Source: Candidatus Roizmanbacteria bacterium RIFCSPLOWO2_01_FULL_35_13 (lineage in GTDB: Bacteria > Patescibacteriota > Microgenomatia > UBA1406 > GWC2-37-13). Taken from it: a stretch of 49,412 bases of DNA. The notes beneath the pieces are model-generated. The model ran no database searches, had not been told where the DNA came from, and worked only from the letters and a program-made list of their open reading frames with translations. The stretch lies in NCBI GenBank assembly GCA_001789635.1, contig MGAF01000052.1, forward strand, positions 12,308 through 61,719, in the 5' to 3' direction. Shown one piece after another: positions 1 to 49,412 of the stretch (the first letter of the stretch is position 1; every line of letters starts with the position of its first letter). A program made the position numbers and the translations under genes.

Positions 1-152
1 AGATCATCCCTCAACGTCTGTCTTTTAACAATATAAGTAGATTTTTCCTTATCTGCTTTTAACTGAACTGTTTTCTTTTGATAAATAACTGAAGCAACTA
101 TTATCAAAATAAAAACAAATAAATACCACCTTTTCTTTAGAATTTTAAGCAT
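1..152 (-). CDS. HlyD/efflux adaptor-like protein, N-terminal fragment
   Basis: This is a partial gene running off the left edge on the minus strand; about 50 residues are visible. It starts with MLKILKKRWY, followed by one hydrophobic segment (about residues 9-24) and then a charged stretch containing STYIVKRQTLRDDL. A short cytoplasmic N-terminus, one membrane anchor and a start of the 'V-x-R-x-x-L' type is the usual beginning of membrane-fusion/periplasmic adaptor proteins (HlyD/MacA family), which would work with an ABC exporter. The diagnostic biotinyl-lipoyl and barrel domains lie outside the window, so the family call is tentative. A TATAAT box lies 6 nt before the ATG. Confidence 0.5.
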   Translation of the reverse strand, partial: MLKILKKRWYLFVFILIIVASVIYQKKTVQLKADKEKSTYIVKRQTLRDD

Positions 153-158
153 TAAATA

Positions 159-164
159 ATTATA
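159..164 (-). promoter_or_regulatory. -10 box of HlyD-like gene, leaderless spacing
   Basis: TATAAT on the minus strand, with 6 nt between it and the ATG at 152. A normal start point 6-7 nt downstream of a -10 box would fall on or next to the A of the ATG. Confidence 0.5.
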
Positions 165-304
165 GACTAAACCTGAATGAAAAATCTATGCCCAAAATCA
201 CCTTTAAAGAAGTTGACAGTAGCGAACGAAGTTTATAACTTTTATTTAACTTCAAGTAAGTATTTTGATATTAAATATTAAGCAGGGAGTTTCAACTTAT
301 TATT

Positions 305-868
305 CTAAGCCTTTGGGTTTAATAACCCGGAATAACCATGAGTTGTGTTTTCTCCCTCTCTGAATACCCACATATTTCCCACAACATTATATGCAAGCCT
401 ATATGCATTAACTCCCCACATTTGACCTTCCTGAATCGAATATCTTTGTGAGCTTATAGATTGCAGCTTACTTCCAAAAAGTTTTTTTACCTGTTGACTT
501 AAATATTCATTCTCCTGATCTAATGCCCTAATACTTTCCCCATGGACACTACCTGGAAAAAGAATATTTGCGTATACTGCTCCTAAATCAGGTAAATGTA
601 AGTTTGCTCTTAATTCTTATATAATTTTATCGCTAAATGATCTTTTAGTATGCGAATGACTTAAATAACCTCTAATTTGATTTTGAAGTTCTTCAATTCT
701 TAGAATTAATGCTTGGCATCCATTAAATCCGCCTGTAAATAATATTTCACCTTCGCTTGCAAATTTTCCACCCTGATTCATTTTAACCTCTATTGCTGGT
801 TTTGACATCAACCAACTCTCTGTAACTGAAACTGATTGTGGATTTGGTTCGAAAATAAAACTATTCAT
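305..868 (-). pseudogene. Hypothetical protein interrupted by an in-frame TAA
   Basis: An ORF starting at 868 (MNSFIFEPNP) meets TAA at 619-617 after 83 codons. The same frame then stays open for another 103 codons, to TAG at 307-305, with ordinary protein-like composition (for example LHLPDLGAVYANILFPG and QEGQMWGVNAYRLAYN). The total of 564 nt is exactly 188 codons, so the two halves read as one protein with a single nonsense codon. I do not recognise the family. The GGFNGCQALIL and SHSHT segments, with a later LHLPDLG, resemble small alpha/beta enzymes, but this is not enough for a call. An AAAGGA sits close before the ATG. It could be a pseudogene, a consensus error, or a readthrough gene. 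Confidence 0.6.
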
Positions 869-1254
869 ATTCCTTTGTTTAATATATTTAAAAAGGTAAA
901 TCTAATTTTTCTTTAATATTATAGCTGAATATTATCTATAATAACCAACAATACTTTATAGTTATAGATCGATTAAGAATGATGAACCCCACAGCAAGCT
1001 GCTAGGTATCTGTTGCAAATTTTAAGCACACATCCTGTCATTCTGAACGAAGTGAAGAATCTAGCGAGTGAAACGAGCGTAAAAAACGCTTCGCTAGATC
1101 CTTCGGCTAATCGCCTCAGGATGACTACACGGTTTCCGCAGCAAGCTGCAAGAAATTAAACTAAATACAATTTAAAAGATTAATTTAGAATATTAAGACA
1201 GGATAAAATTAATCGGAGAACAGGAGCTAAAGAAGTTTATAACTTTTACTCGAT
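869..1254. other. Non-coding stretch with a dyad repeat
   Basis: No convincing gene is seen here. It holds the palindromic element at 1037-1125. That element is flanked on both sides by a CAGCAAGCTG word (about 991-1000 and 1139-1148). Near the right end is an AAGTTTATAACTTTT word that also occurs at about 229-243. Confidence 0.5.
1037..1125. repeat. Palindromic element, GTCATTCTGAACGAAG type
   Basis: The element begins GTCATTCTGAACGAAGTGAA and ends CTCAGGATGAC. The central arms carry AATCTAGCG and CGCTAGAT in inverted orientation, so the whole can fold as a long hairpin. Related copies are at 8954-9048, 39273-39356 and 49167-49274. Confidence 0.85.
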
Positions 1255-1268
1255 ATGCTTTATAAATC

Positions 1269-1410
1269 CTATTTTGAAAAGAAAGAAGACCGGTTTGAAA
1301 CCGGCATTACATTCTGCAAGCTAAAGTTCCACGCATATAAATATATAGCCGACAAAAACAGGATTAAAACCGATAGGAATTTTTTGGTTGTAAAAAATTT
1401 CTCTGATTTA
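1269..1410 (-). pseudogene. Remnant of a GT-C glycosyltransferase C-terminus
   Basis: Read on the minus strand, this segment encodes about 45 residues, including EKFFTTKKF, AIYLYAWNFSLQNVMP and SSFFSK, ending in TAG at 1271-1269. It matches the C-terminus of the neighbouring gene at 1769-3025 almost residue for residue (that gene has ERFFTTKKF, AIYLYAWNFSLENVMP and SFFSK). Homology stops abruptly upstream of the glutamate. The piece is therefore a decayed duplicate of the tail of that gene, left next to the HicB-like gene. It explains why a spurious plus-strand reading frame continues upstream of HicB. Confidence 0.8.
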
Positions 1411-1436
1411 GTCTTTAAGTTGATAAACAATTATAG

Positions 1437-1442
1437 TAAAAT
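1437..1442 (+). promoter_or_regulatory. -10 box of HicB-like gene
   Basis: TAAAAT with 7 nt to the ATG at 1450. The spacing supports 1450 rather than the upstream ATG at 1255 as the start. Confidence 0.45.
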
Positions 1443-1449
1443 AGTAAAT

Positions 1450-1680
1450 ATGAAAAACCAAAAGTATCTCAATTTTAATGTAGTAATCACCCAGGACGAA
1501 GACGGTATATATGTAGCTGACTGCCCTGCTGTTCCCGGATGTCACTCACAGGGATCTACTTATGAAGATGCTGAAAAAAATATCAAAGAGGCTATTAAAT
1601 TATGTCTTAAAGTAGCAGAAGAAGATAAAGATTATAAAGACAGTATTGACTTCGATTCAGCAAATTTTCCCCTCTCTTAA
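1450..1680 (+). CDS. HicB-like antitoxin-fold protein (solitary)
   Basis: This is a 76-residue protein. Its pattern F-x-V-V-I-T-x-D-E-D-G-x-Y-V-A-D-C-P-A-V-P-G-C followed by S-Q-G-x-T-x-x-E-A is the classic HicB partial RNase H-like fold (type II antitoxin, UPF0150). No DNA-binding domain follows it and no HicA toxin gene is adjacent, so it is either an orphan or has another role. The frame is open back to an ATG at 1255, but those 65 codons are antisense to a glycosyltransferase remnant, so I chose the internal ATG at 1450. A second, shorter HicB-like gene lies at 39015-39242. Confidence 0.85.
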   Translation: MKNQKYLNFNVVITQDEDGIYVADCPAVPGCHSQGSTYEDAEKNIKEAIKLCLKVAEEDKDYKDSIDFDSANFPLS

Positions 1681-1768
1681 TTCATAATGATGTTAAATTA
1701 ACACCCAATGAATTTCAAAATCTTCATTAGCAAACAGAGTTTATGACTTTTTTTAGATTTACTAAATA

Positions 1769-3025
1769 TTATTTTGAAAAGAAGGAGGTCCAGTCGGAGA
1801 TTGGCATTACATTCTCTAAACTAAAATTCCAGGCGTATAGATAAATAGCAGGCAATAATATAATTAAGGTTAATAAAAACTTCTTAGTTGTAAAAAATCT
1901 CTCGAAGGCTATTACTGCAAAGGGCCACAAAGGCAAACTGTAACGGCTAATATCCCTGTGCTGAACGAAAACGGTTGCCACATAAAAGATCAAACTGAAA
2001 TAAAAAAAACTTCTATACTTCATATCTTTTAACCAGACTACCGCCATAAGATAGAAAAAAAAGTAAAAGAAAATATCCTCCAGCCAGGCTGTTCCTACCC
2101 ACTGAGCATCGTAATTAAAAGCTGCAAATGGTGAAACCAGATGTATATTATCACCGGAGTGAAAATAGGCAAAAAAATCCTTGTACTGGATTTGGTAAAG
2201 AAAAAAGACAAGTATCAACCCTATAGGGATTAATAACAAATAAAGATATTGCCAATTAAACCACATGTCATGCTGAACTCGTTTCAGCATCTGATTTTTA
2301 GAAACAGATCCTGAAATTATTTCAGGATGACGTAAATATCTAAAATATTTCTCAGCAAAAACCAATAAATATGCTCCAAACAAAAGTACACCGGGTGTTT
2401 TTGTCATTGCTGCCAATCCTCCAAATATTCCTGCTAATAAATATTTTCCTTTCTCAAAAAAGAATAATGATAATAAAATAAGCAGAATAAAAAGACTTTC
2501 AGGCGCTCCTACCGATCTGACGATCAAAAATCTTGGCAACATTAAAAACACAAATGTAAGCACTAAAGGAGACTTAGTTAACTTAAACTGTTTAACTAAA
2601 TAATAAAAAAATACGGCAAGAGCCATTGTTACGCTGACGTTAACAACGATAGTTGATTTAGAATAGTTAAAAATTGGAGCAAAAAGACGGACAAGCAACG
2701 GATATAAAGGAAGATGGGCAGAAAAATACTTAACATCATAAGAAATAGGCAGAATAAATTTCTCGATTAGCGACGGAATATAGAGAGTTTTTGCTGCAAC
2801 CGCATATAAAGGCCCGTCATAATGACTATAAATATAGAGAAAGTCTGATTTTGGTATTGTCAGACCAAACCAAAATGTAGCCCTAAATAAAAAAGGTGAC
2901 CAATAAACAAACGTACTTATCAAAACAATCCCGATTACGGCCAACAAGCCAGAAACAGTCTTGTTCCTGGCCATGTCAGGAATCGTATGGTTCCTGGTAA
3001 AATAAGAAAATATGTTTCGAAACAT
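1769..3025 (-). CDS. PIG-V/GT-C-like membrane mannosyltransferase
   Basis: This is a 418-residue polytopic membrane protein with many hydrophobic segments. The first extracytoplasmic loop has YSHYDGPLYAVAA (D70), followed by FSAHLPLYPLLVRLFAP. This resembles the W-D/FPLYP pattern of PIG-V-type mannosyltransferases, which use a polyprenyl-phosphate sugar donor outside the membrane. Residues about 232-253 (PEIISGSVSKNQMLKRVQHD) are encoded by an in-frame palindromic element at 2267-2331. The 5' end overlaps the divergent gene at 3012 by 14 nt, and a TAAAAT box lies 7 nt before the ATG. Its C-terminus is duplicated as a remnant at 1269-1410. Exact substrate unknown. Confidence 0.75.
   Translation of the reverse strand: MFRNIFSYFTRNHTIPDMARNKTVSGLLAVIGIVLISTFVYWSPFLFRATFWFGLTIPKSDFLYIYSHYDGPLYAVAAKTLYIPSLIEKFILPISYDVKYFSAHLPLYPLLVRLFAPIFNYSKSTIVVNVSVTMALAVFFYYLVKQFKLTKSPLVLTFVFLMLPRFLIVRSVGAPESLFILLILLSLFFFEKGKYLLAGIFGGLAAMTKTPGVLLFGAYLLVFAEKYFRYLRHPEIISGSVSKNQMLKRVQHDMWFNWQYLYLLLIPIGLILVFFLYQIQYKDFFAYFHSGDNIHLVSPFAAFNYDAQWVGTAWLEDIFFYFFFYLMAVVWLKDMKYRSFFYFSLIFYVATVFVQHRDISRYSLPLWPFAVIAFERFFTTKKFLLTLIILLPAIYLYAWNFSLENVMPISDWTSFFSK
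2267..2331. repeat. Palindromic element inside a GT-C gene
   Basis: 65 bp, from GTCATGCTGAACTCGTTTCAG to TTATTTCAGGATGAC, with two inner inverted arms. It adds about 22 hydrophilic residues to the host protein without a stop or frameshift. Confidence 0.85.
2998..3003 (+). promoter_or_regulatory. -10 box for gene at 3012
   Basis: TAAAAT preceded by CTGG, 8 nt before the ATG at 3012. It lies inside the coding sequence of the divergent gene. Confidence 0.5.
3012..3025. other. Perfect 14-bp palindrome carrying both start codons
   Basis: ATGTTTCGAAACAT reads the same on both strands and begins each of two divergent genes. Both proteins therefore start M-F-R-N-I and the genes overlap head-to-head by 14 nt. 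Confidence 0.9.
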
Positions 3026-4559
3026 TAGAGTAATTTTACCAGTACTTGTAATAATGTTGGCTATAATCCTGCGTTTTTATAAATTCGGGGAATTTGTAAC
3101 ATTCTTAGGAGACCAGGGCAGGGATGCAATTATTATAAAAAGAATCGTAACTTTGGAGCATTTTCCGGCTATCGGAGCCCCAAGCTCTTTAGGACAAATT
3201 TTCTTAGGCCCTTTTTATTATTATCTGATCTCGCCGTTTCTTTTACTTTTTAACTTTAATCCTGTCGGACCTGCTTTCGGAGTTGCTTTTATAAGTATTG
3301 GCGGTATTATCACTTCTTATTTTGTAATAAAAAAAGAAATTAATTATTTAACCGCTTTGGTCTTTCTGGTTTTTGCGTCTTTCTCTACTGTTAATGTCCA
3401 ATTTTCCCGCTTCTCCTGGAATCCCAATTTGCTTCCTGTTTTTTCATTTCTGACCATTTATTTTTTTTATAAAACATTAGCGCAAAAAAATAAATTACAT
3501 GCACTATTATTCGGAGCCTTTCTATCATTCTCTATTCAACTCCACCACTTAGCTATTCTATTATTCCTTCCGATAACCTCTATTTATCTTTATTATTTTA
3601 TTCGTCATTCTGGCAAGCGAGGAACGAGCGCGTCCAGAATCGTTGTCCAAAATGAACTACGATTCCGGACGAGTTACAATCCCTTTAGGGACCGGAATGA
3701 CATTATAAATTTAACATTATCTTTTGGCTCATTCCTCTTCTTCTCACTTCCCCTTCTTATCTTTGACCTTCGCCATAACTTTCTGAACACCAGAAATATT
3801 TTTAATTTTTTCCTGGTAGGTAATCCGACCGACCGTGGACAATTCTTTGCGAGATTTTTAGAAACAAATAAATCTTTTTACTCCTACGTTTTTCAAATAA
3901 ACTTCAACACTTACCTGGCTTTTTTGATCACCGCAGCTTTTATTATTTTTATTTTTAGGAAATTCCAATTCAAAAAATATCTTTTTATTTATATCAATTT
4001 GTTAGTTTTTATCTCATACCTTTTCTTTTTTAGCTTTTTCAATACTATCCGAAATCCTCATTACTATAATTCTATTTACTTCAGTTTTTTTCTGCTTTTA
4101 GCTTGGACAATAACTAATATTTTAAAAACTAAGTTAATAAAATTATTAGCCCTTTTATTTGTCGTACTAGCTTATATTTTTTTAAACCTAAAAAGTTTAT
4201 CGTATCTATTTTATGCAAAAGGTAATAACCAGATAAAAAAAGCTGAGATTATAGCCGAAAGCATCTTGCAAAAAGTTCCGCAAATACCATTCCAAACTAT
4301 AGCTCTACCTTATGTTGAAACCGACGGACACATCAGATACTACCTGGAAATAAAAGGAAAAAGACCCCTGCCTGCGGACACACTTCAAGAACCATTGGAG
4401 CTGTATGTTCTTTGTTTCGAAAAAGACTGCCAGGTCCTGGGCAATCCGCAATGGCAAATCGCCAGCTTTAAAGATGCCGAAGTTGATAAAATATGGACTG
4501 TTGAAGGAGTAAAAATATACAAATTAATCCACAATAATAGTTTAGATATTAGAAATTAG
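3012..4559 (+). CDS. GT39/PMT-like membrane glycosyltransferase
   Basis: 515 residues with about ten or more membrane segments. The first external loop carries FLGDQGRDAI (D34 and D38), in the position of the acidic catalytic motif of GT-C enzymes; the gene at 25345 has the same DQGRD motif. A hydrophilic C-terminal domain follows the last helix (from about residue 405). Residues about 198-230 (starting RHSGKRGTSAS) come from an in-frame palindromic element at 3604-3701, placed just after a helix. It heads a plus-strand run reaching 10988. The last codons lie in a tandem TTAGATATTAGAAA repeat. Acceptor and sugar cannot be told from sequence. Confidence 0.8.
   Translation: MFRNIRVILPVLVIMLAIILRFYKFGEFVTFLGDQGRDAIIIKRIVTLEHFPAIGAPSSLGQIFLGPFYYYLISPFLLLFNFNPVGPAFGVAFISIGGIITSYFVIKKEINYLTALVFLVFASFSTVNVQFSRFSWNPNLLPVFSFLTIYFFYKTLAQKNKLHALLFGAFLSFSIQLHHLAILLFLPITSIYLYYFIRHSGKRGTSASRIVVQNELRFRTSYNPFRDRNDIINLTLSFGSFLFFSLPLLIFDLRHNFLNTRNIFNFFLVGNPTDRGQFFARFLETNKSFYSYVFQINFNTYLAFLITAAFIIFIFRKFQFKKYLFIYINLLVFISYLFFFSFFNTIRNPHYYNSIYFSFFLLLAWTITNILKTKLIKLLALLFVVLAYIFLNLKSLSYLFYAKGNNQIKKAEIIAESILQKVPQIPFQTIALPYVETDGHIRYYLEIKGKRPLPADTLQEPLELYVLCFEKDCQVLGNPQWQIASFKDAEVDKIWTVEGVKIYKLIHNNSLDIRN
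3033..3038 (-). promoter_or_regulatory. -10 box for gene starting at 3025
   Basis: TAAAAT on the minus strand, preceded by CTGG, 7 nt before the ATG at 3025. It mirrors the box at 2998-3003 and lies inside the divergent gene. Confidence 0.5.
3604..3701. repeat. Palindromic element inside a GT-C gene
   Basis: 98 bp, starting GTCATTCTGG and ending ACCGGAATGAC. It is built of two hairpins joined by GAATCGTTGT and ACGATTC arms. It is the same length as, and the inverse orientation of, the copy at 19622-19719. Confidence 0.9.
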
Positions 4560-4570
4560 ATATTAGAAAT
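4542..4570. repeat. Tandem 14-bp repeat at gene junction
   Basis: Two direct copies of TTAGATATTAGAAA. They cover the stop of the upstream glycosyltransferase and run to just before the ATG at 4572. Confidence 0.8.
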
Positions 4571-4571
4571 T

Positions 4572-5312
4572 ATGCATATTTCCCTCATTATTCCTTGTTA
4601 CAACGAGGAAGCCAACATCCAAAAAGGAGTACTGGATAAAATCGGAAACTACACAAAAAACGACGAAAAATTCCTTGAAATAATGATTGTAGATGATGGG
4701 TCAAACGACCATTCTAAAAAAATAATTAGGGAGAAGTATCTAAACCAATTTACTAAATTCAGATTAGTCGAAAACAAACATCAGGGAAAAGCGTTCGCCA
4801 TTATTACAGGCATTGAAAAAGCCAATGGGGACTTAGTAATGTTCTCCGATATAGACTTGGCTACTCCCATAGAAGAGTCAGAAAAACTTATAGGTCAAAT
4901 TGACACATATGACGTCGTAATAGGTTCAAGAAACAATAAGCGTAAAGGTGCACCTCATCTAAGAAAAATAATGGCAGTCGGATTTATAATTATCCGGGAT
5001 CTTTTGATTGGACTTAGGGGAATCAAAGACACGCAATGTGGATTTAAAATTTTTAAGCGGGAGGCCGGAATAAATATTGTCAGCCGGCTGAAGGTTTTCC
5101 ACGATAAAAGAAAAGCTGAAGGATCTTCTGTTACCGCCGGATTTGATCTGGAATTTTTGTTTATTGCCCTAAAAATAGGCTATAAAGTTAAGGAAATTCC
5201 TGTAAGTTGGCTTCATGTAGAAACAAAAAATGTCAATTTCATTTCTGATTCTATTGAGACTTTGAAAGATATTATAAAAATTAAATATTACGATTTATTA
5301 CACAAATATTGA
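4572..5312 (+). CDS. Family 2 glycosyltransferase, dolichyl/polyprenyl-phosphate sugar synthase type
   Basis: This is a 246-residue soluble GT-A enzyme. It has the GT2 start ISLIIPCYNEEANI, VDDGS at residues 40-44, and the metal-binding FSDIDLATP (D93, D95). Further on are the GSRNN..G and DTQCGFKIF signatures of the DPM1/ALG5 subgroup, which moves a sugar from a nucleotide donor to polyprenyl phosphate on the inner membrane face. That product is the usual donor for GT-C enzymes such as those on both sides, so the context fits well. There is no C-terminal membrane anchor. It begins 12 nt after the previous stop. Confidence 0.85.
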   Translation: MHISLIIPCYNEEANIQKGVLDKIGNYTKNDEKFLEIMIVDDGSNDHSKKIIREKYLNQFTKFRLVENKHQGKAFAIITGIEKANGDLVMFSDIDLATPIEESEKLIGQIDTYDVVIGSRNNKRKGAPHLRKIMAVGFIIIRDLLIGLRGIKDTQCGFKIFKREAGINIVSRLKVFHDKRKAEGSSVTAGFDLEFLFIALKIGYKVKEIPVSWLHVETKNVNFISDSIETLKDIIKIKYYDLLHKY

Positions 5313-5322
5313 TCCTCTCATT

Positions 5323-5383
5323 GTCATTCCCGCGAAGGCGGGAATCCAGAATTGAATAGATTCCGGATCAAGTCCGGAATGAC
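5323..5383. repeat. Palindromic element, intergenic
   Basis: 61 bp, GTCATTCCCGCGAAGGCGGG to TCAAGTCCGGAATGAC, with two internal hairpins. It resembles the copy at 21360-21419. Confidence 0.85.
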
Positions 5384-5395
5384 AAAGTAAACATA

Positions 5396-6763
5396 ATGAA
5401 AAAAACAATTATAGAGCTTTTAATTTTACTTTGCATTTCATTATCTATTATTTTTTTCCAATTTAACCAGGTTCCAAAAAAACTTTCCTGGGACGAAGTA
5501 GAATTTACCAGACTGGCACTCGATCTTGAAAATAAACCCTACACTCCCTACAGCCGGTTAGCCACTGGGCACTCAACCCTTTACTTCTATATTATTCTTA
5601 GCTCTATCAAAATTTTCGGGCTGACTAATTTTGCCCTGAGATTGCCATCAGCACTATTTGGAGTACTAAATATTTTAATCTTTTATTTAATTACCAGCTT
5701 GGTTTTCACAAAAATAAAATATTTTTCAAATAGCTTTCTTAATAGCTCTTTTATCCCATTTCTATTATCTGTTATCTTAATTTCTTCCCGCTGGTATTTT
5801 AATTTCGCCCGTTTTTCTTTTGAAGCAACTTTTTTGTTGTTTTTGGAACTCTGCTCTATCTATTTTTTTATAAAGTTTGTGCAGTCGTCATTCTGGCAAG
5901 CGAGGAACGAGCGCGTCAAGAATCGTAGTTCTGAACCACGATTCCGGACAAGTTATAATCCCGAGCGGGGAAAATCGAGGGACCGGAATGACGTAAAAAA
6001 TCTAATTATTTCAACGGTTTTTTCCGGCCTCGCCTTCCTTTCCTATTATCCCGGAAGGATTTTTTTTCTTTTGCCTTTAGGATTTTTAGTATTTTATTCT
6101 CCGAAACGATTACTAAAAAGAAATCTTTTAATATTTACTACCACTTTCATTCTTATCAGCTCTTCTCTTATTACCTATCTTGCCACAGATAAAGATCTAA
6201 GAATACAGGAGCAACTTTTTATTGCAGATAAAAAATTAACTATTAAAGAAAAAGTTTCCTACTTGGGATTGAATACAATTAAACTGGGATATATGTTTAC
6301 TCACTCCGGCGATCTTAACGGCAGACATAACTACCCCGGTAAAGCTCTTTTTAATCCAGTTACCGGAGCGTTCTTTCTTTTTGGTTTTCTGGTAGCCTTA
6401 ATTCACCTTAAAAATTACTATAATCAGTTTTTTCTCTCCTATTTTATTTTGAGTTTAATTCCGGCATTGTTCACATACCCTGCAGAAAACCCAAATAGCT
6501 TAAGAACATATACGGCCATTATTCCCTCAATCTATTTTTTAGGGAACGGTTTGATTTACCTATTTCAATCTGAACAAAAATCTAAAACGCTTTTACTACA
6601 TGTAATTCTTTTTTTACTAGTACTTTTTGCATTATCATCCTTATATGATTTCCGGACTTATTTTCTTTATCAGAAAGTGGTTTTTACCAAGGCATTTGAA
6701 CTTAACGGATCAATTCAAAGAATTTTAAATCTCAAACTATGGGAAAAAACTGGGGAAATTTGA
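5396..6763 (+). CDS. GT39/PMT-like membrane glycosyltransferase
   Basis: 455 residues, polytopic. The N-terminal helix is followed by LSWDEVEFTRLA (D33, E34), the acidic loop of the dolichyl-P-mannose:protein mannosyltransferase-like family. NFALRLPSALFGVL is a common family segment. Residues about 164-199 (FWQARNERVKNRS...) derive from an in-frame palindromic element at 5887-5992, read in a different frame from the copy in the gene at 3012. Its 3' end overlaps the next gene by 25 nt, which suggests coupled translation. Substrate unknown. Confidence 0.8.
   Translation: MKKTIIELLILLCISLSIIFFQFNQVPKKLSWDEVEFTRLALDLENKPYTPYSRLATGHSTLYFYIILSSIKIFGLTNFALRLPSALFGVLNILIFYLITSLVFTKIKYFSNSFLNSSFIPFLLSVILISSRWYFNFARFSFEATFLLFLELCSIYFFIKFVQSSFWQARNERVKNRSSEPRFRTSYNPERGKSRDRNDVKNLIISTVFSGLAFLSYYPGRIFFLLPLGFLVFYSPKRLLKRNLLIFTTTFILISSSLITYLATDKDLRIQEQLFIADKKLTIKEKVSYLGLNTIKLGYMFTHSGDLNGRHNYPGKALFNPVTGAFFLFGFLVALIHLKNYYNQFFLSYFILSLIPALFTYPAENPNSLRTYTAIIPSIYFLGNGLIYLFQSEQKSKTLLLHVILFLLVLFALSSLYDFRTYFLYQKVVFTKAFELNGSIQRILNLKLWEKTGEI
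5887..5992. repeat. Palindromic element inside a GT-C gene
   Basis: 106 bp, GTCATTCTGGCAAGCGAGGA to GACCGGAATGAC. It is close to the element at 3604-3701 but carries extra bases (GAGCGGGGAAAATC) near the right arm. The reading frame stays open. Confidence 0.9.
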
Positions 6764-7887
6764 TTTTATTTTTTTCCTTTATCTATTTATTAACGATAAT
6801 TATTCTTAATAAGCAACTTTATTCAAAAAAATTTAACTTTTCCCAATTTGAAAAAAAATATTATAGTTCTCAGTGGGCAATACCTCATTCCAAAAATGTC
6901 ATCTCTGATGAAGATCTGTATGCCTATGCCGGATTTAAATATATTAAAGGGCTAAACCCTATACATCTTGCACCGGAAGTTCCCCCATTGGGTAAATATC
7001 TTATTGGAGCCTCTATTTATTTATTTAATAATCAAAGAGTTGCGTCTCTGATTTTTACTTTGCTGAGTCTGGCTGTTATTTATCATCTAATCTACTTTTC
7101 TACCAAATCAAATTTTGCCTCATCTTTAGGTGTTCTATTGACAACTTTAAATACATTATTTACCGATCAAATCATTCATTCTCCGCAGTTGGATATTTTT
7201 CAACTCCTTTTCCTTTTACTTTTTATCATATTATTTATGGTCTACAGAAAAACCAACTCAAGAATTTATTTTTTTTCTAGCGGACTTGCCTTTGGTTATT
7301 TTATTTCTACTAAATTCTTTTTATTAAGTTTTTTAATTATCAATCTCACCTTAGTTCTTTACTTTTTAATTTCAAAAACCAGAATGATTAAATCCTTTAT
7401 AGAGTTAACATTTTTAAATGTTATTTCATTGGCAGTCTATATGTTTACCTATGTAGGTTTTTTCATGTATGGTGGGAGTTTTCGGGGGTTTTTGGGAGTC
7501 CAAAAATGGATTTTGCAATTTTACTCCAGTTCGACAATAGACATAACAAAACTGCTTGGTAATTATTTAAGTTTAATTTTTTTTAATCGCTATAGATTTT
7601 GGAGTGAGGGTTACCCGATCATTCATTATCAATATTGGTCATTCTTTTGGCCTATTATATTTATTTTAGCTTTATTTTCAGCTTATTATCTAGTCATTAG
7701 CAAAGAATATAAAAAAAACGATCTTGTTATTTTCATGTTTAGTTTTTTGATTATTTATAACCTACTTTTGTTTGTAACTCCGATTTACCCCAGATATTTA
7801 CTACTATTATTTGTCCCCTTAAATATTTTAATTGCAATTTATATAAGTAAAATAATTCATAGAAAAATATCTATTTTTAAATTTTGA
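6739..7887 (+). CDS. GT-C/PMT-like membrane glycosyltransferase
   Basis: 382 residues with about nine membrane segments. After the first helix comes a hydrophilic loop with VISDEDLYAYAGFKYIKG (D57, E58), then PPLGKYLIG, a motif set seen in PMT-like proteins. It starts inside the previous gene (25-nt overlap), and its stop is 4 nt from the next ATG, so it sits in the middle of a tightly packed operon. It is shorter than its neighbours and lacks their long soluble tail. No repeat element is inserted in it. Confidence 0.7.
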   Translation: MGKNWGNLILFFSFIYLLTIIILNKQLYSKKFNFSQFEKKYYSSQWAIPHSKNVISDEDLYAYAGFKYIKGLNPIHLAPEVPPLGKYLIGASIYLFNNQRVASLIFTLLSLAVIYHLIYFSTKSNFASSLGVLLTTLNTLFTDQIIHSPQLDIFQLLFLLLFIILFMVYRKTNSRIYFFSSGLAFGYFISTKFFLLSFLIINLTLVLYFLISKTRMIKSFIELTFLNVISLAVYMFTYVGFFMYGGSFRGFLGVQKWILQFYSSSTIDITKLLGNYLSLIFFNRYRFWSEGYPIIHYQYWSFFWPIIFILALFSAYYLVISKEYKKNDLVIFMFSFLIIYNLLLFVTPIYPRYLLLLFVPLNILIAIYISKIIHRKISIFKF

Positions 7888-7891
7888 TTTT

Positions 7892-9466
7892 ATGAAACTC
7901 TTAACACAACACCTGCTATTAATAATATTTCTGACTTTTTATTTCTCTTTTACTGCTTACAAATTTGTTTCTCACCCTACACCTTTTTTCGATTGGGACG
8001 AATCTATAAATGTGCAAGTAGCTAAAGAAATGATCGAACAAAAATCCTTTGTACCGCTCTGGCAAGGCAAAGCCTGGCTTGATAAACCACCGCTTCCCTT
8101 TCTTTTCCTTGGAGTAATAATGAAATTGACTCCTTTTTTACAACCGGAGATATCTCTACGACTTACTTCGTTATTTATATCTATTGTCGCCCTGGTTTTT
8201 ATTTATCTAGTTTTTCTTAAGGCAAGCAATAGACTTATAGCAACATTAACAGTAATAATCACTTCATTCACCCCAATCTTCCTTCAACGTTCACAAATTG
8301 TGAACTTAGACGTGTTTCTGCTTATCGGGTGGCTTGGATATCTGTTATTCGTTCAACATTTTTGGTTAAGTTTATTTTTCCTTACTATTTCTATTCTGAC
8401 CAAATCTCTCATTGGCCTCTACCCTGTCGTGATTCTATTGATTTATTATTTATATCGTTTTTTCATCCTGAAAATTAATAAAAAAATACTGTCAGAACAA
8501 TCTAAAACTCTAATCAATATACAGACGGGGATACGAACGATATTTATTCAGATTAGCCTGTTATCAATATGGTATTTAGTTATGCTATTGGTCTTTAAAG
8601 AGCAGTTTTGGCAACAACACATTGTTGAAACGCACTTCAAGCGAGTGACCGCGTCAATCGAATCGCACTTCGGCCAACGAACCTACTATATCGACCTTAT
8701 TCATGAACAACTTGGATTCTTCTTCTGGCCATCGCTTATCGGACTCGGTTTAGTCATTCTGAGCGCAGCGAAGAATCTAGCGAAGCCAGGTACAGTCCTG
8801 TACCTGGCGAAGCATAAAAACTACGATTGGGTTTTGTATTCGCTTTTTTTAATGCCCTGGTTTGTCTTCCTCAATCTAACCAAAACCAAAATCTTCTGGT
8901 ATCTCTATCCTGCTATTCCCCAGTTCGCCTTTCTTGCCGTTTATCCGTTTCATGTCATTCTGAACGGAGCGAAGCACAGTGAAGAATCTAGCGGCAGTGT
9001 AAAACGCACACTCCGTTCGCTAGATCCTTCGCTTTTTCTCAGAATGACAGTGACACTTTTGATAATTGCCTTTATTTTTCATCAAAACTTTATCAAAACC
9101 AACTTCTTCACTACCTTCTATTCTAAACCCGAAGACTATTACCGCCTGGCACTTTTTGCTAAAGATCGCTGCGATTCGTTAACTTTTCTGGTCGGAAAAG
9201 AAACCCGCGAAGCAACCAAAACTATCGAAAATTTGGGATTAACTATCGCTTCCACTAAACAATGGGGAGATCATCCCTCAATTGTTTACTATTTTGGAAA
9301 ACGTGTAAATTTTTTTTATGACAAAAATCTGTTGGAAGATAAACTACTACAGCTTTTTAAAAATACCTGTTTAGCTATCCGCAATGATGATTTAAATTCA
9401 AGTTGGGAAAATAAGCACTTTACACTAATAAAAAACTTTAATTCATATTATCTCTTTAAACGGTAG
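7892..9466 (+). CDS. ArnT/PMT-like membrane glycosyltransferase
   Basis: 524 residues. FFDWDESINVQVAKEM (D34, D36, E37) followed by GKAWLDKPPLPF is the typical first loop of GT39/GT83 enzymes, in which the acidic pair acts in transfer from a lipid-linked sugar. Two palindromic elements lie within the gene: 8753-8812 (residues about 288-307) and 8954-9048 (about 355-386, giving FHVILNGAKHSEESSGS). Both sit in loops between helices. The extracytoplasmic C-terminal part is hydrophilic. It starts 4 nt after the upstream stop. Confidence 0.8.
   Translation: MKLLTQHLLLIIFLTFYFSFTAYKFVSHPTPFFDWDESINVQVAKEMIEQKSFVPLWQGKAWLDKPPLPFLFLGVIMKLTPFLQPEISLRLTSLFISIVALVFIYLVFLKASNRLIATLTVIITSFTPIFLQRSQIVNLDVFLLIGWLGYLLFVQHFWLSLFFLTISILTKSLIGLYPVVILLIYYLYRFFILKINKKILSEQSKTLINIQTGIRTIFIQISLLSIWYLVMLLVFKEQFWQQHIVETHFKRVTASIESHFGQRTYYIDLIHEQLGFFFWPSLIGLGLVILSAAKNLAKPGTVLYLAKHKNYDWVLYSLFLMPWFVFLNLTKTKIFWYLYPAIPQFAFLAVYPFHVILNGAKHSEESSGSVKRTLRSLDPSLFLRMTVTLLIIAFIFHQNFIKTNFFTTFYSKPEDYYRLALFAKDRCDSLTFLVGKETREATKTIENLGLTIASTKQWGDHPSIVYYFGKRVNFFYDKNLLEDKLLQLFKNTCLAIRNDDLNSSWENKHFTLIKNFNSYYLFKR
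8753..8812. repeat. Palindromic element (partial) inside a GT-C gene
   Basis: It starts GTCATTCTGAGCGCAGCGAA and continues into a CCAGGTACAG...CTGTACCTGG hairpin, but lacks a clear ATGAC right end. The right boundary is approximate. Confidence 0.65.
8954..9048. repeat. Palindromic element inside a GT-C gene
   Basis: 95 bp, GTCATTCTGAACGGAGCGAA to TCTCAGAATGAC, with inner CTAGCG and CGCTAG arms. It is the same type as 1037-1125. Confidence 0.88.
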
Positions 9467-9472
9467 TATAAT
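9467..9472 (+). promoter_or_regulatory. -10 box for gene at 9483
   Basis: TATAAT, 10 nt before the ATG at 9483, placed directly after the stop of the preceding gene. Confidence 0.45.
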
Positions 9473-9482
9473 AATCTAAAAT

Positions 9483-10988
9483 ATGTTTGATATTTTTGGA
9501 ATAATTTCGTGGATTAAAAAAAATATTAGTAGAAAAGATTTGCTATTTATTTTTCTTCTCGTCTTTATTTATTTCTTAACAAGACTATATAATCTTGATC
9601 AGTTTCCTATTTTTTCCGATGAAGGAATTTATATTCACTGGGCCAAGGTAGCCTGGCATGATGCCTCCTGGAGATTTGTTTCACTTACCGATGGTAAACA
9701 ACCCTTACAAACCTGGGGGACTATTCCTTTTCTAAAGCTTTTTCCGGAAAATGCTCTTCTTGCAGGCAGACTATTTTCGGTTGCGACCGGATTGGCAGGA
9801 TTAATTGGAATATTTACACTTCTTTATTATCTGTTCAACAAAAAAACGGCATTAATTGGAAGTTTTATTTATGTTTTTACGCCTTATTTTCTTTTTTACG
9901 ACCGGCTCGCTTTAGTTGATTCAGGAGTAAACGCAGCTTTTATCTGGATATTTTTCCTTTCAGTTCTTCTGGCAAGAACCAGAAGGCTTGACACGGCTTT
10001 ATTATTCGGACTGGCAACAGGTTTCTCGCTTTTGGCCAAATCGTCAGTAAGAATATTCCTTGCACTTTCCACCCTATCCCCCATTCTTTTTTTTGAAAAG
10101 AATGTAAAAAAAATTATTTCTAAAGCAATTAACTACTATTTACTATTTTCAATCTCATCTGTCTTAGCCTTAGTAATTTATAATGTGCAGCGTCTATCAC
10201 CGTTCTTTCATTATGTGGCTCTTAAAAATACTACATTTATTATGACTTTTGACGAGTTTTTGAAAAACCCGTTCGCTAATTTTTGGCACAACATCCAAAT
10301 TATTCCTGAATATACAATTAACGAGTCAGGATTTATTTTAATTATTTTTGCAGCTATCGGTCTTTGGCAATTATTCAAAAAAGATAAAAATCTTTGTTTA
10401 TACTTTGTTTCCTGGATTTTGATTCCTTTCCTTACGATAGCCTTTTTATCTAAAGTTATTTTTCCCAGATATCTGATATTTTTCGGAAGTATTTTTGTAA
10501 TTTTATCAGCTTATTATCTCTCTAATATCAAGAAATACATTATTCCTTCACTATTACTAATAGTCTTTTTTTCCTTATACAATTACACGATTTTATTTGA
10601 CTATGCCATAATTCCCTTTCCCGAGATTGATAGGGGCCAATATGTCGAAGGGGCAACAGTCGGAATAGGTGCCAGGGAAATCGTCGACTTTGCACGGGAA
10701 AAGTCAAAAAATAAAGAAGTAATTCTTCTTGCCGAAGGTAACTTCGGCTTAATCGGTGACGTATTGGATGTATTTACAAAACCGGGTGACAAAATATTTA
10801 TCAAAGGCTACTGGCCTTTGGATGAAAAAGCATTATTTGAAAATCAGAAAGAACTGGATAAAAAACATATCTATGTCGTATTTGCCCAAAAAAAAGACTT
10901 TCCTCAAGAATGGCCTCTTAAATTTATCAGGAAATATGATAAACCCGGTAACAAATCAACCATCTACCTTTTTGAGCTTCTTAAATAA
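9483..10988 (+). CDS. GT39/PMT-like membrane glycosyltransferase
   Basis: 501 residues, polytopic. The first external loop reads FPIFSDEGIYIHWAKVAW (D46, E47), with KQPLQTWGTIPFLKLFP downstream, as in PMT-family proteins. FYDRLALVDSG in the third loop is another family feature. A soluble C-terminal domain of about 115 residues follows the last helix. A separate -10 box precedes it, so it may be transcribed independently of the genes upstream. Its last 33 nt overlap the convergent gene at 10956. There is no inserted repeat. Confidence 0.82.
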   Translation: MFDIFGIISWIKKNISRKDLLFIFLLVFIYFLTRLYNLDQFPIFSDEGIYIHWAKVAWHDASWRFVSLTDGKQPLQTWGTIPFLKLFPENALLAGRLFSVATGLAGLIGIFTLLYYLFNKKTALIGSFIYVFTPYFLFYDRLALVDSGVNAAFIWIFFLSVLLARTRRLDTALLFGLATGFSLLAKSSVRIFLALSTLSPILFFEKNVKKIISKAINYYLLFSISSVLALVIYNVQRLSPFFHYVALKNTTFIMTFDEFLKNPFANFWHNIQIIPEYTINESGFILIIFAAIGLWQLFKKDKNLCLYFVSWILIPFLTIAFLSKVIFPRYLIFFGSIFVILSAYYLSNIKKYIIPSLLLIVFFSLYNYTILFDYAIIPFPEIDRGQYVEGATVGIGAREIVDFAREKSKNKEVILLAEGNFGLIGDVLDVFTKPGDKIFIKGYWPLDEKALFENQKELDKKHIYVVFAQKKDFPQEWPLKFIRKYDKPGNKSTIYLFELLK

Positions 10989-12803
10989 TACCCAACAAGT
11001 AAATACAAAGGCGGATAATGATATAAAATTTGCAGTATTTCGAACAGCTGTATTTTCAAAAGTAAATTTAATAGTTTGTCTACCTATAGGGATGTTAGTT
11101 GTTATTAATCTAAAATCATTATCATCTTTTATTTCAACTTGCTGATTACCTAGATAAGCTTTCCAACCCGGGAAATTATAGGTATTCAATCTAAAAATCA
11201 TAGGCGTTTTTGCATCGACTAAAAACTCTTTGTCTTGAAATTTATTTTTAAGAACCGCTACTCTACCCTGACCTGAAATAATTTCATAAGATTTTTTTGG
11301 CAGATCCTTTTTTTCAATAGCTAATAATGTCGTATTTAATTCCGACTTTTTGGTTTTAACATCTTTTGGCACAAACTCATAAGAAGTTCTGCTAATTCGC
11401 CAGGAAATCTCATCAAAAGAAGTTCTAACTTTGTCATTTGTAAGAATATATCTCTGTGGTTTAAAGTATTTTTGATAGGTAAAAATCGTACCTAAAATCA
11501 ATACGACTGTTACTACAGATGTAATTGACCGCCGTAGCAATATATTCAACCTCGGGTGTTGAATATATTGTTCTAATAACTTAAATAAGAAATAAATACA
11601 ATATCCTCCAATTATTGAAATAAAAATTGCTGAGAAAGTTAAAAATCGCCAGGGGAACTGCAGATACCAAAGATACTTGACTCTGTCCCAGATAAAAGAA
11701 GAATATTCCGTTGTCATAAAGAGACTCAATAATAGAAGAAAGACAATGAAATAAAATAAACTCGTTGTCGTTCTGGGGATCCGCCAGTTGGCGGAGACTC
11801 CAGAATCAGATTCTGGATGCGCCAGGTGCAAGACTGTACCTGGCTTACCAGAATGACGAACATGCGTAAAAAAATAATAAATAAAAGACAAAATTATAGC
11901 TCCAATTGCTAATCCTATATGAATTTTGCCAAGCTGAAATGTCATTCCGTCTGACAATCCTAAGCCAGATCCTCCATATCCCCAGGGAGAATAAATAAAC
12001 TGTTGAGGGTGAATGAAATGAAGTTTATAGCTGGCAAGTTCTCCGGTTAAAATTATATCCGTTAAGGTGAACTTTCTTTCCGCCATTGAGGGGAACCAAA
12101 AAAAAGCCGAAAAACTCAATCCAATCAAACCTCCCAAAAAAGTACATTTAATGAATTCTTTCTTTTTATCCGCCTGAAAAAAATAAAACAGAAAAAAAAG
12201 TCCGATAAAAATTAAGGTGGGTAGGGTAATTAAAGGATGTGTGAGAATTAAAAAAGCCAAAGTTATTCCGAAATAAATCACATTTCTCCAATTCGTCTTA
12301 TAAGACAAATTCTCCAAGACCAAAAAAACAAACGGCAGGACAGCCAGACTGAAAAATTCCGCCAGCGCTCCTCTAACATAGATTAAGACCGCATGATAGA
12401 AAAAATAAGTATATAAAGTAGCGCTTAATAAGGCCGATAATCTGTTGGTAAGTTTTTTCACTAATAAGTACATTCCTATAGCTCCCAGATAAAATCCTGA
12501 AATAAAAACCAACTTAATCGACCAAATCAAAGAAAAACCTAAAATATGAAACAATTCCCCAATATAATAAATCAGCGACGGATAAAAATTAAAGAGCGGA
12601 TAGCCGAAGCCGAAGCCAAGACCGCCGACCCATCTTGGATATAAGTATCCCTGTTTTAATCCCTCGTCTAATAGAAATAACCTTACAATATGTTGGTCGT
12701 CGTGAATGGAAAAATACTGGTTGTTTAAAATTCGGAAGAAGGCAGGAGCTGTTATAATAAAAAGAAGCAACAGATCAACAATAATTAATTTTACCCTATG
12801 CAT
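10956..12803 (-). CDS. YfhO/PTPS-related large membrane protein (putative GT-C)
   Basis: 615 residues. The N-terminal helix is followed by FSIHDDQHIVRLFLL (D35, D36), then YPRWVGGLGFGFGYPLFNFYP. This is the pattern of '6-pyruvoyl-tetrahydropterin synthase-related' membrane proteins, a misleading name for a GT-C-like family of unknown substrate. About 12 membrane segments precede an extracytoplasmic beta-rich tail (about residues 455-595) ending in one helix. Residues about 316-346 (RHSGKPGTVLHLAH...) come from an in-frame element at 11766-11857. Its start overlaps the divergent flippase start (ATGCAT), and a TATAAT lies 6 nt before the ATG. Confidence 0.75.
   Translation of the reverse strand: MHRVKLIIVDLLLLFIITAPAFFRILNNQYFSIHDDQHIVRLFLLDEGLKQGYLYPRWVGGLGFGFGYPLFNFYPSLIYYIGELFHILGFSLIWSIKLVFISGFYLGAIGMYLLVKKLTNRLSALLSATLYTYFFYHAVLIYVRGALAEFFSLAVLPFVFLVLENLSYKTNWRNVIYFGITLAFLILTHPLITLPTLIFIGLFFLFYFFQADKKKEFIKCTFLGGLIGLSFSAFFWFPSMAERKFTLTDIILTGELASYKLHFIHPQQFIYSPWGYGGSGLGLSDGMTFQLGKIHIGLAIGAIILSFIYYFFTHVRHSGKPGTVLHLAHPESDSGVSANWRIPRTTTSLFYFIVFLLLLSLFMTTEYSSFIWDRVKYLWYLQFPWRFLTFSAIFISIIGGYCIYFLFKLLEQYIQHPRLNILLRRSITSVVTVVLILGTIFTYQKYFKPQRYILTNDKVRTSFDEISWRISRTSYEFVPKDVKTKKSELNTTLLAIEKKDLPKKSYEIISGQGRVAVLKNKFQDKEFLVDAKTPMIFRLNTYNFPGWKAYLGNQQVEIKDDNDFRLITTNIPIGRQTIKFTFENTAVRNTANFISLSAFVFTCWVLFKKLKKVDG
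11766..11857. repeat. Palindromic element inside a GT-C-like gene
   Basis: 92 bp, GTCGTTCTGGGGATCCGCCA to GGCTTACCAGAATGAC, with CCAGAATCAGATTCTGG at the centre. The left end has one mismatch to the usual GTCATTC. Confidence 0.85.
12786..12791 (+). promoter_or_regulatory. Possible -10 box for flippase gene
   Basis: TAATTT with 6 nt to the ATG at 12798. It is weaker than the box on the opposite strand. Confidence 0.3.
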
Positions 12804-14216
12804 AACCAGATTATAACAAGTGTAATGAGCCTATTTTTTCAAAGTGGATACTCGGCAGTTTTAGGTTTGATTGCAAATCTTGTCCTTACGGTTCTTCTTT
12901 CTCCCGCTGTTTTTGGAATGTATATAACTGTTTTGTCAATCATCTCTCTGCTTAATTATTTTTCAGATATTGGCCTAGCCGCTTCATTAATTCAAAAAAA
13001 AGAAATTTCCGATGAAGATATTAAGACAACCTTTACTGTTCAACAAATATTAATAACTATTCTGATTACAATAGGTTTTTTCTCAACCTCTTTTATCAAA
13101 AAATTTTACATCCTTCCTACCGAGGGTATTTATCTTTTTTGGGGACTTTTACTGGCTTTTTTTATCTCATCTCTAAAAACAATTCCCTCGATCTTTCTTG
13201 AACGCAAAATTCAATTTCAAAAAATTGTGCAGGTCCAAGTAATCGAAAATACGGTTTTTTACTTATTGTCAATAATATTGGCTATTTTAAATTTTGGCGT
13301 AATGAGTTTCACCTATGCTGTCATCGCGAGAGCAATTGTTGGATTAATCGCAATGTATTCAATTTCTTTTTGGAAACCAACTCTAGGTGTATCAATAAAA
13401 AGTCTGAAGCATCTTCTTTCTTTTGGACTACTTTTCCAGGCCAGTTCTTTTTTAGCCTTGTTTAAGGACGATCTTATTATACTGTTCCTGGGAAAAGTTC
13501 TGGGATTTGAAGCCTTAGGTTACATAGGTTGGGCTAAAAAATGGGCAGAGTCGCCCATTCGAATCATCATGGATAATATTAGCAGGGTGCTTTTCCCGGT
13601 CTTTTCCAGAATCCAGGGTGATAAAGAAAAAATCTCAAGACTACTTGAAAAACTGTTAAACTACCAAACCACACTTCTTGCTCCTACTATGGTCGGACTA
13701 ATACTTTTGATGGAACCGTTAGTAAATATTATTCCACGTTACAATAAATGGTTGCCGGCTTTGCCATTTTTCTATATTTTTTGCTTATCAGCTTTCTTTT
13801 CCTCCTACTCTACCCCATTCATGAACCTTTTTAACGCCCTGGGTAAAGTTAAAATATCATTTTCTTTCATGCTTTTTTGGACAGTAGCAACTTGGCTACT
13901 TACGCCGATTTTTACTCGGATGTTTGGCTTATATGGATTCCCGCTAAATCAACTTATTCTATCTCTTACCTTCGCAATTGTATTGTATATGGCTAAGAAA
14001 GAAGTTAATTTTAGATTCCTACATTCAGTTTATAAACCTTTATTGGCAACAACTCCAATGGGAATTATTACTTTCTTAATTGTTAATTCAATTGTCCCCA
14101 CTTATCCTTTATTGACTTTGATTATCTTGATTTCTGCATTAATTTACTTTATTACTTTGAAATTTATATTTAAACTTGATTTGATAAAAGAAATAAAATC
14201 AATTTTTCTCACATAA
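12798..14216 (+). CDS. MOP-superfamily polysaccharide flippase (Wzx-like)
   Basis: 472 residues with about 14 membrane helices. The N-terminus has FQSGYSAVLGLIANLVLTVLL and, further on, FSDIGLAASLIQKKEIS, the characteristic start of polysaccharide transporter family proteins (PF13440/PF01943). FGLLFQASSFLALFKDDLIILFLGK around residue 205 is another family hallmark. It would flip lipid-linked oligosaccharides made by the cytoplasmic glycosyltransferases here. Its start is shared with the divergent gene in an ATGCAT palindrome, and its 3' end overlaps the convergent protease gene by 8 nt. It is the only flippase in the window. Confidence 0.88.
   Translation: MHNQIITSVMSLFFQSGYSAVLGLIANLVLTVLLSPAVFGMYITVLSIISLLNYFSDIGLAASLIQKKEISDEDIKTTFTVQQILITILITIGFFSTSFIKKFYILPTEGIYLFWGLLLAFFISSLKTIPSIFLERKIQFQKIVQVQVIENTVFYLLSIILAILNFGVMSFTYAVIARAIVGLIAMYSISFWKPTLGVSIKSLKHLLSFGLLFQASSFLALFKDDLIILFLGKVLGFEALGYIGWAKKWAESPIRIIMDNISRVLFPVFSRIQGDKEKISRLLEKLLNYQTTLLAPTMVGLILLMEPLVNIIPRYNKWLPALPFFYIFCLSAFFSSYSTPFMNLFNALGKVKISFSFMLFWTVATWLLTPIFTRMFGLYGFPLNQLILSLTFAIVLYMAKKEVNFRFLHSVYKPLLATTPMGIITFLIVNSIVPTYPLLTLIILISALIYFITLKFIFKLDLIKEIKSIFLT
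12810..12815 (-). promoter_or_regulatory. -10 box for gene starting at 12803
   Basis: TATAAT on the minus strand, 6 nt before the ATG at 12803, lying inside the divergent flippase gene. Confidence 0.5.
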
Positions 14217-16064
14217 CTGCCTTATTATCTTCGGTGTTTATAGCTAAACCTTCACTAATCAAATCATCTAAAAGACCCTTGATAGTTTCGTCCACTTCCT
14301 TCCAAACGCCTATGGAAATTTCATTAATTATCCCCTTATCTCTTCTTCTTAATGCCGATTGAAATATTTCACAAAAAAGTTCTTCATTAAAAACAGCTCT
14401 TTCAAGGTTTTCAGATAGTAGATTCACCTGATGTTTTATAATCTTGAAATATTTCGAATCTTTTACTGTATCGATTAAGGATTTCCAAAACTTCTCTGGT
14501 TCCTTACGTAATACCTCTGCCACAACCATTGGAATTACATTTTTTCTTGTATAGTCCCCCCAGTTTTTTCTAATATCGTAGAATGTTCTTTCAGTCGCTT
14601 CAAATATCGCTACGTTATTTCTGATTTCTTCGAAAATTAATTTTTCAAATGGTGTAATAACTTCATTTCCATTCGATATTTTTTCAAAATAGCTTTTAAA
14701 GCTTGATAGATCATCTGCAGGTTCGCCAAATTCTTTATTGTCTTTGAAAAATCTATAAACTAATCCTTTATCTTTTGAATCAACATCTCTTTTTTCTCTT
14801 TTTTCTATGATGCCATCTACTTGTTCCAATAGTAATCTTACATCGGAAGCGAAAGGAATATAGAACCAGGACGGGTAGTTAGCTATGTAAGCAAAATTAA
14901 GTGTACGAGCTGCTTTTTCTTGTCTTTTCATGCCTTCTGGGAAGTCTAATAATAAAGACTCGTACTTCCCTTGAGGTTTAAAAAAACTCTCAAGATTACT
15001 AAATGGACTAAAAATTCTACAAATTTCATTAATCTTGTTTCTATGTTTTAACGCTAATCTACTATCTGTTAGATAGGGCAATAACCTCATTAGAGCATGA
15101 CCAACTTCATGGTAAACAAATGTAGACATAGTATTAGGATATTGATCAAAAGTTTTTTCATTTAATTCTGAGAAAGAAATGCCAATATTCCGACTAGAAT
15201 CCGTTTTTCCAAATATGTGGCCTTTTGGGTTTTGAAAAATACTAATACTACTAGCCACTCGGTCCAAACGATATTTTCTCAACAATTCTAAAGTTTTTTC
15301 TTCGATCCCATTTATATCTTTAGCATTAATTGCAGTTTGCGCCGGACGATTTTTTAAATTTGGATCAGATTTATAATTCATTACATACTTTTTGCCTTTT
15401 TCAGAACTATACCATGAATTTCCAGCATAAAAATATAGTTCACACCCGTCTAAGATGTTAAAAAGATAATTTTCAGAAGGAAACCAGTGACCTTCAATGT
15501 TTCCAAAAATATCTGTCAAATAGGGATTTTGTATCTCAAATATCTCATCTCCTAAAAATGGATCTTTAAAGCCCTCTTCTTTGGAATAATCTGGACTTTT
15601 AAGCGCGTGATCAAAACCTTCTGGATCATTTCTAAATTTTTCTCCTACTCTCAAAACTGCCCATAAAACGCTAGCAGTATGATAAAAGTCTTCACTAATA
15701 ATATTAAATTCTCCCTGATTTAATTCAGGATTTTTTTTTAATTTATTATAAAGAACAGATATCCTTCTAAGTTCTGTTACTGTTTTATTAACATCTTCAT
15801 ACCAAACTTCATTATCAAAATTTGTTTCTTTGAGTCTATCTTTATAGTCGTCACCAAAATCTAATAAACCACTCCTTACATCAAGTAATAATTTACTATC
15901 AAAACTGTCTATATTTTCAAAAAATCTGTTGTTACGCCACTTTTCTCCTGTTAAGTCTTGTTCTGGGGGGGTGGTTTAAAAGATTTAAATGCTAAAGCGC
16001 CTAAACCTGCGCCGGCAATCTTTAAAAAATCCCTTCGAGAAACTGGAGGTTCACCATTTACCAT
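14209..16064 (-). pseudogene. Tat-signal zinc metalloprotease, frame broken at a C7 tract
   Basis: The ATG at 16064 opens MVNGEPPV then SRRDFLKIAGAGLGALAF, a textbook twin-arginine signal peptide. The frame then ends shortly after a run of seven C (plus-strand G7 at 15965-15971). In the next frame, coding continues from EQDLTGEKWRNN to TAA at 14211-14209, with no other interruption. Adding one C joins the two parts into a 618-residue protein. The mature part has TFVYHEVGHALMRLLP, an HExxH zinc-protease motif (about 15111-15097). The body also opens from a TTG at 15654. It could be phase-variable, a pseudogene or a consensus error. Peptidase family not recognised. TATAAT lies 8 nt before the ATG. 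Confidence 0.75.
15965..15971. repeat. G7/C7 homopolymer at a frame break
   Basis: Seven G on the plus strand lie between the Tat signal peptide and the protease body. Eight would restore the frame. Confidence 0.85.
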
Positions 16065-16072
16065 TTGAGTTC

Positions 16073-16078
16073 ATTATA
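16073..16078 (-). promoter_or_regulatory. -10 box of Tat-metalloprotease gene
   Basis: TATAAT on the minus strand, 8 nt before the ATG at 16064. It supports this ATG, with its signal peptide, as the true start. Confidence 0.5.
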
Positions 16079-16148
16079 ATGGATTTTATCGAACTAAATT
16101 GAAAACATTTAGTTTGATTTATGGATTCTGGATTGATATCATCGGAGT

Positions 16149-17054
16149 ATGAAAATATCAGCAATAATAGTTGTAAAAAACAATCCTCCGCATCTTTTTG
16201 AAACATTGGAATCGATAAGGAATTTTGTTTCGGAAATAATTATCGGTGACATAGATATAGGAAATGACTACAGAAAAAAACTTTTGGAAAATAAAAAAGT
16301 TAGAATTGTTCAGCTCCCTTCTGATATTCCTTTTGCCGATCTGGTAAAAGAAGACCTTAAAAAACAAGCTAAAGGCGAATATATACTTTATCTCGATCCG
16401 GATGAAATTTATCCTTCGGCTACGCTCAGGACAAGCCCCTCATTAACAACTCTAATGGACAAGTACGATATTTTTTACTTTCCCAGAAAAAATATTATTT
16501 TCGGAAAATGGATAGAACACTCCCGCTGGTGGCCCGACTATCAACTTAGGTTGTTCAAAAAAGAATCAGTTATTTGGCCAAGACAGATTCATCCTGTTCC
16601 AAAAACAAGAGGCAAAGAATACAGATTTGAAGCAAAACAAGAAAACGCCATTCTTCATTACAACTACGACAATCTTGACCAATATTTAGAAAAAGCTATT
16701 AGATATGCGAAAAATGAGGCTCAATTGAGGGATAATTATTCACTGACTAATGCTTTGAATGATGCTCGAACCGAATTTATTAGTCGATACTTCGCAGGTA
16801 ATGGTTTTAAAGACGGTATGCATGGATTTGCCCTAGCCATTTTACAGATGTTTTATTATTTTTTGGTCTATTTTTACTTTTGGGAAAGAAAAAAATATCA
16901 AAATAGTGAAATTAATATTCCTGTAACCTATCAAGGGTTTGTTACAAATTTATACTATGAGAGTAGTTTTTGGCATGATTTAAAAATTTTAACTTTCGGG
17001 GTGGAAAAAATTAAATCAAAGTTAAAAAACACATTATTTAAAATGTTGAAATAA
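16149..17054 (+). CDS. Family 2 glycosyltransferase, WaaE/KdtX-like
   Basis: 301 residues. ISAIIVVKNNPPHLFETLES opens a GT-A fold, and YILYLDPDE supplies the DxD-type motif. SRWWPDYQLRLFKK and WPRQIHP are signature segments of the WaaE/KdtX-like GT2 group; HYNYDNLDQYLEKAIRYAKNEA is typical of its C-terminal half. A weak hydrophobic stretch near residue 235 may bind the membrane. Just after DPDE, residues about 89-96 (SATLRTSP) are encoded by a fragment resembling the palindromic repeats. It is coupled to the next gene by a TAATG stop/start overlap. Confidence 0.8.
   Translation: MKISAIIVVKNNPPHLFETLESIRNFVSEIIIGDIDIGNDYRKKLLENKKVRIVQLPSDIPFADLVKEDLKKQAKGEYILYLDPDEIYPSATLRTSPSLTTLMDKYDIFYFPRKNIIFGKWIEHSRWWPDYQLRLFKKESVIWPRQIHPVPKTRGKEYRFEAKQENAILHYNYDNLDQYLEKAIRYAKNEAQLRDNYSLTNALNDARTEFISRYFAGNGFKDGMHGFALAILQMFYYFLVYFYFWERKKYQNSEINIPVTYQGFVTNLYYESSFWHDLKILTFGVEKIKSKLKNTLFKMLK
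16413..16436. repeat. Repeat-derived fragment within GT2 gene
   Basis: It contains CCTTCGGCTACGCTCAGGAC, like the right arm of the GTCATTCTGA-type elements (compare CCTTCGGCTAATCGCCTCAGG at 1101). Only part of an element is present. Confidence 0.5.
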
Positions 17055-18658
17055 TGCTTACAAAAAAGTTACTTTTTATTTTATTTGTCTTATTTATATT
17101 AGTCCGCCTGCCTTTTCTTGACCAAATCAATCTACTTCCTGACGAACGCGACATTGCGTTATCCGGTTGGTCGATAGCACAATCCGGTAAAGACCTCTTC
17201 GGCAAACCGTTTCCGCTGGTTTTTGAAAATATAAGTCCAAATAATCCATTATTTGCAATATATTTTGCAGCACTCTGGTTCTTTTTTATACCGATAAAAT
17301 CCGTGTTTCTTGCCAGGCTTCCCTTTGTTCTGATCTCTTCCCTACTTGTATTTATCGTATTTGAAATAGTTAGACAGATTTCTAACGATGATAAAAAATC
17401 ACTTATAACGACTGCTGTTTTATGTTTTAATCCCTGGATTTTCCACATCACAAGACTGGCTCTCGACATTCCGCTTGCCATGGTATTTCTTTTTTCCGGT
17501 GTCCTTTTTTACCTTAAAAAAAAGAAACTAATGGCACTAATATTATTTTTTCTAACAGTTTTTACCTATCAAGGTTCACGACTCCTTATTCCTTTTCTTT
17601 TGATTTACCTGGAAATATTTTTCCTGATTAAGAAAAAATCCTGGAAGTCTTTCGCATTTAATTCTTTCAAAAATCTTTTATTTGTTATTTTTCTAGTAAT
17701 AATAGCTTCGTTTTTAGAGCCTGGAATAAGTAAAAACAGATTATCTGAAATTATTTTCTTTAATAACGAAAAAAATTCCCAGACGGTAATCTTTAACAGA
17801 AATACAAGCATCGCTTCTCCCCTAGTTAAGCGTGTTTTCGATAACAAATTAAGCGTATCAATAGATAAGATTGTACTCAATTTTACCAAAGGTTTGGATT
17901 TGAGTTATCTGTTTAAAACCGGCGATTATAGCCCGTTGAACGGCAACGCAACAACTGGACAATTTTTATTTATTTTTATACTTTTTTATTTCTTAGGAAT
18001 AGTTTCCATTGGTAAAAAAAGTGCAGTCAGTGATTATTATCTAATAGGCTTCATTCCACTTGGAATGATTCCTGCTTTATTGAGCACTCTTGGGCTTACA
18101 TTTTCCATAAGGGGTGTTCTATCCTCTTTAGGTTACAGCTACCTTATAGCATCGGGAATAATTTTTTTCTCTCAACATGTAAATAATTCCAAATTAAAAA
18201 AAAATATTTTACTTGTCGTAGGAGTTGCATTTGTTATAAACCTGACTTATTTTATATACGGGTATTATGTACGAAGGCCCATAACTATCGGTGAATTGTT
18301 TTATGAAAATGAACGACAATTGTCGGTATTTTTACTTAAAGACAACTCACCTTACACAATATATCATCAATTACCCCGGAATGCCTTTTTGAGCTATATT
18401 TTTTTCAAAAATGAAAACCTTAATCTTAAAGAAGTTCAGAATAATCTAACAGGCAAAAATTATTTATATAAAAGCAAAGCGTTCCTGAAGTGTAATCATA
18501 AAGTTAATTATGTCAAAATAAAAAAGGCTGTAATTCATGAAGCTTGTCTTGAAAAAGACACTTATGATTTATTAAGTGATATCAATAACCCTAAAGTAAA
18601 GTATAGAATTCCGTATAAAGACTTTTCCCAAAAGTTTGTCTATTTTGTAATTAAGTAA
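17054..18658 (+). CDS. GT39/PMT-like membrane glycosyltransferase
   Basis: 534 residues. The first loop reads NLLPDERDIALSGWSIAQSGKDLFGKPFPL (cut by the loop helix), with D30/E31 as the acidic pair. The G-x-D-x-F/Y-G-x-x-x-P-L segment is typical of PMT-like proteins of this lineage; compare TGRDEYGSFMPL in the gene at 30038. About ten membrane helices precede a C-terminal soluble domain from roughly residue 410. The ATG overlaps the previous stop (TAATG). The 3' end overlaps the convergent gene by 19 nt. No repeat is inserted. Confidence 0.82.
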   Translation: MLTKKLLFILFVLFILVRLPFLDQINLLPDERDIALSGWSIAQSGKDLFGKPFPLVFENISPNNPLFAIYFAALWFFFIPIKSVFLARLPFVLISSLLVFIVFEIVRQISNDDKKSLITTAVLCFNPWIFHITRLALDIPLAMVFLFSGVLFYLKKKKLMALILFFLTVFTYQGSRLLIPFLLIYLEIFFLIKKKSWKSFAFNSFKNLLFVIFLVIIASFLEPGISKNRLSEIIFFNNEKNSQTVIFNRNTSIASPLVKRVFDNKLSVSIDKIVLNFTKGLDLSYLFKTGDYSPLNGNATTGQFLFIFILFYFLGIVSIGKKSAVSDYYLIGFIPLGMIPALLSTLGLTFSIRGVLSSLGYSYLIASGIIFFSQHVNNSKLKKNILLVVGVAFVINLTYFIYGYYVRRPITIGELFYENERQLSVFLLKDNSPYTIYHQLPRNAFLSYIFFKNENLNLKEVQNNLTGKNYLYKSKAFLKCNHKVNYVKIKKAVIHEACLEKDTYDLLSDINNPKVKYRIPYKDFSQKFVYFVIK

Positions 18659-20415
18659 ATATTAATTGATTTATTCTCGAAGATTTTTTTGCTATTTTTT
18701 GGCTTACACTTAATCATAATTTTTTCTTGGTCAATTAACTTTCTGATTTCGTAAACATAATCTACCTCTTTTAAAATTGAACAGTCCATCTTCTTTAGAC
18801 TTTCCAATCTTTTTTTATAGGGGACACCGGTTAATCTGAGTTGAAGTATATTGGCTAAATATTCCTGTTTACCCGATAATGCCGCAACATAAGCTGTATC
18901 TTCATAAGCATATAGTAAATTAGATTTTTGGTAGTTTTTCCATTCCTTATTGTAAAGATGAGTCAAAACTATTCCGGCTGTCTGTTTTTTAAGAAAATTT
19001 AGCGCCTTTATTTCGTCGACCGACACATAAGCTGCTCCGGGAGCAACCGCAAATAAACGGATCAAATCCAAAGAAGTCGGAATAGAAAGTAATAATATAA
19101 CTGATGCCAATCCAATTAATATTAATTTCTTTGATTTAATCAAATCATAAACTAAGTGAGTCAAATAAATTGTTAGCAAAAAAATTGCATAGAAAAAAAA
19201 CTGTATAGTATTCCACCATTCTGCTTTCTGAACTAAAGTAACGGTTAGAAGTATTGAAAAAAAGATAGTGAGAACAACTGTTACATCAAATCTATCTAAC
19301 TTTCTTCTCAAAGTCTGAATCGCTATGTAAAAAAAAGCAAAGAATCTGGTTCCTAAATAAAAAAATAAAAATAAAGTAAGATTCACAAACTCAATCCAAA
19401 TAAATCTTGGACCGATTCTTCCCTGCGCCATAATATAATATCGAGCATCAGTCAAATCGCGTAAATAAAAATTACCCGGCTCTTCAGTAATCGTATGAAC
19501 CAAGGCAAACGGCGACCATCCGAATACCGAACCGGTTTTGAATGATCTTATCGGATCATAGAACAATAAAATACTACAAATGATTAATAAACAAATGATA
19601 AATAAATATTTAATTTTTAACGTCATTCCGGTCCCTAAAGGGATTGTAACTCGTCCGGAATCGTTGTTTAGAACTACGATTCTGGAGTCATCGCCCAATC
19701 GGCTCTTCCCCAGAATGACATGAGTCATAACCATAAAAATACTTATTACTCCTCCGTAGAATTTCAATCCCATAATCAAAAAAATACATATACCCATTAT
19801 TAATACCCTCTTAAGATTTAGATTTTTTTCTTTCATTAAAATCAAAATTATGAGAAAAGGAATTAAGGAGAAAGCATATGGAAGATTAGACATAGAATGC
19901 ATAATCGGCTGAGGAAGAAGCGTAGATGATCCATTCAATGTTTTATCATGCATTAAAGTTAACAAATAGGAAAAAGAACCGGTAAAATAACTCAGAAAAA
20001 GAAATACACCTACAAACATAGGTGAATCTTTAATTTTTCTGGCAAGATTTAAAAGTAAGGTCGTAAAAAGAATAAACCAAACAACCGGTAATAATTTGAA
20101 ATAAGAGAAAATGGCCGAAATTCCAATTTTCGAAAGTAAGAATATAAAAAAATCCAACAAATAGTTATATCCATACAGATTCTCTCCGGAGAAAGTTGGC
20201 GCTATAAAAGGAAACTTATTGAATGATACATTCGCTATCGCCAAATGCCAGATTGCATCATGTCCGTGTACGCCCCAGAAATTGATCCCACATGCATCTT
20301 TAAAACAAAAAAATGTACCGCTGGGAAAAATAACGAGCATGTAGAGAAAAAAAGCCGGCAGGATAATTAAAAGTAAGAATTTGTACTTTTTGATATAATC
20401 AAAAACAGATCTCAT
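18640..20415 (-). CDS. Large polytopic membrane protein, putative GT-C
   Basis: 591 residues with about 12 or more membrane segments. The long first loop has GVHGHDAIWHLAIANVSF, an Asp/His-rich motif in the place where GT-C enzymes carry their catalytic acid, and later GENLYGYNYLLDF. I do not recognise a named family; the topology and setting suggest a glycosyltransferase. Residues about 233-265 (from SRLGDDSRIVVLNNDSG) are encoded by an element at 19622-19719. A TAAAAT lies 4 nt before the ATG. The C-terminal roughly 140 residues are soluble. Confidence 0.65.
   Translation of the reverse strand: MRSVFDYIKKYKFLLLIILPAFFLYMLVIFPSGTFFCFKDACGINFWGVHGHDAIWHLAIANVSFNKFPFIAPTFSGENLYGYNYLLDFFIFLLSKIGISAIFSYFKLLPVVWFILFTTLLLNLARKIKDSPMFVGVFLFLSYFTGSFSYLLTLMHDKTLNGSSTLLPQPIMHSMSNLPYAFSLIPFLIILILMKEKNLNLKRVLIMGICIFLIMGLKFYGGVISIFMVMTHVILGKSRLGDDSRIVVLNNDSGRVTIPLGTGMTLKIKYLFIICLLIICSILLFYDPIRSFKTGSVFGWSPFALVHTITEEPGNFYLRDLTDARYYIMAQGRIGPRFIWIEFVNLTLFLFFYLGTRFFAFFYIAIQTLRRKLDRFDVTVVLTIFFSILLTVTLVQKAEWWNTIQFFFYAIFLLTIYLTHLVYDLIKSKKLILIGLASVILLLSIPTSLDLIRLFAVAPGAAYVSVDEIKALNFLKKQTAGIVLTHLYNKEWKNYQKSNLLYAYEDTAYVAALSGKQEYLANILQLRLTGVPYKKRLESLKKMDCSILKEVDYVYEIRKLIDQEKIMIKCKPKNSKKIFENKSINIYLITK
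19622..19719. repeat. Palindromic element inside a GT-C-like gene
   Basis: 98 bp, GTCATTCCGGTCCCTAAAGG to CTTCCCCAGAATGAC. It is the reverse-orientation relative of the 98-bp copy at 3604-3701. Confidence 0.9.
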
Positions 20416-20429
20416 AAGTATTTTACGCT

Positions 20430-20525
20430 GTCATTCTGGGGAGCGACAGCGACTCCAGAATCGTTGTTAGATTCTGGATGCGCTTCTCGACTTCGATCAC
20501 TTCGATCGAAGCTTACCAGAATGAC
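20430..20525. repeat. Palindromic element between divergent genes
   Basis: 96 bp, GTCATTCTGGGGAGCGACAG to AAGCTTACCAGAATGAC, filling the space between the starts at 20415 and 20539. An extended reading frame from 20464 into the next gene is translated repeat, not protein. Confidence 0.88.
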
Positions 20526-20538
20526 GTCTATTATTAGT

Positions 20539-21375
20539 ATGACTAATTCAAAACTGGCATTAATAAATGTAATCTACGAGAATTATACCGTACTTGGTGA
20601 CTTCTTAAAAAGCCTGCTTAATCAGACAAATAAAGATTTTTATCTTATAAATATTGATTTATCAATTCATAGATCCGCCATTAATCTCAATAAAATTGCG
20701 GGTGAAACAATATATTCAGAAAACAAAGGTTATGCTCATGGAGTCAATGTTGGCCTGAAAAAAGCTATTAAAGACGGGTATGAATATTTTTGTATTCTTA
20801 ATAATGACATATATTTCAAAAAAGATTTTATTCAGAATGCCCTAAATTCTATTCGAAAACATTCTACATCTATCATCGGTGGAAAAATATATTATGCGCC
20901 CGGTTATGAATATCATAAAGACCGTTATAAAAAGTCAGACCTGGGTAAAGTTATCTGGTATGCCGGCGGATCCGTAGACTGGAATCACGCACTAACTCCA
21001 CATTCAGGAGTTGATGAAATAGATCGGGGACAATTTAACACTTTTAAAAAAGTTGAATTCGCCAATGGCGCACTGGTACTTTTTGATAAATCTGTCATCA
21101 ATAAAGTTGGTTTTTGGGACGAAAGTTATTTTCTTTATTTTGAAGACGCTGACTTTTGTGTGAGGGCAAAAAAAGCCGGAGTAAAAATATATTATGATCC
21201 GGCCATAGTAATTTGGCATAAAGTCTCTCAATCTACCGGGGGATCAGGATCAAATATTCATCAAAAATATCAAAGAAAAAACAGATTAAAATTTGGATTA
21301 AAATATGCTCCGCTTAGAACCAAGCTTCACTTGATAAAAAATTACGTGTTTGACCTTTTGTCATTCCGCACTTGA
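20539..21375 (+). CDS. Family 2 glycosyltransferase, rhamnosyltransferase-like
   Basis: 278 residues from the ATG at 20539. I prefer this start because the frame back to 20464 is inside a palindromic element, and a TATTAT box lies 4 nt upstream. KLALINVIYENYTVLGDFLKS starts the fold (20 or fewer residues shown per segment). ENKGYAHGVNVGLKKAI and FCILNNDIYFKK give the donor-binding and DxD-like motifs. GALVLFDKSVINKVGFWDE, then FEDADFCVRAKKAG, are hallmarks of the WcaA/RfbF-type rhamnosyltransferase group. The last residues (LSFRT) are encoded by the start of the element at 21360. Confidence 0.85.
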   Translation: MTNSKLALINVIYENYTVLGDFLKSLLNQTNKDFYLINIDLSIHRSAINLNKIAGETIYSENKGYAHGVNVGLKKAIKDGYEYFCILNNDIYFKKDFIQNALNSIRKHSTSIIGGKIYYAPGYEYHKDRYKKSDLGKVIWYAGGSVDWNHALTPHSGVDEIDRGQFNTFKKVEFANGALVLFDKSVINKVGFWDESYFLYFEDADFCVRAKKAGVKIYYDPAIVIWHKVSQSTGGSGSNIHQKYQRKNRLKFGLKYAPLRTKLHLIKNYVFDLLSFRT

Positions 21376-21419
21376 TGCGGAATCCAGATTAAATAGATTC
21401 CCGCTTTCGCGGGAATGAC
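21360..21419. repeat. Palindromic element bridging two genes
   Basis: 60 bp, GTCATTCCGCACTTGATGCG to TTCGCGGGAATGAC. It supplies the last codons and TGA of the upstream glycosyltransferase, and its ATGAC end provides an extra in-frame ATG (21415) for the next gene. Confidence 0.88.
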
Positions 21420-21423
21420 AATT

Positions 21424-22755
21424 ATGTTGAAAAAACACTTACTTCTTTTACTTTTAATTTCGGGTCTTATATTTAGAATTGCAATAAGTTTTAATACATA
21501 TAGTGGTGATGTTACTAATCACATGATCTGGGGTGAAGATGCAGTGAAACATGGTTTACCGGGATATTATGAAAGAAATTTTGAAAAACTCTATGGCCAT
21601 ACTTCTCCCAACTACCCACCTTTAGCAATACTTTTCTTTTCTTTTCTCTATCTTATTAAGGAATGGATTTATCAATTTGCCTGGTTTCTGAATTTTCATA
21701 TTTCTTTTTTCCCGTCTAATTTTATTTATTTTCTTAAAGATTTTGATTATTACCCCTACCTTCTAAAGTTCCCGGCTATATTTTCAGATATCGGCATTGC
21801 CTGCATAACATATCTTTTCGCACAAAAGATCGTTGGAAAGAAAAAAACAAAATGGCCAGTTATCGCTTTATTGTTAGTTTTGTTTAATCCGGCCTATTTT
21901 TACAACAGCGCTTATTGGGGCCAAACCGATTCCATTCCCCTATTTTTTTTATTAACTTCATTTTTTCTGCTAATTTATCGAGGAAAAATTCTTACCTCTA
22001 CAGTCCTTTTTACTCTCGGAATTCTATCCAAACAAACGGTAGTAATATTTATACCTTTATATTTAATAATACTTTACCGATTAATCAGTCTGAAGACATT
22101 GGTTAAGATTTTTTTAGTTTCCTTGTTAGTCTTTTGGTTGTTCTTTCTCCCTTTTTTCCGCCAGGGAAATTTATTAACATACCCATTCACAACTTATTTG
22201 AATAAAATTCTTTTGTCACCCGGAATACCTTTCACATCTAATCATGCCTTTAATATATGGTATTTATTAACAGGTTCACGCCTAACTTTGGCTTCTTCTA
22301 AGTTTATTTTGAATATTTCTCACACAATGTGGGGATATCTGGTAACAGGATTTTTAAGTTTATTAATTCTGTTTAAGTTGTTTCGTCATTCTGGTGAGCA
22401 AAGCGAATCCAGAATCGTTGTTGTAAAAAATATTTTATATGCAGGATTTCTTATACCTCTTGCGAGTTTTTTATTCCTGACCAAAATGCACGAAAGACAT
22501 CTCATTCTTGCTTTGCCATTCCTGCTGCTCTTAACTTACAACAATAAATTTCTATTAGTTTCGTATTTATTTTTATCTCTGTTTAATTTCCTGAATATGT
22601 ACCATAATTGGTGGTTTCCAAATATTCAAATCCTTATGTTTTTTCTTTCTTCGCCTTTAACCATTATTTTTTTAACTTATACCTTAATTGGGGTCTTTAT
22701 TCTTATGCTTAAAAATTATTTTTTTATAAGGAATAAGCAGATAAAGCAAATTTAG
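21424..22755 (+). CDS. GT-C membrane glycosyltransferase (GT87/ALG6-like)
   Basis: 443 residues from the ATG at 21424; an ATG at 21415 belongs to the repeat end. The first loop has YSGDVTNHMIWGEDAV and YGHTSPNYPPLAI. NPAYFYNSAYWGQTDSIPLF and GILSKQTVVIFIPL are typical of bacterial GT-C proteins related to ALG6/ALG8 and GT87. About ten helices are predicted. Residues about 321-333 (RHSGEQSESRIVV) derive from a half palindromic element at 22385-22423. The 3' end overlaps the convergent gene by 72 nt. Confidence 0.78.
   Translation: MLKKHLLLLLLISGLIFRIAISFNTYSGDVTNHMIWGEDAVKHGLPGYYERNFEKLYGHTSPNYPPLAILFFSFLYLIKEWIYQFAWFLNFHISFFPSNFIYFLKDFDYYPYLLKFPAIFSDIGIACITYLFAQKIVGKKKTKWPVIALLLVLFNPAYFYNSAYWGQTDSIPLFFLLTSFFLLIYRGKILTSTVLFTLGILSKQTVVIFIPLYLIILYRLISLKTLVKIFLVSLLVFWLFFLPFFRQGNLLTYPFTTYLNKILLSPGIPFTSNHAFNIWYLLTGSRLTLASSKFILNISHTMWGYLVTGFLSLLILFKLFRHSGEQSESRIVVVKNILYAGFLIPLASFLFLTKMHERHLILALPFLLLLTYNNKFLLVSYLFLSLFNFLNMYHNWWFPNIQILMFFLSSPLTIIFLTYTLIGVFILMLKNYFFIRNKQIKQI
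22385..22423. repeat. Half palindromic element inside a GT-C gene
   Basis: GTCATTCTGGTGAGCAAAGC to CCAGAATCGTTGTT, which is only the left hairpin of the longer elements. It is in frame. Confidence 0.75.
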
Positions 22756-23793
22756 AATTGCCGCAAATACAATTATCCAATGTTTTGTATCAACCTTTTC
22801 AAAACTATCCCAGCCACCTAATCTGATATAAGGATAATAAGAAGTAAGGAGTCCAAAGAAAAAGATGTTCAATCGATTAATCGATTGAACAAAAAATGGT
22901 ATAAATATAAAAAGATTGAGAAAATACCAGGCCTGAATTTCTGATTTCATTGACAGATATAAAATTACTCCAAGTAAAACAGTGAAAATAATTGTGTTCC
23001 GTTTGACATTTGTATTCGTTAGAAATACTATTGGTAAAGTTATATATTTTATCCCAAGGGAAAAAGTAAAAAATAATCTGGCTATAAATTGGCTTCCTGA
23101 GTTATGGATGGGACGAAAAAGAAAATAAATACCAATAATTCCAAATGACACTGCAATCAAGTCGTTATGGGAGTTAACTAACCCCTCGATAATTATCAAT
23201 GGATGAGTAGCAAAAATAATTGCATACTCTTTGCTTATTTTATTTAAGAAAAAAACTGCGAGGAAATAAAAAATAATAAAAATTGATTTGAAAAATAAAA
23301 AACTCAAAAAAAACTTTCCCAGGCTTAAAAAAGAGGGAATTAAAGTTATTGGTAAAAAAGACAGTCCGTATGGGTAAGTTCTGTGAGTCCATTGCATGAA
23401 TCTGAGCCAAGCATCCGAAGGAAAATCCTGAGCTTTAAAAAGGTATGGATTCTGATGATAAAAAGTCATTATTCTTGCATCAAACATATAGTTAAAAAAG
23501 TCATGTGATAGAAGTGGATATGAAATTAACAATATGATTCCAATCAATAATGCAAGTTTAACAGGGTTAAATTTTTTATATTTTTTGACAAAAAAATAAT
23601 GGAATATAAAAAGAAAAACAACTAGGAAAAAGTATAACATCCAGGAAGTTTGCCTCTGATAATAGCCTAAGTAAACCATCTTTTCCCTAAAAACTTCCCA
23701 CCATTTTGATTGAAAGAAAGTAATATTCGGATCAACGAGAGAAAAGGAATAAATTGTTAATGAAAGTAATGTTAATAAATAAGCTAAAATCAT
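22684..23793 (-). CDS. MptA/B-like polyprenol-phosphate mannosyltransferase
   Basis: 369 residues, polytopic. PLLSHDFFNYMFDARIMTFYH (D98, D105) followed by NPYLFK and a YPYGLSFLP segment matches the first loop of the MptA/MptB/GT87-like alpha-mannosyltransferases. IIEGLVNSHNDLIAVSFGI is another characteristic piece. It carries no inserted repeat, although one lies just upstream at 23805-23886. The coding end overlaps the convergent gene by 72 nt. The family call rests on motif resemblance only. Confidence 0.7.
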   Translation of the reverse strand: MILAYLLTLLSLTIYSFSLVDPNITFFQSKWWEVFREKMVYLGYYQRQTSWMLYFFLVVFLFIFHYFFVKKYKKFNPVKLALLIGIILLISYPLLSHDFFNYMFDARIMTFYHQNPYLFKAQDFPSDAWLRFMQWTHRTYPYGLSFLPITLIPSFLSLGKFFLSFLFFKSIFIIFYFLAVFFLNKISKEYAIIFATHPLIIIEGLVNSHNDLIAVSFGIIGIYFLFRPIHNSGSQFIARLFFTFSLGIKYITLPIVFLTNTNVKRNTIIFTVLLGVILYLSMKSEIQAWYFLNLFIFIPFFVQSINRLNIFFFGLLTSYYPYIRLGGWDSFEKVDTKHWIIVFAAILNLLYLLIPYKKIIFKHKNKDPN

Positions 23794-23804
23794 ATATTAA
23801 TGTT

Positions 23805-23886
23805 GTCATTCTGGGGAGCAAAGCGACTCCAGAATCGTTGTTAGATTCTGGACGCGTCCCGCCAGGGCGGGACTTGCCAGAATGAC
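23805..23886. repeat. Palindromic element, intergenic
   Basis: 82 bp, GTCATTCTGGGGAGCAAAGC to ACTTGCCAGAATGAC. It lies between two minus-strand glycosyltransferase genes. Confidence 0.88.
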
Positions 23887-23900
23887 GTTTATTACTTCAT

Positions 23901-25388
23901 CTATGGTTTGGTTAAAATGGAAAAAGAATTATTTTTTTCAAGTAGTTTGTATTTAATCTCTTTTTTCTTCAGATCATCAACCACCCAGTTTCTTGTTATT
24001 ACGACATAGTTTTTTTCATCAGACTGTATAAATTTTTCCAGGGTTTTTTTATCGTCCGGTAAATAAGCTAAGGGCTGAACATCCTTACCAGAATAAAATA
24101 TTGCAATCGGGAGATAGTCATCATCCAAATAAATTGACCTATTATATTTGCCGGCTGCTCTGGAAATCTCAACATCATCGGGAATCCATTTGTTAGCAGG
24201 ATAAACTTCTCTATAAAAAATTTTAACCTGGAGAAAAGCAATATAAAGAAAAAAAACTAAGTAGAAAAATTTCGAGAGCAATTTTGTCATTCTGGCTTGT
24301 CCAGAATCGATTCTGGAGCCGTCCCGCCTTTGGCGAGACTCCCCAGAATGACGATTTACTAACTGTTTTAAGACGTGATTTACCAATTGTATTCCTTCAT
24401 AAGCTCCAACCGCTATTATCAAACTTAAAGGCAAATACACCGGTATTAAATGCCATAATTCAGTTTCCTTGGAGGTTAAAAATGGATACAGAATTATAAA
24501 ATTCCAAAGTAAAAGATAAAAAATATTCTTTCTAATAAACTTGAACGATATAAGTAAAAATCCGAGAGAACCCAGCCAGATATAATACCACTTTCTCACT
24601 CCCATATGGAGATAAAATAATGGCTGTTCTAACATTGGATGAAAATAGGAAGAAAATTCTTTATTGCGTGTCCCTTTGTGAATAAAATGATATTCGATAA
24701 AATCTTGATAAGTTTTAATATGGTAGCTATACCAGGGAAAAACCGCTAGTGTAAAAAACAAACCTCCAATCAAAATTAAAACAAAATTTTTTTTTATACT
24801 GATAATTTGCCTAAAGTTAAGATACAGAATAAGAATTATTGCCGATATTCCGACTAAAGTTTTTGATAGAATCAATCCTCCAAAACTTATCATTACCAAA
24901 GGAAACCAGTTGAAATTTTTGGCAGATTTTACAGACAAATAAATAGTTAAAACATAAAAAAATACAAAAACAGATTCCAAATTGCCGGATCTAGTCCTAA
25001 TGACATACCAGACAGATGTCCCTAAAATTAATGCTGAGGCAAAACCAATTATTTTTTTTCCAAAAAGCTCTACGCCGATCTTGTACATGAACAAAATAGA
25101 AAAAATCCCTAATAAAGCTGAGGGTAACCTAGTAGTAAATTCGTTAACTCCAAAAAATTTATAAGAAATAGCCATTAACCAAAATCCCATCGGCGGATGG
25201 TCATAATAAGGTTTACCATTCCAAACCATATTCATAAAATCTCCTGTTCTCGCCATGTCTCGTGCAATTGAACCATACCACGCCTCGTCCCAACTTGCGA
25301 GTGTGTTATAATCTAATCGATAAAAGAAGATAAAAGTAAAAAATATGGCTAAAAAAATCATCGGTGCTGCACTTTTTATTTTTGTCAT
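23901..25388 (-). CDS. ArnT/PMT-like membrane glycosyltransferase
   Basis: 495 residues. ASWDEAWYGSIARDMARTGD (D34, E35) followed by GKPYYDHPPMGFWLMA is the canonical N-terminal loop of GT39/GT83 enzymes, and FTTRLPSALLGI follows. Residues about 346-368 (RHSGESRQRRDGSRIDSGQA) come from an in-frame element at 24286-24352. The start at 25388 gives a 44-nt head-to-head overlap with the gene at 25345; an ATG at 25361 would reduce it to 17 nt. I keep 25388 because AAAGGA precedes it and a TAAAAT lies 14 nt upstream. Confidence 0.8.
   Translation of the reverse strand: MTKIKSAAPMIFLAIFFTFIFFYRLDYNTLASWDEAWYGSIARDMARTGDFMNMVWNGKPYYDHPPMGFWLMAISYKFFGVNEFTTRLPSALLGIFSILFMYKIGVELFGKKIIGFASALILGTSVWYVIRTRSGNLESVFVFFYVLTIYLSVKSAKNFNWFPLVMISFGGLILSKTLVGISAIILILYLNFRQIISIKKNFVLILIGGLFFTLAVFPWYSYHIKTYQDFIEYHFIHKGTRNKEFSSYFHPMLEQPLFYLHMGVRKWYYIWLGSLGFLLISFKFIRKNIFYLLLWNFIILYPFLTSKETELWHLIPVYLPLSLIIAVGAYEGIQLVNHVLKQLVNRHSGESRQRRDGSRIDSGQARMTKLLSKFFYLVFFLYIAFLQVKIFYREVYPANKWIPDDVEISRAAGKYNRSIYLDDDYLPIAIFYSGKDVQPLAYLPDDKKTLEKFIQSDEKNYVVITRNWVVDDLKKKEIKYKLLEKNNSFSILTKP
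24286..24352. repeat. Palindromic element inside a GT-C gene
   Basis: 67 bp, GTCATTCTGGCTTGTCCAGA to GACTCCCCAGAATGAC, with CCAGAATCGATTCTGG at the centre. Confidence 0.88.
25307..25312 (+). promoter_or_regulatory. -10 box upstream of gene at 25345
   Basis: TATAAT, 32 nt before the ATG at 25345 and inside the opposite-strand gene. This predicts a leader of about 25 nt, unlike most genes here. Confidence 0.35.
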
Positions 25389-26844
25389 TTTCCTTTTCTG
25401 CTATTTTAGATTAAAACCTCTCTATTTTCAAACCGTCGGCTATACATATGATCAAGGTAGGGATTTCCTCAAAGCCGCCGAGATCATAAGAGACAGAAAT
25501 ATCACATTCATTGGCCCAACTACAGGCATCCAAGGACTCTTTCACGGAGCCTGGTACTACTATCTACTTGTAATTCCCTATTTGCTTTTTAACGGCTCTC
25601 CGATTGGATACTACTATTTCAATTTTATTCTTCATCTGTTTTCGCTTTTTATCCTGATGTTTTTTATAAAAAAATGGTTTGGCTCACTGATCTCGTTATT
25701 AATAGGTGCCATAATAGCCTCTTCTCCCTACTTTATCTTTACATCCCTATTCGTTGGAAACAACATTTTTGTCCTTCCTTTGCTTGTTTTATTCATCATC
25801 TGTAATTATTATATTTTTAATGCTGCCCGTACTGTTAAAAAAACCATTTGGTTTTGGGCGGGATTGCTTGTCGCGCTAATCTTTGAATTCGAAGTAGCAT
25901 TCGGTCTTTTCTTGCTCCCAAGCTATATTTTGATTCTTCTTTTGAATAAAAATACTAGAAAAAATCTTTCCGTCAATAAAGGACTACTCCCATACATGGC
26001 TGGCTTGATTATTCCATTCGTTCCACGGATATTATTCGAGATTAAGAATAACTTCATGCAATCAAAGGTGCTCGTCTCCTTTTTCTTTAAGCCAAAAATT
26101 TTCAATCCCAGGACTTTCAATGAAATTATCTTGGATAGGGTAAATTTATTTTGGGGTTATTTTAAGGGAATATTTTCCGATCAGTTGGTGTTCTCCGTAT
26201 TTTTATTTACGCTAGTAATTTGTCTATTGGTCGTGCTATCCAAGTTAAACAAAAGCAAGGACAGAACGTTGGGATTCTTTTCTTTAAGCGTATTGTTACT
26301 TTTTGTACTTTCTTTATTCTATAAAGATAATTTTTGGGGAAATTACTACGAAGGCATCCAATATTTATTTTTGGTAATGTCGGGAAACATTCTATATGTC
26401 GGACTAAAAAAAGTGAATATGCTATCTTTGTTGATAGCTGCTCTTTTGATTATTGTCCTTGTGAATTCCGCCAACTCCGTCGTGAAGGATTGGAGCAAAA
26501 AACCCGAAAGAAAACTACTCGGCAACCAACTTGCTATAGTCGATTATATTTCCGACAAATTTGGCGACAAGGATCGCGAATACTGCGTAAAAGTCTATAC
26601 TCCTCCTGTTATTCCCTATACTTACAGATACTTATTTCTTCACAAAAATATCTCAAAAAAAATCCCGCAGCCTAAGGAAGATTGGGTCAAAGACAAATGC
26701 TGGTTTATCATCGAAAACGATGACTACAAAGAAAGACGACTCCAATGGTTAGATAGTAATATCCCCAAGGATGCTAAAGTTATAGAGAAAAAAACATTCC
26801 TTGACGTAGATGTGGCATTATACGAAATTACCAAACAAGAATAA
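25345..26844 (+). CDS. GT39/PMT-like membrane glycosyltransferase
   Basis: 499 residues. The first loop reads YTYDQGRDFLKAAEIIRDRN (D36, D40), the same DQGRD motif as in the gene at 3012, followed by FHGAWYYYLLVIPYLL; the two are clearly paralogues. About ten helices are followed by a soluble tail from about residue 390. It overlaps the divergent gene's 5' end by 44 nt. Only 3 nt separate it from the next glycosyltransferase, so the two are probably co-transcribed. This gene and the next one look slightly less AT-rich by eye. No repeat insertion. Confidence 0.8.
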   Translation: MAKKIIGAALFIFVIFLFCYFRLKPLYFQTVGYTYDQGRDFLKAAEIIRDRNITFIGPTTGIQGLFHGAWYYYLLVIPYLLFNGSPIGYYYFNFILHLFSLFILMFFIKKWFGSLISLLIGAIIASSPYFIFTSLFVGNNIFVLPLLVLFIICNYYIFNAARTVKKTIWFWAGLLVALIFEFEVAFGLFLLPSYILILLLNKNTRKNLSVNKGLLPYMAGLIIPFVPRILFEIKNNFMQSKVLVSFFFKPKIFNPRTFNEIILDRVNLFWGYFKGIFSDQLVFSVFLFTLVICLLVVLSKLNKSKDRTLGFFSLSVLLLFVLSLFYKDNFWGNYYEGIQYLFLVMSGNILYVGLKKVNMLSLLIAALLIIVLVNSANSVVKDWSKKPERKLLGNQLAIVDYISDKFGDKDREYCVKVYTPPVIPYTYRYLFLHKNISKKIPQPKEDWVKDKCWFIIENDDYKERRLQWLDSNIPKDAKVIEKKTFLDVDVALYEITKQE

Positions 26845-26847
26845 AAA

Positions 26848-27612
26848 ATGGATATAACAGTCGTCATTCATACTCTAGACGACCAAGAAAATATAGTTGA
26901 CTGTATGGAATCTGCGAAGCTCCTCACCGATAAAATAATCGTTATCGACATGGAGAGCCGCGACGCGACCGTAAAACTGGCAAAAAAATCCGGAGCCGAA
27001 ATATATTTTTTCCCGCCCGCCTCTTATGTTGAGCCCGCCAGAAATTTCGGAATCGGCAAAGCCTCAACCAAATGGGTATTTTTGTTGGACACGGATGAAC
27101 GACTGACTCCTGAACTGGCAGAAGAAATCAAATCCGCTCTCGTTAACCCTCAATATTCGCATTTTAAAATCAACCGGAAGAATATCTTCAGTGGAGTTAA
27201 GTGGTTGAAACATGGAGGCTGGTGGCCAGACCAGATAATAAGACTTATAAATAAGGAACATTTCAAAAACTGGCCCAAGCAAATTCACTCCACGCCGGTA
27301 ATATCGGGTAGTATAAGAAGCCTGAAAAATCCGCTACTCCATTATTTCCATGGCGATCTGGAATCTATGGTTACAAAAACAATCATCTTTGAAGATATTG
27401 AATCCAATCTACTCTTTAAGGCCAAAAAAAATGTTGAGACTTCCACTTTTTTCAGAAAATTTCTGGGAGAATTATATAGAAGACTTATCGGAAATTTGGG
27501 CTTTTTGGACGGCAATATTGGTATAATTGAATCTACATATCAAGCATTTTCCAAAACAATAACTTATATTTATTTATATGAAAAAAGCCGCACTATACGA
27601 TCCTTATCTTAA
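26848..27612 (+). CDS. Family 2 glycosyltransferase, WaaE/KdtX-like
   Basis: 254 residues. DITVVIHTLDDQENIVDCME opens the GT-A fold; IVIDMESRDATVKLAKKSGA and VFLLDTDERLTPELAEEI carry the nucleotide-binding and DxDE motifs. GGWWPDQIIRLINKEH and WPKQIHSTP parallel the gene at 16149, so these are paralogues. Comparing the two, this one has a normal TPELAEEIK after DTDE, where the other has a repeat-derived insert. It starts 4 nt after the upstream gene and overlaps the next by 35 nt. Confidence 0.85.
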   Translation: MDITVVIHTLDDQENIVDCMESAKLLTDKIIVIDMESRDATVKLAKKSGAEIYFFPPASYVEPARNFGIGKASTKWVFLLDTDERLTPELAEEIKSALVNPQYSHFKINRKNIFSGVKWLKHGGWWPDQIIRLINKEHFKNWPKQIHSTPVISGSIRSLKNPLLHYFHGDLESMVTKTIIFEDIESNLLFKAKKNVETSTFFRKFLGELYRRLIGNLGFLDGNIGIIESTYQAFSKTITYIYLYEKSRTIRSLS

Positions 27613-28678
27613 CACTCTCGGTGGCGGCGAAAAACATATTCTCTCTATCCTTAAAGTTCTGGAAGACGAAGGTTTCGAAATCAATATCTTCTGGGATAAA
27701 AATCTGCAGAGTCAAATTGAAAACCGATTTCGGCTTCAATTTGTTAATAAATTAAGAGTTTTGCCTAATATTTTTAATAATTTAGGCTCAAACAACCCTC
27801 AGGGTTTGTTAAAGAAATTAATTACTTTAAAAGGCTTTGATATTTTCTTTTATGTTACCGATGGCAGTTATTTTTTTTCCTCGGCTAAAAAAAACTATGT
27901 CTTCTGCATGGTACCGAATAAAAATCTGTACAAAAGATCATTAATTAATAAATTAAAAACCTTCAACTATCGATTTATTACAAATTCTTACTTTACCCAA
28001 AACTGGTTAAAAAAATGGGAAATTAAGTCTGAAGTGATTTATCCTTATTTGAATCAGGATTTTATTGATATAAAAATAGATAATCTAAAAAAAGAAAATA
28101 TTATACTATCTGTAGGAAGATTTTATGGCCATCTTCACTCTAAAAAACAATCCATACTGATAAATCTGTTCAATAAACTGAAACAGACTAATGATATGTT
28201 TAAAGATTTTAAACTAATATTAGCCGGTGGACTGAAAGAAGAAGATAAATCATACTTTGCTGAACTGGAATCCTCAATTAAAAATAATCCTGATATTTTA
28301 TTAAAACCCAATCTTTCTTACTCGGAGTTATTTGAACTTTACAAAAAATCTAAAATTTATATTCACCTGGCCGGATTTGGAGTTGACGAAAATAAAAATC
28401 CAGAACAGGTAGAACACCTTGGAATCGCTCCTCTGGAAGCTATCGCCAGCGGCTGCCTAACATTCTGCTATAACGCCGGCGGCCCCAAAGAAATAATTGA
28501 AAATGAAAAAAAAGGTTTCTTATTCAACTCTCAAGAAGAATTAATTAGCATGCTATCTAATACGCAATTAAATAAAAAAAAACTGGGGCAAATAAAAATT
28601 AATGCTAAAAAATTTGCTGTTAATAATTTTAACTATAAAATTTTTAGTAAAAAAGTAAAAGAATTATTACTTATTTAA
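27578..28678 (+). CDS. GT-B family glycosyltransferase (group 1/GT4-like)
   Basis: 366 residues, soluble. KKAALYDPYLNTLGGGEKHI gives the N-terminal acceptor-domain glycine loop. IILSVGRFY around residue 170 starts the donor domain, and APLEAIASGCLTFCYNAGGP is the conserved E-x7-E-type nucleotide-sugar site. The WKSK-like N-terminal and the EQVEHLGIAPLEA region resemble ALG11/PimA-type mannosyltransferases, which extend lipid-linked oligosaccharides in the cytoplasm. It is the only GT-B enzyme in the island. It overlaps the upstream gene by 35 nt. Confidence 0.85.
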   Translation: MKKAALYDPYLNTLGGGEKHILSILKVLEDEGFEINIFWDKNLQSQIENRFRLQFVNKLRVLPNIFNNLGSNNPQGLLKKLITLKGFDIFFYVTDGSYFFSSAKKNYVFCMVPNKNLYKRSLINKLKTFNYRFITNSYFTQNWLKKWEIKSEVIYPYLNQDFIDIKIDNLKKENIILSVGRFYGHLHSKKQSILINLFNKLKQTNDMFKDFKLILAGGLKEEDKSYFAELESSIKNNPDILLKPNLSYSELFELYKKSKIYIHLAGFGVDENKNPEQVEHLGIAPLEAIASGCLTFCYNAGGPKEIIENEKKGFLFNSQEELISMLSNTQLNKKKLGQIKINAKKFAVNNFNYKIFSKKVKELLLI

Positions 28679-28772
28679 CTCAGCTTACGCGCTTTATACT
28701 TCGAACGATTAGTCGAGAAGTTCCCGACTCCGCTATCGCTACGCTCGAACAATAAAACTCTGTGTAAGATGA
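28676..28772. repeat. Imperfect inverted-repeat element
   Basis: AACTCAGCTTACGCG at the left and TGTGTAAGATGAGTT at the right are inverted with mismatches. The interior has further complementary bits (TCGAACGATTAGTCGAGA, CGCTACGCTCGAAC). It is unlike the GTCAT...ATGAC elements. Confidence 0.5.
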
Positions 28773-28788
28773 GTTATTTAATATATAA

Positions 28789-28989
28789 ATGGAAAAAATT
28801 ACACTTTACGATATAGCTGCATGGAAATCTCATTTAGTTGAAATGCGTGAACAATTTGCTCAACATATAATGAATCATAGTGGAAAACCATTAACAACCT
28901 GTCATGATTACATTAAGTTTTCAACATCAATTCGAAGTGACCAGGAAACAATAAGAGACATTGAAAGAGAACAAAAGTCTTCTAATTAA
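28789..28989 (+). CDS. Small hypothetical protein
   Basis: 66 residues, hydrophilic and partly helical: MEKITLYDIAAWKSHLVEMR, later SIRSDQETIRDIEREQK. No family recognised, no signal peptide or membrane helix. An AT-rich TTAATATATAA directly before the ATG could serve as a promoter with almost no leader. Its codon use looks like the neighbours', and it fills the gap between two glycosyltransferases, so it is probably real but unproven. Confidence 0.45.
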   Translation: MEKITLYDIAAWKSHLVEMREQFAQHIMNHSGKPLTTCHDYIKFSTSIRSDQETIRDIEREQKSSN

Positions 28990-29006
28990 ACTTATAAGAA
29001 AGTTGA

Positions 29007-29012
29007 TAAAAT
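29007..29012 (+). promoter_or_regulatory. -10 box for gene at 29020
   Basis: TAAAAT with 7 nt to the ATG at 29020. It argues for 29020 over the TTG at 29014. Confidence 0.45.
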
Positions 29013-29019
29013 ATTGACA

Positions 29020-29940
29020 ATGAAATATATATTAATTTCTATTATCATTCCGGTTTATAAAAACTACGAGATGTTTTTTCGAAATCTGAAAAATAATAAA
29101 AAATATATTGACGTCTGTGAAGTCCTAGTTATGAATGACTATCCCCAGGAAAAAATTGCAAAGGAAGTTAAACAAATTATTCCTGACGCTATAACGATAG
29201 ATAATGAACTAAATCTTGGTTTTGGAAGCAACGTTAACGCAGGAGTAAAAAAAGCTAAAGGTGAATTTGTTCTGCTTTTGAATTCTGATGTAATCCTAAA
29301 AGATGATTCTTTTAAAAAAAGTGTTGAAGTATTCAAAAAAGATAAAAGCTTATTTGCATTATCCTTTGCCCAGTATGAATCCGATGGAAAATTAATCGGA
29401 GCCAATCGTGGTTTTTTCCAAGATGGTTTAATCAACCACGACCGACAACTGATTACCGACAACCGAAGACTGACTACTAACTTCTGGGCTGAAGGTGGCT
29501 CTTCTATTTTTAGAAAAAGTTTATTTCTTAAGCTTGGATCTTTTGATCAGTTATATAACCCATTTTATTGGGAAGATATTGACTTATCATACCGCGCCTG
29601 GAAATCAGGATACAAAATCTACTATTATCCCGCTGTCAAAGTACAACACTATCACGAATCAACAATTGGCAAATTTTTCCAGAAATCGTCAATTATGAAA
29701 ACTGCATATCGAAATCAATTTATATTTAATTGGAAAAACATCACAGATCAGGACTTATTTATTAAACATTTATTATTTCTGCCGATATTATTAATCAGAT
29801 CAATTTTTACAGGAAATTTAATTTTATTACAAGGTTTCTTTTTAGCATTAGTTCTCCTGCCAAAAATTATTGGTTCCAGAAAAAAAGCTGTAAAATTATT
29901 TAGAAAAAAGGACAAAGAAATTTTAGATTTATTTAAATAA
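29020..29940 (+). CDS. Family 2 glycosyltransferase, rhamnosyltransferase-like
   Basis: 306 residues. ISIIIPVYKNYEMFFRNLKN, LNLGFGSNVNAGVKKAKGEF and LLNSDVILKD are the GT-A donor and DxD motifs; FWAEGGSSIFRKSLFLKLGS then FYWEDIDLSYRAWKSGYKIY complete the rhamnosyltransferase-like signature. A hydrophobic C-terminal stretch (about residues 250-280) may sit in the membrane. Residues about 138-154 (DRQLITDNRRLTTN) are encoded by an imperfect tandem repeat of ACCGACAACTGA-like units. I chose the ATG at 29020 over the TTG 6 nt upstream. Confidence 0.83.
   Translation: MKYILISIIIPVYKNYEMFFRNLKNNKKYIDVCEVLVMNDYPQEKIAKEVKQIIPDAITIDNELNLGFGSNVNAGVKKAKGEFVLLLNSDVILKDDSFKKSVEVFKKDKSLFALSFAQYESDGKLIGANRGFFQDGLINHDRQLITDNRRLTTNFWAEGGSSIFRKSLFLKLGSFDQLYNPFYWEDIDLSYRAWKSGYKIYYYPAVKVQHYHESTIGKFFQKSSIMKTAYRNQFIFNWKNITDQDLFIKHLLFLPILLIRSIFTGNLILLQGFFLALVLLPKIIGSRKKAVKLFRKKDKEILDLFK
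29432..29482. repeat. Imperfect tandem repeat inside GT2 gene
   Basis: Units resembling CCGACAACTGATTA and CCGACAACCGAAGACTGA, then CTACTAAC. In frame; adds a polar loop. Confidence 0.5.
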
Positions 29941-29945
29941 CCATT

Positions 29946-30026
29946 GTCATTCCAAGCGATGATTTTTGAAGTCGAGATATCTCACAACCGCTTTTGAATA
30001 AGATTTCTCGACAGGCTCGAAATGAC
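29946..30026. repeat. Palindromic element, intergenic
   Basis: 81 bp, GTCATTCCAAGCGATGATTT to GACAGGCTCGAAATGAC. It contains GTCGAGATATCTC and GATTTCTCGAC arms and lies 12 nt before the next ATG. Confidence 0.85.
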
Positions 30027-30037
30027 AAATCAAAATT

Positions 30038-31654
30038 ATGAAAAATAAAATAACTTTTCTTATCTTAACTGCATGTATCTTAATTCCCATTTTTTTACAT
30101 TTTTATAAAATCAATGAAATTCCACCCTGTATAAACGCCGATGAAGCCGCTTTCGGCTACAATGCTTACTCTATTTTGAAAACCGGCCGAGACGAATATG
30201 GATCTTTTATGCCGCTTCGCTTTAAATCATTCGAAGACTACAAACTTCCTATCTATACCTATTTATCGGTTCCCTTTATGGCAATTTTTGGACTAAATGA
30301 TTTCTCAACCAGAGTTCTCAATATCTTAATTGGAATTTCGTTCGTTCCTTTGATGTATTTTTTAGCCAAAGAATTATTTTCTAAAGAAAAGGTTTCATTG
30401 CTTTCTGCTTTTTTAACCTCATTAAGTCCGGGGATTTATATACTTACCCGTCATGCACATGAAGGTGTAATCGGAACTTTCTTTATATTGTTGAGTCTTT
30501 TATTTTTAGTTAAATACTTAAAGTCACAAAAATTACAATATTTTATATTCCTCAATATTTTTTTACTTCTAAATGCTTTTTCATATCAAACCGGAAGAAT
30601 TTACCTGCTCTTTTTCTTCATCCTACAACTAATAATTCTTTATTATGAGAAAAAATTAAAGGAAAGCAAAATTGCAATTAAAGTGTTAGTGTTACTGTTT
30701 ATTGTTACTTTTTCACTTTTTTTTGACTTCAAATATGGACTCAATAGAGTTAATAATCTTCTTTTTTTAAAAAATGCCGGATTTAATTTGAGAATTATAG
30801 AATATCTTGGAGAACACCCCAATAGAATTATTCACAACAAATTAACGGAGGCACTACGCGATGTATCCAACCGTTATGTGAGTCAATTTTCACCGGAATA
30901 CTTAGTGATAAATGGAGATTCTAATTTGCGTTTTGGTTTCCCTAATCTGGGACTTTTTACTTTTATCGAATATTTATTTATTTTTATCGGATTTTACTTT
31001 CTGTTTAAAAATAAGGAAAGATTCAGATACATGCTTGTTTTTCTGATTTTAATAACTCCAATCAGTAACGCTTTAACCTGGCAGGGACAATCACTCATCA
31101 GAACCTATACCTTGTTATTTCCTATCATTCTTGTAATAGCTTACGGATTTTATAACTGCTTAAACTCTATAAATAACAAATCTGTCCGACAATTATTTGC
31201 TATTTTTTGTATTGGATTGTTTATTTTTTTTAAATATTATTCCTTTGACACGTACTTCAATCACTATCCAAAAAGAGCTACGACTATACGCGCCTGGCAA
31301 TGCGGCTATAAAGAACTGGTTGATTATGTAAAACAGAACTATGACAAATATGACAGATTTTACATAACTGACAGACACGGACAACCATACATATATTTCC
31401 TCTATTACTGGCCATTTGACCCTGCAGCATACCAAAAACAGGCAAAAATCTCAGCTCCCGATCAATATGGATTTGGACAGGTCGGAAAGTTTGACAAGTT
31501 TGATTTCAACTTTCAACTTAATCCAATTCTAAAAAAATCCGCATTCATCGGCTATCCCGAACATTTCAATAATGCCGATCAGGAAGTGCTAAACAAAATA
31601 AAAAAAATCAAATTCGGAACGGAGGAAATATTTTGGATTTATGAAGCGAATTAA
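30038..31654 (+). CDS. GT39/PMT-like membrane glycosyltransferase
   Basis: 538 residues. CINADEAAFGYNAYSILKTG (D35, E36), then RDEYGSFMPLRFKSFEDYKL, is the commonest first-loop pattern of PMT-like proteins in this lineage. About eleven helices are followed by an extracytoplasmic domain from about residue 400 with YDRFYITDRHGQPYIYFLYY. It closes the glycan island. The start lies 12 nt after a palindromic element. No insertion is seen within the gene. Confidence 0.83.
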   Translation: MKNKITFLILTACILIPIFLHFYKINEIPPCINADEAAFGYNAYSILKTGRDEYGSFMPLRFKSFEDYKLPIYTYLSVPFMAIFGLNDFSTRVLNILIGISFVPLMYFLAKELFSKEKVSLLSAFLTSLSPGIYILTRHAHEGVIGTFFILLSLLFLVKYLKSQKLQYFIFLNIFLLLNAFSYQTGRIYLLFFFILQLIILYYEKKLKESKIAIKVLVLLFIVTFSLFFDFKYGLNRVNNLLFLKNAGFNLRIIEYLGEHPNRIIHNKLTEALRDVSNRYVSQFSPEYLVINGDSNLRFGFPNLGLFTFIEYLFIFIGFYFLFKNKERFRYMLVFLILITPISNALTWQGQSLIRTYTLLFPIILVIAYGFYNCLNSINNKSVRQLFAIFCIGLFIFFKYYSFDTYFNHYPKRATTIRAWQCGYKELVDYVKQNYDKYDRFYITDRHGQPYIYFLYYWPFDPAAYQKQAKISAPDQYGFGQVGKFDKFDFNFQLNPILKKSAFIGYPEHFNNADQEVLNKIKKIKFGTEEIFWIYEAN

Positions 31655-31662
31655 GATGATTC

Positions 31663-31983
31663 CTAGATTCTACTAATCAAAAGAATTTCTCCTATTTCTT
31701 TATTTGGTGGGTCTTTAAGTAGAACGGAAAAGGATTGCATATTCACATCATCGACAATAGCTGGTGTATTTCCTTCGCCTAACTTCATACCATCATCCAA
31801 TAATGAATCATTTAAGACTCCACTATTTTCAAAAACTCTACCAACAAGAAGTACTAACTTTGCAATTTCTTCAAAACCACCTGGTCCGCCGTAAGCTTCT
31901 GGATAATTTACTCTTCCAATATTTACTTGTCCTTCTTTTAATCCTCCTACTCCTAAAACTGCTTATATCTGTTTTTTTGACAT
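31663..31983 (-). pseudogene. Hypothetical protein with in-frame TAA at codon 7
   Basis: ATG at 31983 gives MSKKQI, then TAA, then an open frame of 99 codons in the same phase: AVLGVGGLKEGQVNIGRVNY, later PEAYGGPGGFEEIAKLVLLV and KDPPNKEIGEILLIS, to TAG at 31665-31663. The upstream region is one of the best promoters in the window: TTGACT (32017-32012), 16-nt spacer, TATAAT (31995-31990), 6 nt to the ATG. An expressed gene with one nonsense codon is the simplest reading. No plausible restart codon follows the TAA closely. Family not recognised. The plus-strand frame at 31764-31985 is its shadow. Confidence 0.6.
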
Positions 31984-31989
31984 AGAAGA

Positions 31990-32017
31990 ATTATATCAAA
32001 TTAAATCCCATAGTCAA
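31990..32017 (-). promoter_or_regulatory. Sigma-70-type promoter, leaderless
   Basis: TTGACT-16-TATAAT on the minus strand, with the -10 box 6 nt before the ATG at 31983. Confidence 0.65.
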
Positions 32018-32077
32018 TTTAATGAACATTTAATTAAATGTGGCGATCGTAAGAAATAGTTAAATAAGTAAAAAACA

Positions 32078-32120
32078 ACGATTCTGGACAAGTTACAATT
32101 CCTTTAGGAACCAGAATGAC
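32078..32120. repeat. Half palindromic element
   Basis: ACGATTCTGGACAAGTTACA to GGAACCAGAATGAC, the right hairpin only. It ends 4 nt beyond the stop of the protease gene at 32125. Confidence 0.8.
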
Positions 32121-32124
32121 GTTT

Positions 32125-32502
32125 TTAAAGACGATTAATTTCTACTTGGTGTTTTTTATTGTTAAAACAGATTTGGAAATTGTCAAAAAAGGATTTCAAT
32201 CCTAAAATATTCGTATCAACGCCCAAATTTGGAGAAAAAGATATTTCCGCTAAAAATACCTCTCCAGCAAATTTTACCGGAAGCTTATGGACAAAAGCAT
32301 CAATTTTTTCTCCATTTCCGACAGTTAAATTTATTTTTCTCCCCTTTTTTATATCTAAACCAAAAATAAAAGCGTATTCTTTTGAAAATACAGAATATGC
32401 TGCACCAGAATCAAGATAAGCCGGAATTGTATACCAAATGCCATTTTTTGACTTCACATCGACAGTAACTATGGGATCACCTTTTACATATGGATACAAC
32501 AT
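32125..32502 (-). CDS. Retropepsin-like (clan AA) aspartyl protease
   Basis: 125 residues. IPAYLDSGAAYSVFSKEYA contains the D-S/T-G-A active-site motif (D31), followed by the beta-strand and flap-like stretch KINLTVGNGEKIDAF, and VDTNILGLKSFFDNF gives the hydrophobic-hydrophobic-Gly element that completes a single-lobed aspartic protease. Such proteins act as dimers. No membrane segment is present. It follows the DUF5678 gene with a 3-nt gap; the same two-gene order recurs at 42439-43075, where the catalytic Asp is also residue 31. Substrate unknown. Confidence 0.75.
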   Translation of the reverse strand: MLYPYVKGDPIVTVDVKSKNGIWYTIPAYLDSGAAYSVFSKEYAFIFGLDIKKGRKINLTVGNGEKIDAFVHKLPVKFAGEVFLAEISFSPNLGVDTNILGLKSFFDNFQICFNNKKHQVEINRL

Positions 32503-32505
32503 ATA

Positions 32506-32697
32506 CTAAAGAAGAAACGGTCTATCTTCTTGTCTCATCACTGAAAAAAGCGTTATTTTTTTATGAGGAAATTTCTTTTTTGCAATATTTAGAGATATGA
32601 TTATGCTATCACTTGCTGCAACAACACGGCCATCAACAATAGCAACTTTTTTACCTGAATATTTTTCGTATATATTTTTTGGGATATCAGCTTTCAT
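32506..32697 (-). CDS. DUF5678-like small protein
   Basis: 63 residues. YSGKKVAIVDGRVVAASDS, then a helix and KKKFPHKKITLFSVM, matches the DUF5678 pattern (G-K-x-V-A-I-V-D-G-x-V-V-A ... A-x-x-K-F-P-x-K). Function unknown. It is the first gene of a pair with the aspartyl protease downstream (3-nt gap). It could be a partner, inhibitor or substrate of the protease; that is inference from the repeated pairing. A half repeat element lies upstream at 32735-32778. Confidence 0.75.
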   Translation of the reverse strand: MKADIPKNIYEKYSGKKVAIVDGRVVAASDSIIISLNIAKKKFPHKKITLFSVMRQEDRPFLL

Positions 32698-32734
32698 AAT
32701 AATTTTATTTTACTACAGAAATTAATAATAAACA

Positions 32735-32778
32735 ACGATTCTGGATGCACTCCGAAAATCATCGCCTACCAGAATGAC
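32735..32778. repeat. Half palindromic element
   Basis: ACGATTCTGGATGCACTCCG to CGCCTACCAGAATGAC, the right hairpin only, between the CPBP and DUF5678 genes. Confidence 0.8.
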
Positions 32779-32787
32779 GCTACATTT

Positions 32788-33444
32788 TTAAACAAACAAA
32801 ATTATTGAAAGATTATAGAAGGCGTGAATTAGAATTGGCACTAGGAGATTTTTTCTGTCGAGGAAGACAAATGAATTGACAAGACTTAACATCAAATCGG
32901 TTCCCATAAATAACAATAGTTGATCGCCGGTTAATTTAAAGTTGGTAAAAAGAATCGGGACATGTAAAAAGAAAAATAAAATGCTGGCAAAAAATGATGA
33001 CGTATAGATATTCTTTGACTCCTGATAAAGCCTTTTTAGTATAAATCCCCTGGATAATATTTCTTCCGAAATAGCAGTTGCAACTGCTATCAAAACCATA
33101 ACGAAAATCATTTCAACGTTTACTGCCTGCTGGAAAAAAACCAGTTTTTTAAATTTAAGAACATTGGCTAAAATTGCGCTAAAAGAAAAAATTCCTCCTA
33201 TGACAAGACTTATTAAGAGATCAGAAAGTGTAAACTTAAATTTCAATTCGACAGACGGAAAAAAAGATTTTTTCTCAACTCTTCTTATGTAGTAATAAAC
33301 CGGAAGAATAAAAACTAATGGTTTTGCAATAAATTCATCAAACCATTCCGGAAGCTTAAACTTTGCGCGGTAAACAGCCCAGATAATCAAAATAACAGCC
33401 CAGAGATTAAGTGCTCTTTGAGTCGGAGTAACCTTGCCCTTCAT
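32788..33444 (-). CDS. CPBP-family intramembrane metalloprotease (CAAX-like)
   Basis: 218 residues with about six membrane segments. TAISEEILSRGFILKRLYQE provides the E-E-x3-R motif (E127, E128, R132); LFFFLHVPILF gives the F-x3-H motif (H161), and PILIHAFYN the third (H207). Together these define the ABI/CPBP protease fold, with the active site within the membrane. In bacteria these proteins process or protect against peptides, but no bacteriocin gene is visible nearby. The XRE regulator gene lies just upstream on the same strand, so the two may form an operon. Confidence 0.85.
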   Translation of the reverse strand: MKGKVTPTQRALNLWAVILIIWAVYRAKFKLPEWFDEFIAKPLVFILPVYYYIRRVEKKSFFPSVELKFKFTLSDLLISLVIGGIFSFSAILANVLKFKKLVFFQQAVNVEMIFVMVLIAVATAISEEILSRGFILKRLYQESKNIYTSSFFASILFFFLHVPILFTNFKLTGDQLLLFMGTDLMLSLVNSFVFLDRKNLLVPILIHAFYNLSIILFV

Positions 33445-33488
33445 ATTTGAAAAATGTACTCCTTTTTTTTAAATAAATCAAATCCAGA

Positions 33489-33710
33489 TCAGACTCCTTT
33501 AAGTAAAATAGAAAGCCGTGTTTTTAGAACCCGGGAAAGTTTGTTCAATACTTTAACTGAAGGATTAGCTTTTCCCTCTTCAATTCTTGCCAAATAAGTC
33601 CTGTCCAAATCAGATAGCAGAGCCAATTGCTCCTGAGATAATTTTCTCTTTTGCCTGATGCTTATTATTTTCTCTCCTAACCTATTATAAAAGAAGTTGC
33701 CACGCACCAT
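33489..33710 (-). CDS. XRE-family HTH transcriptional regulator
   Basis: 73 residues, a single Cro/C1-type helix-turn-helix: LGEKIISIRQKRKLSQEQLA, LLSDLDRTYLARIEEGKANP, SVKVLNKLSRVLKTRLSILL. It has no effector domain. Two related dyad sequences, 33749-33762 and 33813-33830, lie between its start and the rpoD stop. The nearer contains a TATAAT core, so autoregulation at its own promoter is likely. It may also control the CPBP protease gene that follows it on the same strand. Confidence 0.88.
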   Translation of the reverse strand: MVRGNFFYNRLGEKIISIRQKRKLSQEQLALLSDLDRTYLARIEEGKANPSVKVLNKLSRVLKTRLSILLKGV

Positions 33711-33748
33711 ATTGAGGTTAAGATATATTATGAAGTCGGCATTGTCGA

Positions 33749-33762
33749 TGGATTATAATCCA
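33749..33762. promoter_or_regulatory. Palindromic operator/promoter of XRE gene
   Basis: Perfect palindrome TGGATTATAATCCA with a TATAAT core, 38 nt before the XRE start at 33710. A regulator bound here would block the -10 box. Confidence 0.6.
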
Positions 33763-33812
33763 CAAAGTGTATATTTTAGCCCTTCATGAAACCATAATTT
33801 TATCGAATGATA

Positions 33813-33830
33813 TGTGGCTTATAATCCACA
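33813..33830. promoter_or_regulatory. Second operator-like dyad
   Basis: TGTGGCTTATAATCCACA, a near-palindrome related to the one at 33749 (centres about 66 bp apart). It ends directly at the rpoD stop codon. Confidence 0.5.
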
Positions 33831-33831
33831 C

Positions 33832-34923
33832 TTATTCAAGGAAGTCTTTGAGTTTGCGGGCTCTTGTAGGGTGTTTTAACTTCCGGATAGCTTTTGCCTC
33901 TATCTGGCGTATTCTTTCACGCGTTACCTTAAACTCTCTTCCGACCTCTTCAAGGGTTTTAGGTTTACTGTCCTCTAATCCAAAACGCATCATTAAAACC
34001 TTTCTTTCCCTGGGAGATAATGTTTCCAGGACTTTACCTAACGCATCCTTCAATAATTCACGGGAAACTTTATCATAAAGAGTCAGCTGATTTTGATCTG
34101 CGACAAACTGTTCCAAAGTAGCTTCCCTGTCATCACCGACCGGAGTCGAAAGTGATTTGGGCTGTTGAGAAATTTTGGTCAGATTCTCTACTTCCTCGAC
34201 CGACATCATCATCTCTTTTGCAATTTCTTTGACCGAAGGTTCACGTCCTAATTGCTGCGTTAATCTTCTTTGCGCTTTATAATAACGGTTAATATGATCT
34301 ACCATATGAACCGGTATCCTGATTGTCCGTGATTGATCGGCGATGGCTCTTGTTATGGCCTGTCTTATCCACCAAGTTGCATATGTCGAAAATTTGAATC
34401 CCCTCCGCCAATCGTATTTTTCCACTCCCCTGATTAATCCCCGGTTCCCCTCCTGAATAAGATCTAAAAATGAAAGCCTCCTGCCTAAGTATTTTTTGGC
34501 AATAGAGACTACCAATCTTAAATTTGCTTTAATCAATTTTTCTTTAGCATCAAGGTCGTTCTTCTCATATCGTTTTGCCAAAGCAATTTCTTCCTCGAAT
34601 CTTAATAGCGGAGTTTTACCGATTTCCTTAAGATACATCTTAATCGGATCCAGGGATTCACCATGCTTCAAAACTACTAACTGCTCCAGCTCTTTTTCCA
34701 TTTCCTCGGCTGTTTTTTTAAAATCGGGGTCTTCTCTGGTCGAAATTGTTTCAAAAATATCAATACCGTTCTTTAGAGCTTTATCAAAAAACATATCAAT
34801 ATCATCGATATGTTTCTCGGCTCCAGGATAAACAATAAGAATATCGTCCTGGACCAAAAAACCGTCTTCTTCTCCCTGCTTTAACAGATCATTTAAAGTT
34901 TTTGGCAATCTTTGTTTAGTCAT
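33832..34923 (-). CDS. rpoD: RNA polymerase principal sigma factor
   Basis: 363 residues, shorter than the roughly 600-residue E. coli sigma-70 because the N-terminal non-conserved regions are reduced. Residues 1-60 correspond to a region 1.1-like helical segment. [20 protein letters not shown] is region 1.2. [20 protein letters not shown] and [20 protein letters not shown] are regions 2.1-2.2; [20 protein letters not shown] carries the -10 recognition helix. [15 protein letters not shown] then [20 protein letters not shown] is region 4, which binds -35. It lies downstream of dnaG, as in the macromolecular synthesis operon, after a structured 134-nt gap. Confidence 0.96.
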
Positions 34924-35046
34924 ACCACTTCGCTGTTAACGAAATATAAAATTAACAGCTTCGTTAGGTATTCTAGATTTTACTGTAAATCAGTATTTAA
35001 ATACCTAACGTAGCTATCAAAGTTTATTTTGATAGCGGAGTGGTAT
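34922..35046. promoter_or_regulatory. Structured dnaG-rpoD intergenic region with nested hairpins
   Basis: Outer arms ATACCACTTCGCT (34922-34934) and AGCGGAGTGGTAT (35034-35046) are inverted, with one mismatch. Inside are three further stems: GCTGTTAA/TTAACAGC (34932-34959), TTAGGTATT/AATACCTAA (34964-35008) and GCTATCAAA/TTTGATAGC (35013-35036). The last looks like a compact hairpin. It may act as an RNA processing or attenuation site between dnaG and rpoD, or may be an inserted element. The left arm word recurs upstream of dnaG at 36840-36852. Confidence 0.6.
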
Positions 35047-35057
35047 CATATTTACTA

Positions 35058-36827
35058 TTATAACGTAATAATCTTCTTTTCTACACGGGTCAACTCCCGG
35101 CTTATTAGTCTGATATTATCCTTTGTTCCATTTTCATCGGATCCTTCCGAAGAGGATAATTCGGATATTTTTCTTTTTAAGCTGTATCTTTTGGCTTCAT
35201 AAACTAATTTTTCTATTTTTTCGTTTTTTACTTCTATCTCTGTTGAAGCAAATAAATAAAGCTCATCAAATGTCGATCTTAGTTCCGGTGCCAGAGTTTC
35301 AATAAATTTATTCAATTCCAGTTGTTTATTTTTTTCCTTATAACTTAAAAATAATTTACAAATTTTCTGATAAGCCGGAACTGAAAAATCTTCGACTGTA
35401 AATGTATTAAATATTTCTCCTGCTCTTTTATAGGGATCTTCACTCTGAAAAATAATACTTAACAGGTACTTTTGAATAACAATTTCTCTCATCATTTCGG
35501 CAGCTGTTTTTTTCTGGAACGGAGTTGAAAATTTTTGTAGTTTTTTCCTCTTCAGATTCCTTATCAGAACTTCAACACTTGACTCGGATACTCCTAAAAT
35601 TGCCGCAATTTTTTTAATGTAGTGTGACTGTACGATAGGATTTTTTATCTTCTCTATATATTTACTTACTTCTTCGGCGATCTTTTTTTTACCGTAAGGA
35701 TCGTTAATTGAATTTTTCTTCTGGGAGATTTCGATAATAAAATCATAAAAAGGAACCGCGGTTTTTAAAGCTTTTTTAAATTTAACAGGGTCTTTTCTTA
35801 CGGCCTCATCCGGATCCTTAGCATAGTCAAAACTGACTATACTAACATTAAATTCCAGGTTTTCCGCTTCTTCAATACCTCTTTTCATTGCCTCTTCACC
35901 TGCCTCATCGCTATCAAGGGCTAAAGTAATATTATCGGTAAATCTTTTCAAATACATAAGTTGCTCTCTGGTTACGGCAGATCCCTTAATTGCCGCTATA
36001 TTTTCTATCCCCTGCTGATAAGGAGAAATCACATCAAATTCACCTTCGACTAAAAGAATATTATTCTCTTTTTTGACAGCTTCTTTTGCAAGATTAATAC
36101 CAAAAAGCGTTTCTCTTTTGCGATATAGGAGTGTCTCGGGAGTATTAATATATTTTGCCTCTTTTGCCGATTGATCCATAATCCTTCCCGAAAATCCGAT
36201 AATATTGCCTCTTGCATCTTTAATCGGAAAAACCAATCTTCCCCTGAAACGGTCATAGACACTTCCCCTTTCACTTCTTACTATTAATCCGCTGTCCAGA
36301 ATTTCAGACTCACTGTATTTCTTCTTTTTTAAAAATTTTAGCAATGAATCCCAGGACTGCGGTGCATAACCCAACTGGAATTTTTTTATTATTTTTATAT
36401 TTAGTTCACGTAACACAAGATAATCCAGGGCTTTTCTACCGAACTTAGTTTCGTGAAGAATGTACTCAAAAAATTCTGCTGCCAGGTTATTTATACTCAG
36501 CATTCTTTCCTTTTTTTTCCAGGTCTGGTCATCAAAACTTACTTTGGTTAATTTGACTCCGGCTTTTTCTGCCAACTCTCTCAAAGCTTCACTGAAAGTT
36601 ATATTTTCCCACTTCATCAAAAACTTAATTACATCGCCACCATCCTGACAAGCTCCGAAACAGTGCCATATCTGACGGTCTGAAGACACTACAAACGAAG
36701 GAGTTTTTTCCTGATGAAACGGGCAAACGCTTTTATAATTTCTGCCTGTTTTTTTTAAAGGTATATAAGAATTAATATACTGGATTAAATCTACCTTCTT
36801 TTTTATTTCATCAACAACGCTATCCAT
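35058..36827 (-). CDS. dnaG: DNA primase
   Basis: 589 residues from the ATG at 36827; a TTG 3 nt upstream is less likely, because a TAAAAT box sits 7 nt before the ATG. The N-terminal CHC2 zinc-binding domain has VCPFHQEKTPSFVVSSDRQI (C35, H38) and HCFGACQDGGDVIKF, with C-x3-C in place of the usual C-x2-C. The TOPRIM domain shows LLVEGEFDVISPYQQG and ITLALDSDEAGEEAMKRGIE, which hold the metal-binding acids. A helical C-terminal domain for helicase binding follows. It makes RNA primers at the replication fork. It is followed by rpoD on the same strand. Confidence 0.95.
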   Translation of the reverse strand: MDSVVDEIKKKVDLIQYINSYIPLKKTGRNYKSVCPFHQEKTPSFVVSSDRQIWHCFGACQDGGDVIKFLMKWENITFSEALRELAEKAGVKLTKVSFDDQTWKKKERMLSINNLAAEFFEYILHETKFGRKALDYLVLRELNIKIIKKFQLGYAPQSWDSLLKFLKKKKYSESEILDSGLIVRSERGSVYDRFRGRLVFPIKDARGNIIGFSGRIMDQSAKEAKYINTPETLLYRKRETLFGINLAKEAVKKENNILLVEGEFDVISPYQQGIENIAAIKGSAVTREQLMYLKRFTDNITLALDSDEAGEEAMKRGIEEAENLEFNVSIVSFDYAKDPDEAVRKDPVKFKKALKTAVPFYDFIIEISQKKNSINDPYGKKKIAEEVSKYIEKIKNPIVQSHYIKKIAAILGVSESSVEVLIRNLKRKKLQKFSTPFQKKTAAEMMREIVIQKYLLSIIFQSEDPYKRAGEIFNTFTVEDFSVPAYQKICKLFLSYKEKNKQLELNKFIETLAPELRSTFDELYLFASTEIEVKNEKIEKLVYEAKRYSLKRKISELSSSEGSDENGTKDNIRLISRELTRVEKKIITL

Positions 36828-36834
36828 CAAGTAT

Positions 36835-36840
36835 ATTTTA
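36835..36840 (-). promoter_or_regulatory. -10 box of dnaG
   Basis: TAAAAT (within TATAAAAT-like context) on the minus strand, 7 nt before the dnaG ATG. It abuts the AGCGAAGTGGTAT word shared with the rpoD upstream region. Confidence 0.5.
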
Positions 36841-36957
36841 TACCACTTCGCTTTAATTTTGCAGTGATATTGGTATATGCCTCCGAAGCTTTTAAAATAT
36901 AAGTGTAAAAAAATAGTTTTTTGCCAAGAAAATCAAAGCGGGCATACCATTAACCCC

Positions 36958-36987
36958 TTGAAACTTAAAAGCGAAGGGGTATATAAT
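36958..36987 (+). promoter_or_regulatory. Promoter of PilM/LytR_C-like gene, leaderless
   Basis: TTGAAA (36958-36963), 18-nt spacer, TATAAT (36982-36987), then 6 nt to the ATG at 36994. It supports 36994 over the in-frame ATG at 36877. Confidence 0.6.
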
Positions 36988-36993
36988 GATTTA

Positions 36994-38448
36994 ATGCTTT
37001 ATCTTTTTATTGACTCAAACCGTGTTAAAGTGCTTCAGCTTAAAAAATCGATATTGGGTCAATATGAAACGCGTGTTTTTTCAAAAACATTCCAGTCCTC
37101 AAATCTGCTTGAACAGGGTAAAATTGTTAATGTTGATTTTGTGGCTTCGGCCGTAAAAGAAGCACTGCAATCATTGGCAAGTAACGGAATAAAGAATAAG
37201 GACACTCTTTTGGTATTACCTCAGGAAAGTTATTCTTTTTTGCGGATTGGTGTTCCTGCCGATATAACCTCTTCTGCCATATCTTCTTTTATCATGGATA
37301 AGGCAAGATCCAATCTCTCCCTGAATTTAGACGAATGTTCTTATGACTATTTTCTGGAAGAAAGTCCTGCGGAAAAATACATACATTTTTTTGCCATTGA
37401 AATCGAAGTGCTACAGAAATACAGGGAGGCTTTACATCTAATTGACCTTAAATTAAATATTGTCTTACCCGAGACAGTAACTTATTTTAAACTTTTCCAA
37501 AAAACTTTAAGAAAAGATAAAAAAGAAAATATTCTTTATGTTACCTATGACGAAAGTAAATTAAGCGGAATATTGTATGACTCTTACGGTCAGGTATCAT
37601 CTGAAAAATGGACAGAACAGTTGGTTGATGGTAAAAAAGTTGAAGATGTATTAAAAGAAAAAGCCAAAGAATCGGAAGAAAAAGGAACAAAACTAAACCG
37701 CTTAATTTTGGCCGGTGAACAATCCGAAAAAGTCAGACAGGATACTTTTACCAAAGAAATCGGTGTCTGGACAAATCCTTTAAAAAGAATTATTCCGGAA
37801 TTTTATCAGGAATATTTAAAGCTGCTTTTAAATTCTTCTGATAAACCTTTTTCAGTACTGTCTTATGAAGCTTGTCTGGGTGCTTTTATTTTTAACGAAC
37901 AGAATAAAAATTTTTCTCTCTTAAATCATACCCAGGGAAAACCGGGCAAACTGATTAGTCTGCCGAAAGTAAATCTGTTAAAAAAAGAGCTTCTCATATT
38001 TTTAAGTTCATTTATCCTATCCTTTTTATTTTTTGTCGTAATCACAAACCTGAAATCTAATTTAAACTTTAATTTTAATCAGGCAAAACCAAAAATAACC
38101 GCTACTCCAACTCCGACCAGAACTCCAGACAAACCTACCGCTACTCCAACTCCGGTAGTAAAAAGGGATGAAATAAATATTAAAGTATTAAACGGTTCAG
38201 GAACTGTTGGAAAAGCCGGGGTTGTAAAAGATTTGCTTAAGAAAAAAGGTTATCAGGAAATACTGACCGGTAACGCCGATGATTTTGAATACGATCAGAC
38301 CGAACTTCAAGTTAAAAAATCCGCTTCGGCTGTTACCTCAATCATTAAAGTTGACCTGAAAGAAAATGTCGCTTCATTTAAAGAAACTGTCCTCGACGAA
38401 GACGAAGCCGCCGATGTTATCCTCATAATCGGCTCGGATTTTAAATGA
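36994..38448 (+). CDS. Membrane protein with PilM-like N-domain and LytR C-terminal domain
   Basis: 484 residues. The N-terminal part (MLYLFIDSNRVKVLQLKKSI, later VVLPQES-like DTLLVLPQESYSFLRIGVPA and NIVLPETVTYFKLF) looks like an actin/PilM-type fold, but I am not certain. One membrane helix lies at about residues 332-352, followed by a Pro/Thr linker with ATPTPTRTPDKPTATPTP. The C-terminal roughly 90 residues (NIKVLNGSGTVGKAGVVKDL ... ADVILIIGSDF) are a LytR_C domain, expected outside the cell and linked to wall polymers. The frame runs back to 36877, but promoter spacing favours 36994. It is divergent from dnaG. Confidence 0.72.
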   Translation: MLYLFIDSNRVKVLQLKKSILGQYETRVFSKTFQSSNLLEQGKIVNVDFVASAVKEALQSLASNGIKNKDTLLVLPQESYSFLRIGVPADITSSAISSFIMDKARSNLSLNLDECSYDYFLEESPAEKYIHFFAIEIEVLQKYREALHLIDLKLNIVLPETVTYFKLFQKTLRKDKKENILYVTYDESKLSGILYDSYGQVSSEKWTEQLVDGKKVEDVLKEKAKESEEKGTKLNRLILAGEQSEKVRQDTFTKEIGVWTNPLKRIIPEFYQEYLKLLLNSSDKPFSVLSYEACLGAFIFNEQNKNFSLLNHTQGKPGKLISLPKVNLLKKELLIFLSSFILSFLFFVVITNLKSNLNFNFNQAKPKITATPTPTRTPDKPTATPTPVVKRDEINIKVLNGSGTVGKAGVVKDLLKKKGYQEILTGNADDFEYDQTELQVKKSASAVTSIIKVDLKENVASFKETVLDEDEAADVILIIGSDFK

Positions 38449-38889
38449 TTAAGAAAATTTAAATATTTTATGAAACGAAGGCAATCTTCCTTCCAAATCA
38501 TTAATATTGTATATTTCACTGGGACTATCTGTTGTTTGTAACATACTCATAAAATTTGGGTAAGCAATTCCCCCCAATCTCCCTGCCAACTTATTTACTT
38601 CTATAATAAATCGTTTTAAATTTTTGACTTCGCCTAAAGCTTGAACTGAAACTAAACAATGATCAACTGTTTCTTGGTCTAATCTTTGACTCATTGCGAA
38701 GAATTGAGAATTAGATCCTGATAAAGCATCATATCTGTCAGAGAATGCTGATAAAGAATTTTCTAGGATTAAATTAATCAAACCTTGCTTCTGTCTTTTC
38801 AATTTCATATTAATCCCTTTTACATGATGAATAAATTGATTTGCTTGTATTTCAAATTCCGGTAAAGGCAAAGGTTTTTTTTCTTTCAT
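38449..38889 (-). CDS. Hypothetical protein
   Basis: 146 residues, hydrophilic, mostly helical by composition: KPLPLPEFEIQANQFIHHVK, GLINLILENSLSAFSDRYDA, LVSVQALGEVKNLKRFIIEV. No signal peptide, membrane helix or recognised motif. Its stop abuts the stop of the convergent gene ending at 38448. It is probably a real gene given its length and ordinary composition. It is the only accessory-looking ORF between dnaG and the second HicB gene. Confidence 0.6.
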   Translation of the reverse strand: MKEKKPLPLPEFEIQANQFIHHVKGINMKLKRQKQGLINLILENSLSAFSDRYDALSGSNSQFFAMSQRLDQETVDHCLVSVQALGEVKNLKRFIIEVNKLAGRLGGIAYPNFMSMLQTTDSPSEIYNINDLEGRLPSFHKIFKFS

Positions 38890-38999
38890 AGTTCAGTTAA
38901 AGATTTGAGTATTTAGCCAATTTTAACAGACAGTCCTTAATTTTTTATCAATACAATATGCAATAAACAGTATCGAGTTAATTAGATTGAACAATCCTG

Positions 39000-39005
39000 T
39001 ATAAT
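39000..39005 (+). promoter_or_regulatory. -10 box of second HicB-like gene
   Basis: TATAAT with 9 nt to the ATG at 39015. Confidence 0.5.
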
Positions 39006-39014
39006 ATCTTCAAT

Positions 39015-39242
39015 ATGAAGAAAACAAAATCCAAAAAAATTCTTAAATATGATGTTGTTTTTGAAGAAGCAGAAGAAGGCGGATATACCGTATATGTCCC
39101 TGCTTTACCTGGATGCATTTCTGAGGGCGATACTTTTGAAAAGGCAAAAAAGAATATAAAAGATGCGATTACTCTCTATTTAGAAAGTATAGAAATTGAT
39201 CGAAAGTCTGCTTTAAATGATACAATTTTCTACGCATTATGA
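39015..39242 (+). CDS. HicB-like antitoxin-fold protein (solitary)
   Basis: 75 residues. KYDVVFEEAEEGGYTVYVPA, LPGCISEGDTFEKAKKNIKD, AITLYLES match the HicB partial RNase H-like fold. There is no HicA gene beside it and no C-terminal DNA-binding extension. It is related to the protein at 1450-1680 (both P-x-x-P/L-P-G-C ... EGDT/QGST ... A-x-K-N-I-K-x-A-I). It could be a HicA-free orphan with a different function, or could neutralise a toxin encoded elsewhere. Confidence 0.85.
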   Translation: MKKTKSKKILKYDVVFEEAEEGGYTVYVPALPGCISEGDTFEKAKKNIKDAITLYLESIEIDRKSALNDTIFYAL

Positions 39243-39272
39243 AGGATCGTTATAAGCTTTATAACTTTTTTT

Positions 39273-39356
39273 GTCATTTCGAGCATAGCGAGAAATCTAG
39301 CGAAGCGTAATTACGCTCACTTCGTTCGCTAGATCCTTCACTTCGTTCAGGATGAC
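39273..39356. repeat. Palindromic element upstream of prfB
   Basis: 84 bp, GTCATTTCGAGCATAGCGAG to CTTCGTTCAGGATGAC, with AATCTAGCGAA and TTCGCTAGAT arms. It ends 9 nt before the prfB start. Confidence 0.88.
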
Positions 39357-39365
39357 ACTAACAAT

Positions 39366-40373
39366 ATGGAAAAAGAGGAATTGAAAAATCAGTTGGAAAG
39401 TATTGTTGCAAAAACTAATTTGCCGGCAATAAAAGAAGAACTTACTTCTTTGGAAAAAAATACTTACGAAACAACCTTCTGGCAAGACAGTAAAAATGCC
39501 GCCGAGGTAATGAAAAAAATAAATGATCTTAAAAAAGAAATTGAAGATATTGAGATGATGCAATTACTATTCCAGGAAGGCGAATTAAAAGAAGCGGAAA
39601 AACTTATAAAAAAATACCAGATTCTGCTTTTTCTGTCTGCCCCACACGATAAAGGCGACGCAATCTTTGCCATACATTCGGGTCAGGGAGGGACAGAAGC
39701 CATGGACTGGTCAGAGATGCTTTTTCGAATGTACACTCGTTATTTTGAAAAAAAAGGCTGGAAATTCGAGGAGTTCAACCGTGTCCCCGGCGAAGAGGCG
39801 GGAATAAAAACAAGCACTCTGAAGGTTCATGGCACTTTTGCCTACGGATATCTCAAAGCAGAAGCCGGAGTTCACAGACTGGTAAGACAATCTCCTTTTA
39901 ATGCCGATAAATTAAGACAGACCTCATTTGCTTTAGTAGAAGTCCTCCCTGTAATTGAAGAAAAAGAAGTACAGATAAATGATGATGAACTTGAATGGCA
40001 ATTCTACCGCAGCGGCGGAAAAGGAGGTCAGAATGTTAATAAAGTTTCTACCGCCGTAAGACTGACTCATAAACCAACAGGTATCACCGTATCCTGTCAG
40101 GATGAGAGATATCAGGGAGCCAACAGAGAAAATGCTTTAAAAATTCTCCGGGCTAAGCTTTGGCAGATAGAACAGGAAATAAAACAGAGTGAGATAGAAA
40201 CTTTTAAAAAAGTGAAAGTGGCATCCTGGGGCAGACAAATCAGATCCTACGTCCTTCATCCTTATAAATTAATTAAAGACTTGAGAACTGATCATGAAGA
40301 ATCAAATGTTGAAGCTGTGTTGGGGGGAGAACTCGACGGATTTATAGAAGCCTACTTGAAGAAACTCGAATAA
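39366..40373 (+). CDS. prfB: Peptide chain release factor 2
   Basis: 335 residues. [20 protein letters not shown] carries the SPF tripeptide (176-178) that reads UGA and UAA, and [20 protein letters not shown] carries the GGQ loop (220-222) for peptidyl-tRNA hydrolysis. The N-terminal helical domain is a little short compared with the roughly 365-residue E. coli protein. No internal UGA frameshift site is present, so autoregulation by programmed frameshift is absent. It confirms UGA is a stop in this organism. A palindromic element ends just before its start. Confidence 0.96.
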
Positions 40374-40378
40374 CTTGG

Positions 40379-40384
40379 TATTCT
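40379..40384 (+). promoter_or_regulatory. -10 box for gene at 40391
   Basis: TATTCT with 6 nt to the ATG at 40391, directly after the prfB stop. It may start the ftsEX transcript. Confidence 0.4.
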
Positions 40385-40390
40385 TTTTAT

Positions 40391-40840
40391 ATGGAAAATT
40401 CCGGAAACAATAAAAAATTAATTCACGATTTTAGCGGTAATGATCAAAATTCATTCTCAATGCCAAGATTTTTTTTACTTTTATTTGCAGTTATTTTAGC
40501 CGGAAGTGCGGTTGGATTTCTCCTGAGTAAAACAACCAAAAGCAACACTAAAGGAAACTCCAATTCTAAAAATGCAAAAGTTGAAAAAACTGCAGGCATC
40601 GCCGATAAAAAAACGTTCAAAGATAAAGCTGAAGGTAAGTTAAAAGAAGGCGGAATTGACGGGGAGGGGAACTTTCATCTTGAGAGGTCCGGAGGCGAAT
40701 CACAGAATGTCTATCTTACATCCACAACTGTAGATCTATCCCAATACATCGGTAAAAAAATACGGGTTTGGGGTGAAACTTTTCAGGCAGAAAAAGCCGG
40801 TTGGCTTATGGATGTTGGATTAGTTGAAGTTCTCCAATGA
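40391..40840 (+). CDS. Single-pass membrane protein upstream of ftsE
   Basis: 149 residues. A polar cytoplasmic N-terminus is followed by one helix (about residues 25-45, FFLLLFAVILAGSAVGFLLS), a Lys/Asn/Ser-rich linker and a small C-terminal domain: VYLTSTTVDLSQYIGKKIRV, WGETFQAEKAGWLMDVGLVE. The last part looks like an OB-type beta barrel. I do not recognise a named family. Its stop overlaps the ftsE start (ATGA), so translation is coupled and a role in the FtsEX envelope machinery is possible. Confidence 0.7.
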   Translation: MENSGNNKKLIHDFSGNDQNSFSMPRFFLLLFAVILAGSAVGFLLSKTTKSNTKGNSNSKNAKVEKTAGIADKKTFKDKAEGKLKEGGIDGEGNFHLERSGGESQNVYLTSTTVDLSQYIGKKIRVWGETFQAEKAGWLMDVGLVEVLQ

Positions 40841-41514
40841 TTAAATTTGAAAATGTCACAAAAAAATTCCCTTTAGGAAATCTTGCATTAGACGAGGTAT
40901 CGTTTGACGTAGAAGATAAAGAATTTATTTTTCTGGTTGGACCGTCCGGCGCAGGCAAAACGACTATTCTTAAATTAATAATGCGAGAATCCGTCCCAAG
41001 CGAAGGGACTATTCTTGTTGATGACTTTGACATCACCTCAAATGAATTTACGCAGGTTGAAATCTTAAGAAGAAAAATCGGTATGATCTTCCAGGACTTT
41101 AAAATTCTTTTTGACAAAAATATCTATGAAAATATTGCCTTAAGTCTAAAAGTAATCGGACTCCCGGATGACCAAATTAATGATCAGGTGGAAGAAGCAC
41201 TGGAACTTGTTGGCTTATCCAAAAAAACCTACGATTTTCCCATACAGTTATCAGCCGGAGAGATTCAAAGAGTCGCAATAGCCAGAGCAATTGTGGGTGA
41301 CCGCGATATTATCCTGGCTGACGAACCGACCGGCAATCTTGATCCCAAAACTACCTGGGAAATCATGAGAATATTTAAGAAATTAGAAAAAAACAAAACT
41401 ATTCTATTTGCAACCCACAATACTGATATCGTTAACAGCTTTCAAAAAAGAGTCCTGGTTTTAAAACAGGGCAGACTGACAAAAGATCAAAGAAAAGGGG
41501 GTTACGATATATGA
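40837..41514 (+). CDS. ftsE: Cell division ABC transporter ATP-binding protein FtsE
   Basis: 225 residues. Walker A GPSGAGKTT (35-43), Q-loop FQDFKILFDKNIYENIALSL, the signature LSAGEIQRVAIARAI (from 138), Walker B DIILADEPTG (to about 166) and the switch His in LFATHNTD are all present. The protein pairs with FtsX in the membrane and, by analogy, drives a periplasmic or extracellular peptidoglycan hydrolase; an M23 hydrolase lies 2 kb downstream. It overlaps both neighbours by 4 nt (ATGA). Confidence 0.95.
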   Translation: MIKFENVTKKFPLGNLALDEVSFDVEDKEFIFLVGPSGAGKTTILKLIMRESVPSEGTILVDDFDITSNEFTQVEILRRKIGMIFQDFKILFDKNIYENIALSLKVIGLPDDQINDQVEEALELVGLSKKTYDFPIQLSAGEIQRVAIARAIVGDRDIILADEPTGNLDPKTTWEIMRIFKKLEKNKTILFATHNTDIVNSFQKRVLVLKQGRLTKDQRKGGYDI

Positions 41515-42407
41515 ATGAAATACTGACTTCAATCCGGAGAACTCCTTATCAATCGTTGGCAGCCTTTTTGATTTTATTTTTTACTTTATTTTTATCTACA
41601 GCCATGTTTATATCCCTGAGTTTTCTTTACGGCCTTCTGGGATATGTTGAAACCAGGCCGCAGGTTACGGTTTATTTTCAAACAAACATACCTCAAAATG
41701 AAATATTTAAAATACGTGACAAACTGACTAATTCTGACAAAGTCGAATCTATCAAATATGTTTCTAAGGAAGAAGCGTACAAAATTTATAAGGAGTTAAA
41801 TAAAGACAATCCGCTTCTTCTGGAAATGGTTACCTCGGATATCTTACCGGCATCTTTAGAAATATTTGCTAAAAAACCGGAGTATCTTCCGGAGCTGGCT
41901 GATTTCCTGAAAAAAGAACCGGGTGTAGATGAGGTTAATTTTCAAAAAGATATTCTCGACCGCCTTCTCGTCTTAACTGATATTCTAAGAAAAACAACCA
42001 TAGTCTTTTTTGGCTTCCTTATATTTTTAGCCGTATTAGTTTTAACAACAACCACTCTATTTAAGATCGCTCTAAAAAAGGAAGAGATAGAACTACTAAA
42101 ACTATTGGGAGCCAGCAATTTTTATATCAAAAAACCATTTCTTCTCGAAGCTTTTTTATTCGGAACAACCGCAGCCGTTGGATCCTTCGTTATAATACTA
42201 GGAATATTATTCTCACTTAAACCATTTTTTGACTCCTACTTAAAAGATATAACTCAATTAAACCTGCCGCTTTATTTTACCCAGTTAACTGTCTGGCCTG
42301 TCAATTTAACTTTTTTATCCATAGCTTTTCTACTCTCCCTTGTATTCGGAATCGGTATCGCCTTCCTTGCCACCCTCCTGGCAACACAAAAGTATCTGAA
42401 GATTTGA
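41511..42407 (+). CDS. ftsX: Cell division ABC transporter permease FtsX
   Basis: 298 residues. The layout is canonical: an N-terminal helix (about 21-41), an extracytoplasmic domain of about 110 residues with VTVYFQTNIPQNEIFKIRDK and VESIKYVSKEEAYKIYKELN, then three helices, with FKIALKKEEIELLKLLGASN at the cytoplasmic loop (the L-x-G-A motif of MacB/FtsX). It transmits ATP hydrolysis by FtsE to a wall hydrolase. Start overlaps ftsE by 4 nt, preceded by a purine-rich AAGGGGG. Confidence 0.94.
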   Translation: MNEILTSIRRTPYQSLAAFLILFFTLFLSTAMFISLSFLYGLLGYVETRPQVTVYFQTNIPQNEIFKIRDKLTNSDKVESIKYVSKEEAYKIYKELNKDNPLLLEMVTSDILPASLEIFAKKPEYLPELADFLKKEPGVDEVNFQKDILDRLLVLTDILRKTTIVFFGFLIFLAVLVLTTTTLFKIALKKEEIELLKLLGASNFYIKKPFLLEAFLFGTTAAVGSFVIILGILFSLKPFFDSYLKDITQLNLPLYFTQLTVWPVNLTFLSIAFLLSLVFGIGIAFLATLLATQKYLKI

Positions 42408-42426
42408 AAAAAGATAGATTTTTTGT

Positions 42427-42432
42427 TAATCT
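42427..42432 (+). promoter_or_regulatory. -10 box of second DUF5678/protease pair
   Basis: TAATCT with 6 nt to the ATG at 42439, just after the ftsX stop. Confidence 0.4.
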
Positions 42433-42438
42433 TAAGAT

Positions 42439-42732
42439 ATGAATAAAAGTTATTCTTCTTTCCCTGTAATTAATCCAGAACAAATGGCAGAAAAAGGAGA
42501 AGAAATTTATAGTGCCGAAAAAGATAGACTGGAAAAAGAAAATAAAGGGAAGTTTTTGGCAATTGAAGTAGATTCGGGCAAATATTTTATCGGAAAAGAC
42601 CAAATGGAAGCTTTTCGAAAAGCCAGAAAAAAATTTCCTAAAAAAATTTTTTATTTCATCAGAATTGGCTTTCCAGCGGTAGTTAGTCATTCTACTTACA
42701 CAAAACCTTTCATTTATGGAAGCGTTCTTTGA
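42439..42732 (+). CDS. DUF5678-like protein
   Basis: 97 residues. After a helical N-terminal part (NPEQMAEKGEEIYSAEKDRL), KENKGKFLAIEVDSGKYFIG, AFRKARKKFPKKIFYFIRIG gives the DUF5678 pattern, with the basic K-A-R-K-K-F-P-K helix. Compared with the protein at 32506, it has about 30 extra N-terminal residues and a C-terminal extension. It overlaps the aspartyl protease gene by 17 nt. The order is the same as at 32125-32697. Function unknown; see the findings. Confidence 0.72.
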   Translation: MNKSYSSFPVINPEQMAEKGEEIYSAEKDRLEKENKGKFLAIEVDSGKYFIGKDQMEAFRKARKKFPKKIFYFIRIGFPAVVSHSTYTKPFIYGSVL

Positions 42733-43075
42733 TCGAAACGGTCGGCCAAAAATAAGATTAAAAATAAAAGGAAGAAAACAGATAGAAATAGTGGAATCAG
42801 TTATAGACACCGGATTCGACGGATTTCTGAGTTTACCAATTAGTATTGCTGTTACTTTAGGTTTAGAACTCGCAGGAATTCAAAAAGTAGAATATGCAGA
42901 CGGTAGAACCAGTAAAGAATTGGTATTCACTATCGAAGTAAACTTCGATGGTAACTGGAAAAAAGTTTATACCACCTTAACCGAAAGTTATGAAGCACTA
43001 GCTGGAACCGCTTTGCTAAATGAATACGAGGTAAGACTAAACTTCAAAACTCAAAAAATTACTTTCCTAAAATAA
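42716..43075 (+). CDS. Retropepsin-like (clan AA) aspartyl protease
   Basis: 119 residues. IEIVESVIDTGFDGFLSLPI carries the D-T-G motif (D31), and YEALAGTALLNEYEVRLNFK gives the hydrophobic-Gly element near the C-terminus; the length and fold order fit a dimeric single-lobe aspartic protease (AF_0612-like group). It overlaps the DUF5678-like gene by 17 nt. It is a distant relative of the protein at 32125-32502. No signal peptide, so it probably acts in the cytoplasm. Confidence 0.8.
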   Translation: MEAFFDRNGRPKIRLKIKGRKQIEIVESVIDTGFDGFLSLPISIAVTLGLELAGIQKVEYADGRTSKELVFTIEVNFDGNWKKVYTTLTESYEALAGTALLNEYEVRLNFKTQKITFLK

Positions 43076-43124
43076 GATGAAATTTTCAATTTTAAATGTG
43101 GTAGTCACAAAAGTTGTAAAAGTA

Positions 43125-43153
43125 TTGACTTATAGTAATATAGTTGGTATAAT
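43125..43153 (+). promoter_or_regulatory. Sigma-70-type promoter
   Basis: TTGACT-17-TATAAT upstream of the gene at 43174, giving a leader of roughly 14 nt. A second TAAAAT at 43158-43163 lies 10 nt before the ATG. Confidence 0.65.
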
Positions 43154-43173
43154 CGAATAAAATTTAGACTAAT

Positions 43174-43516
43174 ATGACAAACCCAGATCAATTACCCGCA
43201 TTCAATAGACCGATACCAGGGGGGGGATTCAATAGTAAAAAGGGTTCGAGTCAAACATGGATTGCCTGAACCAGCCTCGTTGGAACAAATAGAACCAGTT
43301 GCTACAGCCTTACTAGGAAGCCCTCTTACTTCATTGGACGCTGCCGAATTAGTTTTAAATAGACGTGTAGACGCAAAAGAAAAAATGATCACTCAGATGA
43401 TATTTGGACTAAATACACCAAAAGATAAATTTGCTATGCTATTGATGGAATTTGAAATAGAAAAATCTATGAAAGAAAAAGGAATGTCTGATTTTGGTAC
43501 TAAAAACCCTTTCTAA
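43174..43516 (+). pseudogene. Small hypothetical protein, frame broken at a G8 tract
   Basis: ATG at 43174 opens MTNPDQLPAFNRPIPGGG and then hits a stop after about 30 codons. The next frame, entered at the eight-G run (43219-43226), continues DSIVKRVRVKHGLPEPASLE to KGMSDFGTKNPF and stops at 43516. Removing one G fuses both into a 113-residue protein. A good promoter precedes the ATG, which argues that the fused protein is the real product. A TTG at 43262 opens only the downstream part. No recognised domain; the body is a helical, soluble protein. Same type of break as at 15965. Confidence 0.65.
43219..43226. repeat. G8 homopolymer at a frame break
   Basis: Eight consecutive G in otherwise AT-rich DNA, at codons 16-18 of the gene at 43174. 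Seven would keep the frame open. Confidence 0.85.
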
Positions 43517-43565
43517 AACAATAGCTTCCTAAATTTAGATCAATTCATATTGAACTTATCTTCGC

Positions 43566-43571
43566 TATAAT
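43566..43571 (+). promoter_or_regulatory. -10 box of M23 peptidase gene
   Basis: TATAAT with 6 nt to the ATG at 43578. Confidence 0.5.
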
Positions 43572-43577
43572 TAAAAT

Positions 43578-44747
43578 ATGCTCAAAAAAATAGCCTACCT
43601 AATTATTTTTATTTTCTTTCTTCTAATCACCCAAAATATTTATGCGCAAAATGCCGGCGATGTGGCGAAGAAAATTGAAGAATATCAAAGAAAGCTTACG
43701 GAATTAGGCCGACAAAGAGATTCACTTTCCGCAGAAATCCAATATATGACTCTCCAAATAAATCTGGCGACGCTTAAAATTCAAGAGACCGAGGAAAAAA
43801 TAATTTCCACCCAAAAAGAAGTCGAAATATTAACATCTCGAATTAAAGGCCTTGATACCGCCCTAAATTACTTATCAAAACTCCTACTGAAGAAGATGGT
43901 TGAGGGTTATAAAAATAAACCCGTCTCTTTTTTTGACATTCTTTTTAACAGTCAGAATGCCAATGACTTTATCGGTAAAGTAAAATATCTCAAAACCGCT
44001 CAGGAAAATAATCAAAAACTCCTCCTTCAGGTTCAGGAAACCAAAATTAATTTTGAGGAGCAAAAAAATTTAAGGGAAGAAAAAACAATCGAACTGGCAA
44101 AACTGGAGGCACAACTAACTAATCAAAAGGCCGATCTGGATAATCAGAAAGGAGCCAAGCAAAAAATTCTGAATGTTACTCAAAACGATGAACAGGTTTA
44201 TCAACGGCTACTTCAGCAGGCTAAGGCAGAATATGCCGCTATTCAGGGAATTATCTCCGGAGGCGGAACGGAAACTAAATTGAGAGATGTGGCAAAAGGT
44301 CAAACAATCGCTTCACTTATATCCGGCGCTTCCTGTAATTCCTCAGGTGGTCATCTCCATTTTATAGTTCAGGAAAGCGGAGTCGTATCCAATCCTTTTA
44401 ATTATCTAAAGTCAGTCGATTATAGTAATTGTTCCGGTTCAGGCTGTGGATCATCCGACGGTGACTCATTCAATCCTTCCGGAGGCTGGGACTGGCCACT
44501 AAATCCTGCAATAAAACTTGAACAGGGATATGGCAGTACATGGGCAACGAGAAATACCTGGGCCGGAAGAATCTACAGCTTTCATAATGGAATTGACATT
44601 AACGGTTCTTCAAATAATGTTCTTGCAGTTGCCGATGGTGAATTATACCGCGGGAGCTATGCAGTCGGATGTACCCTGCCCTATGTAAAACTTATTCACA
44701 AAGGATCTAATATCGTTACGTTTTACTTGCACGTTTACTCCCTTTAA
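43578..44747 (+). CDS. Secreted coiled-coil M23 peptidoglycan hydrolase, permuted domain
   Basis: 389 residues. A signal peptide (about 1-23) is followed by a long coiled coil (about 28-215), as in EnvC/PcsB-type hydrolases activated by FtsEX. The M23/LytM domain comes next, but its halves are in reverse order. SGGHLHFIVQESGVVSNPFN (HLH at 259-261), which normally ends the domain, comes first. Then a Gly/Ser/Cys linker leads to WPLNPAIKLEQGYGS, FHNGIDINGSSNN (H336, D340) and IVTFYLHVYSL (H385) at the C-terminus. All metal/catalytic positions are present. This fits a circular permutation. It lies downstream of ftsEX. Confidence 0.82.
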   Translation: MLKKIAYLIIFIFFLLITQNIYAQNAGDVAKKIEEYQRKLTELGRQRDSLSAEIQYMTLQINLATLKIQETEEKIISTQKEVEILTSRIKGLDTALNYLSKLLLKKMVEGYKNKPVSFFDILFNSQNANDFIGKVKYLKTAQENNQKLLLQVQETKINFEEQKNLREEKTIELAKLEAQLTNQKADLDNQKGAKQKILNVTQNDEQVYQRLLQQAKAEYAAIQGIISGGGTETKLRDVAKGQTIASLISGASCNSSGGHLHFIVQESGVVSNPFNYLKSVDYSNCSGSGCGSSDGDSFNPSGGWDWPLNPAIKLEQGYGSTWATRNTWAGRIYSFHNGIDINGSSNNVLAVADGELYRGSYAVGCTLPYVKLIHKGSNIVTFYLHVYSL

Positions 44748-44769
44748 GATTTTTGTCGCTTATAAGCCA

Positions 44770-44798
44770 TTGACACGAATTAGTCTAATGAGTCTAAT
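44770..44798 (+). promoter_or_regulatory. Promoter of lamin-tail gene, near-leaderless
   Basis: TTGACA-17-TCTAAT, with 9 nt to the ATG at 44808. The region is built from repeated CTAAT/AGTCTAAT words. Confidence 0.6.
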
Positions 44799-44807
44799 AA
44801 AACTAAT

Positions 44808-46073
44808 ATGACTAATTGGTTAAATCGAATCATAATTTATTCGATCCTTTTCTTCACTTCTATTTTCTTAACTAATAGTAGTCTGGCTGTAACAACTTCT
44901 ATTTCAAATATTCCTTCATCAATTTCAACCGATTCTTTTACTTTTAAAGTAACCGTGTCAGGAGCCAATTCCGGCATAAATTATCTTAGAGTTGATCTAT
45001 ATAAATCTATATCGTCTAACTATTTTGGTGAAACGTTTAACGGATTGGGATGGTATTCGGAAAGCGACCCAACCCAATATTATTCTATTAATATTGAATC
45101 CGGCTCTGATTGGACCGGAGAAATCCAGGGAAAAATCGGAAGTCCGTCTTCAACTCAATATGACGGGCCCGGAATATATAGATTGCGTGTAAGAAGATAT
45201 ACATCGTCCGGAAATTACAACACGACAGAAGCCAATAACAGTGCAACGGATATAAATATTGACGCTTTATTGTCTACTCCGACTCCTAATCCAACACCTT
45301 TAGATACTCTTCAACCAATAGAAGGCGGTGAACAGTTAATTTCTCCAACCTCAAGCCTACAACCTACAACCTATGAAAATGTATATATATCAGAAGTCAT
45401 GATATATCCGGAAGCTGATAATCACGAATGGATCGAAATATATAATGCCAACGAATTTGAAGTTGTCTTGGATCGTTGGAACATAGATGATCTTGAAAAT
45501 TCCGGCAGTACTCCTAAAGAATTTTCGCTAACTGTTCCGGCAAAAAATTACAATTCATACGATCTTTCTGGTTCCGTATTTAATAATGGCGGTGACAGTG
45601 TAAGACTTTTGGATTTTAATCAAAAAGAAATCGACAGTTTTCAATATGAATCTTCGGAAAAAGGAAAAACTCTTGGCAGAATTACTTTTGATAATGATAA
45701 TTTCTGCTTACAGAAACCATCAAAAAATAATATTAATAACTCCTGTTTAAATCCAATCACAATTGCATCTAAATCAACCATATCACTCTCTCCCACAATT
45801 AATGTGACAAAATCTTCCTTGATAACTTCAGCAATCACTGAAACTTTCTCTACAATTGCTCCAAAAAAATTTTCACTTTTTAATCAGAATCAGTCTATTA
45901 TTTCTGAACCGCTGGAAGAAACAAATGAAGAAGTATTGGGAGCAAACACGGTAAATCAAGTGAACGGCAATACGCAATCTCAGCAATTAATTTCTTCATT
46001 AACATTTACCTCATTTTCTTATTCTGTTCTTTCCATTATCTCCGTCTTAATTAAACTAAAAAGCACTTCTTAA
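44808..46073 (+). CDS. Secreted lamin-tail-domain surface protein
   Basis: 421 residues. A signal peptide (about 1-28) precedes a beta-rich N-terminal domain with YLRVDLYKSISSNYFGETFN, then a Thr/Pro linker (STPTPNPTPLDT). NVYISEVMIYPEADNHEWIE, IYNANEFEVVLDRWNIDD and NGGDSVRLLDFNQKEIDSF are the lamin-tail domain (LTD, PF00932; about residues 180-300). A Ser/Thr-rich stretch and a C-terminal hydrophobic helix (about 395-412) would anchor it. Likely role: surface attachment or scaffolding outside the cell. Confidence 0.82.
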   Translation: MTNWLNRIIIYSILFFTSIFLTNSSLAVTTSISNIPSSISTDSFTFKVTVSGANSGINYLRVDLYKSISSNYFGETFNGLGWYSESDPTQYYSINIESGSDWTGEIQGKIGSPSSTQYDGPGIYRLRVRRYTSSGNYNTTEANNSATDINIDALLSTPTPNPTPLDTLQPIEGGEQLISPTSSLQPTTYENVYISEVMIYPEADNHEWIEIYNANEFEVVLDRWNIDDLENSGSTPKEFSLTVPAKNYNSYDLSGSVFNNGGDSVRLLDFNQKEIDSFQYESSEKGKTLGRITFDNDNFCLQKPSKNNINNSCLNPITIASKSTISLSPTINVTKSSLITSAITETFSTIAPKKFSLFNQNQSIISEPLEETNEEVLGANTVNQVNGNTQSQQLISSLTFTSFSYSVLSIISVLIKLKSTS

Positions 46074-46079
46074 TTATTG

Positions 46080-46085
46080 TATTAT
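46080..46085 (+). promoter_or_regulatory. -10 box for VanZ-like gene
   Basis: TATTAT with 5 nt to the ATG at 46091. Confidence 0.4.
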
Positions 46086-46090
46086 TTTAT

Positions 46091-46492
46091 ATGTCAAAAT
46101 TTAATTCCTTTGCATACTATTGGCTACCTGCAATTATTTGGATGGGGATTATTTTTTATTTTTCTTCCCGACTTAACACTTCTGTAACCGGAGAATTTTT
46201 ATTTGATTTTATATTTTTTAAAAGCCTCCATATTATCGAATATTCAATTCTTTACTTTCTGATGTTCCGTGCTTTTTATTCTATTAACAATTCGCGATTA
46301 ACAATTAACAATAAGTTGCTTTTACCTATTTTCTTCTCTGTTTTCTATGCCTTGTCAGATGAAATACATCAAACGTTTGTCCCAACGAGAGAAGGAAAAA
46401 TCCGGGACGTATTTATTGACACAGCCGGAATATTAATAATGTATATTTATATTAAACACAATATTACTACTCTTAAAAAAATTCTGAAATGA
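46091..46492 (+). CDS. VanZ-like membrane protein
   Basis: 133 residues with about four helices. YWLPAIIWMGIIFYFSSRLN at the start and FYALSDEIHQTFVPTREGKI, RDVFIDTAGILIMYIY near the end are the VanZ (PF04892) signature, including the S-D-E-x-x-Q-x-F and R-x-x-D-x-x-x-D-T-x-G motifs. Function in envelope stress or teicoplanin resistance is known only for some members. Residues about 73-81 (NSRLTINNK) come from an ATTAACAATTAAC-like tandem repeat. Coupled to the CAP gene by an ATGA overlap. Confidence 0.88.
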   Translation: MSKFNSFAYYWLPAIIWMGIIFYFSSRLNTSVTGEFLFDFIFFKSLHIIEYSILYFLMFRAFYSINNSRLTINNKLLLPIFFSVFYALSDEIHQTFVPTREGKIRDVFIDTAGILIMYIYIKHNITTLKKILK

Positions 46493-47370
46493 ACAGTTTA
46501 AAAAATATCCTACAAAATTTATTTATTCCTCATGAAGGAAATAATTATAGAGCAAAATCCCTGCAACTTGATTTTCTAACTTACTATCTTATATTTGCGC
46601 TTTTTTTAACTTTCGGATTTAAAATAGTCGGCAACAAATCGGGTGAGGTTCTTGGATACGCCACCGATATAACAATAGATAAACTTTACCAACTAACTAA
46701 TGGAGTCCGTCAGCAAAATCAATTACCTACTCTGACTTTTAACGGACAGTTGGCAACTGCGGCACAAAAAAAGGCATCTGATATGTTTGCTAAAAACTAT
46801 TGGTCCCACTACGGACCCGATGGAACTACTCCGTGGGACTTCATACTTTCGTCGGGCTACCAATATGAGTTTGCCGGTGAAAATCTGGCGAAAAATTTTC
46901 TGTTCAGCCAGGGAGTAATTGATGCCTGGATGGCATCATCTTCCCATAAGGAAAATATATTAAGAAAAGATTATACCGAAGTAGGATTTGCAATTGTGAA
47001 TGGGGTTCTTAACGGAGAAGAAACCACTTTAGTAGTAGAAATGTTTGGAAGACCTCTTTTAGCTAGTGAGCCGGAAATTCGGCCGATTGCAGTAAAAGCT
47101 GAGTCGCCGAGCGAAACTAAACCGGCAATATCTGAAAAATCCGTAATAATTGCACAAAACTCCACACCCCAATACAACAAAATACGCCAATTTTCTTTTA
47201 ATTCAAGTTTTGTTTTCCTTACTTTTCTACTCTTGGCTTTTGTAATGGATTTATATTTCGCAAATAGACTGCATGTCGTAAGAATTAACGGAAAAAATCT
47301 GGCACATTTGATTTTTATCGGTTTTATTTTTGTCGGAATATTTTTATTAACTAAGGGCGCGATTCTATAA
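46489..47370 (+). CDS. CAP-domain (SCP/PR1-like) membrane-anchored protein
   Basis: 293 residues. One helix (about 29-47) is followed by a CAP domain (about 64-187): LTNGVRQQNQLPTLTFNGQL, YWSHYGPDGTTPWDFILSSG, QYEFAGENLAKNF, AWMASSSHKENILRKDYTEV, with the cavity residues H106, E130 and H152. A linker leads to two C-terminal helices (about 240-257 and 269-291), an uncommon arrangement for YkwD-like proteins. Probably exposed outside the cell. Start overlaps the VanZ stop (ATGA). Confidence 0.88.
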   Translation: MNSLKNILQNLFIPHEGNNYRAKSLQLDFLTYYLIFALFLTFGFKIVGNKSGEVLGYATDITIDKLYQLTNGVRQQNQLPTLTFNGQLATAAQKKASDMFAKNYWSHYGPDGTTPWDFILSSGYQYEFAGENLAKNFLFSQGVIDAWMASSSHKENILRKDYTEVGFAIVNGVLNGEETTLVVEMFGRPLLASEPEIRPIAVKAESPSETKPAISEKSVIIAQNSTPQYNKIRQFSFNSSFVFLTFLLLAFVMDLYFANRLHVVRINGKNLAHLIFIGFIFVGIFLLTKGAIL

Positions 47371-47375
47371 TTATT

Positions 47376-47657
47376 ATGAAACACCTTATGATCTATATTA
47401 AAAAAGAATTTGGTAAAAGTATATTTGATTATCTTCTTCTTATCACTGCGGGTGTTTTATTTCTAATTTCCCTGAATATATTTAAAGGAGAAAGACTTTT
47501 AGAGTTTGTAATTCTTTTTATCTTTATTTCTTTTTATATTCTTTGGGGAATTTATCATCACATTATAGACGATTCACTTCATCTAAAGGTTGTGGTAGAA
47601 TACATGCTGATTGCTTTTACCGTTATGTTCCTTTTAAAAATTATTATACTGCCATGA
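47376..47657 (+). CDS. Small membrane protein
   Basis: 93 residues with three hydrophobic segments: SIFDYLLLITAGVLFLISLN, LLEFVILFIFISFYILWGIY and VVEYMLIAFTVMFLLKIIIL. HHIIDDSLHLK lies between the second and third. No named family recognised. It begins 5 nt after the CAP gene and is probably co-transcribed with it. A palindromic element follows at 47674. Confidence 0.68.
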   Translation: MKHLMIYIKKEFGKSIFDYLLLITAGVLFLISLNIFKGERLLEFVILFIFISFYILWGIYHHIIDDSLHLKVVVEYMLIAFTVMFLLKIIILP

Positions 47658-47673
47658 TGATATTTTCTCTCCT

Positions 47674-47794
47674 GTCATTTCGAGGAAACGAAGTGACCGA
47701 GAAATCTCGCAAAGCATTTTTATATTCTAATTTGTTCGAGAATAGATCCCTCGCTAGAGTTTATCCTAAGCAAAGTCGAAGAACTCGGGATGAC
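47674..47794. repeat. Palindromic element, intergenic
   Basis: 121 bp, GTCATTTCGAGGAAACGAAG to AGAACTCGGGATGAC, the longest copy. An AAGGAGGTG follows directly, so the element abuts a ribosome binding site. Confidence 0.85.
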
Positions 47795-47802
47795 AAGGAG
47801 GT
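47794..47802 (+). promoter_or_regulatory. Strong Shine-Dalgarno of RmlA-like gene
   Basis: AAGGAGGTG at 47795-47803 (approximate), about 5-6 nt before the ATG at 47809. It is the only near-perfect SD I saw; most first genes in operons have none. Confidence 0.75.
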
Positions 47803-47808
47803 GGCAAT

Positions 47809-48549
47809 ATGAAAGGAATGATTTTAGCCGGCGGACTTGCTACACGACTTCGTCCACTGACTCTGGTAACTAATAAACATCTTCTTCCTGTTTACAACAA
47901 GCCAATGATTTATTATCCGATTGAAGCGATGAAATCTATCGGAATAAAGGAAGTTCTTCTTACTACATCTCCCGATCATGCGGGAGATTTTGCAAATTTG
48001 CTTAAGACTGGAGAGCGATTTGATTTAAGACTATATTACGCGGTCCAGCAAAATCCAAAAGGAGGTATTGCTGATGCAATTGCCCTGGGTAAGGAATTTG
48101 CTTCAAATGAACAAATAATAGTAATATTGGGAGACAATATTTTTGATACCAAAAAACTTAAAAAATCAATAAGTAAATATCAACAAAAAAGTAAAGCGGC
48201 CATGATTTTTGGGGTAAAAATGCCGACGCGCGCAAGACAATATGGGGTGATCGAAATTGATAGAAACGGAGTTGTATTATCCATCGAAGAAAAACCTGAA
48301 AATCCTAAATCAGATATTGCCCAAACCGGAATCTATTTGTATGATAATCGGGTATTCGACTTTATTAAAAAACTTAAACCTTCACAAAGAGGAGAACTTG
48401 AAGTCACTGATCTTAATAATGTATATTTAAAAGAAAAATCATTGACCTGTGAATTACTGGATTGGTGGATAGATGCAGGAACCTCCTACGACGAACTGCT
48501 TCGTGCAAACAATCAGGTCGCGGAAAAGGTAAAAAAAGGAGAAATTTAA
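47809..48549 (+). CDS. RmlA-like sugar-1-phosphate nucleotidyltransferase
   Basis: 246 residues. MKGMILAGGLATRLRPLTLV (the G-G-x-G/A-T-R-L nucleotide loop), KHLLPVYNKPMIYYPIEAMK, PKGGIADAIALGKEF, ILGDNIF and EEKPENPKSDIAQTGIYLYD are signatures of glucose-1-phosphate thymidylyltransferases. It is about 45 residues shorter than RmlA, lacking the C-terminal allosteric part, as in archaeal or CPR homologues. It would make an NDP-sugar for the glycan pathway. It has an unusually good ribosome binding site. Confidence 0.87.
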   Translation: MKGMILAGGLATRLRPLTLVTNKHLLPVYNKPMIYYPIEAMKSIGIKEVLLTTSPDHAGDFANLLKTGERFDLRLYYAVQQNPKGGIADAIALGKEFASNEQIIVILGDNIFDTKKLKKSISKYQQKSKAAMIFGVKMPTRARQYGVIEIDRNGVVLSIEEKPENPKSDIAQTGIYLYDNRVFDFIKKLKPSQRGELEVTDLNNVYLKEKSLTCELLDWWIDAGTSYDELLRANNQVAEKVKKGEI

Positions 48550-48554
48550 TTCAT

Positions 48555-48583
48555 TTGACTTTTGCTGATTTTTTTACCACAAT
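48555..48583 (+). promoter_or_regulatory. Promoter of small membrane protein pair
   Basis: TTGACT-17-CACAAT, with 6 nt to the ATG at 48590. Confidence 0.5.
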
Positions 48584-48589
48584 TAACTA

Positions 48590-48856
48590 ATGGATAGTAC
48601 TCAACTTCTTTTAACAGTAGTACTTACTGTAACAACAATTTTATTAGTCGTAATCGGAATTCAATTGGTATTTGTTTTGAAAGAGCTTCGTAAAACTCTT
48701 AAAAAAGTCAACGATATTATTGAAAACTTTGAAAAAATGGGCGTATCGCTGGAACATAGTTTTTCGGAATTAACAGGATTTGCTTCCGGACTTAAAACAA
48801 TTTTTAGAGTTGTAGATTTTTTTCATGCTAAAAAAAACGCTAAATCAAAATCATAA
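48590..48856 (+). CDS. DUF948-like small membrane protein
   Basis: 88 residues. One N-terminal helix (about 5-32, LLLTVVLTVTTILLVVIGIQ) is followed by an amphipathic coiled-coil region (LKELRKTLKKVNDIIENFEK). This layout resembles DUF948 general-stress-like proteins of Firmicutes, which are often paired with YtxH proteins, as here. Function unknown. It overlaps the next gene by 32 nt. Confidence 0.68.
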   Translation: MDSTQLLLTVVLTVTTILLVVIGIQLVFVLKELRKTLKKVNDIIENFEKMGVSLEHSFSELTGFASGLKTIFRVVDFFHAKKNAKSKS

Positions 48857-49118
48857 TAGAAACTCAAACTTGTGGTTAGGCTTTGCCTTTGGTGCAATAT
48901 CTGCAACAACCATAGCTTTTTTTTTGGGGACCAAAAAAGGCCGCGAGATGTTAAAAAAATTACTTGAACTGTCCGAAAACTTAGAAGAAAACGCTATAGT
49001 TATTGCCGAACAGATTGAAGAAGCTATTATGGAAAAAGCCGATAAAGTAAGTGAACAAAAACAGGATAAACCCCTTTTAGGTAATATTCTGGAAAAAATG
49101 AAAATTTTAAGAAATTGA
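48825..49118 (+). CDS. YtxH-like protein
   Basis: 97 residues. SNLWLGFAFGAISATTIAFF, LGTKKGREMLKKLLELSENL is the YtxH pattern: one Gly/Ala-rich helix followed by a P/G-x-x-G-R-E/K motif and a coiled-coil tail. The tail has QIEEAIMEKADKVSEQKQDK. Known only as a stress- or envelope-related small protein family. It overlaps the DUF948-like gene by 32 nt, so the two are translated together. Confidence 0.75.
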   Translation: MLKKTLNQNHNRNSNLWLGFAFGAISATTIAFFLGTKKGREMLKKLLELSENLEENAIVIAEQIEEAIMEKADKVSEQKQDKPLLGNILEKMKILRN

Positions 49119-49412
49119 GTCTTAGTCAAATTAAACGCCAGTAACTATTCACTCTTCTTGACAAATGTCATCCTGAACGATGAGTGTTGAAGTGCCGGAT
49201 CTAGCGAAAGCGTAAGCTTAATATCTACGCAAAGCTGGATTCTTCCCCTTCGACAAGCTCAGGGTCAGAATGACACTTTGATACAGTTTTGTCAAGGATC
49301 GTGAACTCTTACAACGCCATGTAACACGAAATCTGAAATGACCACTTTTGCGAAATCTAAACTGTCCGTAACTTTTAACAAATAAAACGAGATTGATAAG
49401 GAAATAATAAAC
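49119..49412. other. Non-coding right end with dyad element
   Basis: No gene is seen in this stretch apart from the repeat at 49167-49274. An outer inverted pair, CTTGACAAA (about 49157-49165) and TTTGTCAAG (about 49289-49297), brackets the repeat. Confidence 0.5.
49167..49274. repeat. Palindromic element, intergenic
   Basis: 108 bp, GTCATCCTGAACGATGAGTG to CTCAGGGTCAGAATGAC. It is a more diverged copy of the type at 1037-1125. Confidence 0.82.

Follow-up and report, generated by a model that had tools for sequence, protein, structure and literature searches.

The window analysed here is a stretch of 49,412 bases with 33% GC, taken from a genome of 1.45 Mb in 61 contigs. It contains a block of glycosyltransferase genes in which short palindromic elements with GTCAT...ATGAC ends lie within the coding sequence, and further copies lie between the genes. 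Among the host genes, five matched PMT_2/PMT or GT87 and one matched PTPS_related in Pfam, the weakest of these falling below curated cut-offs; no Pfam match was obtained for the genes at 18640 and 21415. The genes at 33-49 kb are of other kinds (sigma-70, DnaG, LytR_C, RF, FtsE/X, M23, NTP-transferase), and comparison of element positions with the called genes found no element within them, as the initial annotation had stated. The same annotation had listed nine copies in coding sequence without stops or frameshifts. Translation of the host genes bears this out, as element DNA lies within an open reading frame at all nine positions; seven of the copies are full (2267, 3604, 5887, 8954, 11767, 19622 and 24286), and those at 8753 and 22385 are partial, each without the second GTCAT end. 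It had put the total at about 20 copies. The count here comes to about 18, made up of 15 distinct GTCAT...ATGAC pairs, the two partial copies and the 11767 copy, which starts with GTCGTT.

The elements are assigned to sub-families A to D, and all the genic copies are in frame. A type-D element with CCTGAA/TTCAGG hairpins (2267..2331, minus strand) lies in a GT87-like gene (1769-3025) and encodes the peptide RHPEIISGSVSKNQMLKRVQHD. Type-A elements on the plus strand are found in a PMT_2 gene (3604..3701 within 3012-4559; peptide RHSGKRGTSASRIVVQNELRFRTSYNPFRDRND) and in a PMT_2-like gene (5887..5992 within 5396-6763; peptide SSFWQARNER...RND). The gene 7892-9466 carries two plus-strand type-B copies, a full one at 8954..9048 and a partial one with one GTCAT end only at 8753..8816, and the latter encloses a nested mini-palindrome, CAGGTACAGTCCTGTACCTG, at 8787..8806 between the 7-bp direct repeats GCGAAGC. 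Type A is also present on the minus strand in the genes 10956-12803 (11767..11857, one end GTCGTT), 18640-20415 (19622..19719, peptide VILGKSRLGDDSRIVVLNNDSGRVTIPLGTGMT) and 23901-25388 (24286..24352), the last of which is ArnT-like and has its inserted loop predicted to be disordered and cytoplasmic. Finally, the left half of a type-A element occupies 22385..22420 on the plus strand in the gene 21415-22755.

The intergenic copies include type-B elements at 1037..1125, 39273..39356 (a TTTCGA variant), 47674..47794 and 49167..49274 (with a CCCTTCGACAAGCTCAGGG tip), type-A elements at 20430..20525, with divergent genes on either side, and at 23805..23886, and a degenerate element at 29946..30026. 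The intergenic type-C element at 5323..5383 shows a CGTC-1-like hairpin, ATTCCCGC-GAAG-GCGGGAAT, and a second type-C element (21360..21419) overlaps the 3' end of the gene 20539-21375 and lies immediately upstream of the next gene.

Anatomy and distribution of the elements

A full element is an inverted pair of hairpins, and an unpaired YGTC tag stands at the start of each. This head-to-head layout was recovered in 28 full inverted pairs at a strict threshold and in 42 at a looser one, with none in the control at either. The stems, loops and tails of half-elements were counted in the sample of the own genome and in three relatives, a count that mostly missed type B, which is seen in the window as TTCTGAAC...GAAGAATCTAGCG. 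Type C has the form ATTCCCGC-GAAA-GCGGGAAT-CCA, with a stem of 8 bp in 30 of 34 halves, a loop of 4-5 nt in 27 and the CCA tail in 20. Type D (ATCCTGAA...TTCAGGAT) likewise has an 8-bp stem in 10 of 12 halves and a 5-nt loop in nine. In type A (ATTCTGG...CCAGAAT) the outer stem measures 7 bp in 51 and 9 bp in 26 of 84 halves, the tail is mostly CGT or CGA, and only 19 of the 84 have a 5-nt loop, the others mostly ending in a long variable tip. A second perfect palindrome was present in the tip of 17 of 72 long halves. A pyrimidine precedes GTCAT in 174 of 177 type-A half-sites from named genomes among the matches listed and in 82 of 96 from the sample of the own genome, and this base is T in 33 of 34 type-C halves.

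Within the hairpin loops, a second layer of mini-palindromes of 13-20 bp was observed, the core often being GTCTGAC/GTCAGAC. They are flanked by direct repeats of 5-8 bp of the loop (GCGAAGC, GCGAAAGC, TTTCA), and eight such arrangements were found against one in a shuffled control; examples lie at 8780-8813 of the window and at L093:4079-4093, L093:14943-14957, L097:19081-19093 and L098:2269-2281. These direct repeats look like target duplications or the products of template switching at hairpin tips.

The elements are best compared with the CGTC-tagged REP super-family, defined with its families CGTC-1 to CGTC-4 by Di Nocera et al. (2013; PMC3733652). These REPs have an unpaired CGTC tag (often TGTC), a stem of 8-9 bp, a loop of 4-5 nt and a short, mostly CCA tail; head-to-head dimers predominate, intragenic copies are reported, many of them in repair and replication genes, and no dedicated transposase is associated with them. 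The elements described here share the YGTC tag, the head-to-head hairpin pairs, the presence of some genic copies and the lack of Y1_Tnp alongside. Judged by their sequences, types C and D fall within the CGTC REP definition, with 8-bp stems and 4-5 nt loops common to both, and type C mostly has the CCA tail as well. Type A, the commonest here, has the same tag and dimer layout but differs in its 7- or 9-bp outer stem and its mostly long loops with nested palindromes; it is described as a variant related to the CGTC REPs whose stem and loop lengths lie mostly outside the definition. The initial annotation had likened the elements to REPs or MITEs, and this likeness is supported, the closest defined family being the CGTC-tagged REPs and not the RAYT-linked ones.

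In the same classification, CGTC-1 and CGTC-4 of Rickettsia conorii correspond to the Rickettsia palindromic elements RPE-6 and RPE-4, and it is by this route that the present elements are linked to the RPEs, which were compared by description (PMC3733652; Ogata et al., 2000, 2002, summarised in PMC10969869). As with RPEs, genes of unrelated proteins have been entered in frame, a short polar stretch has been added and intergenic copies exist too. RPEs belong to another lineage, measure about 150 bp and encode a conserved peptide each, whereas the present elements measure about 50-120 bp and are used in all open frames. The reported phyla of CGTC REPs are Proteobacteria, Chlorobi, Bacteroidetes, Spirochaetes and Thermotogae, and not Patescibacteria (PMC3733652). 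The literature searched contained no report of coding palindromes for Patescibacteria or this lineage, and a search of Rfam gave no match.

Throughout the genome the half-site GTCATYYN{6,36}GRATC occurs 296 times, against 13 for a backwards control. The distribution of type-A half-sites across the family is patchy (118 in this genome, 127 in G022, 40 in G010 and none in most other members), as expected of mobile DNA. Most carriers among the public-genome matches listed belong to the Roizman-, Levy-, Davies-, Gottesman-, Curtiss- and Shapirobacteria, and a few to the Magasanikbacteria, Kazan, Howlettbacteria and other phyla; one Rickettsiaceae record holds a type-A-like element, and single metagenome-assembly records among these carriers may be mis-binned. 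Together with its small size, these carriers suggest that the present genome belongs to the Patescibacteria.

Host genes and reading frame

Elements were surveyed in contigs C1-C20 and the window, together 530 kb of the 1.45 Mb, with a half-element finder that returned 91 matches against 5 in reversed sequence and with genes from a simple home-made caller (87% coding). The elements are depleted from genes in this sample, with 18 of 62 located within genes against about 54 expected; two of the 62, on C5, are chance matches. The initial annotation had placed all genic copies in GT-C genes, and this holds within the window but not elsewhere. Beyond the window, hosts in the same genome include Mur ligase, RsmH/MraW, FemAB, a polysaccharide flippase, DUF2298, O-antigen ligase, Alg6/Alg8 and PMT genes. 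In other genomes, long open reading frames span 21 of 63 full type-A elements among the matches listed, and the hosts identified by Pfam include GMP synthase, class I and arginyl tRNA synthetases, DNA polymerase A, RNase H, TatD, polyprenyl synthetase, QPRTase, prepilin peptidase and FemAB. The ATP-dependent DNA ligase is a host twice, with a type-A element at one and the same site in two Daviesbacteria genomes (L121:7131-7215 and L132:6078-6132).

Of 17 host genes in this genome, 14 encode proteins with at least five predicted membrane segments, although genes of this kind make up only 18% of coding bases (p 2e-8). Since the window was chosen for its element density, the fair figure is that obtained outside it, where such proteins make up 7 of 10 hosts against 15% of coding bases (p 1e-4).

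The reading frame was examined in the orthologous block, which was compared across four genomes of the genus, with genic copies judged by homology on both flanks. All 18 genic copies (nine here, six in G003 and three in G001) are open and in frame. Non-genic full elements are open in about 32% of frames, and 18 of 18 would arise by chance with a probability of about 1e-9. The possibility that genic copies hold stops as often as chance predicts is thus contradicted, and none of the 26 pairs of same-strand genes on either side of an element proved to be a split gene. Separately, the G003 orthologue of g12798 (L098, G003:C47), a polysaccharide synthase gene, is split with about 68 residues missing and has no element at the break. 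The lengths of type-A elements modulo 3 (classes 2/1/0) are distributed as 25/10/1 in genes and 19/17/14 outside them, with Fisher p values of 0.003 (class 0) and 0.005 (class 2) for a pattern that was noticed after the fact. Two frame-preserving length classes (1 and 2 modulo 3) are seen instead of one, which is at odds with one simple chemistry of insertion.

The inserted peptides are predicted to be basic and polar, with a mean net charge of +2.1 and a GRAVY of -1.05. Structural models place two of them in loops. For example, in the model of the ArnT-like protein (gene 23901-25388; pLDDT 88, pTM 0.87) the sole segment below pLDDT 50, residues 351-360, occupies the centre of the insert, which has one long helix on each side. 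The best match of this model among solved structures is ArnT (5f15). The C-terminal soluble domain of ArnT is periplasmic, and the helix after the insert leads to the corresponding ArnT-like domain, which suggests that the insert is cytoplasmic; such a placement would fit its positive charge. Likewise, in a moderate model of RsmH (pLDDT 69) the insert forms a low-confidence loop at residues 62-86, with a helix before and a strand after it.

Occupied loops and the origin of the insertions

Gene order is shared with the relatives of the genus, which allows the occupied sites to be compared. The gene 23901-25388 has homologues outside the genus without the insert, and universal sharing of these residues, which would have spoken against insertion, was not found. 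Within the genus, this place is occupied by a different type-A element in G001 and by only short or eroded sequence in G003 and G005. At the 8954 site of the gene 7892-9466, other sub-families occupy the same residue in G001, G003 and, in eroded form, G005; similarly, the residue at which the 22385 copy enters the gene 21415-22755 is occupied in G003 by a type-C element. The RsmH gene holds a type-A element in this genome and in G004, a type-D element in G003 and no element in G001, G002 and G005, and FemAB carries type A here and type D in G002 and G003. Over the orthologous block, seven of nine genic elements of the relatives share their residue with an element of this genome against 0.43 expected, a count in which element-encoded residues could pull the aligner to stack inserts, though the flanking residues match too. 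The differing sub-families in the genes at 3012, 7892, 18640 and 21415 and in RsmH and FemAB imply re-insertion or replacement, and shared ancestry is possible for the sites at which sub-families agree. No common target duplication, such as the one of fixed length that marks a MITE of a DDE transposon, was visible at the 28 full elements. The nearest relative shares only about 79% protein identity, and at this distance neither a clean empty site nor a target duplication could be delimited.

Taken together, these sequence comparisons make it probable that the elements are REP/MITE-like palindromes mobilised in trans, and that selection has filtered their genic copies to frame-preserving insertions in disordered loops. 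They would be non-autonomous mobile palindromes built as head-to-head dimers of YGTC-tagged REP-like hairpins, some belonging to the CGTC-tagged super-family that includes RPE-4 and RPE-6 of Rickettsia and others to a related family whose hairpin tips are enlarged and exchangeable. Some trans-acting activity would have spread them through the genome, insertion itself being suggested by the pattern of presence and absence. Selection would have purged the genic copies unless they kept the frame, as observed, and hit a surface loop, the position in which they are seen, and the survivors would encode basic, polar and probably disordered loops, as their predicted peptides indicate. As the orthologue comparison shows, tolerant loops have been colonised repeatedly, with different sub-families per species, presumably by re-insertion or replacement. 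The RPE-like insertion in frame proposed by the initial annotation is thereby supported by the 18 in-frame genic copies and the insert-free orthologues, and a benefit to the host need not be assumed. As a rather unlikely extension, the elements might home to DNA hairpins, including resident copies, such that a first insertion makes a protein loop a landing pad for palindromes of other sub-families, which later enter the resident copy or take its place. If so, protein loops would be standing entry ports at which one stretch of an essential protein is rewritten over and over by parasitic palindromes.

Several other explanations have to be weighed against trans-mobilised palindromes filtered by selection. 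The inserts could have been domesticated as basic loops that tune glycosyltransferases or diversify surface glycans, e.g., through recombination between GT-C copies. The over-representation of polytopic membrane genes among hosts and the occupation of the same loops in several species would agree with this, but that over-representation is equally expected if membrane proteins offer more tolerant loops. The same elements are also found in unrelated cytosolic enzymes, insert-free orthologues exist, and the peptides at one site are unrelated in sequence between species, which makes domestication improbable.

Mobilisation of GTAG-type REPs or REPINs by a RAYT/Y1 transposase is an explanation that we consider decidedly improbable. 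The inverted pairs of short hairpins and the high copy number resemble those of REPINs, and the genome does encode Y1_Tnp proteins: eight such genes (L041-L048) were found by the search that the initial annotation had proposed. That annotation had seen no transposase in the window; the Y1_Tnp genes lie elsewhere in the genome, and none of the eight could be tied to the elements. The tag is YGTC and not GTAG, none of the eight genes is flanked by GTCAT elements, and the presence of elements across relatives does not track Y1_Tnp; for example, G026 and G035, both incomplete genomes, have elements and no detected Y1_Tnp. A Y1 transposase is thus unsupported as the mobiliser, and the lack of elements around Y1_Tnp genes agrees with the lack of a dedicated transposase for CGTC REPs (PMC3733652). 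At two of the Y1_Tnp loci, L041 and L048, there is a CACCTTTCAGGTG-like hairpin, which may represent a separate REP family that goes with these genes.

The hairpins might instead be skipped by ribosomes or removed at the RNA level, leaving the protein unaltered. The byp elements in the mitochondria of the yeast Magnusiomyces are mobile hairpins in coding sequence that ribosomes skip, and bypass sites require matching take-off and landing codons. The strong hairpins within genes of many kinds, essential ones included, recall this system, but skipping requires neither an open frame nor a length class, whereas the genic copies here are all open and nearly devoid of class 0, and bypassing is accordingly very unlikely. 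Ancestral low-complexity indel loops that merely resemble repeats would account for the variable loop length at sites that lack an intact element, but this is hardly credible given that the insert DNA matches intergenic copies over its full length, both tags included, and that distant orthologues have no inserts.

Coding palindromes were once described as restricted to Rickettsia, and scattered REPs of other bacteria have since been added to them. The Patescibacteria hosts reported here include tRNA synthetases, DNA polymerase A, DNA ligase, RsmH and a whole glycosyltransferase block. The orthologous blocks of several species, with different elements in the same loops, constitute a natural experiment on the tolerance of loops in essential proteins and on the spread of palindromes without a transposase. 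They also give a practical warning for the annotation and modelling of proteins from these genomes. A topoisomerase I (C4:87947-90136) and a MurF-like protein (C15:22442-23821) end in the element-encoded tails NVIPAKAGIQKKTL and LSFPRRRESI, respectively, and hence elements also supply C-termini and stop codons.

Follow-up and report, generated by a model that had tools for sequence, protein, structure and literature searches.

An apparently circularly permuted M23 peptidase domain on an FtsEX-linked coiled-coil protein of Patescibacteria

M23 peptidases are among the commonest peptidoglycan hydrolase families. A gene within a 49,412-nucleotide stretch of DNA from Candidatus Roizmanbacteria bacterium RIFCSPLOWO2_01_FULL_35_13 (contig MGAF01000052.1; the whole stretch is referred to as the window) encodes the motifs of this family in an unexpected order, which raises the question of whether the two displaced halves can make up one enzyme, and what such an enzyme would do next to ftsEX. 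The gene (43578..44747, forward strand) is an ATG-start ORF of 389 amino acids, delimited with the help of its relatives and their alignment; we describe its product as an FtsEX-linked coiled-coil hydrolase with a permuted M23 head. Along the protein, GGHLHF (residues 257-262) and NPFNYL (272-277) come first and are followed by WPLNP (306-310) and FHNGIDI (335-341). The chain then runs to FYLH, which ends at H385, and terminates with VYSL and the stop codon four residues later. The preliminary description of this locus had stated from the sequence that the C-terminal M23 motif precedes the N-terminal one and that the protein ends right after FYLH; both statements hold, the first also in split profile matches and upon rotation of the domain.

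In native order, the protein matched the Pfam Peptidase_M23 profile in two stretches scoring 34-35.5 bits, compared to a curated cut-off of 28.7. Residues 335-386 correspond to profile positions 2-52, and the preceding half, searched alone, corresponds to positions 62-96. The two stretches are complementary with zero overlap, and their order is reversed relative to ordinary M23. When the domain was un-rotated, with its second part placed ahead of the first, a single stretch covering positions 2-96 was obtained with 41.4 bits. Using these matches, the hhalign results and the invariant residues described below, we delimited a first part that is ordinarily C-terminal (residues 237-278, 44286..44411, forward strand), which carries H259 and H261, and a second part that is ordinarily N-terminal (residues 304-389, 44487..44744, forward strand), which carries H336, D340 and H385. 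Between them lies a linker rich in Gly, Ser, Cys and Asp (residues 279-303, 44412..44486, forward strand), which connects what are ordinarily the C and N termini.

To locate the joining point, every rotation point of the domain was scored against a reference profile built from 26 ordinary M23 domains of Microgenomates, the class of the source genome. The score rose from 24.6 bits without rotation to 49.0-49.4 bits at the best rotation, and the plateau was reached with start residues 279-285, directly after NPFNYL. Among 200 shuffled sequences, the highest score was 2.8 bits. With the same profile, rotation raised the score in 39 of 41 homologues. A Gly/Ser/Cys linker at about residues 282-303 had already been named as the joining point, in agreement with the rotation optimum at this position and with the linker itself, whose length and Cys content differ among relatives.

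Profile-profile alignment gave the same picture. In native order, hhalign placed columns 11-54 on template columns 94-135 and columns 71-163 on template columns 11-87 (42 and 76 columns), while the rotated order resulted in a single alignment of 114 columns with a probability of 99.8%. The best PDB sequence match is the M23 peptidase 9gy1, again with its halves exchanged (query 110-166 to chain 40-92 and 12-55 to 100-142). The zinc motifs HxxxD and HxH, the catalytic YxH and an over-cut-off profile match across the whole domain are all found, as in other M23 members. The linear order of the family is HxxxD, YxH, HLH, NP..YL, whereas the observed order is HLH, NP..YL, HxxxD, YxH, and we therefore regard the domain as a permuted variant rather than an ordinary member. 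Since the halves are complementary and reversed, the rotated domain matches from end to end and five LytM-type residues are invariant, circular permutation seems the best reading of the sequence.

The same arrangement is widespread. Matches to the protein were found in 91 of 96 genomes (the source genome and 95 relatives); full-length matches represent the permuted head, and those restricted to about residues 1-231 represent proteins with another head. Profile searches across 380 genomes of the phylum Patescibacteria revealed permuted domains also in families outside the class of the source genome, so that the motif order, proposed earlier as something to look for in Microgenomates, is present there and in other classes of the phylum. 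In total, 86 distinct permuted proteins from many families and more than one class were extracted. All but one of them (85/86) end no more than six residues after the last [YFW]xH, which is the catalytic Y-x-H. A chance order of motifs or an assembly error is ruled out by the occurrence of the same order in dozens of Patescibacteria genomes. No relative of the permuted domain was detected in phages, plasmids or viral contigs at the sensitivity used. One permuted M23 gene that follows ftsX (L232, G156:C7) appears to be disrupted, its frame diverging directly after the first zinc-motif His in the second half.

The constant cut point favours, as far as sequence can tell, a single origin of the permutation. 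When 88 un-rotated domains, both permuted and ordinary, were placed in an unconstrained tree over 112 columns, three divergent permuted rows (L162, L234 and L237) grouped among ordinary domains, but a single clade of permuted domains was not rejected in the AU test (p 0.52). Perhaps the permutation was reached more than once in Patescibacteria.

In LytM, zinc is bound by His210, Asp214 and His293, and catalysis involves His260 and His291 (PMC4594094). Placing the equivalents by motif assigns the zinc ligands to H336 and D340 (codons 44583..44597 from H336 to D340), the catalytic His and the zinc His of the HLH motif to H259 and H261 (LytM His291 and His293; codons 44352..44360), and the other catalytic His to H385 (LytM His260; codon 44730..44732), all on the forward strand. 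The metal and catalytic positions had been described as complete but rotated, and this proved correct: none of the five residues varies among 41 permuted sequences, which come from more than one class. Across 30 still more diverse sequences, H259, H261, D340 and H385 are invariant and H336 is conserved in at least 90%. Additionally, C253 and C365 are invariant in closer relatives and might form a disulfide. In genome G015, which has a second copy elsewhere, a permuted paralogue (L039 4001-5098 and L013, the same gene) reads HTPF instead of HLHF and thus lacks the zinc ligand H261. This paralogue, with no ftsX detected in its vicinity, may be an inactive, activator-like copy.

Upstream of the hydrolase gene in the window lie ftsE, encoding the FtsEX ATPase (40837..41514, forward strand; Pfam ABC_tran, 1.4e-33), and ftsX, encoding the membrane partner with its extracellular domain (41511..42407, forward strand; FtsX_ECD, 1.7e-20; FtsX, 1.6e-11). 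The preliminary description had the gene following ftsEX. This applies literally to most relatives, where it stands directly behind ftsX, but in the source genome a gap of 1.17 kb (42408-43577) with small ORFs intervenes (42439-42732, with a faint DUF5678 match, 42716-43075 and 43262-43516). These ORFs are missing in most relatives, in which ftsX and the hydrolase gene touch; L036 retains the first of them. Among 80 permuted loci with at least 400 nt of upstream DNA, ftsX is directly upstream in 77, and for one of the three exceptions (L006) a longer record (L034) places ftsX 1.39 kb upstream. Genetic linkage to ftsEX is a feature shared with the FtsEX-type coiled-coil hydrolases, and the 389-residue protein also has, like them, a coiled coil before a C-terminal head. 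Residues 1-24 (43578..43649, forward strand) were recognized by eye as a probable signal peptide or N-terminal membrane anchor, with a Lys-rich start, a hydrophobic stretch and ..NIYAQ. The following antiparallel coiled-coil stalk (residues about 25-226, 43650..44255, forward strand), presumed to bind FtsX, was assigned from Pfam and NCBIfam matches, model helices (residues 50-112 and 128-201), and Foldseek and VIA-align matches to EnvC. The stalk joins the domain over a short distance of about ten residues, after which the strands preceding HLH begin.

The known partners of FtsEX bind the extracellular domain of FtsX through a coiled coil, and their hydrolase or activator head is autoinhibited until release (EnvC, PMC7668044; RipC, PMC10694151). 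Taken together, the protein is very probably an exported, FtsEX-controlled hydrolase in which a stalk that engages FtsX is joined to a permuted M23 zinc endopeptidase head. Most likely it would function as an FtsEX-gated septal peptidoglycan endopeptidase; peptidase activity, FtsX binding and gating are all predicted. In this mechanism, the stalk would engage the extracellular domain of FtsX. The Gly/Ser/Cys linker would fuse what are the N and C termini in ordinary M23, and the new termini would lie in the turn that separates the Y-x-H strand from the V..GQ.I strand, so that the stalk leads into the strands preceding HLHF and the chain finishes just after H385. The halves would refold as one domain with one zinc site formed by H336, D340 and H261, with H259 and H385 as catalytic residues, and the head would cut peptide cross-links of septal peptidoglycan as FtsEX cycles ATP. 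A more tentative extension, which we consider possible but rather doubtful, is that the permutation alters the force path: stalk movement would open or strain the zinc site, a mode of gating that is not known from EnvC, PcsB or RipC, and the arrangement would be a functional solution in several Patescibacteria lineages. If this were true, the stalk would act through a direct fusion to the HLH strands, with the chain ending just behind the catalytic YxH, in place of a restraining arm that leads into the ordinary N terminus.

The loci in which ftsX is followed by something else bear on whether the head is itself the enzyme. A motif script was used to sort 80 regions that follow ftsX, most of them in families not belonging to the class of the source genome, and gave 16 CHAP, 9 permuted M23, 8 C39-like and 6 ordinary M23 heads, 22 regions with no such gene and 19 unsorted ones. 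Some of the unsorted regions turned out by eye to carry further CHAP, C39-like or permuted heads (e.g. L178). All 20 further relatives sampled among those that match in the coil only have C39-like heads (10 recognized by the motif script and 10 by reading the sequences). At L027, a C39-like head was confirmed by Pfam. The neighbour of FtsX in this phylum therefore appears to be one stalk with four exchangeable heads, namely permuted M23, ordinary M23, CHAP and C39-like. It is conceivable that the permuted domain has no catalytic activity of its own and is presented by the stalk to switch on a separate amidase, in the way the LytM domain of EnvC, which is without catalytic residues, activates amidases (PMC7668044); the G015 paralogue without H261 would fit such a role. 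On the other hand, the FtsX-linked form keeps all five zinc and catalytic residues in the 41 sequences. At sister loci the same stalk bears hydrolases of other kinds, an indication that the enzyme is the head itself. We consider the activator role unlikely. Within the class of the source genome, C39-like heads replace permuted M23 at L027-L032, L058, L243-L245 and L250-L269, and the head type differs even inside genus g12 (G048 compared to G043, G051 and G053). In other families of the phylum, according to the motif script, the gene behind ftsX has a CHAP-type head, which follows an N-terminal part of coiled-coil length at L171, L174, L177, L181, L184, L188, L189 and other loci.

The permuted head might also be a working peptidase that shares the operon with ftsEX but is not controlled by it. 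The similarity of the stalk to the NCBIfam models of EnvC (residues 28-236) and PcsB (residues 7-221) is indeed weak, both scores being far below the cut-off. Against this, the Pfam CC_PcsB match of the stalk (residues 100-161) exceeds its cut-off with 28.8 bits, and the linkage to ftsX extends over many families. The best whole-model fold matches are FtsEX partners as well. The AlphaFold2 model of the full-length protein (pLDDT 79.6) gave the FtsEX-EnvC complex of V. cholerae (8tzl) as top Foldseek match, with RipC, PcsB and E. coli EnvC (6tpi) also within the top ten, a ranking to be read with the caveat that long coiled coils from unrelated proteins score well too. Given these data, independence from FtsEX seems improbable, and the earlier suggestion that the permuted enzyme is the one controlled by FtsEX gains support from both the gene order (77/80) and the Foldseek matches to EnvC, RipC and PcsB.

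A structure prediction and a comparison with EnvC had been proposed as a check; besides the EnvC match of the full-length model, the domain modelled alone is predicted as a single compact unit (AlphaFold2, pLDDT 85, pTM 0.85), in which both halves would share one zinc site. When the domain model was submitted to order-dependent searches, with Foldseek in PDB and BFVD and with VIA-align, no M23 chain was listed; this would be expected if the connectivity differs, but it lends the fold no positive support. A domain swap, in which the halves complete folds between two copies and an active site arises only in an FtsEX-held dimer, would in principle be allowed by the linker of about 25 residues, which is flexible in the full-length model (pLDDT <50 at residues 286-296). 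We regard such a swap as hardly probable, since EnvC binds two FtsX domains as one copy (PMC7668044) and the single-chain model of the permuted domain is confident and compact. One usual route to a circular permutant is a tandem duplication followed by loss of the outer halves, and two separate, decayed M23 fragments from such a duplication, with no shared site, would initially look similar. This very improbable case is largely ruled out by profile halves (62-96 and 2-52) that do not overlap and each supply what the other lacks, and by the strong constraint on both halves, with a constant cut point, over more than one class.

The permuted M23 head represents a real and conserved variant of a known family that is apparently undescribed. 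It shares with ordinary M23/LytM domains (PF01551; LytM, lysostaphin) the HxxxD, YxH and HLH motifs, the flanking WP and NP..YL and, upon rotation, a full-length match, but its halves are reversed, its termini lie between the YxH and V..GQ strands and its ordinary termini are connected through a linker. EnvC of E. coli and V. cholerae likewise combines an antiparallel coiled coil with a C-terminal LytM-type domain and is coupled to FtsEX, to which the permuted protein is linked by its genes. In contrast, the LytM domain of EnvC has the ordinary order and no catalytic residues, and is gated by a restraining arm some 50 residues long, whereas the permuted protein keeps all catalytic residues in permuted order and has only a short stretch from stalk to domain. 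PcsB of Streptococcus pneumoniae, RipC of Mycobacterium tuberculosis and CwlO also consist of a coiled-coil stalk and a C-terminal peptidoglycan hydrolase head, but there the FtsEX-controlled head is a cysteine enzyme of the CHAP or NlpC/P60 type, while the head described here is, judged by its motifs, a zinc peptidase. A precedent is provided by the LRAT-like and YaeF/G6R subfamilies of NlpC/P60, naturally permuted hydrolases that retain their catalytic residues (PMC6403190) but have a cysteine-enzyme fold unrelated to M23. A literature search returned only these permuted NlpC/P60 proteins and nothing on permuted M23, which is weak evidence because subscription journals and preprints were mostly outside its coverage.

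A conserved permutant attached to FtsEX would show that the M23 fold tolerates this cut, and it would offer a natural variant of the coupling between FtsEX and its hydrolase in a group in which division has hardly been studied. One stalk with four heads makes the requirement on the head directly testable. For annotation, it is relevant that the permuted proteins show up in profile searches as a pair of broken M23 pieces, and that the relation of the domain to M23 can escape order-dependent fold searches.

Downstream of the hydrolase gene, a gene for a lamin-tail-domain (LTD) protein is followed by a VanZ-like gene (44808-46492), an order that is kept in many genomes, and this neighbourhood often includes an SCP-like gene.
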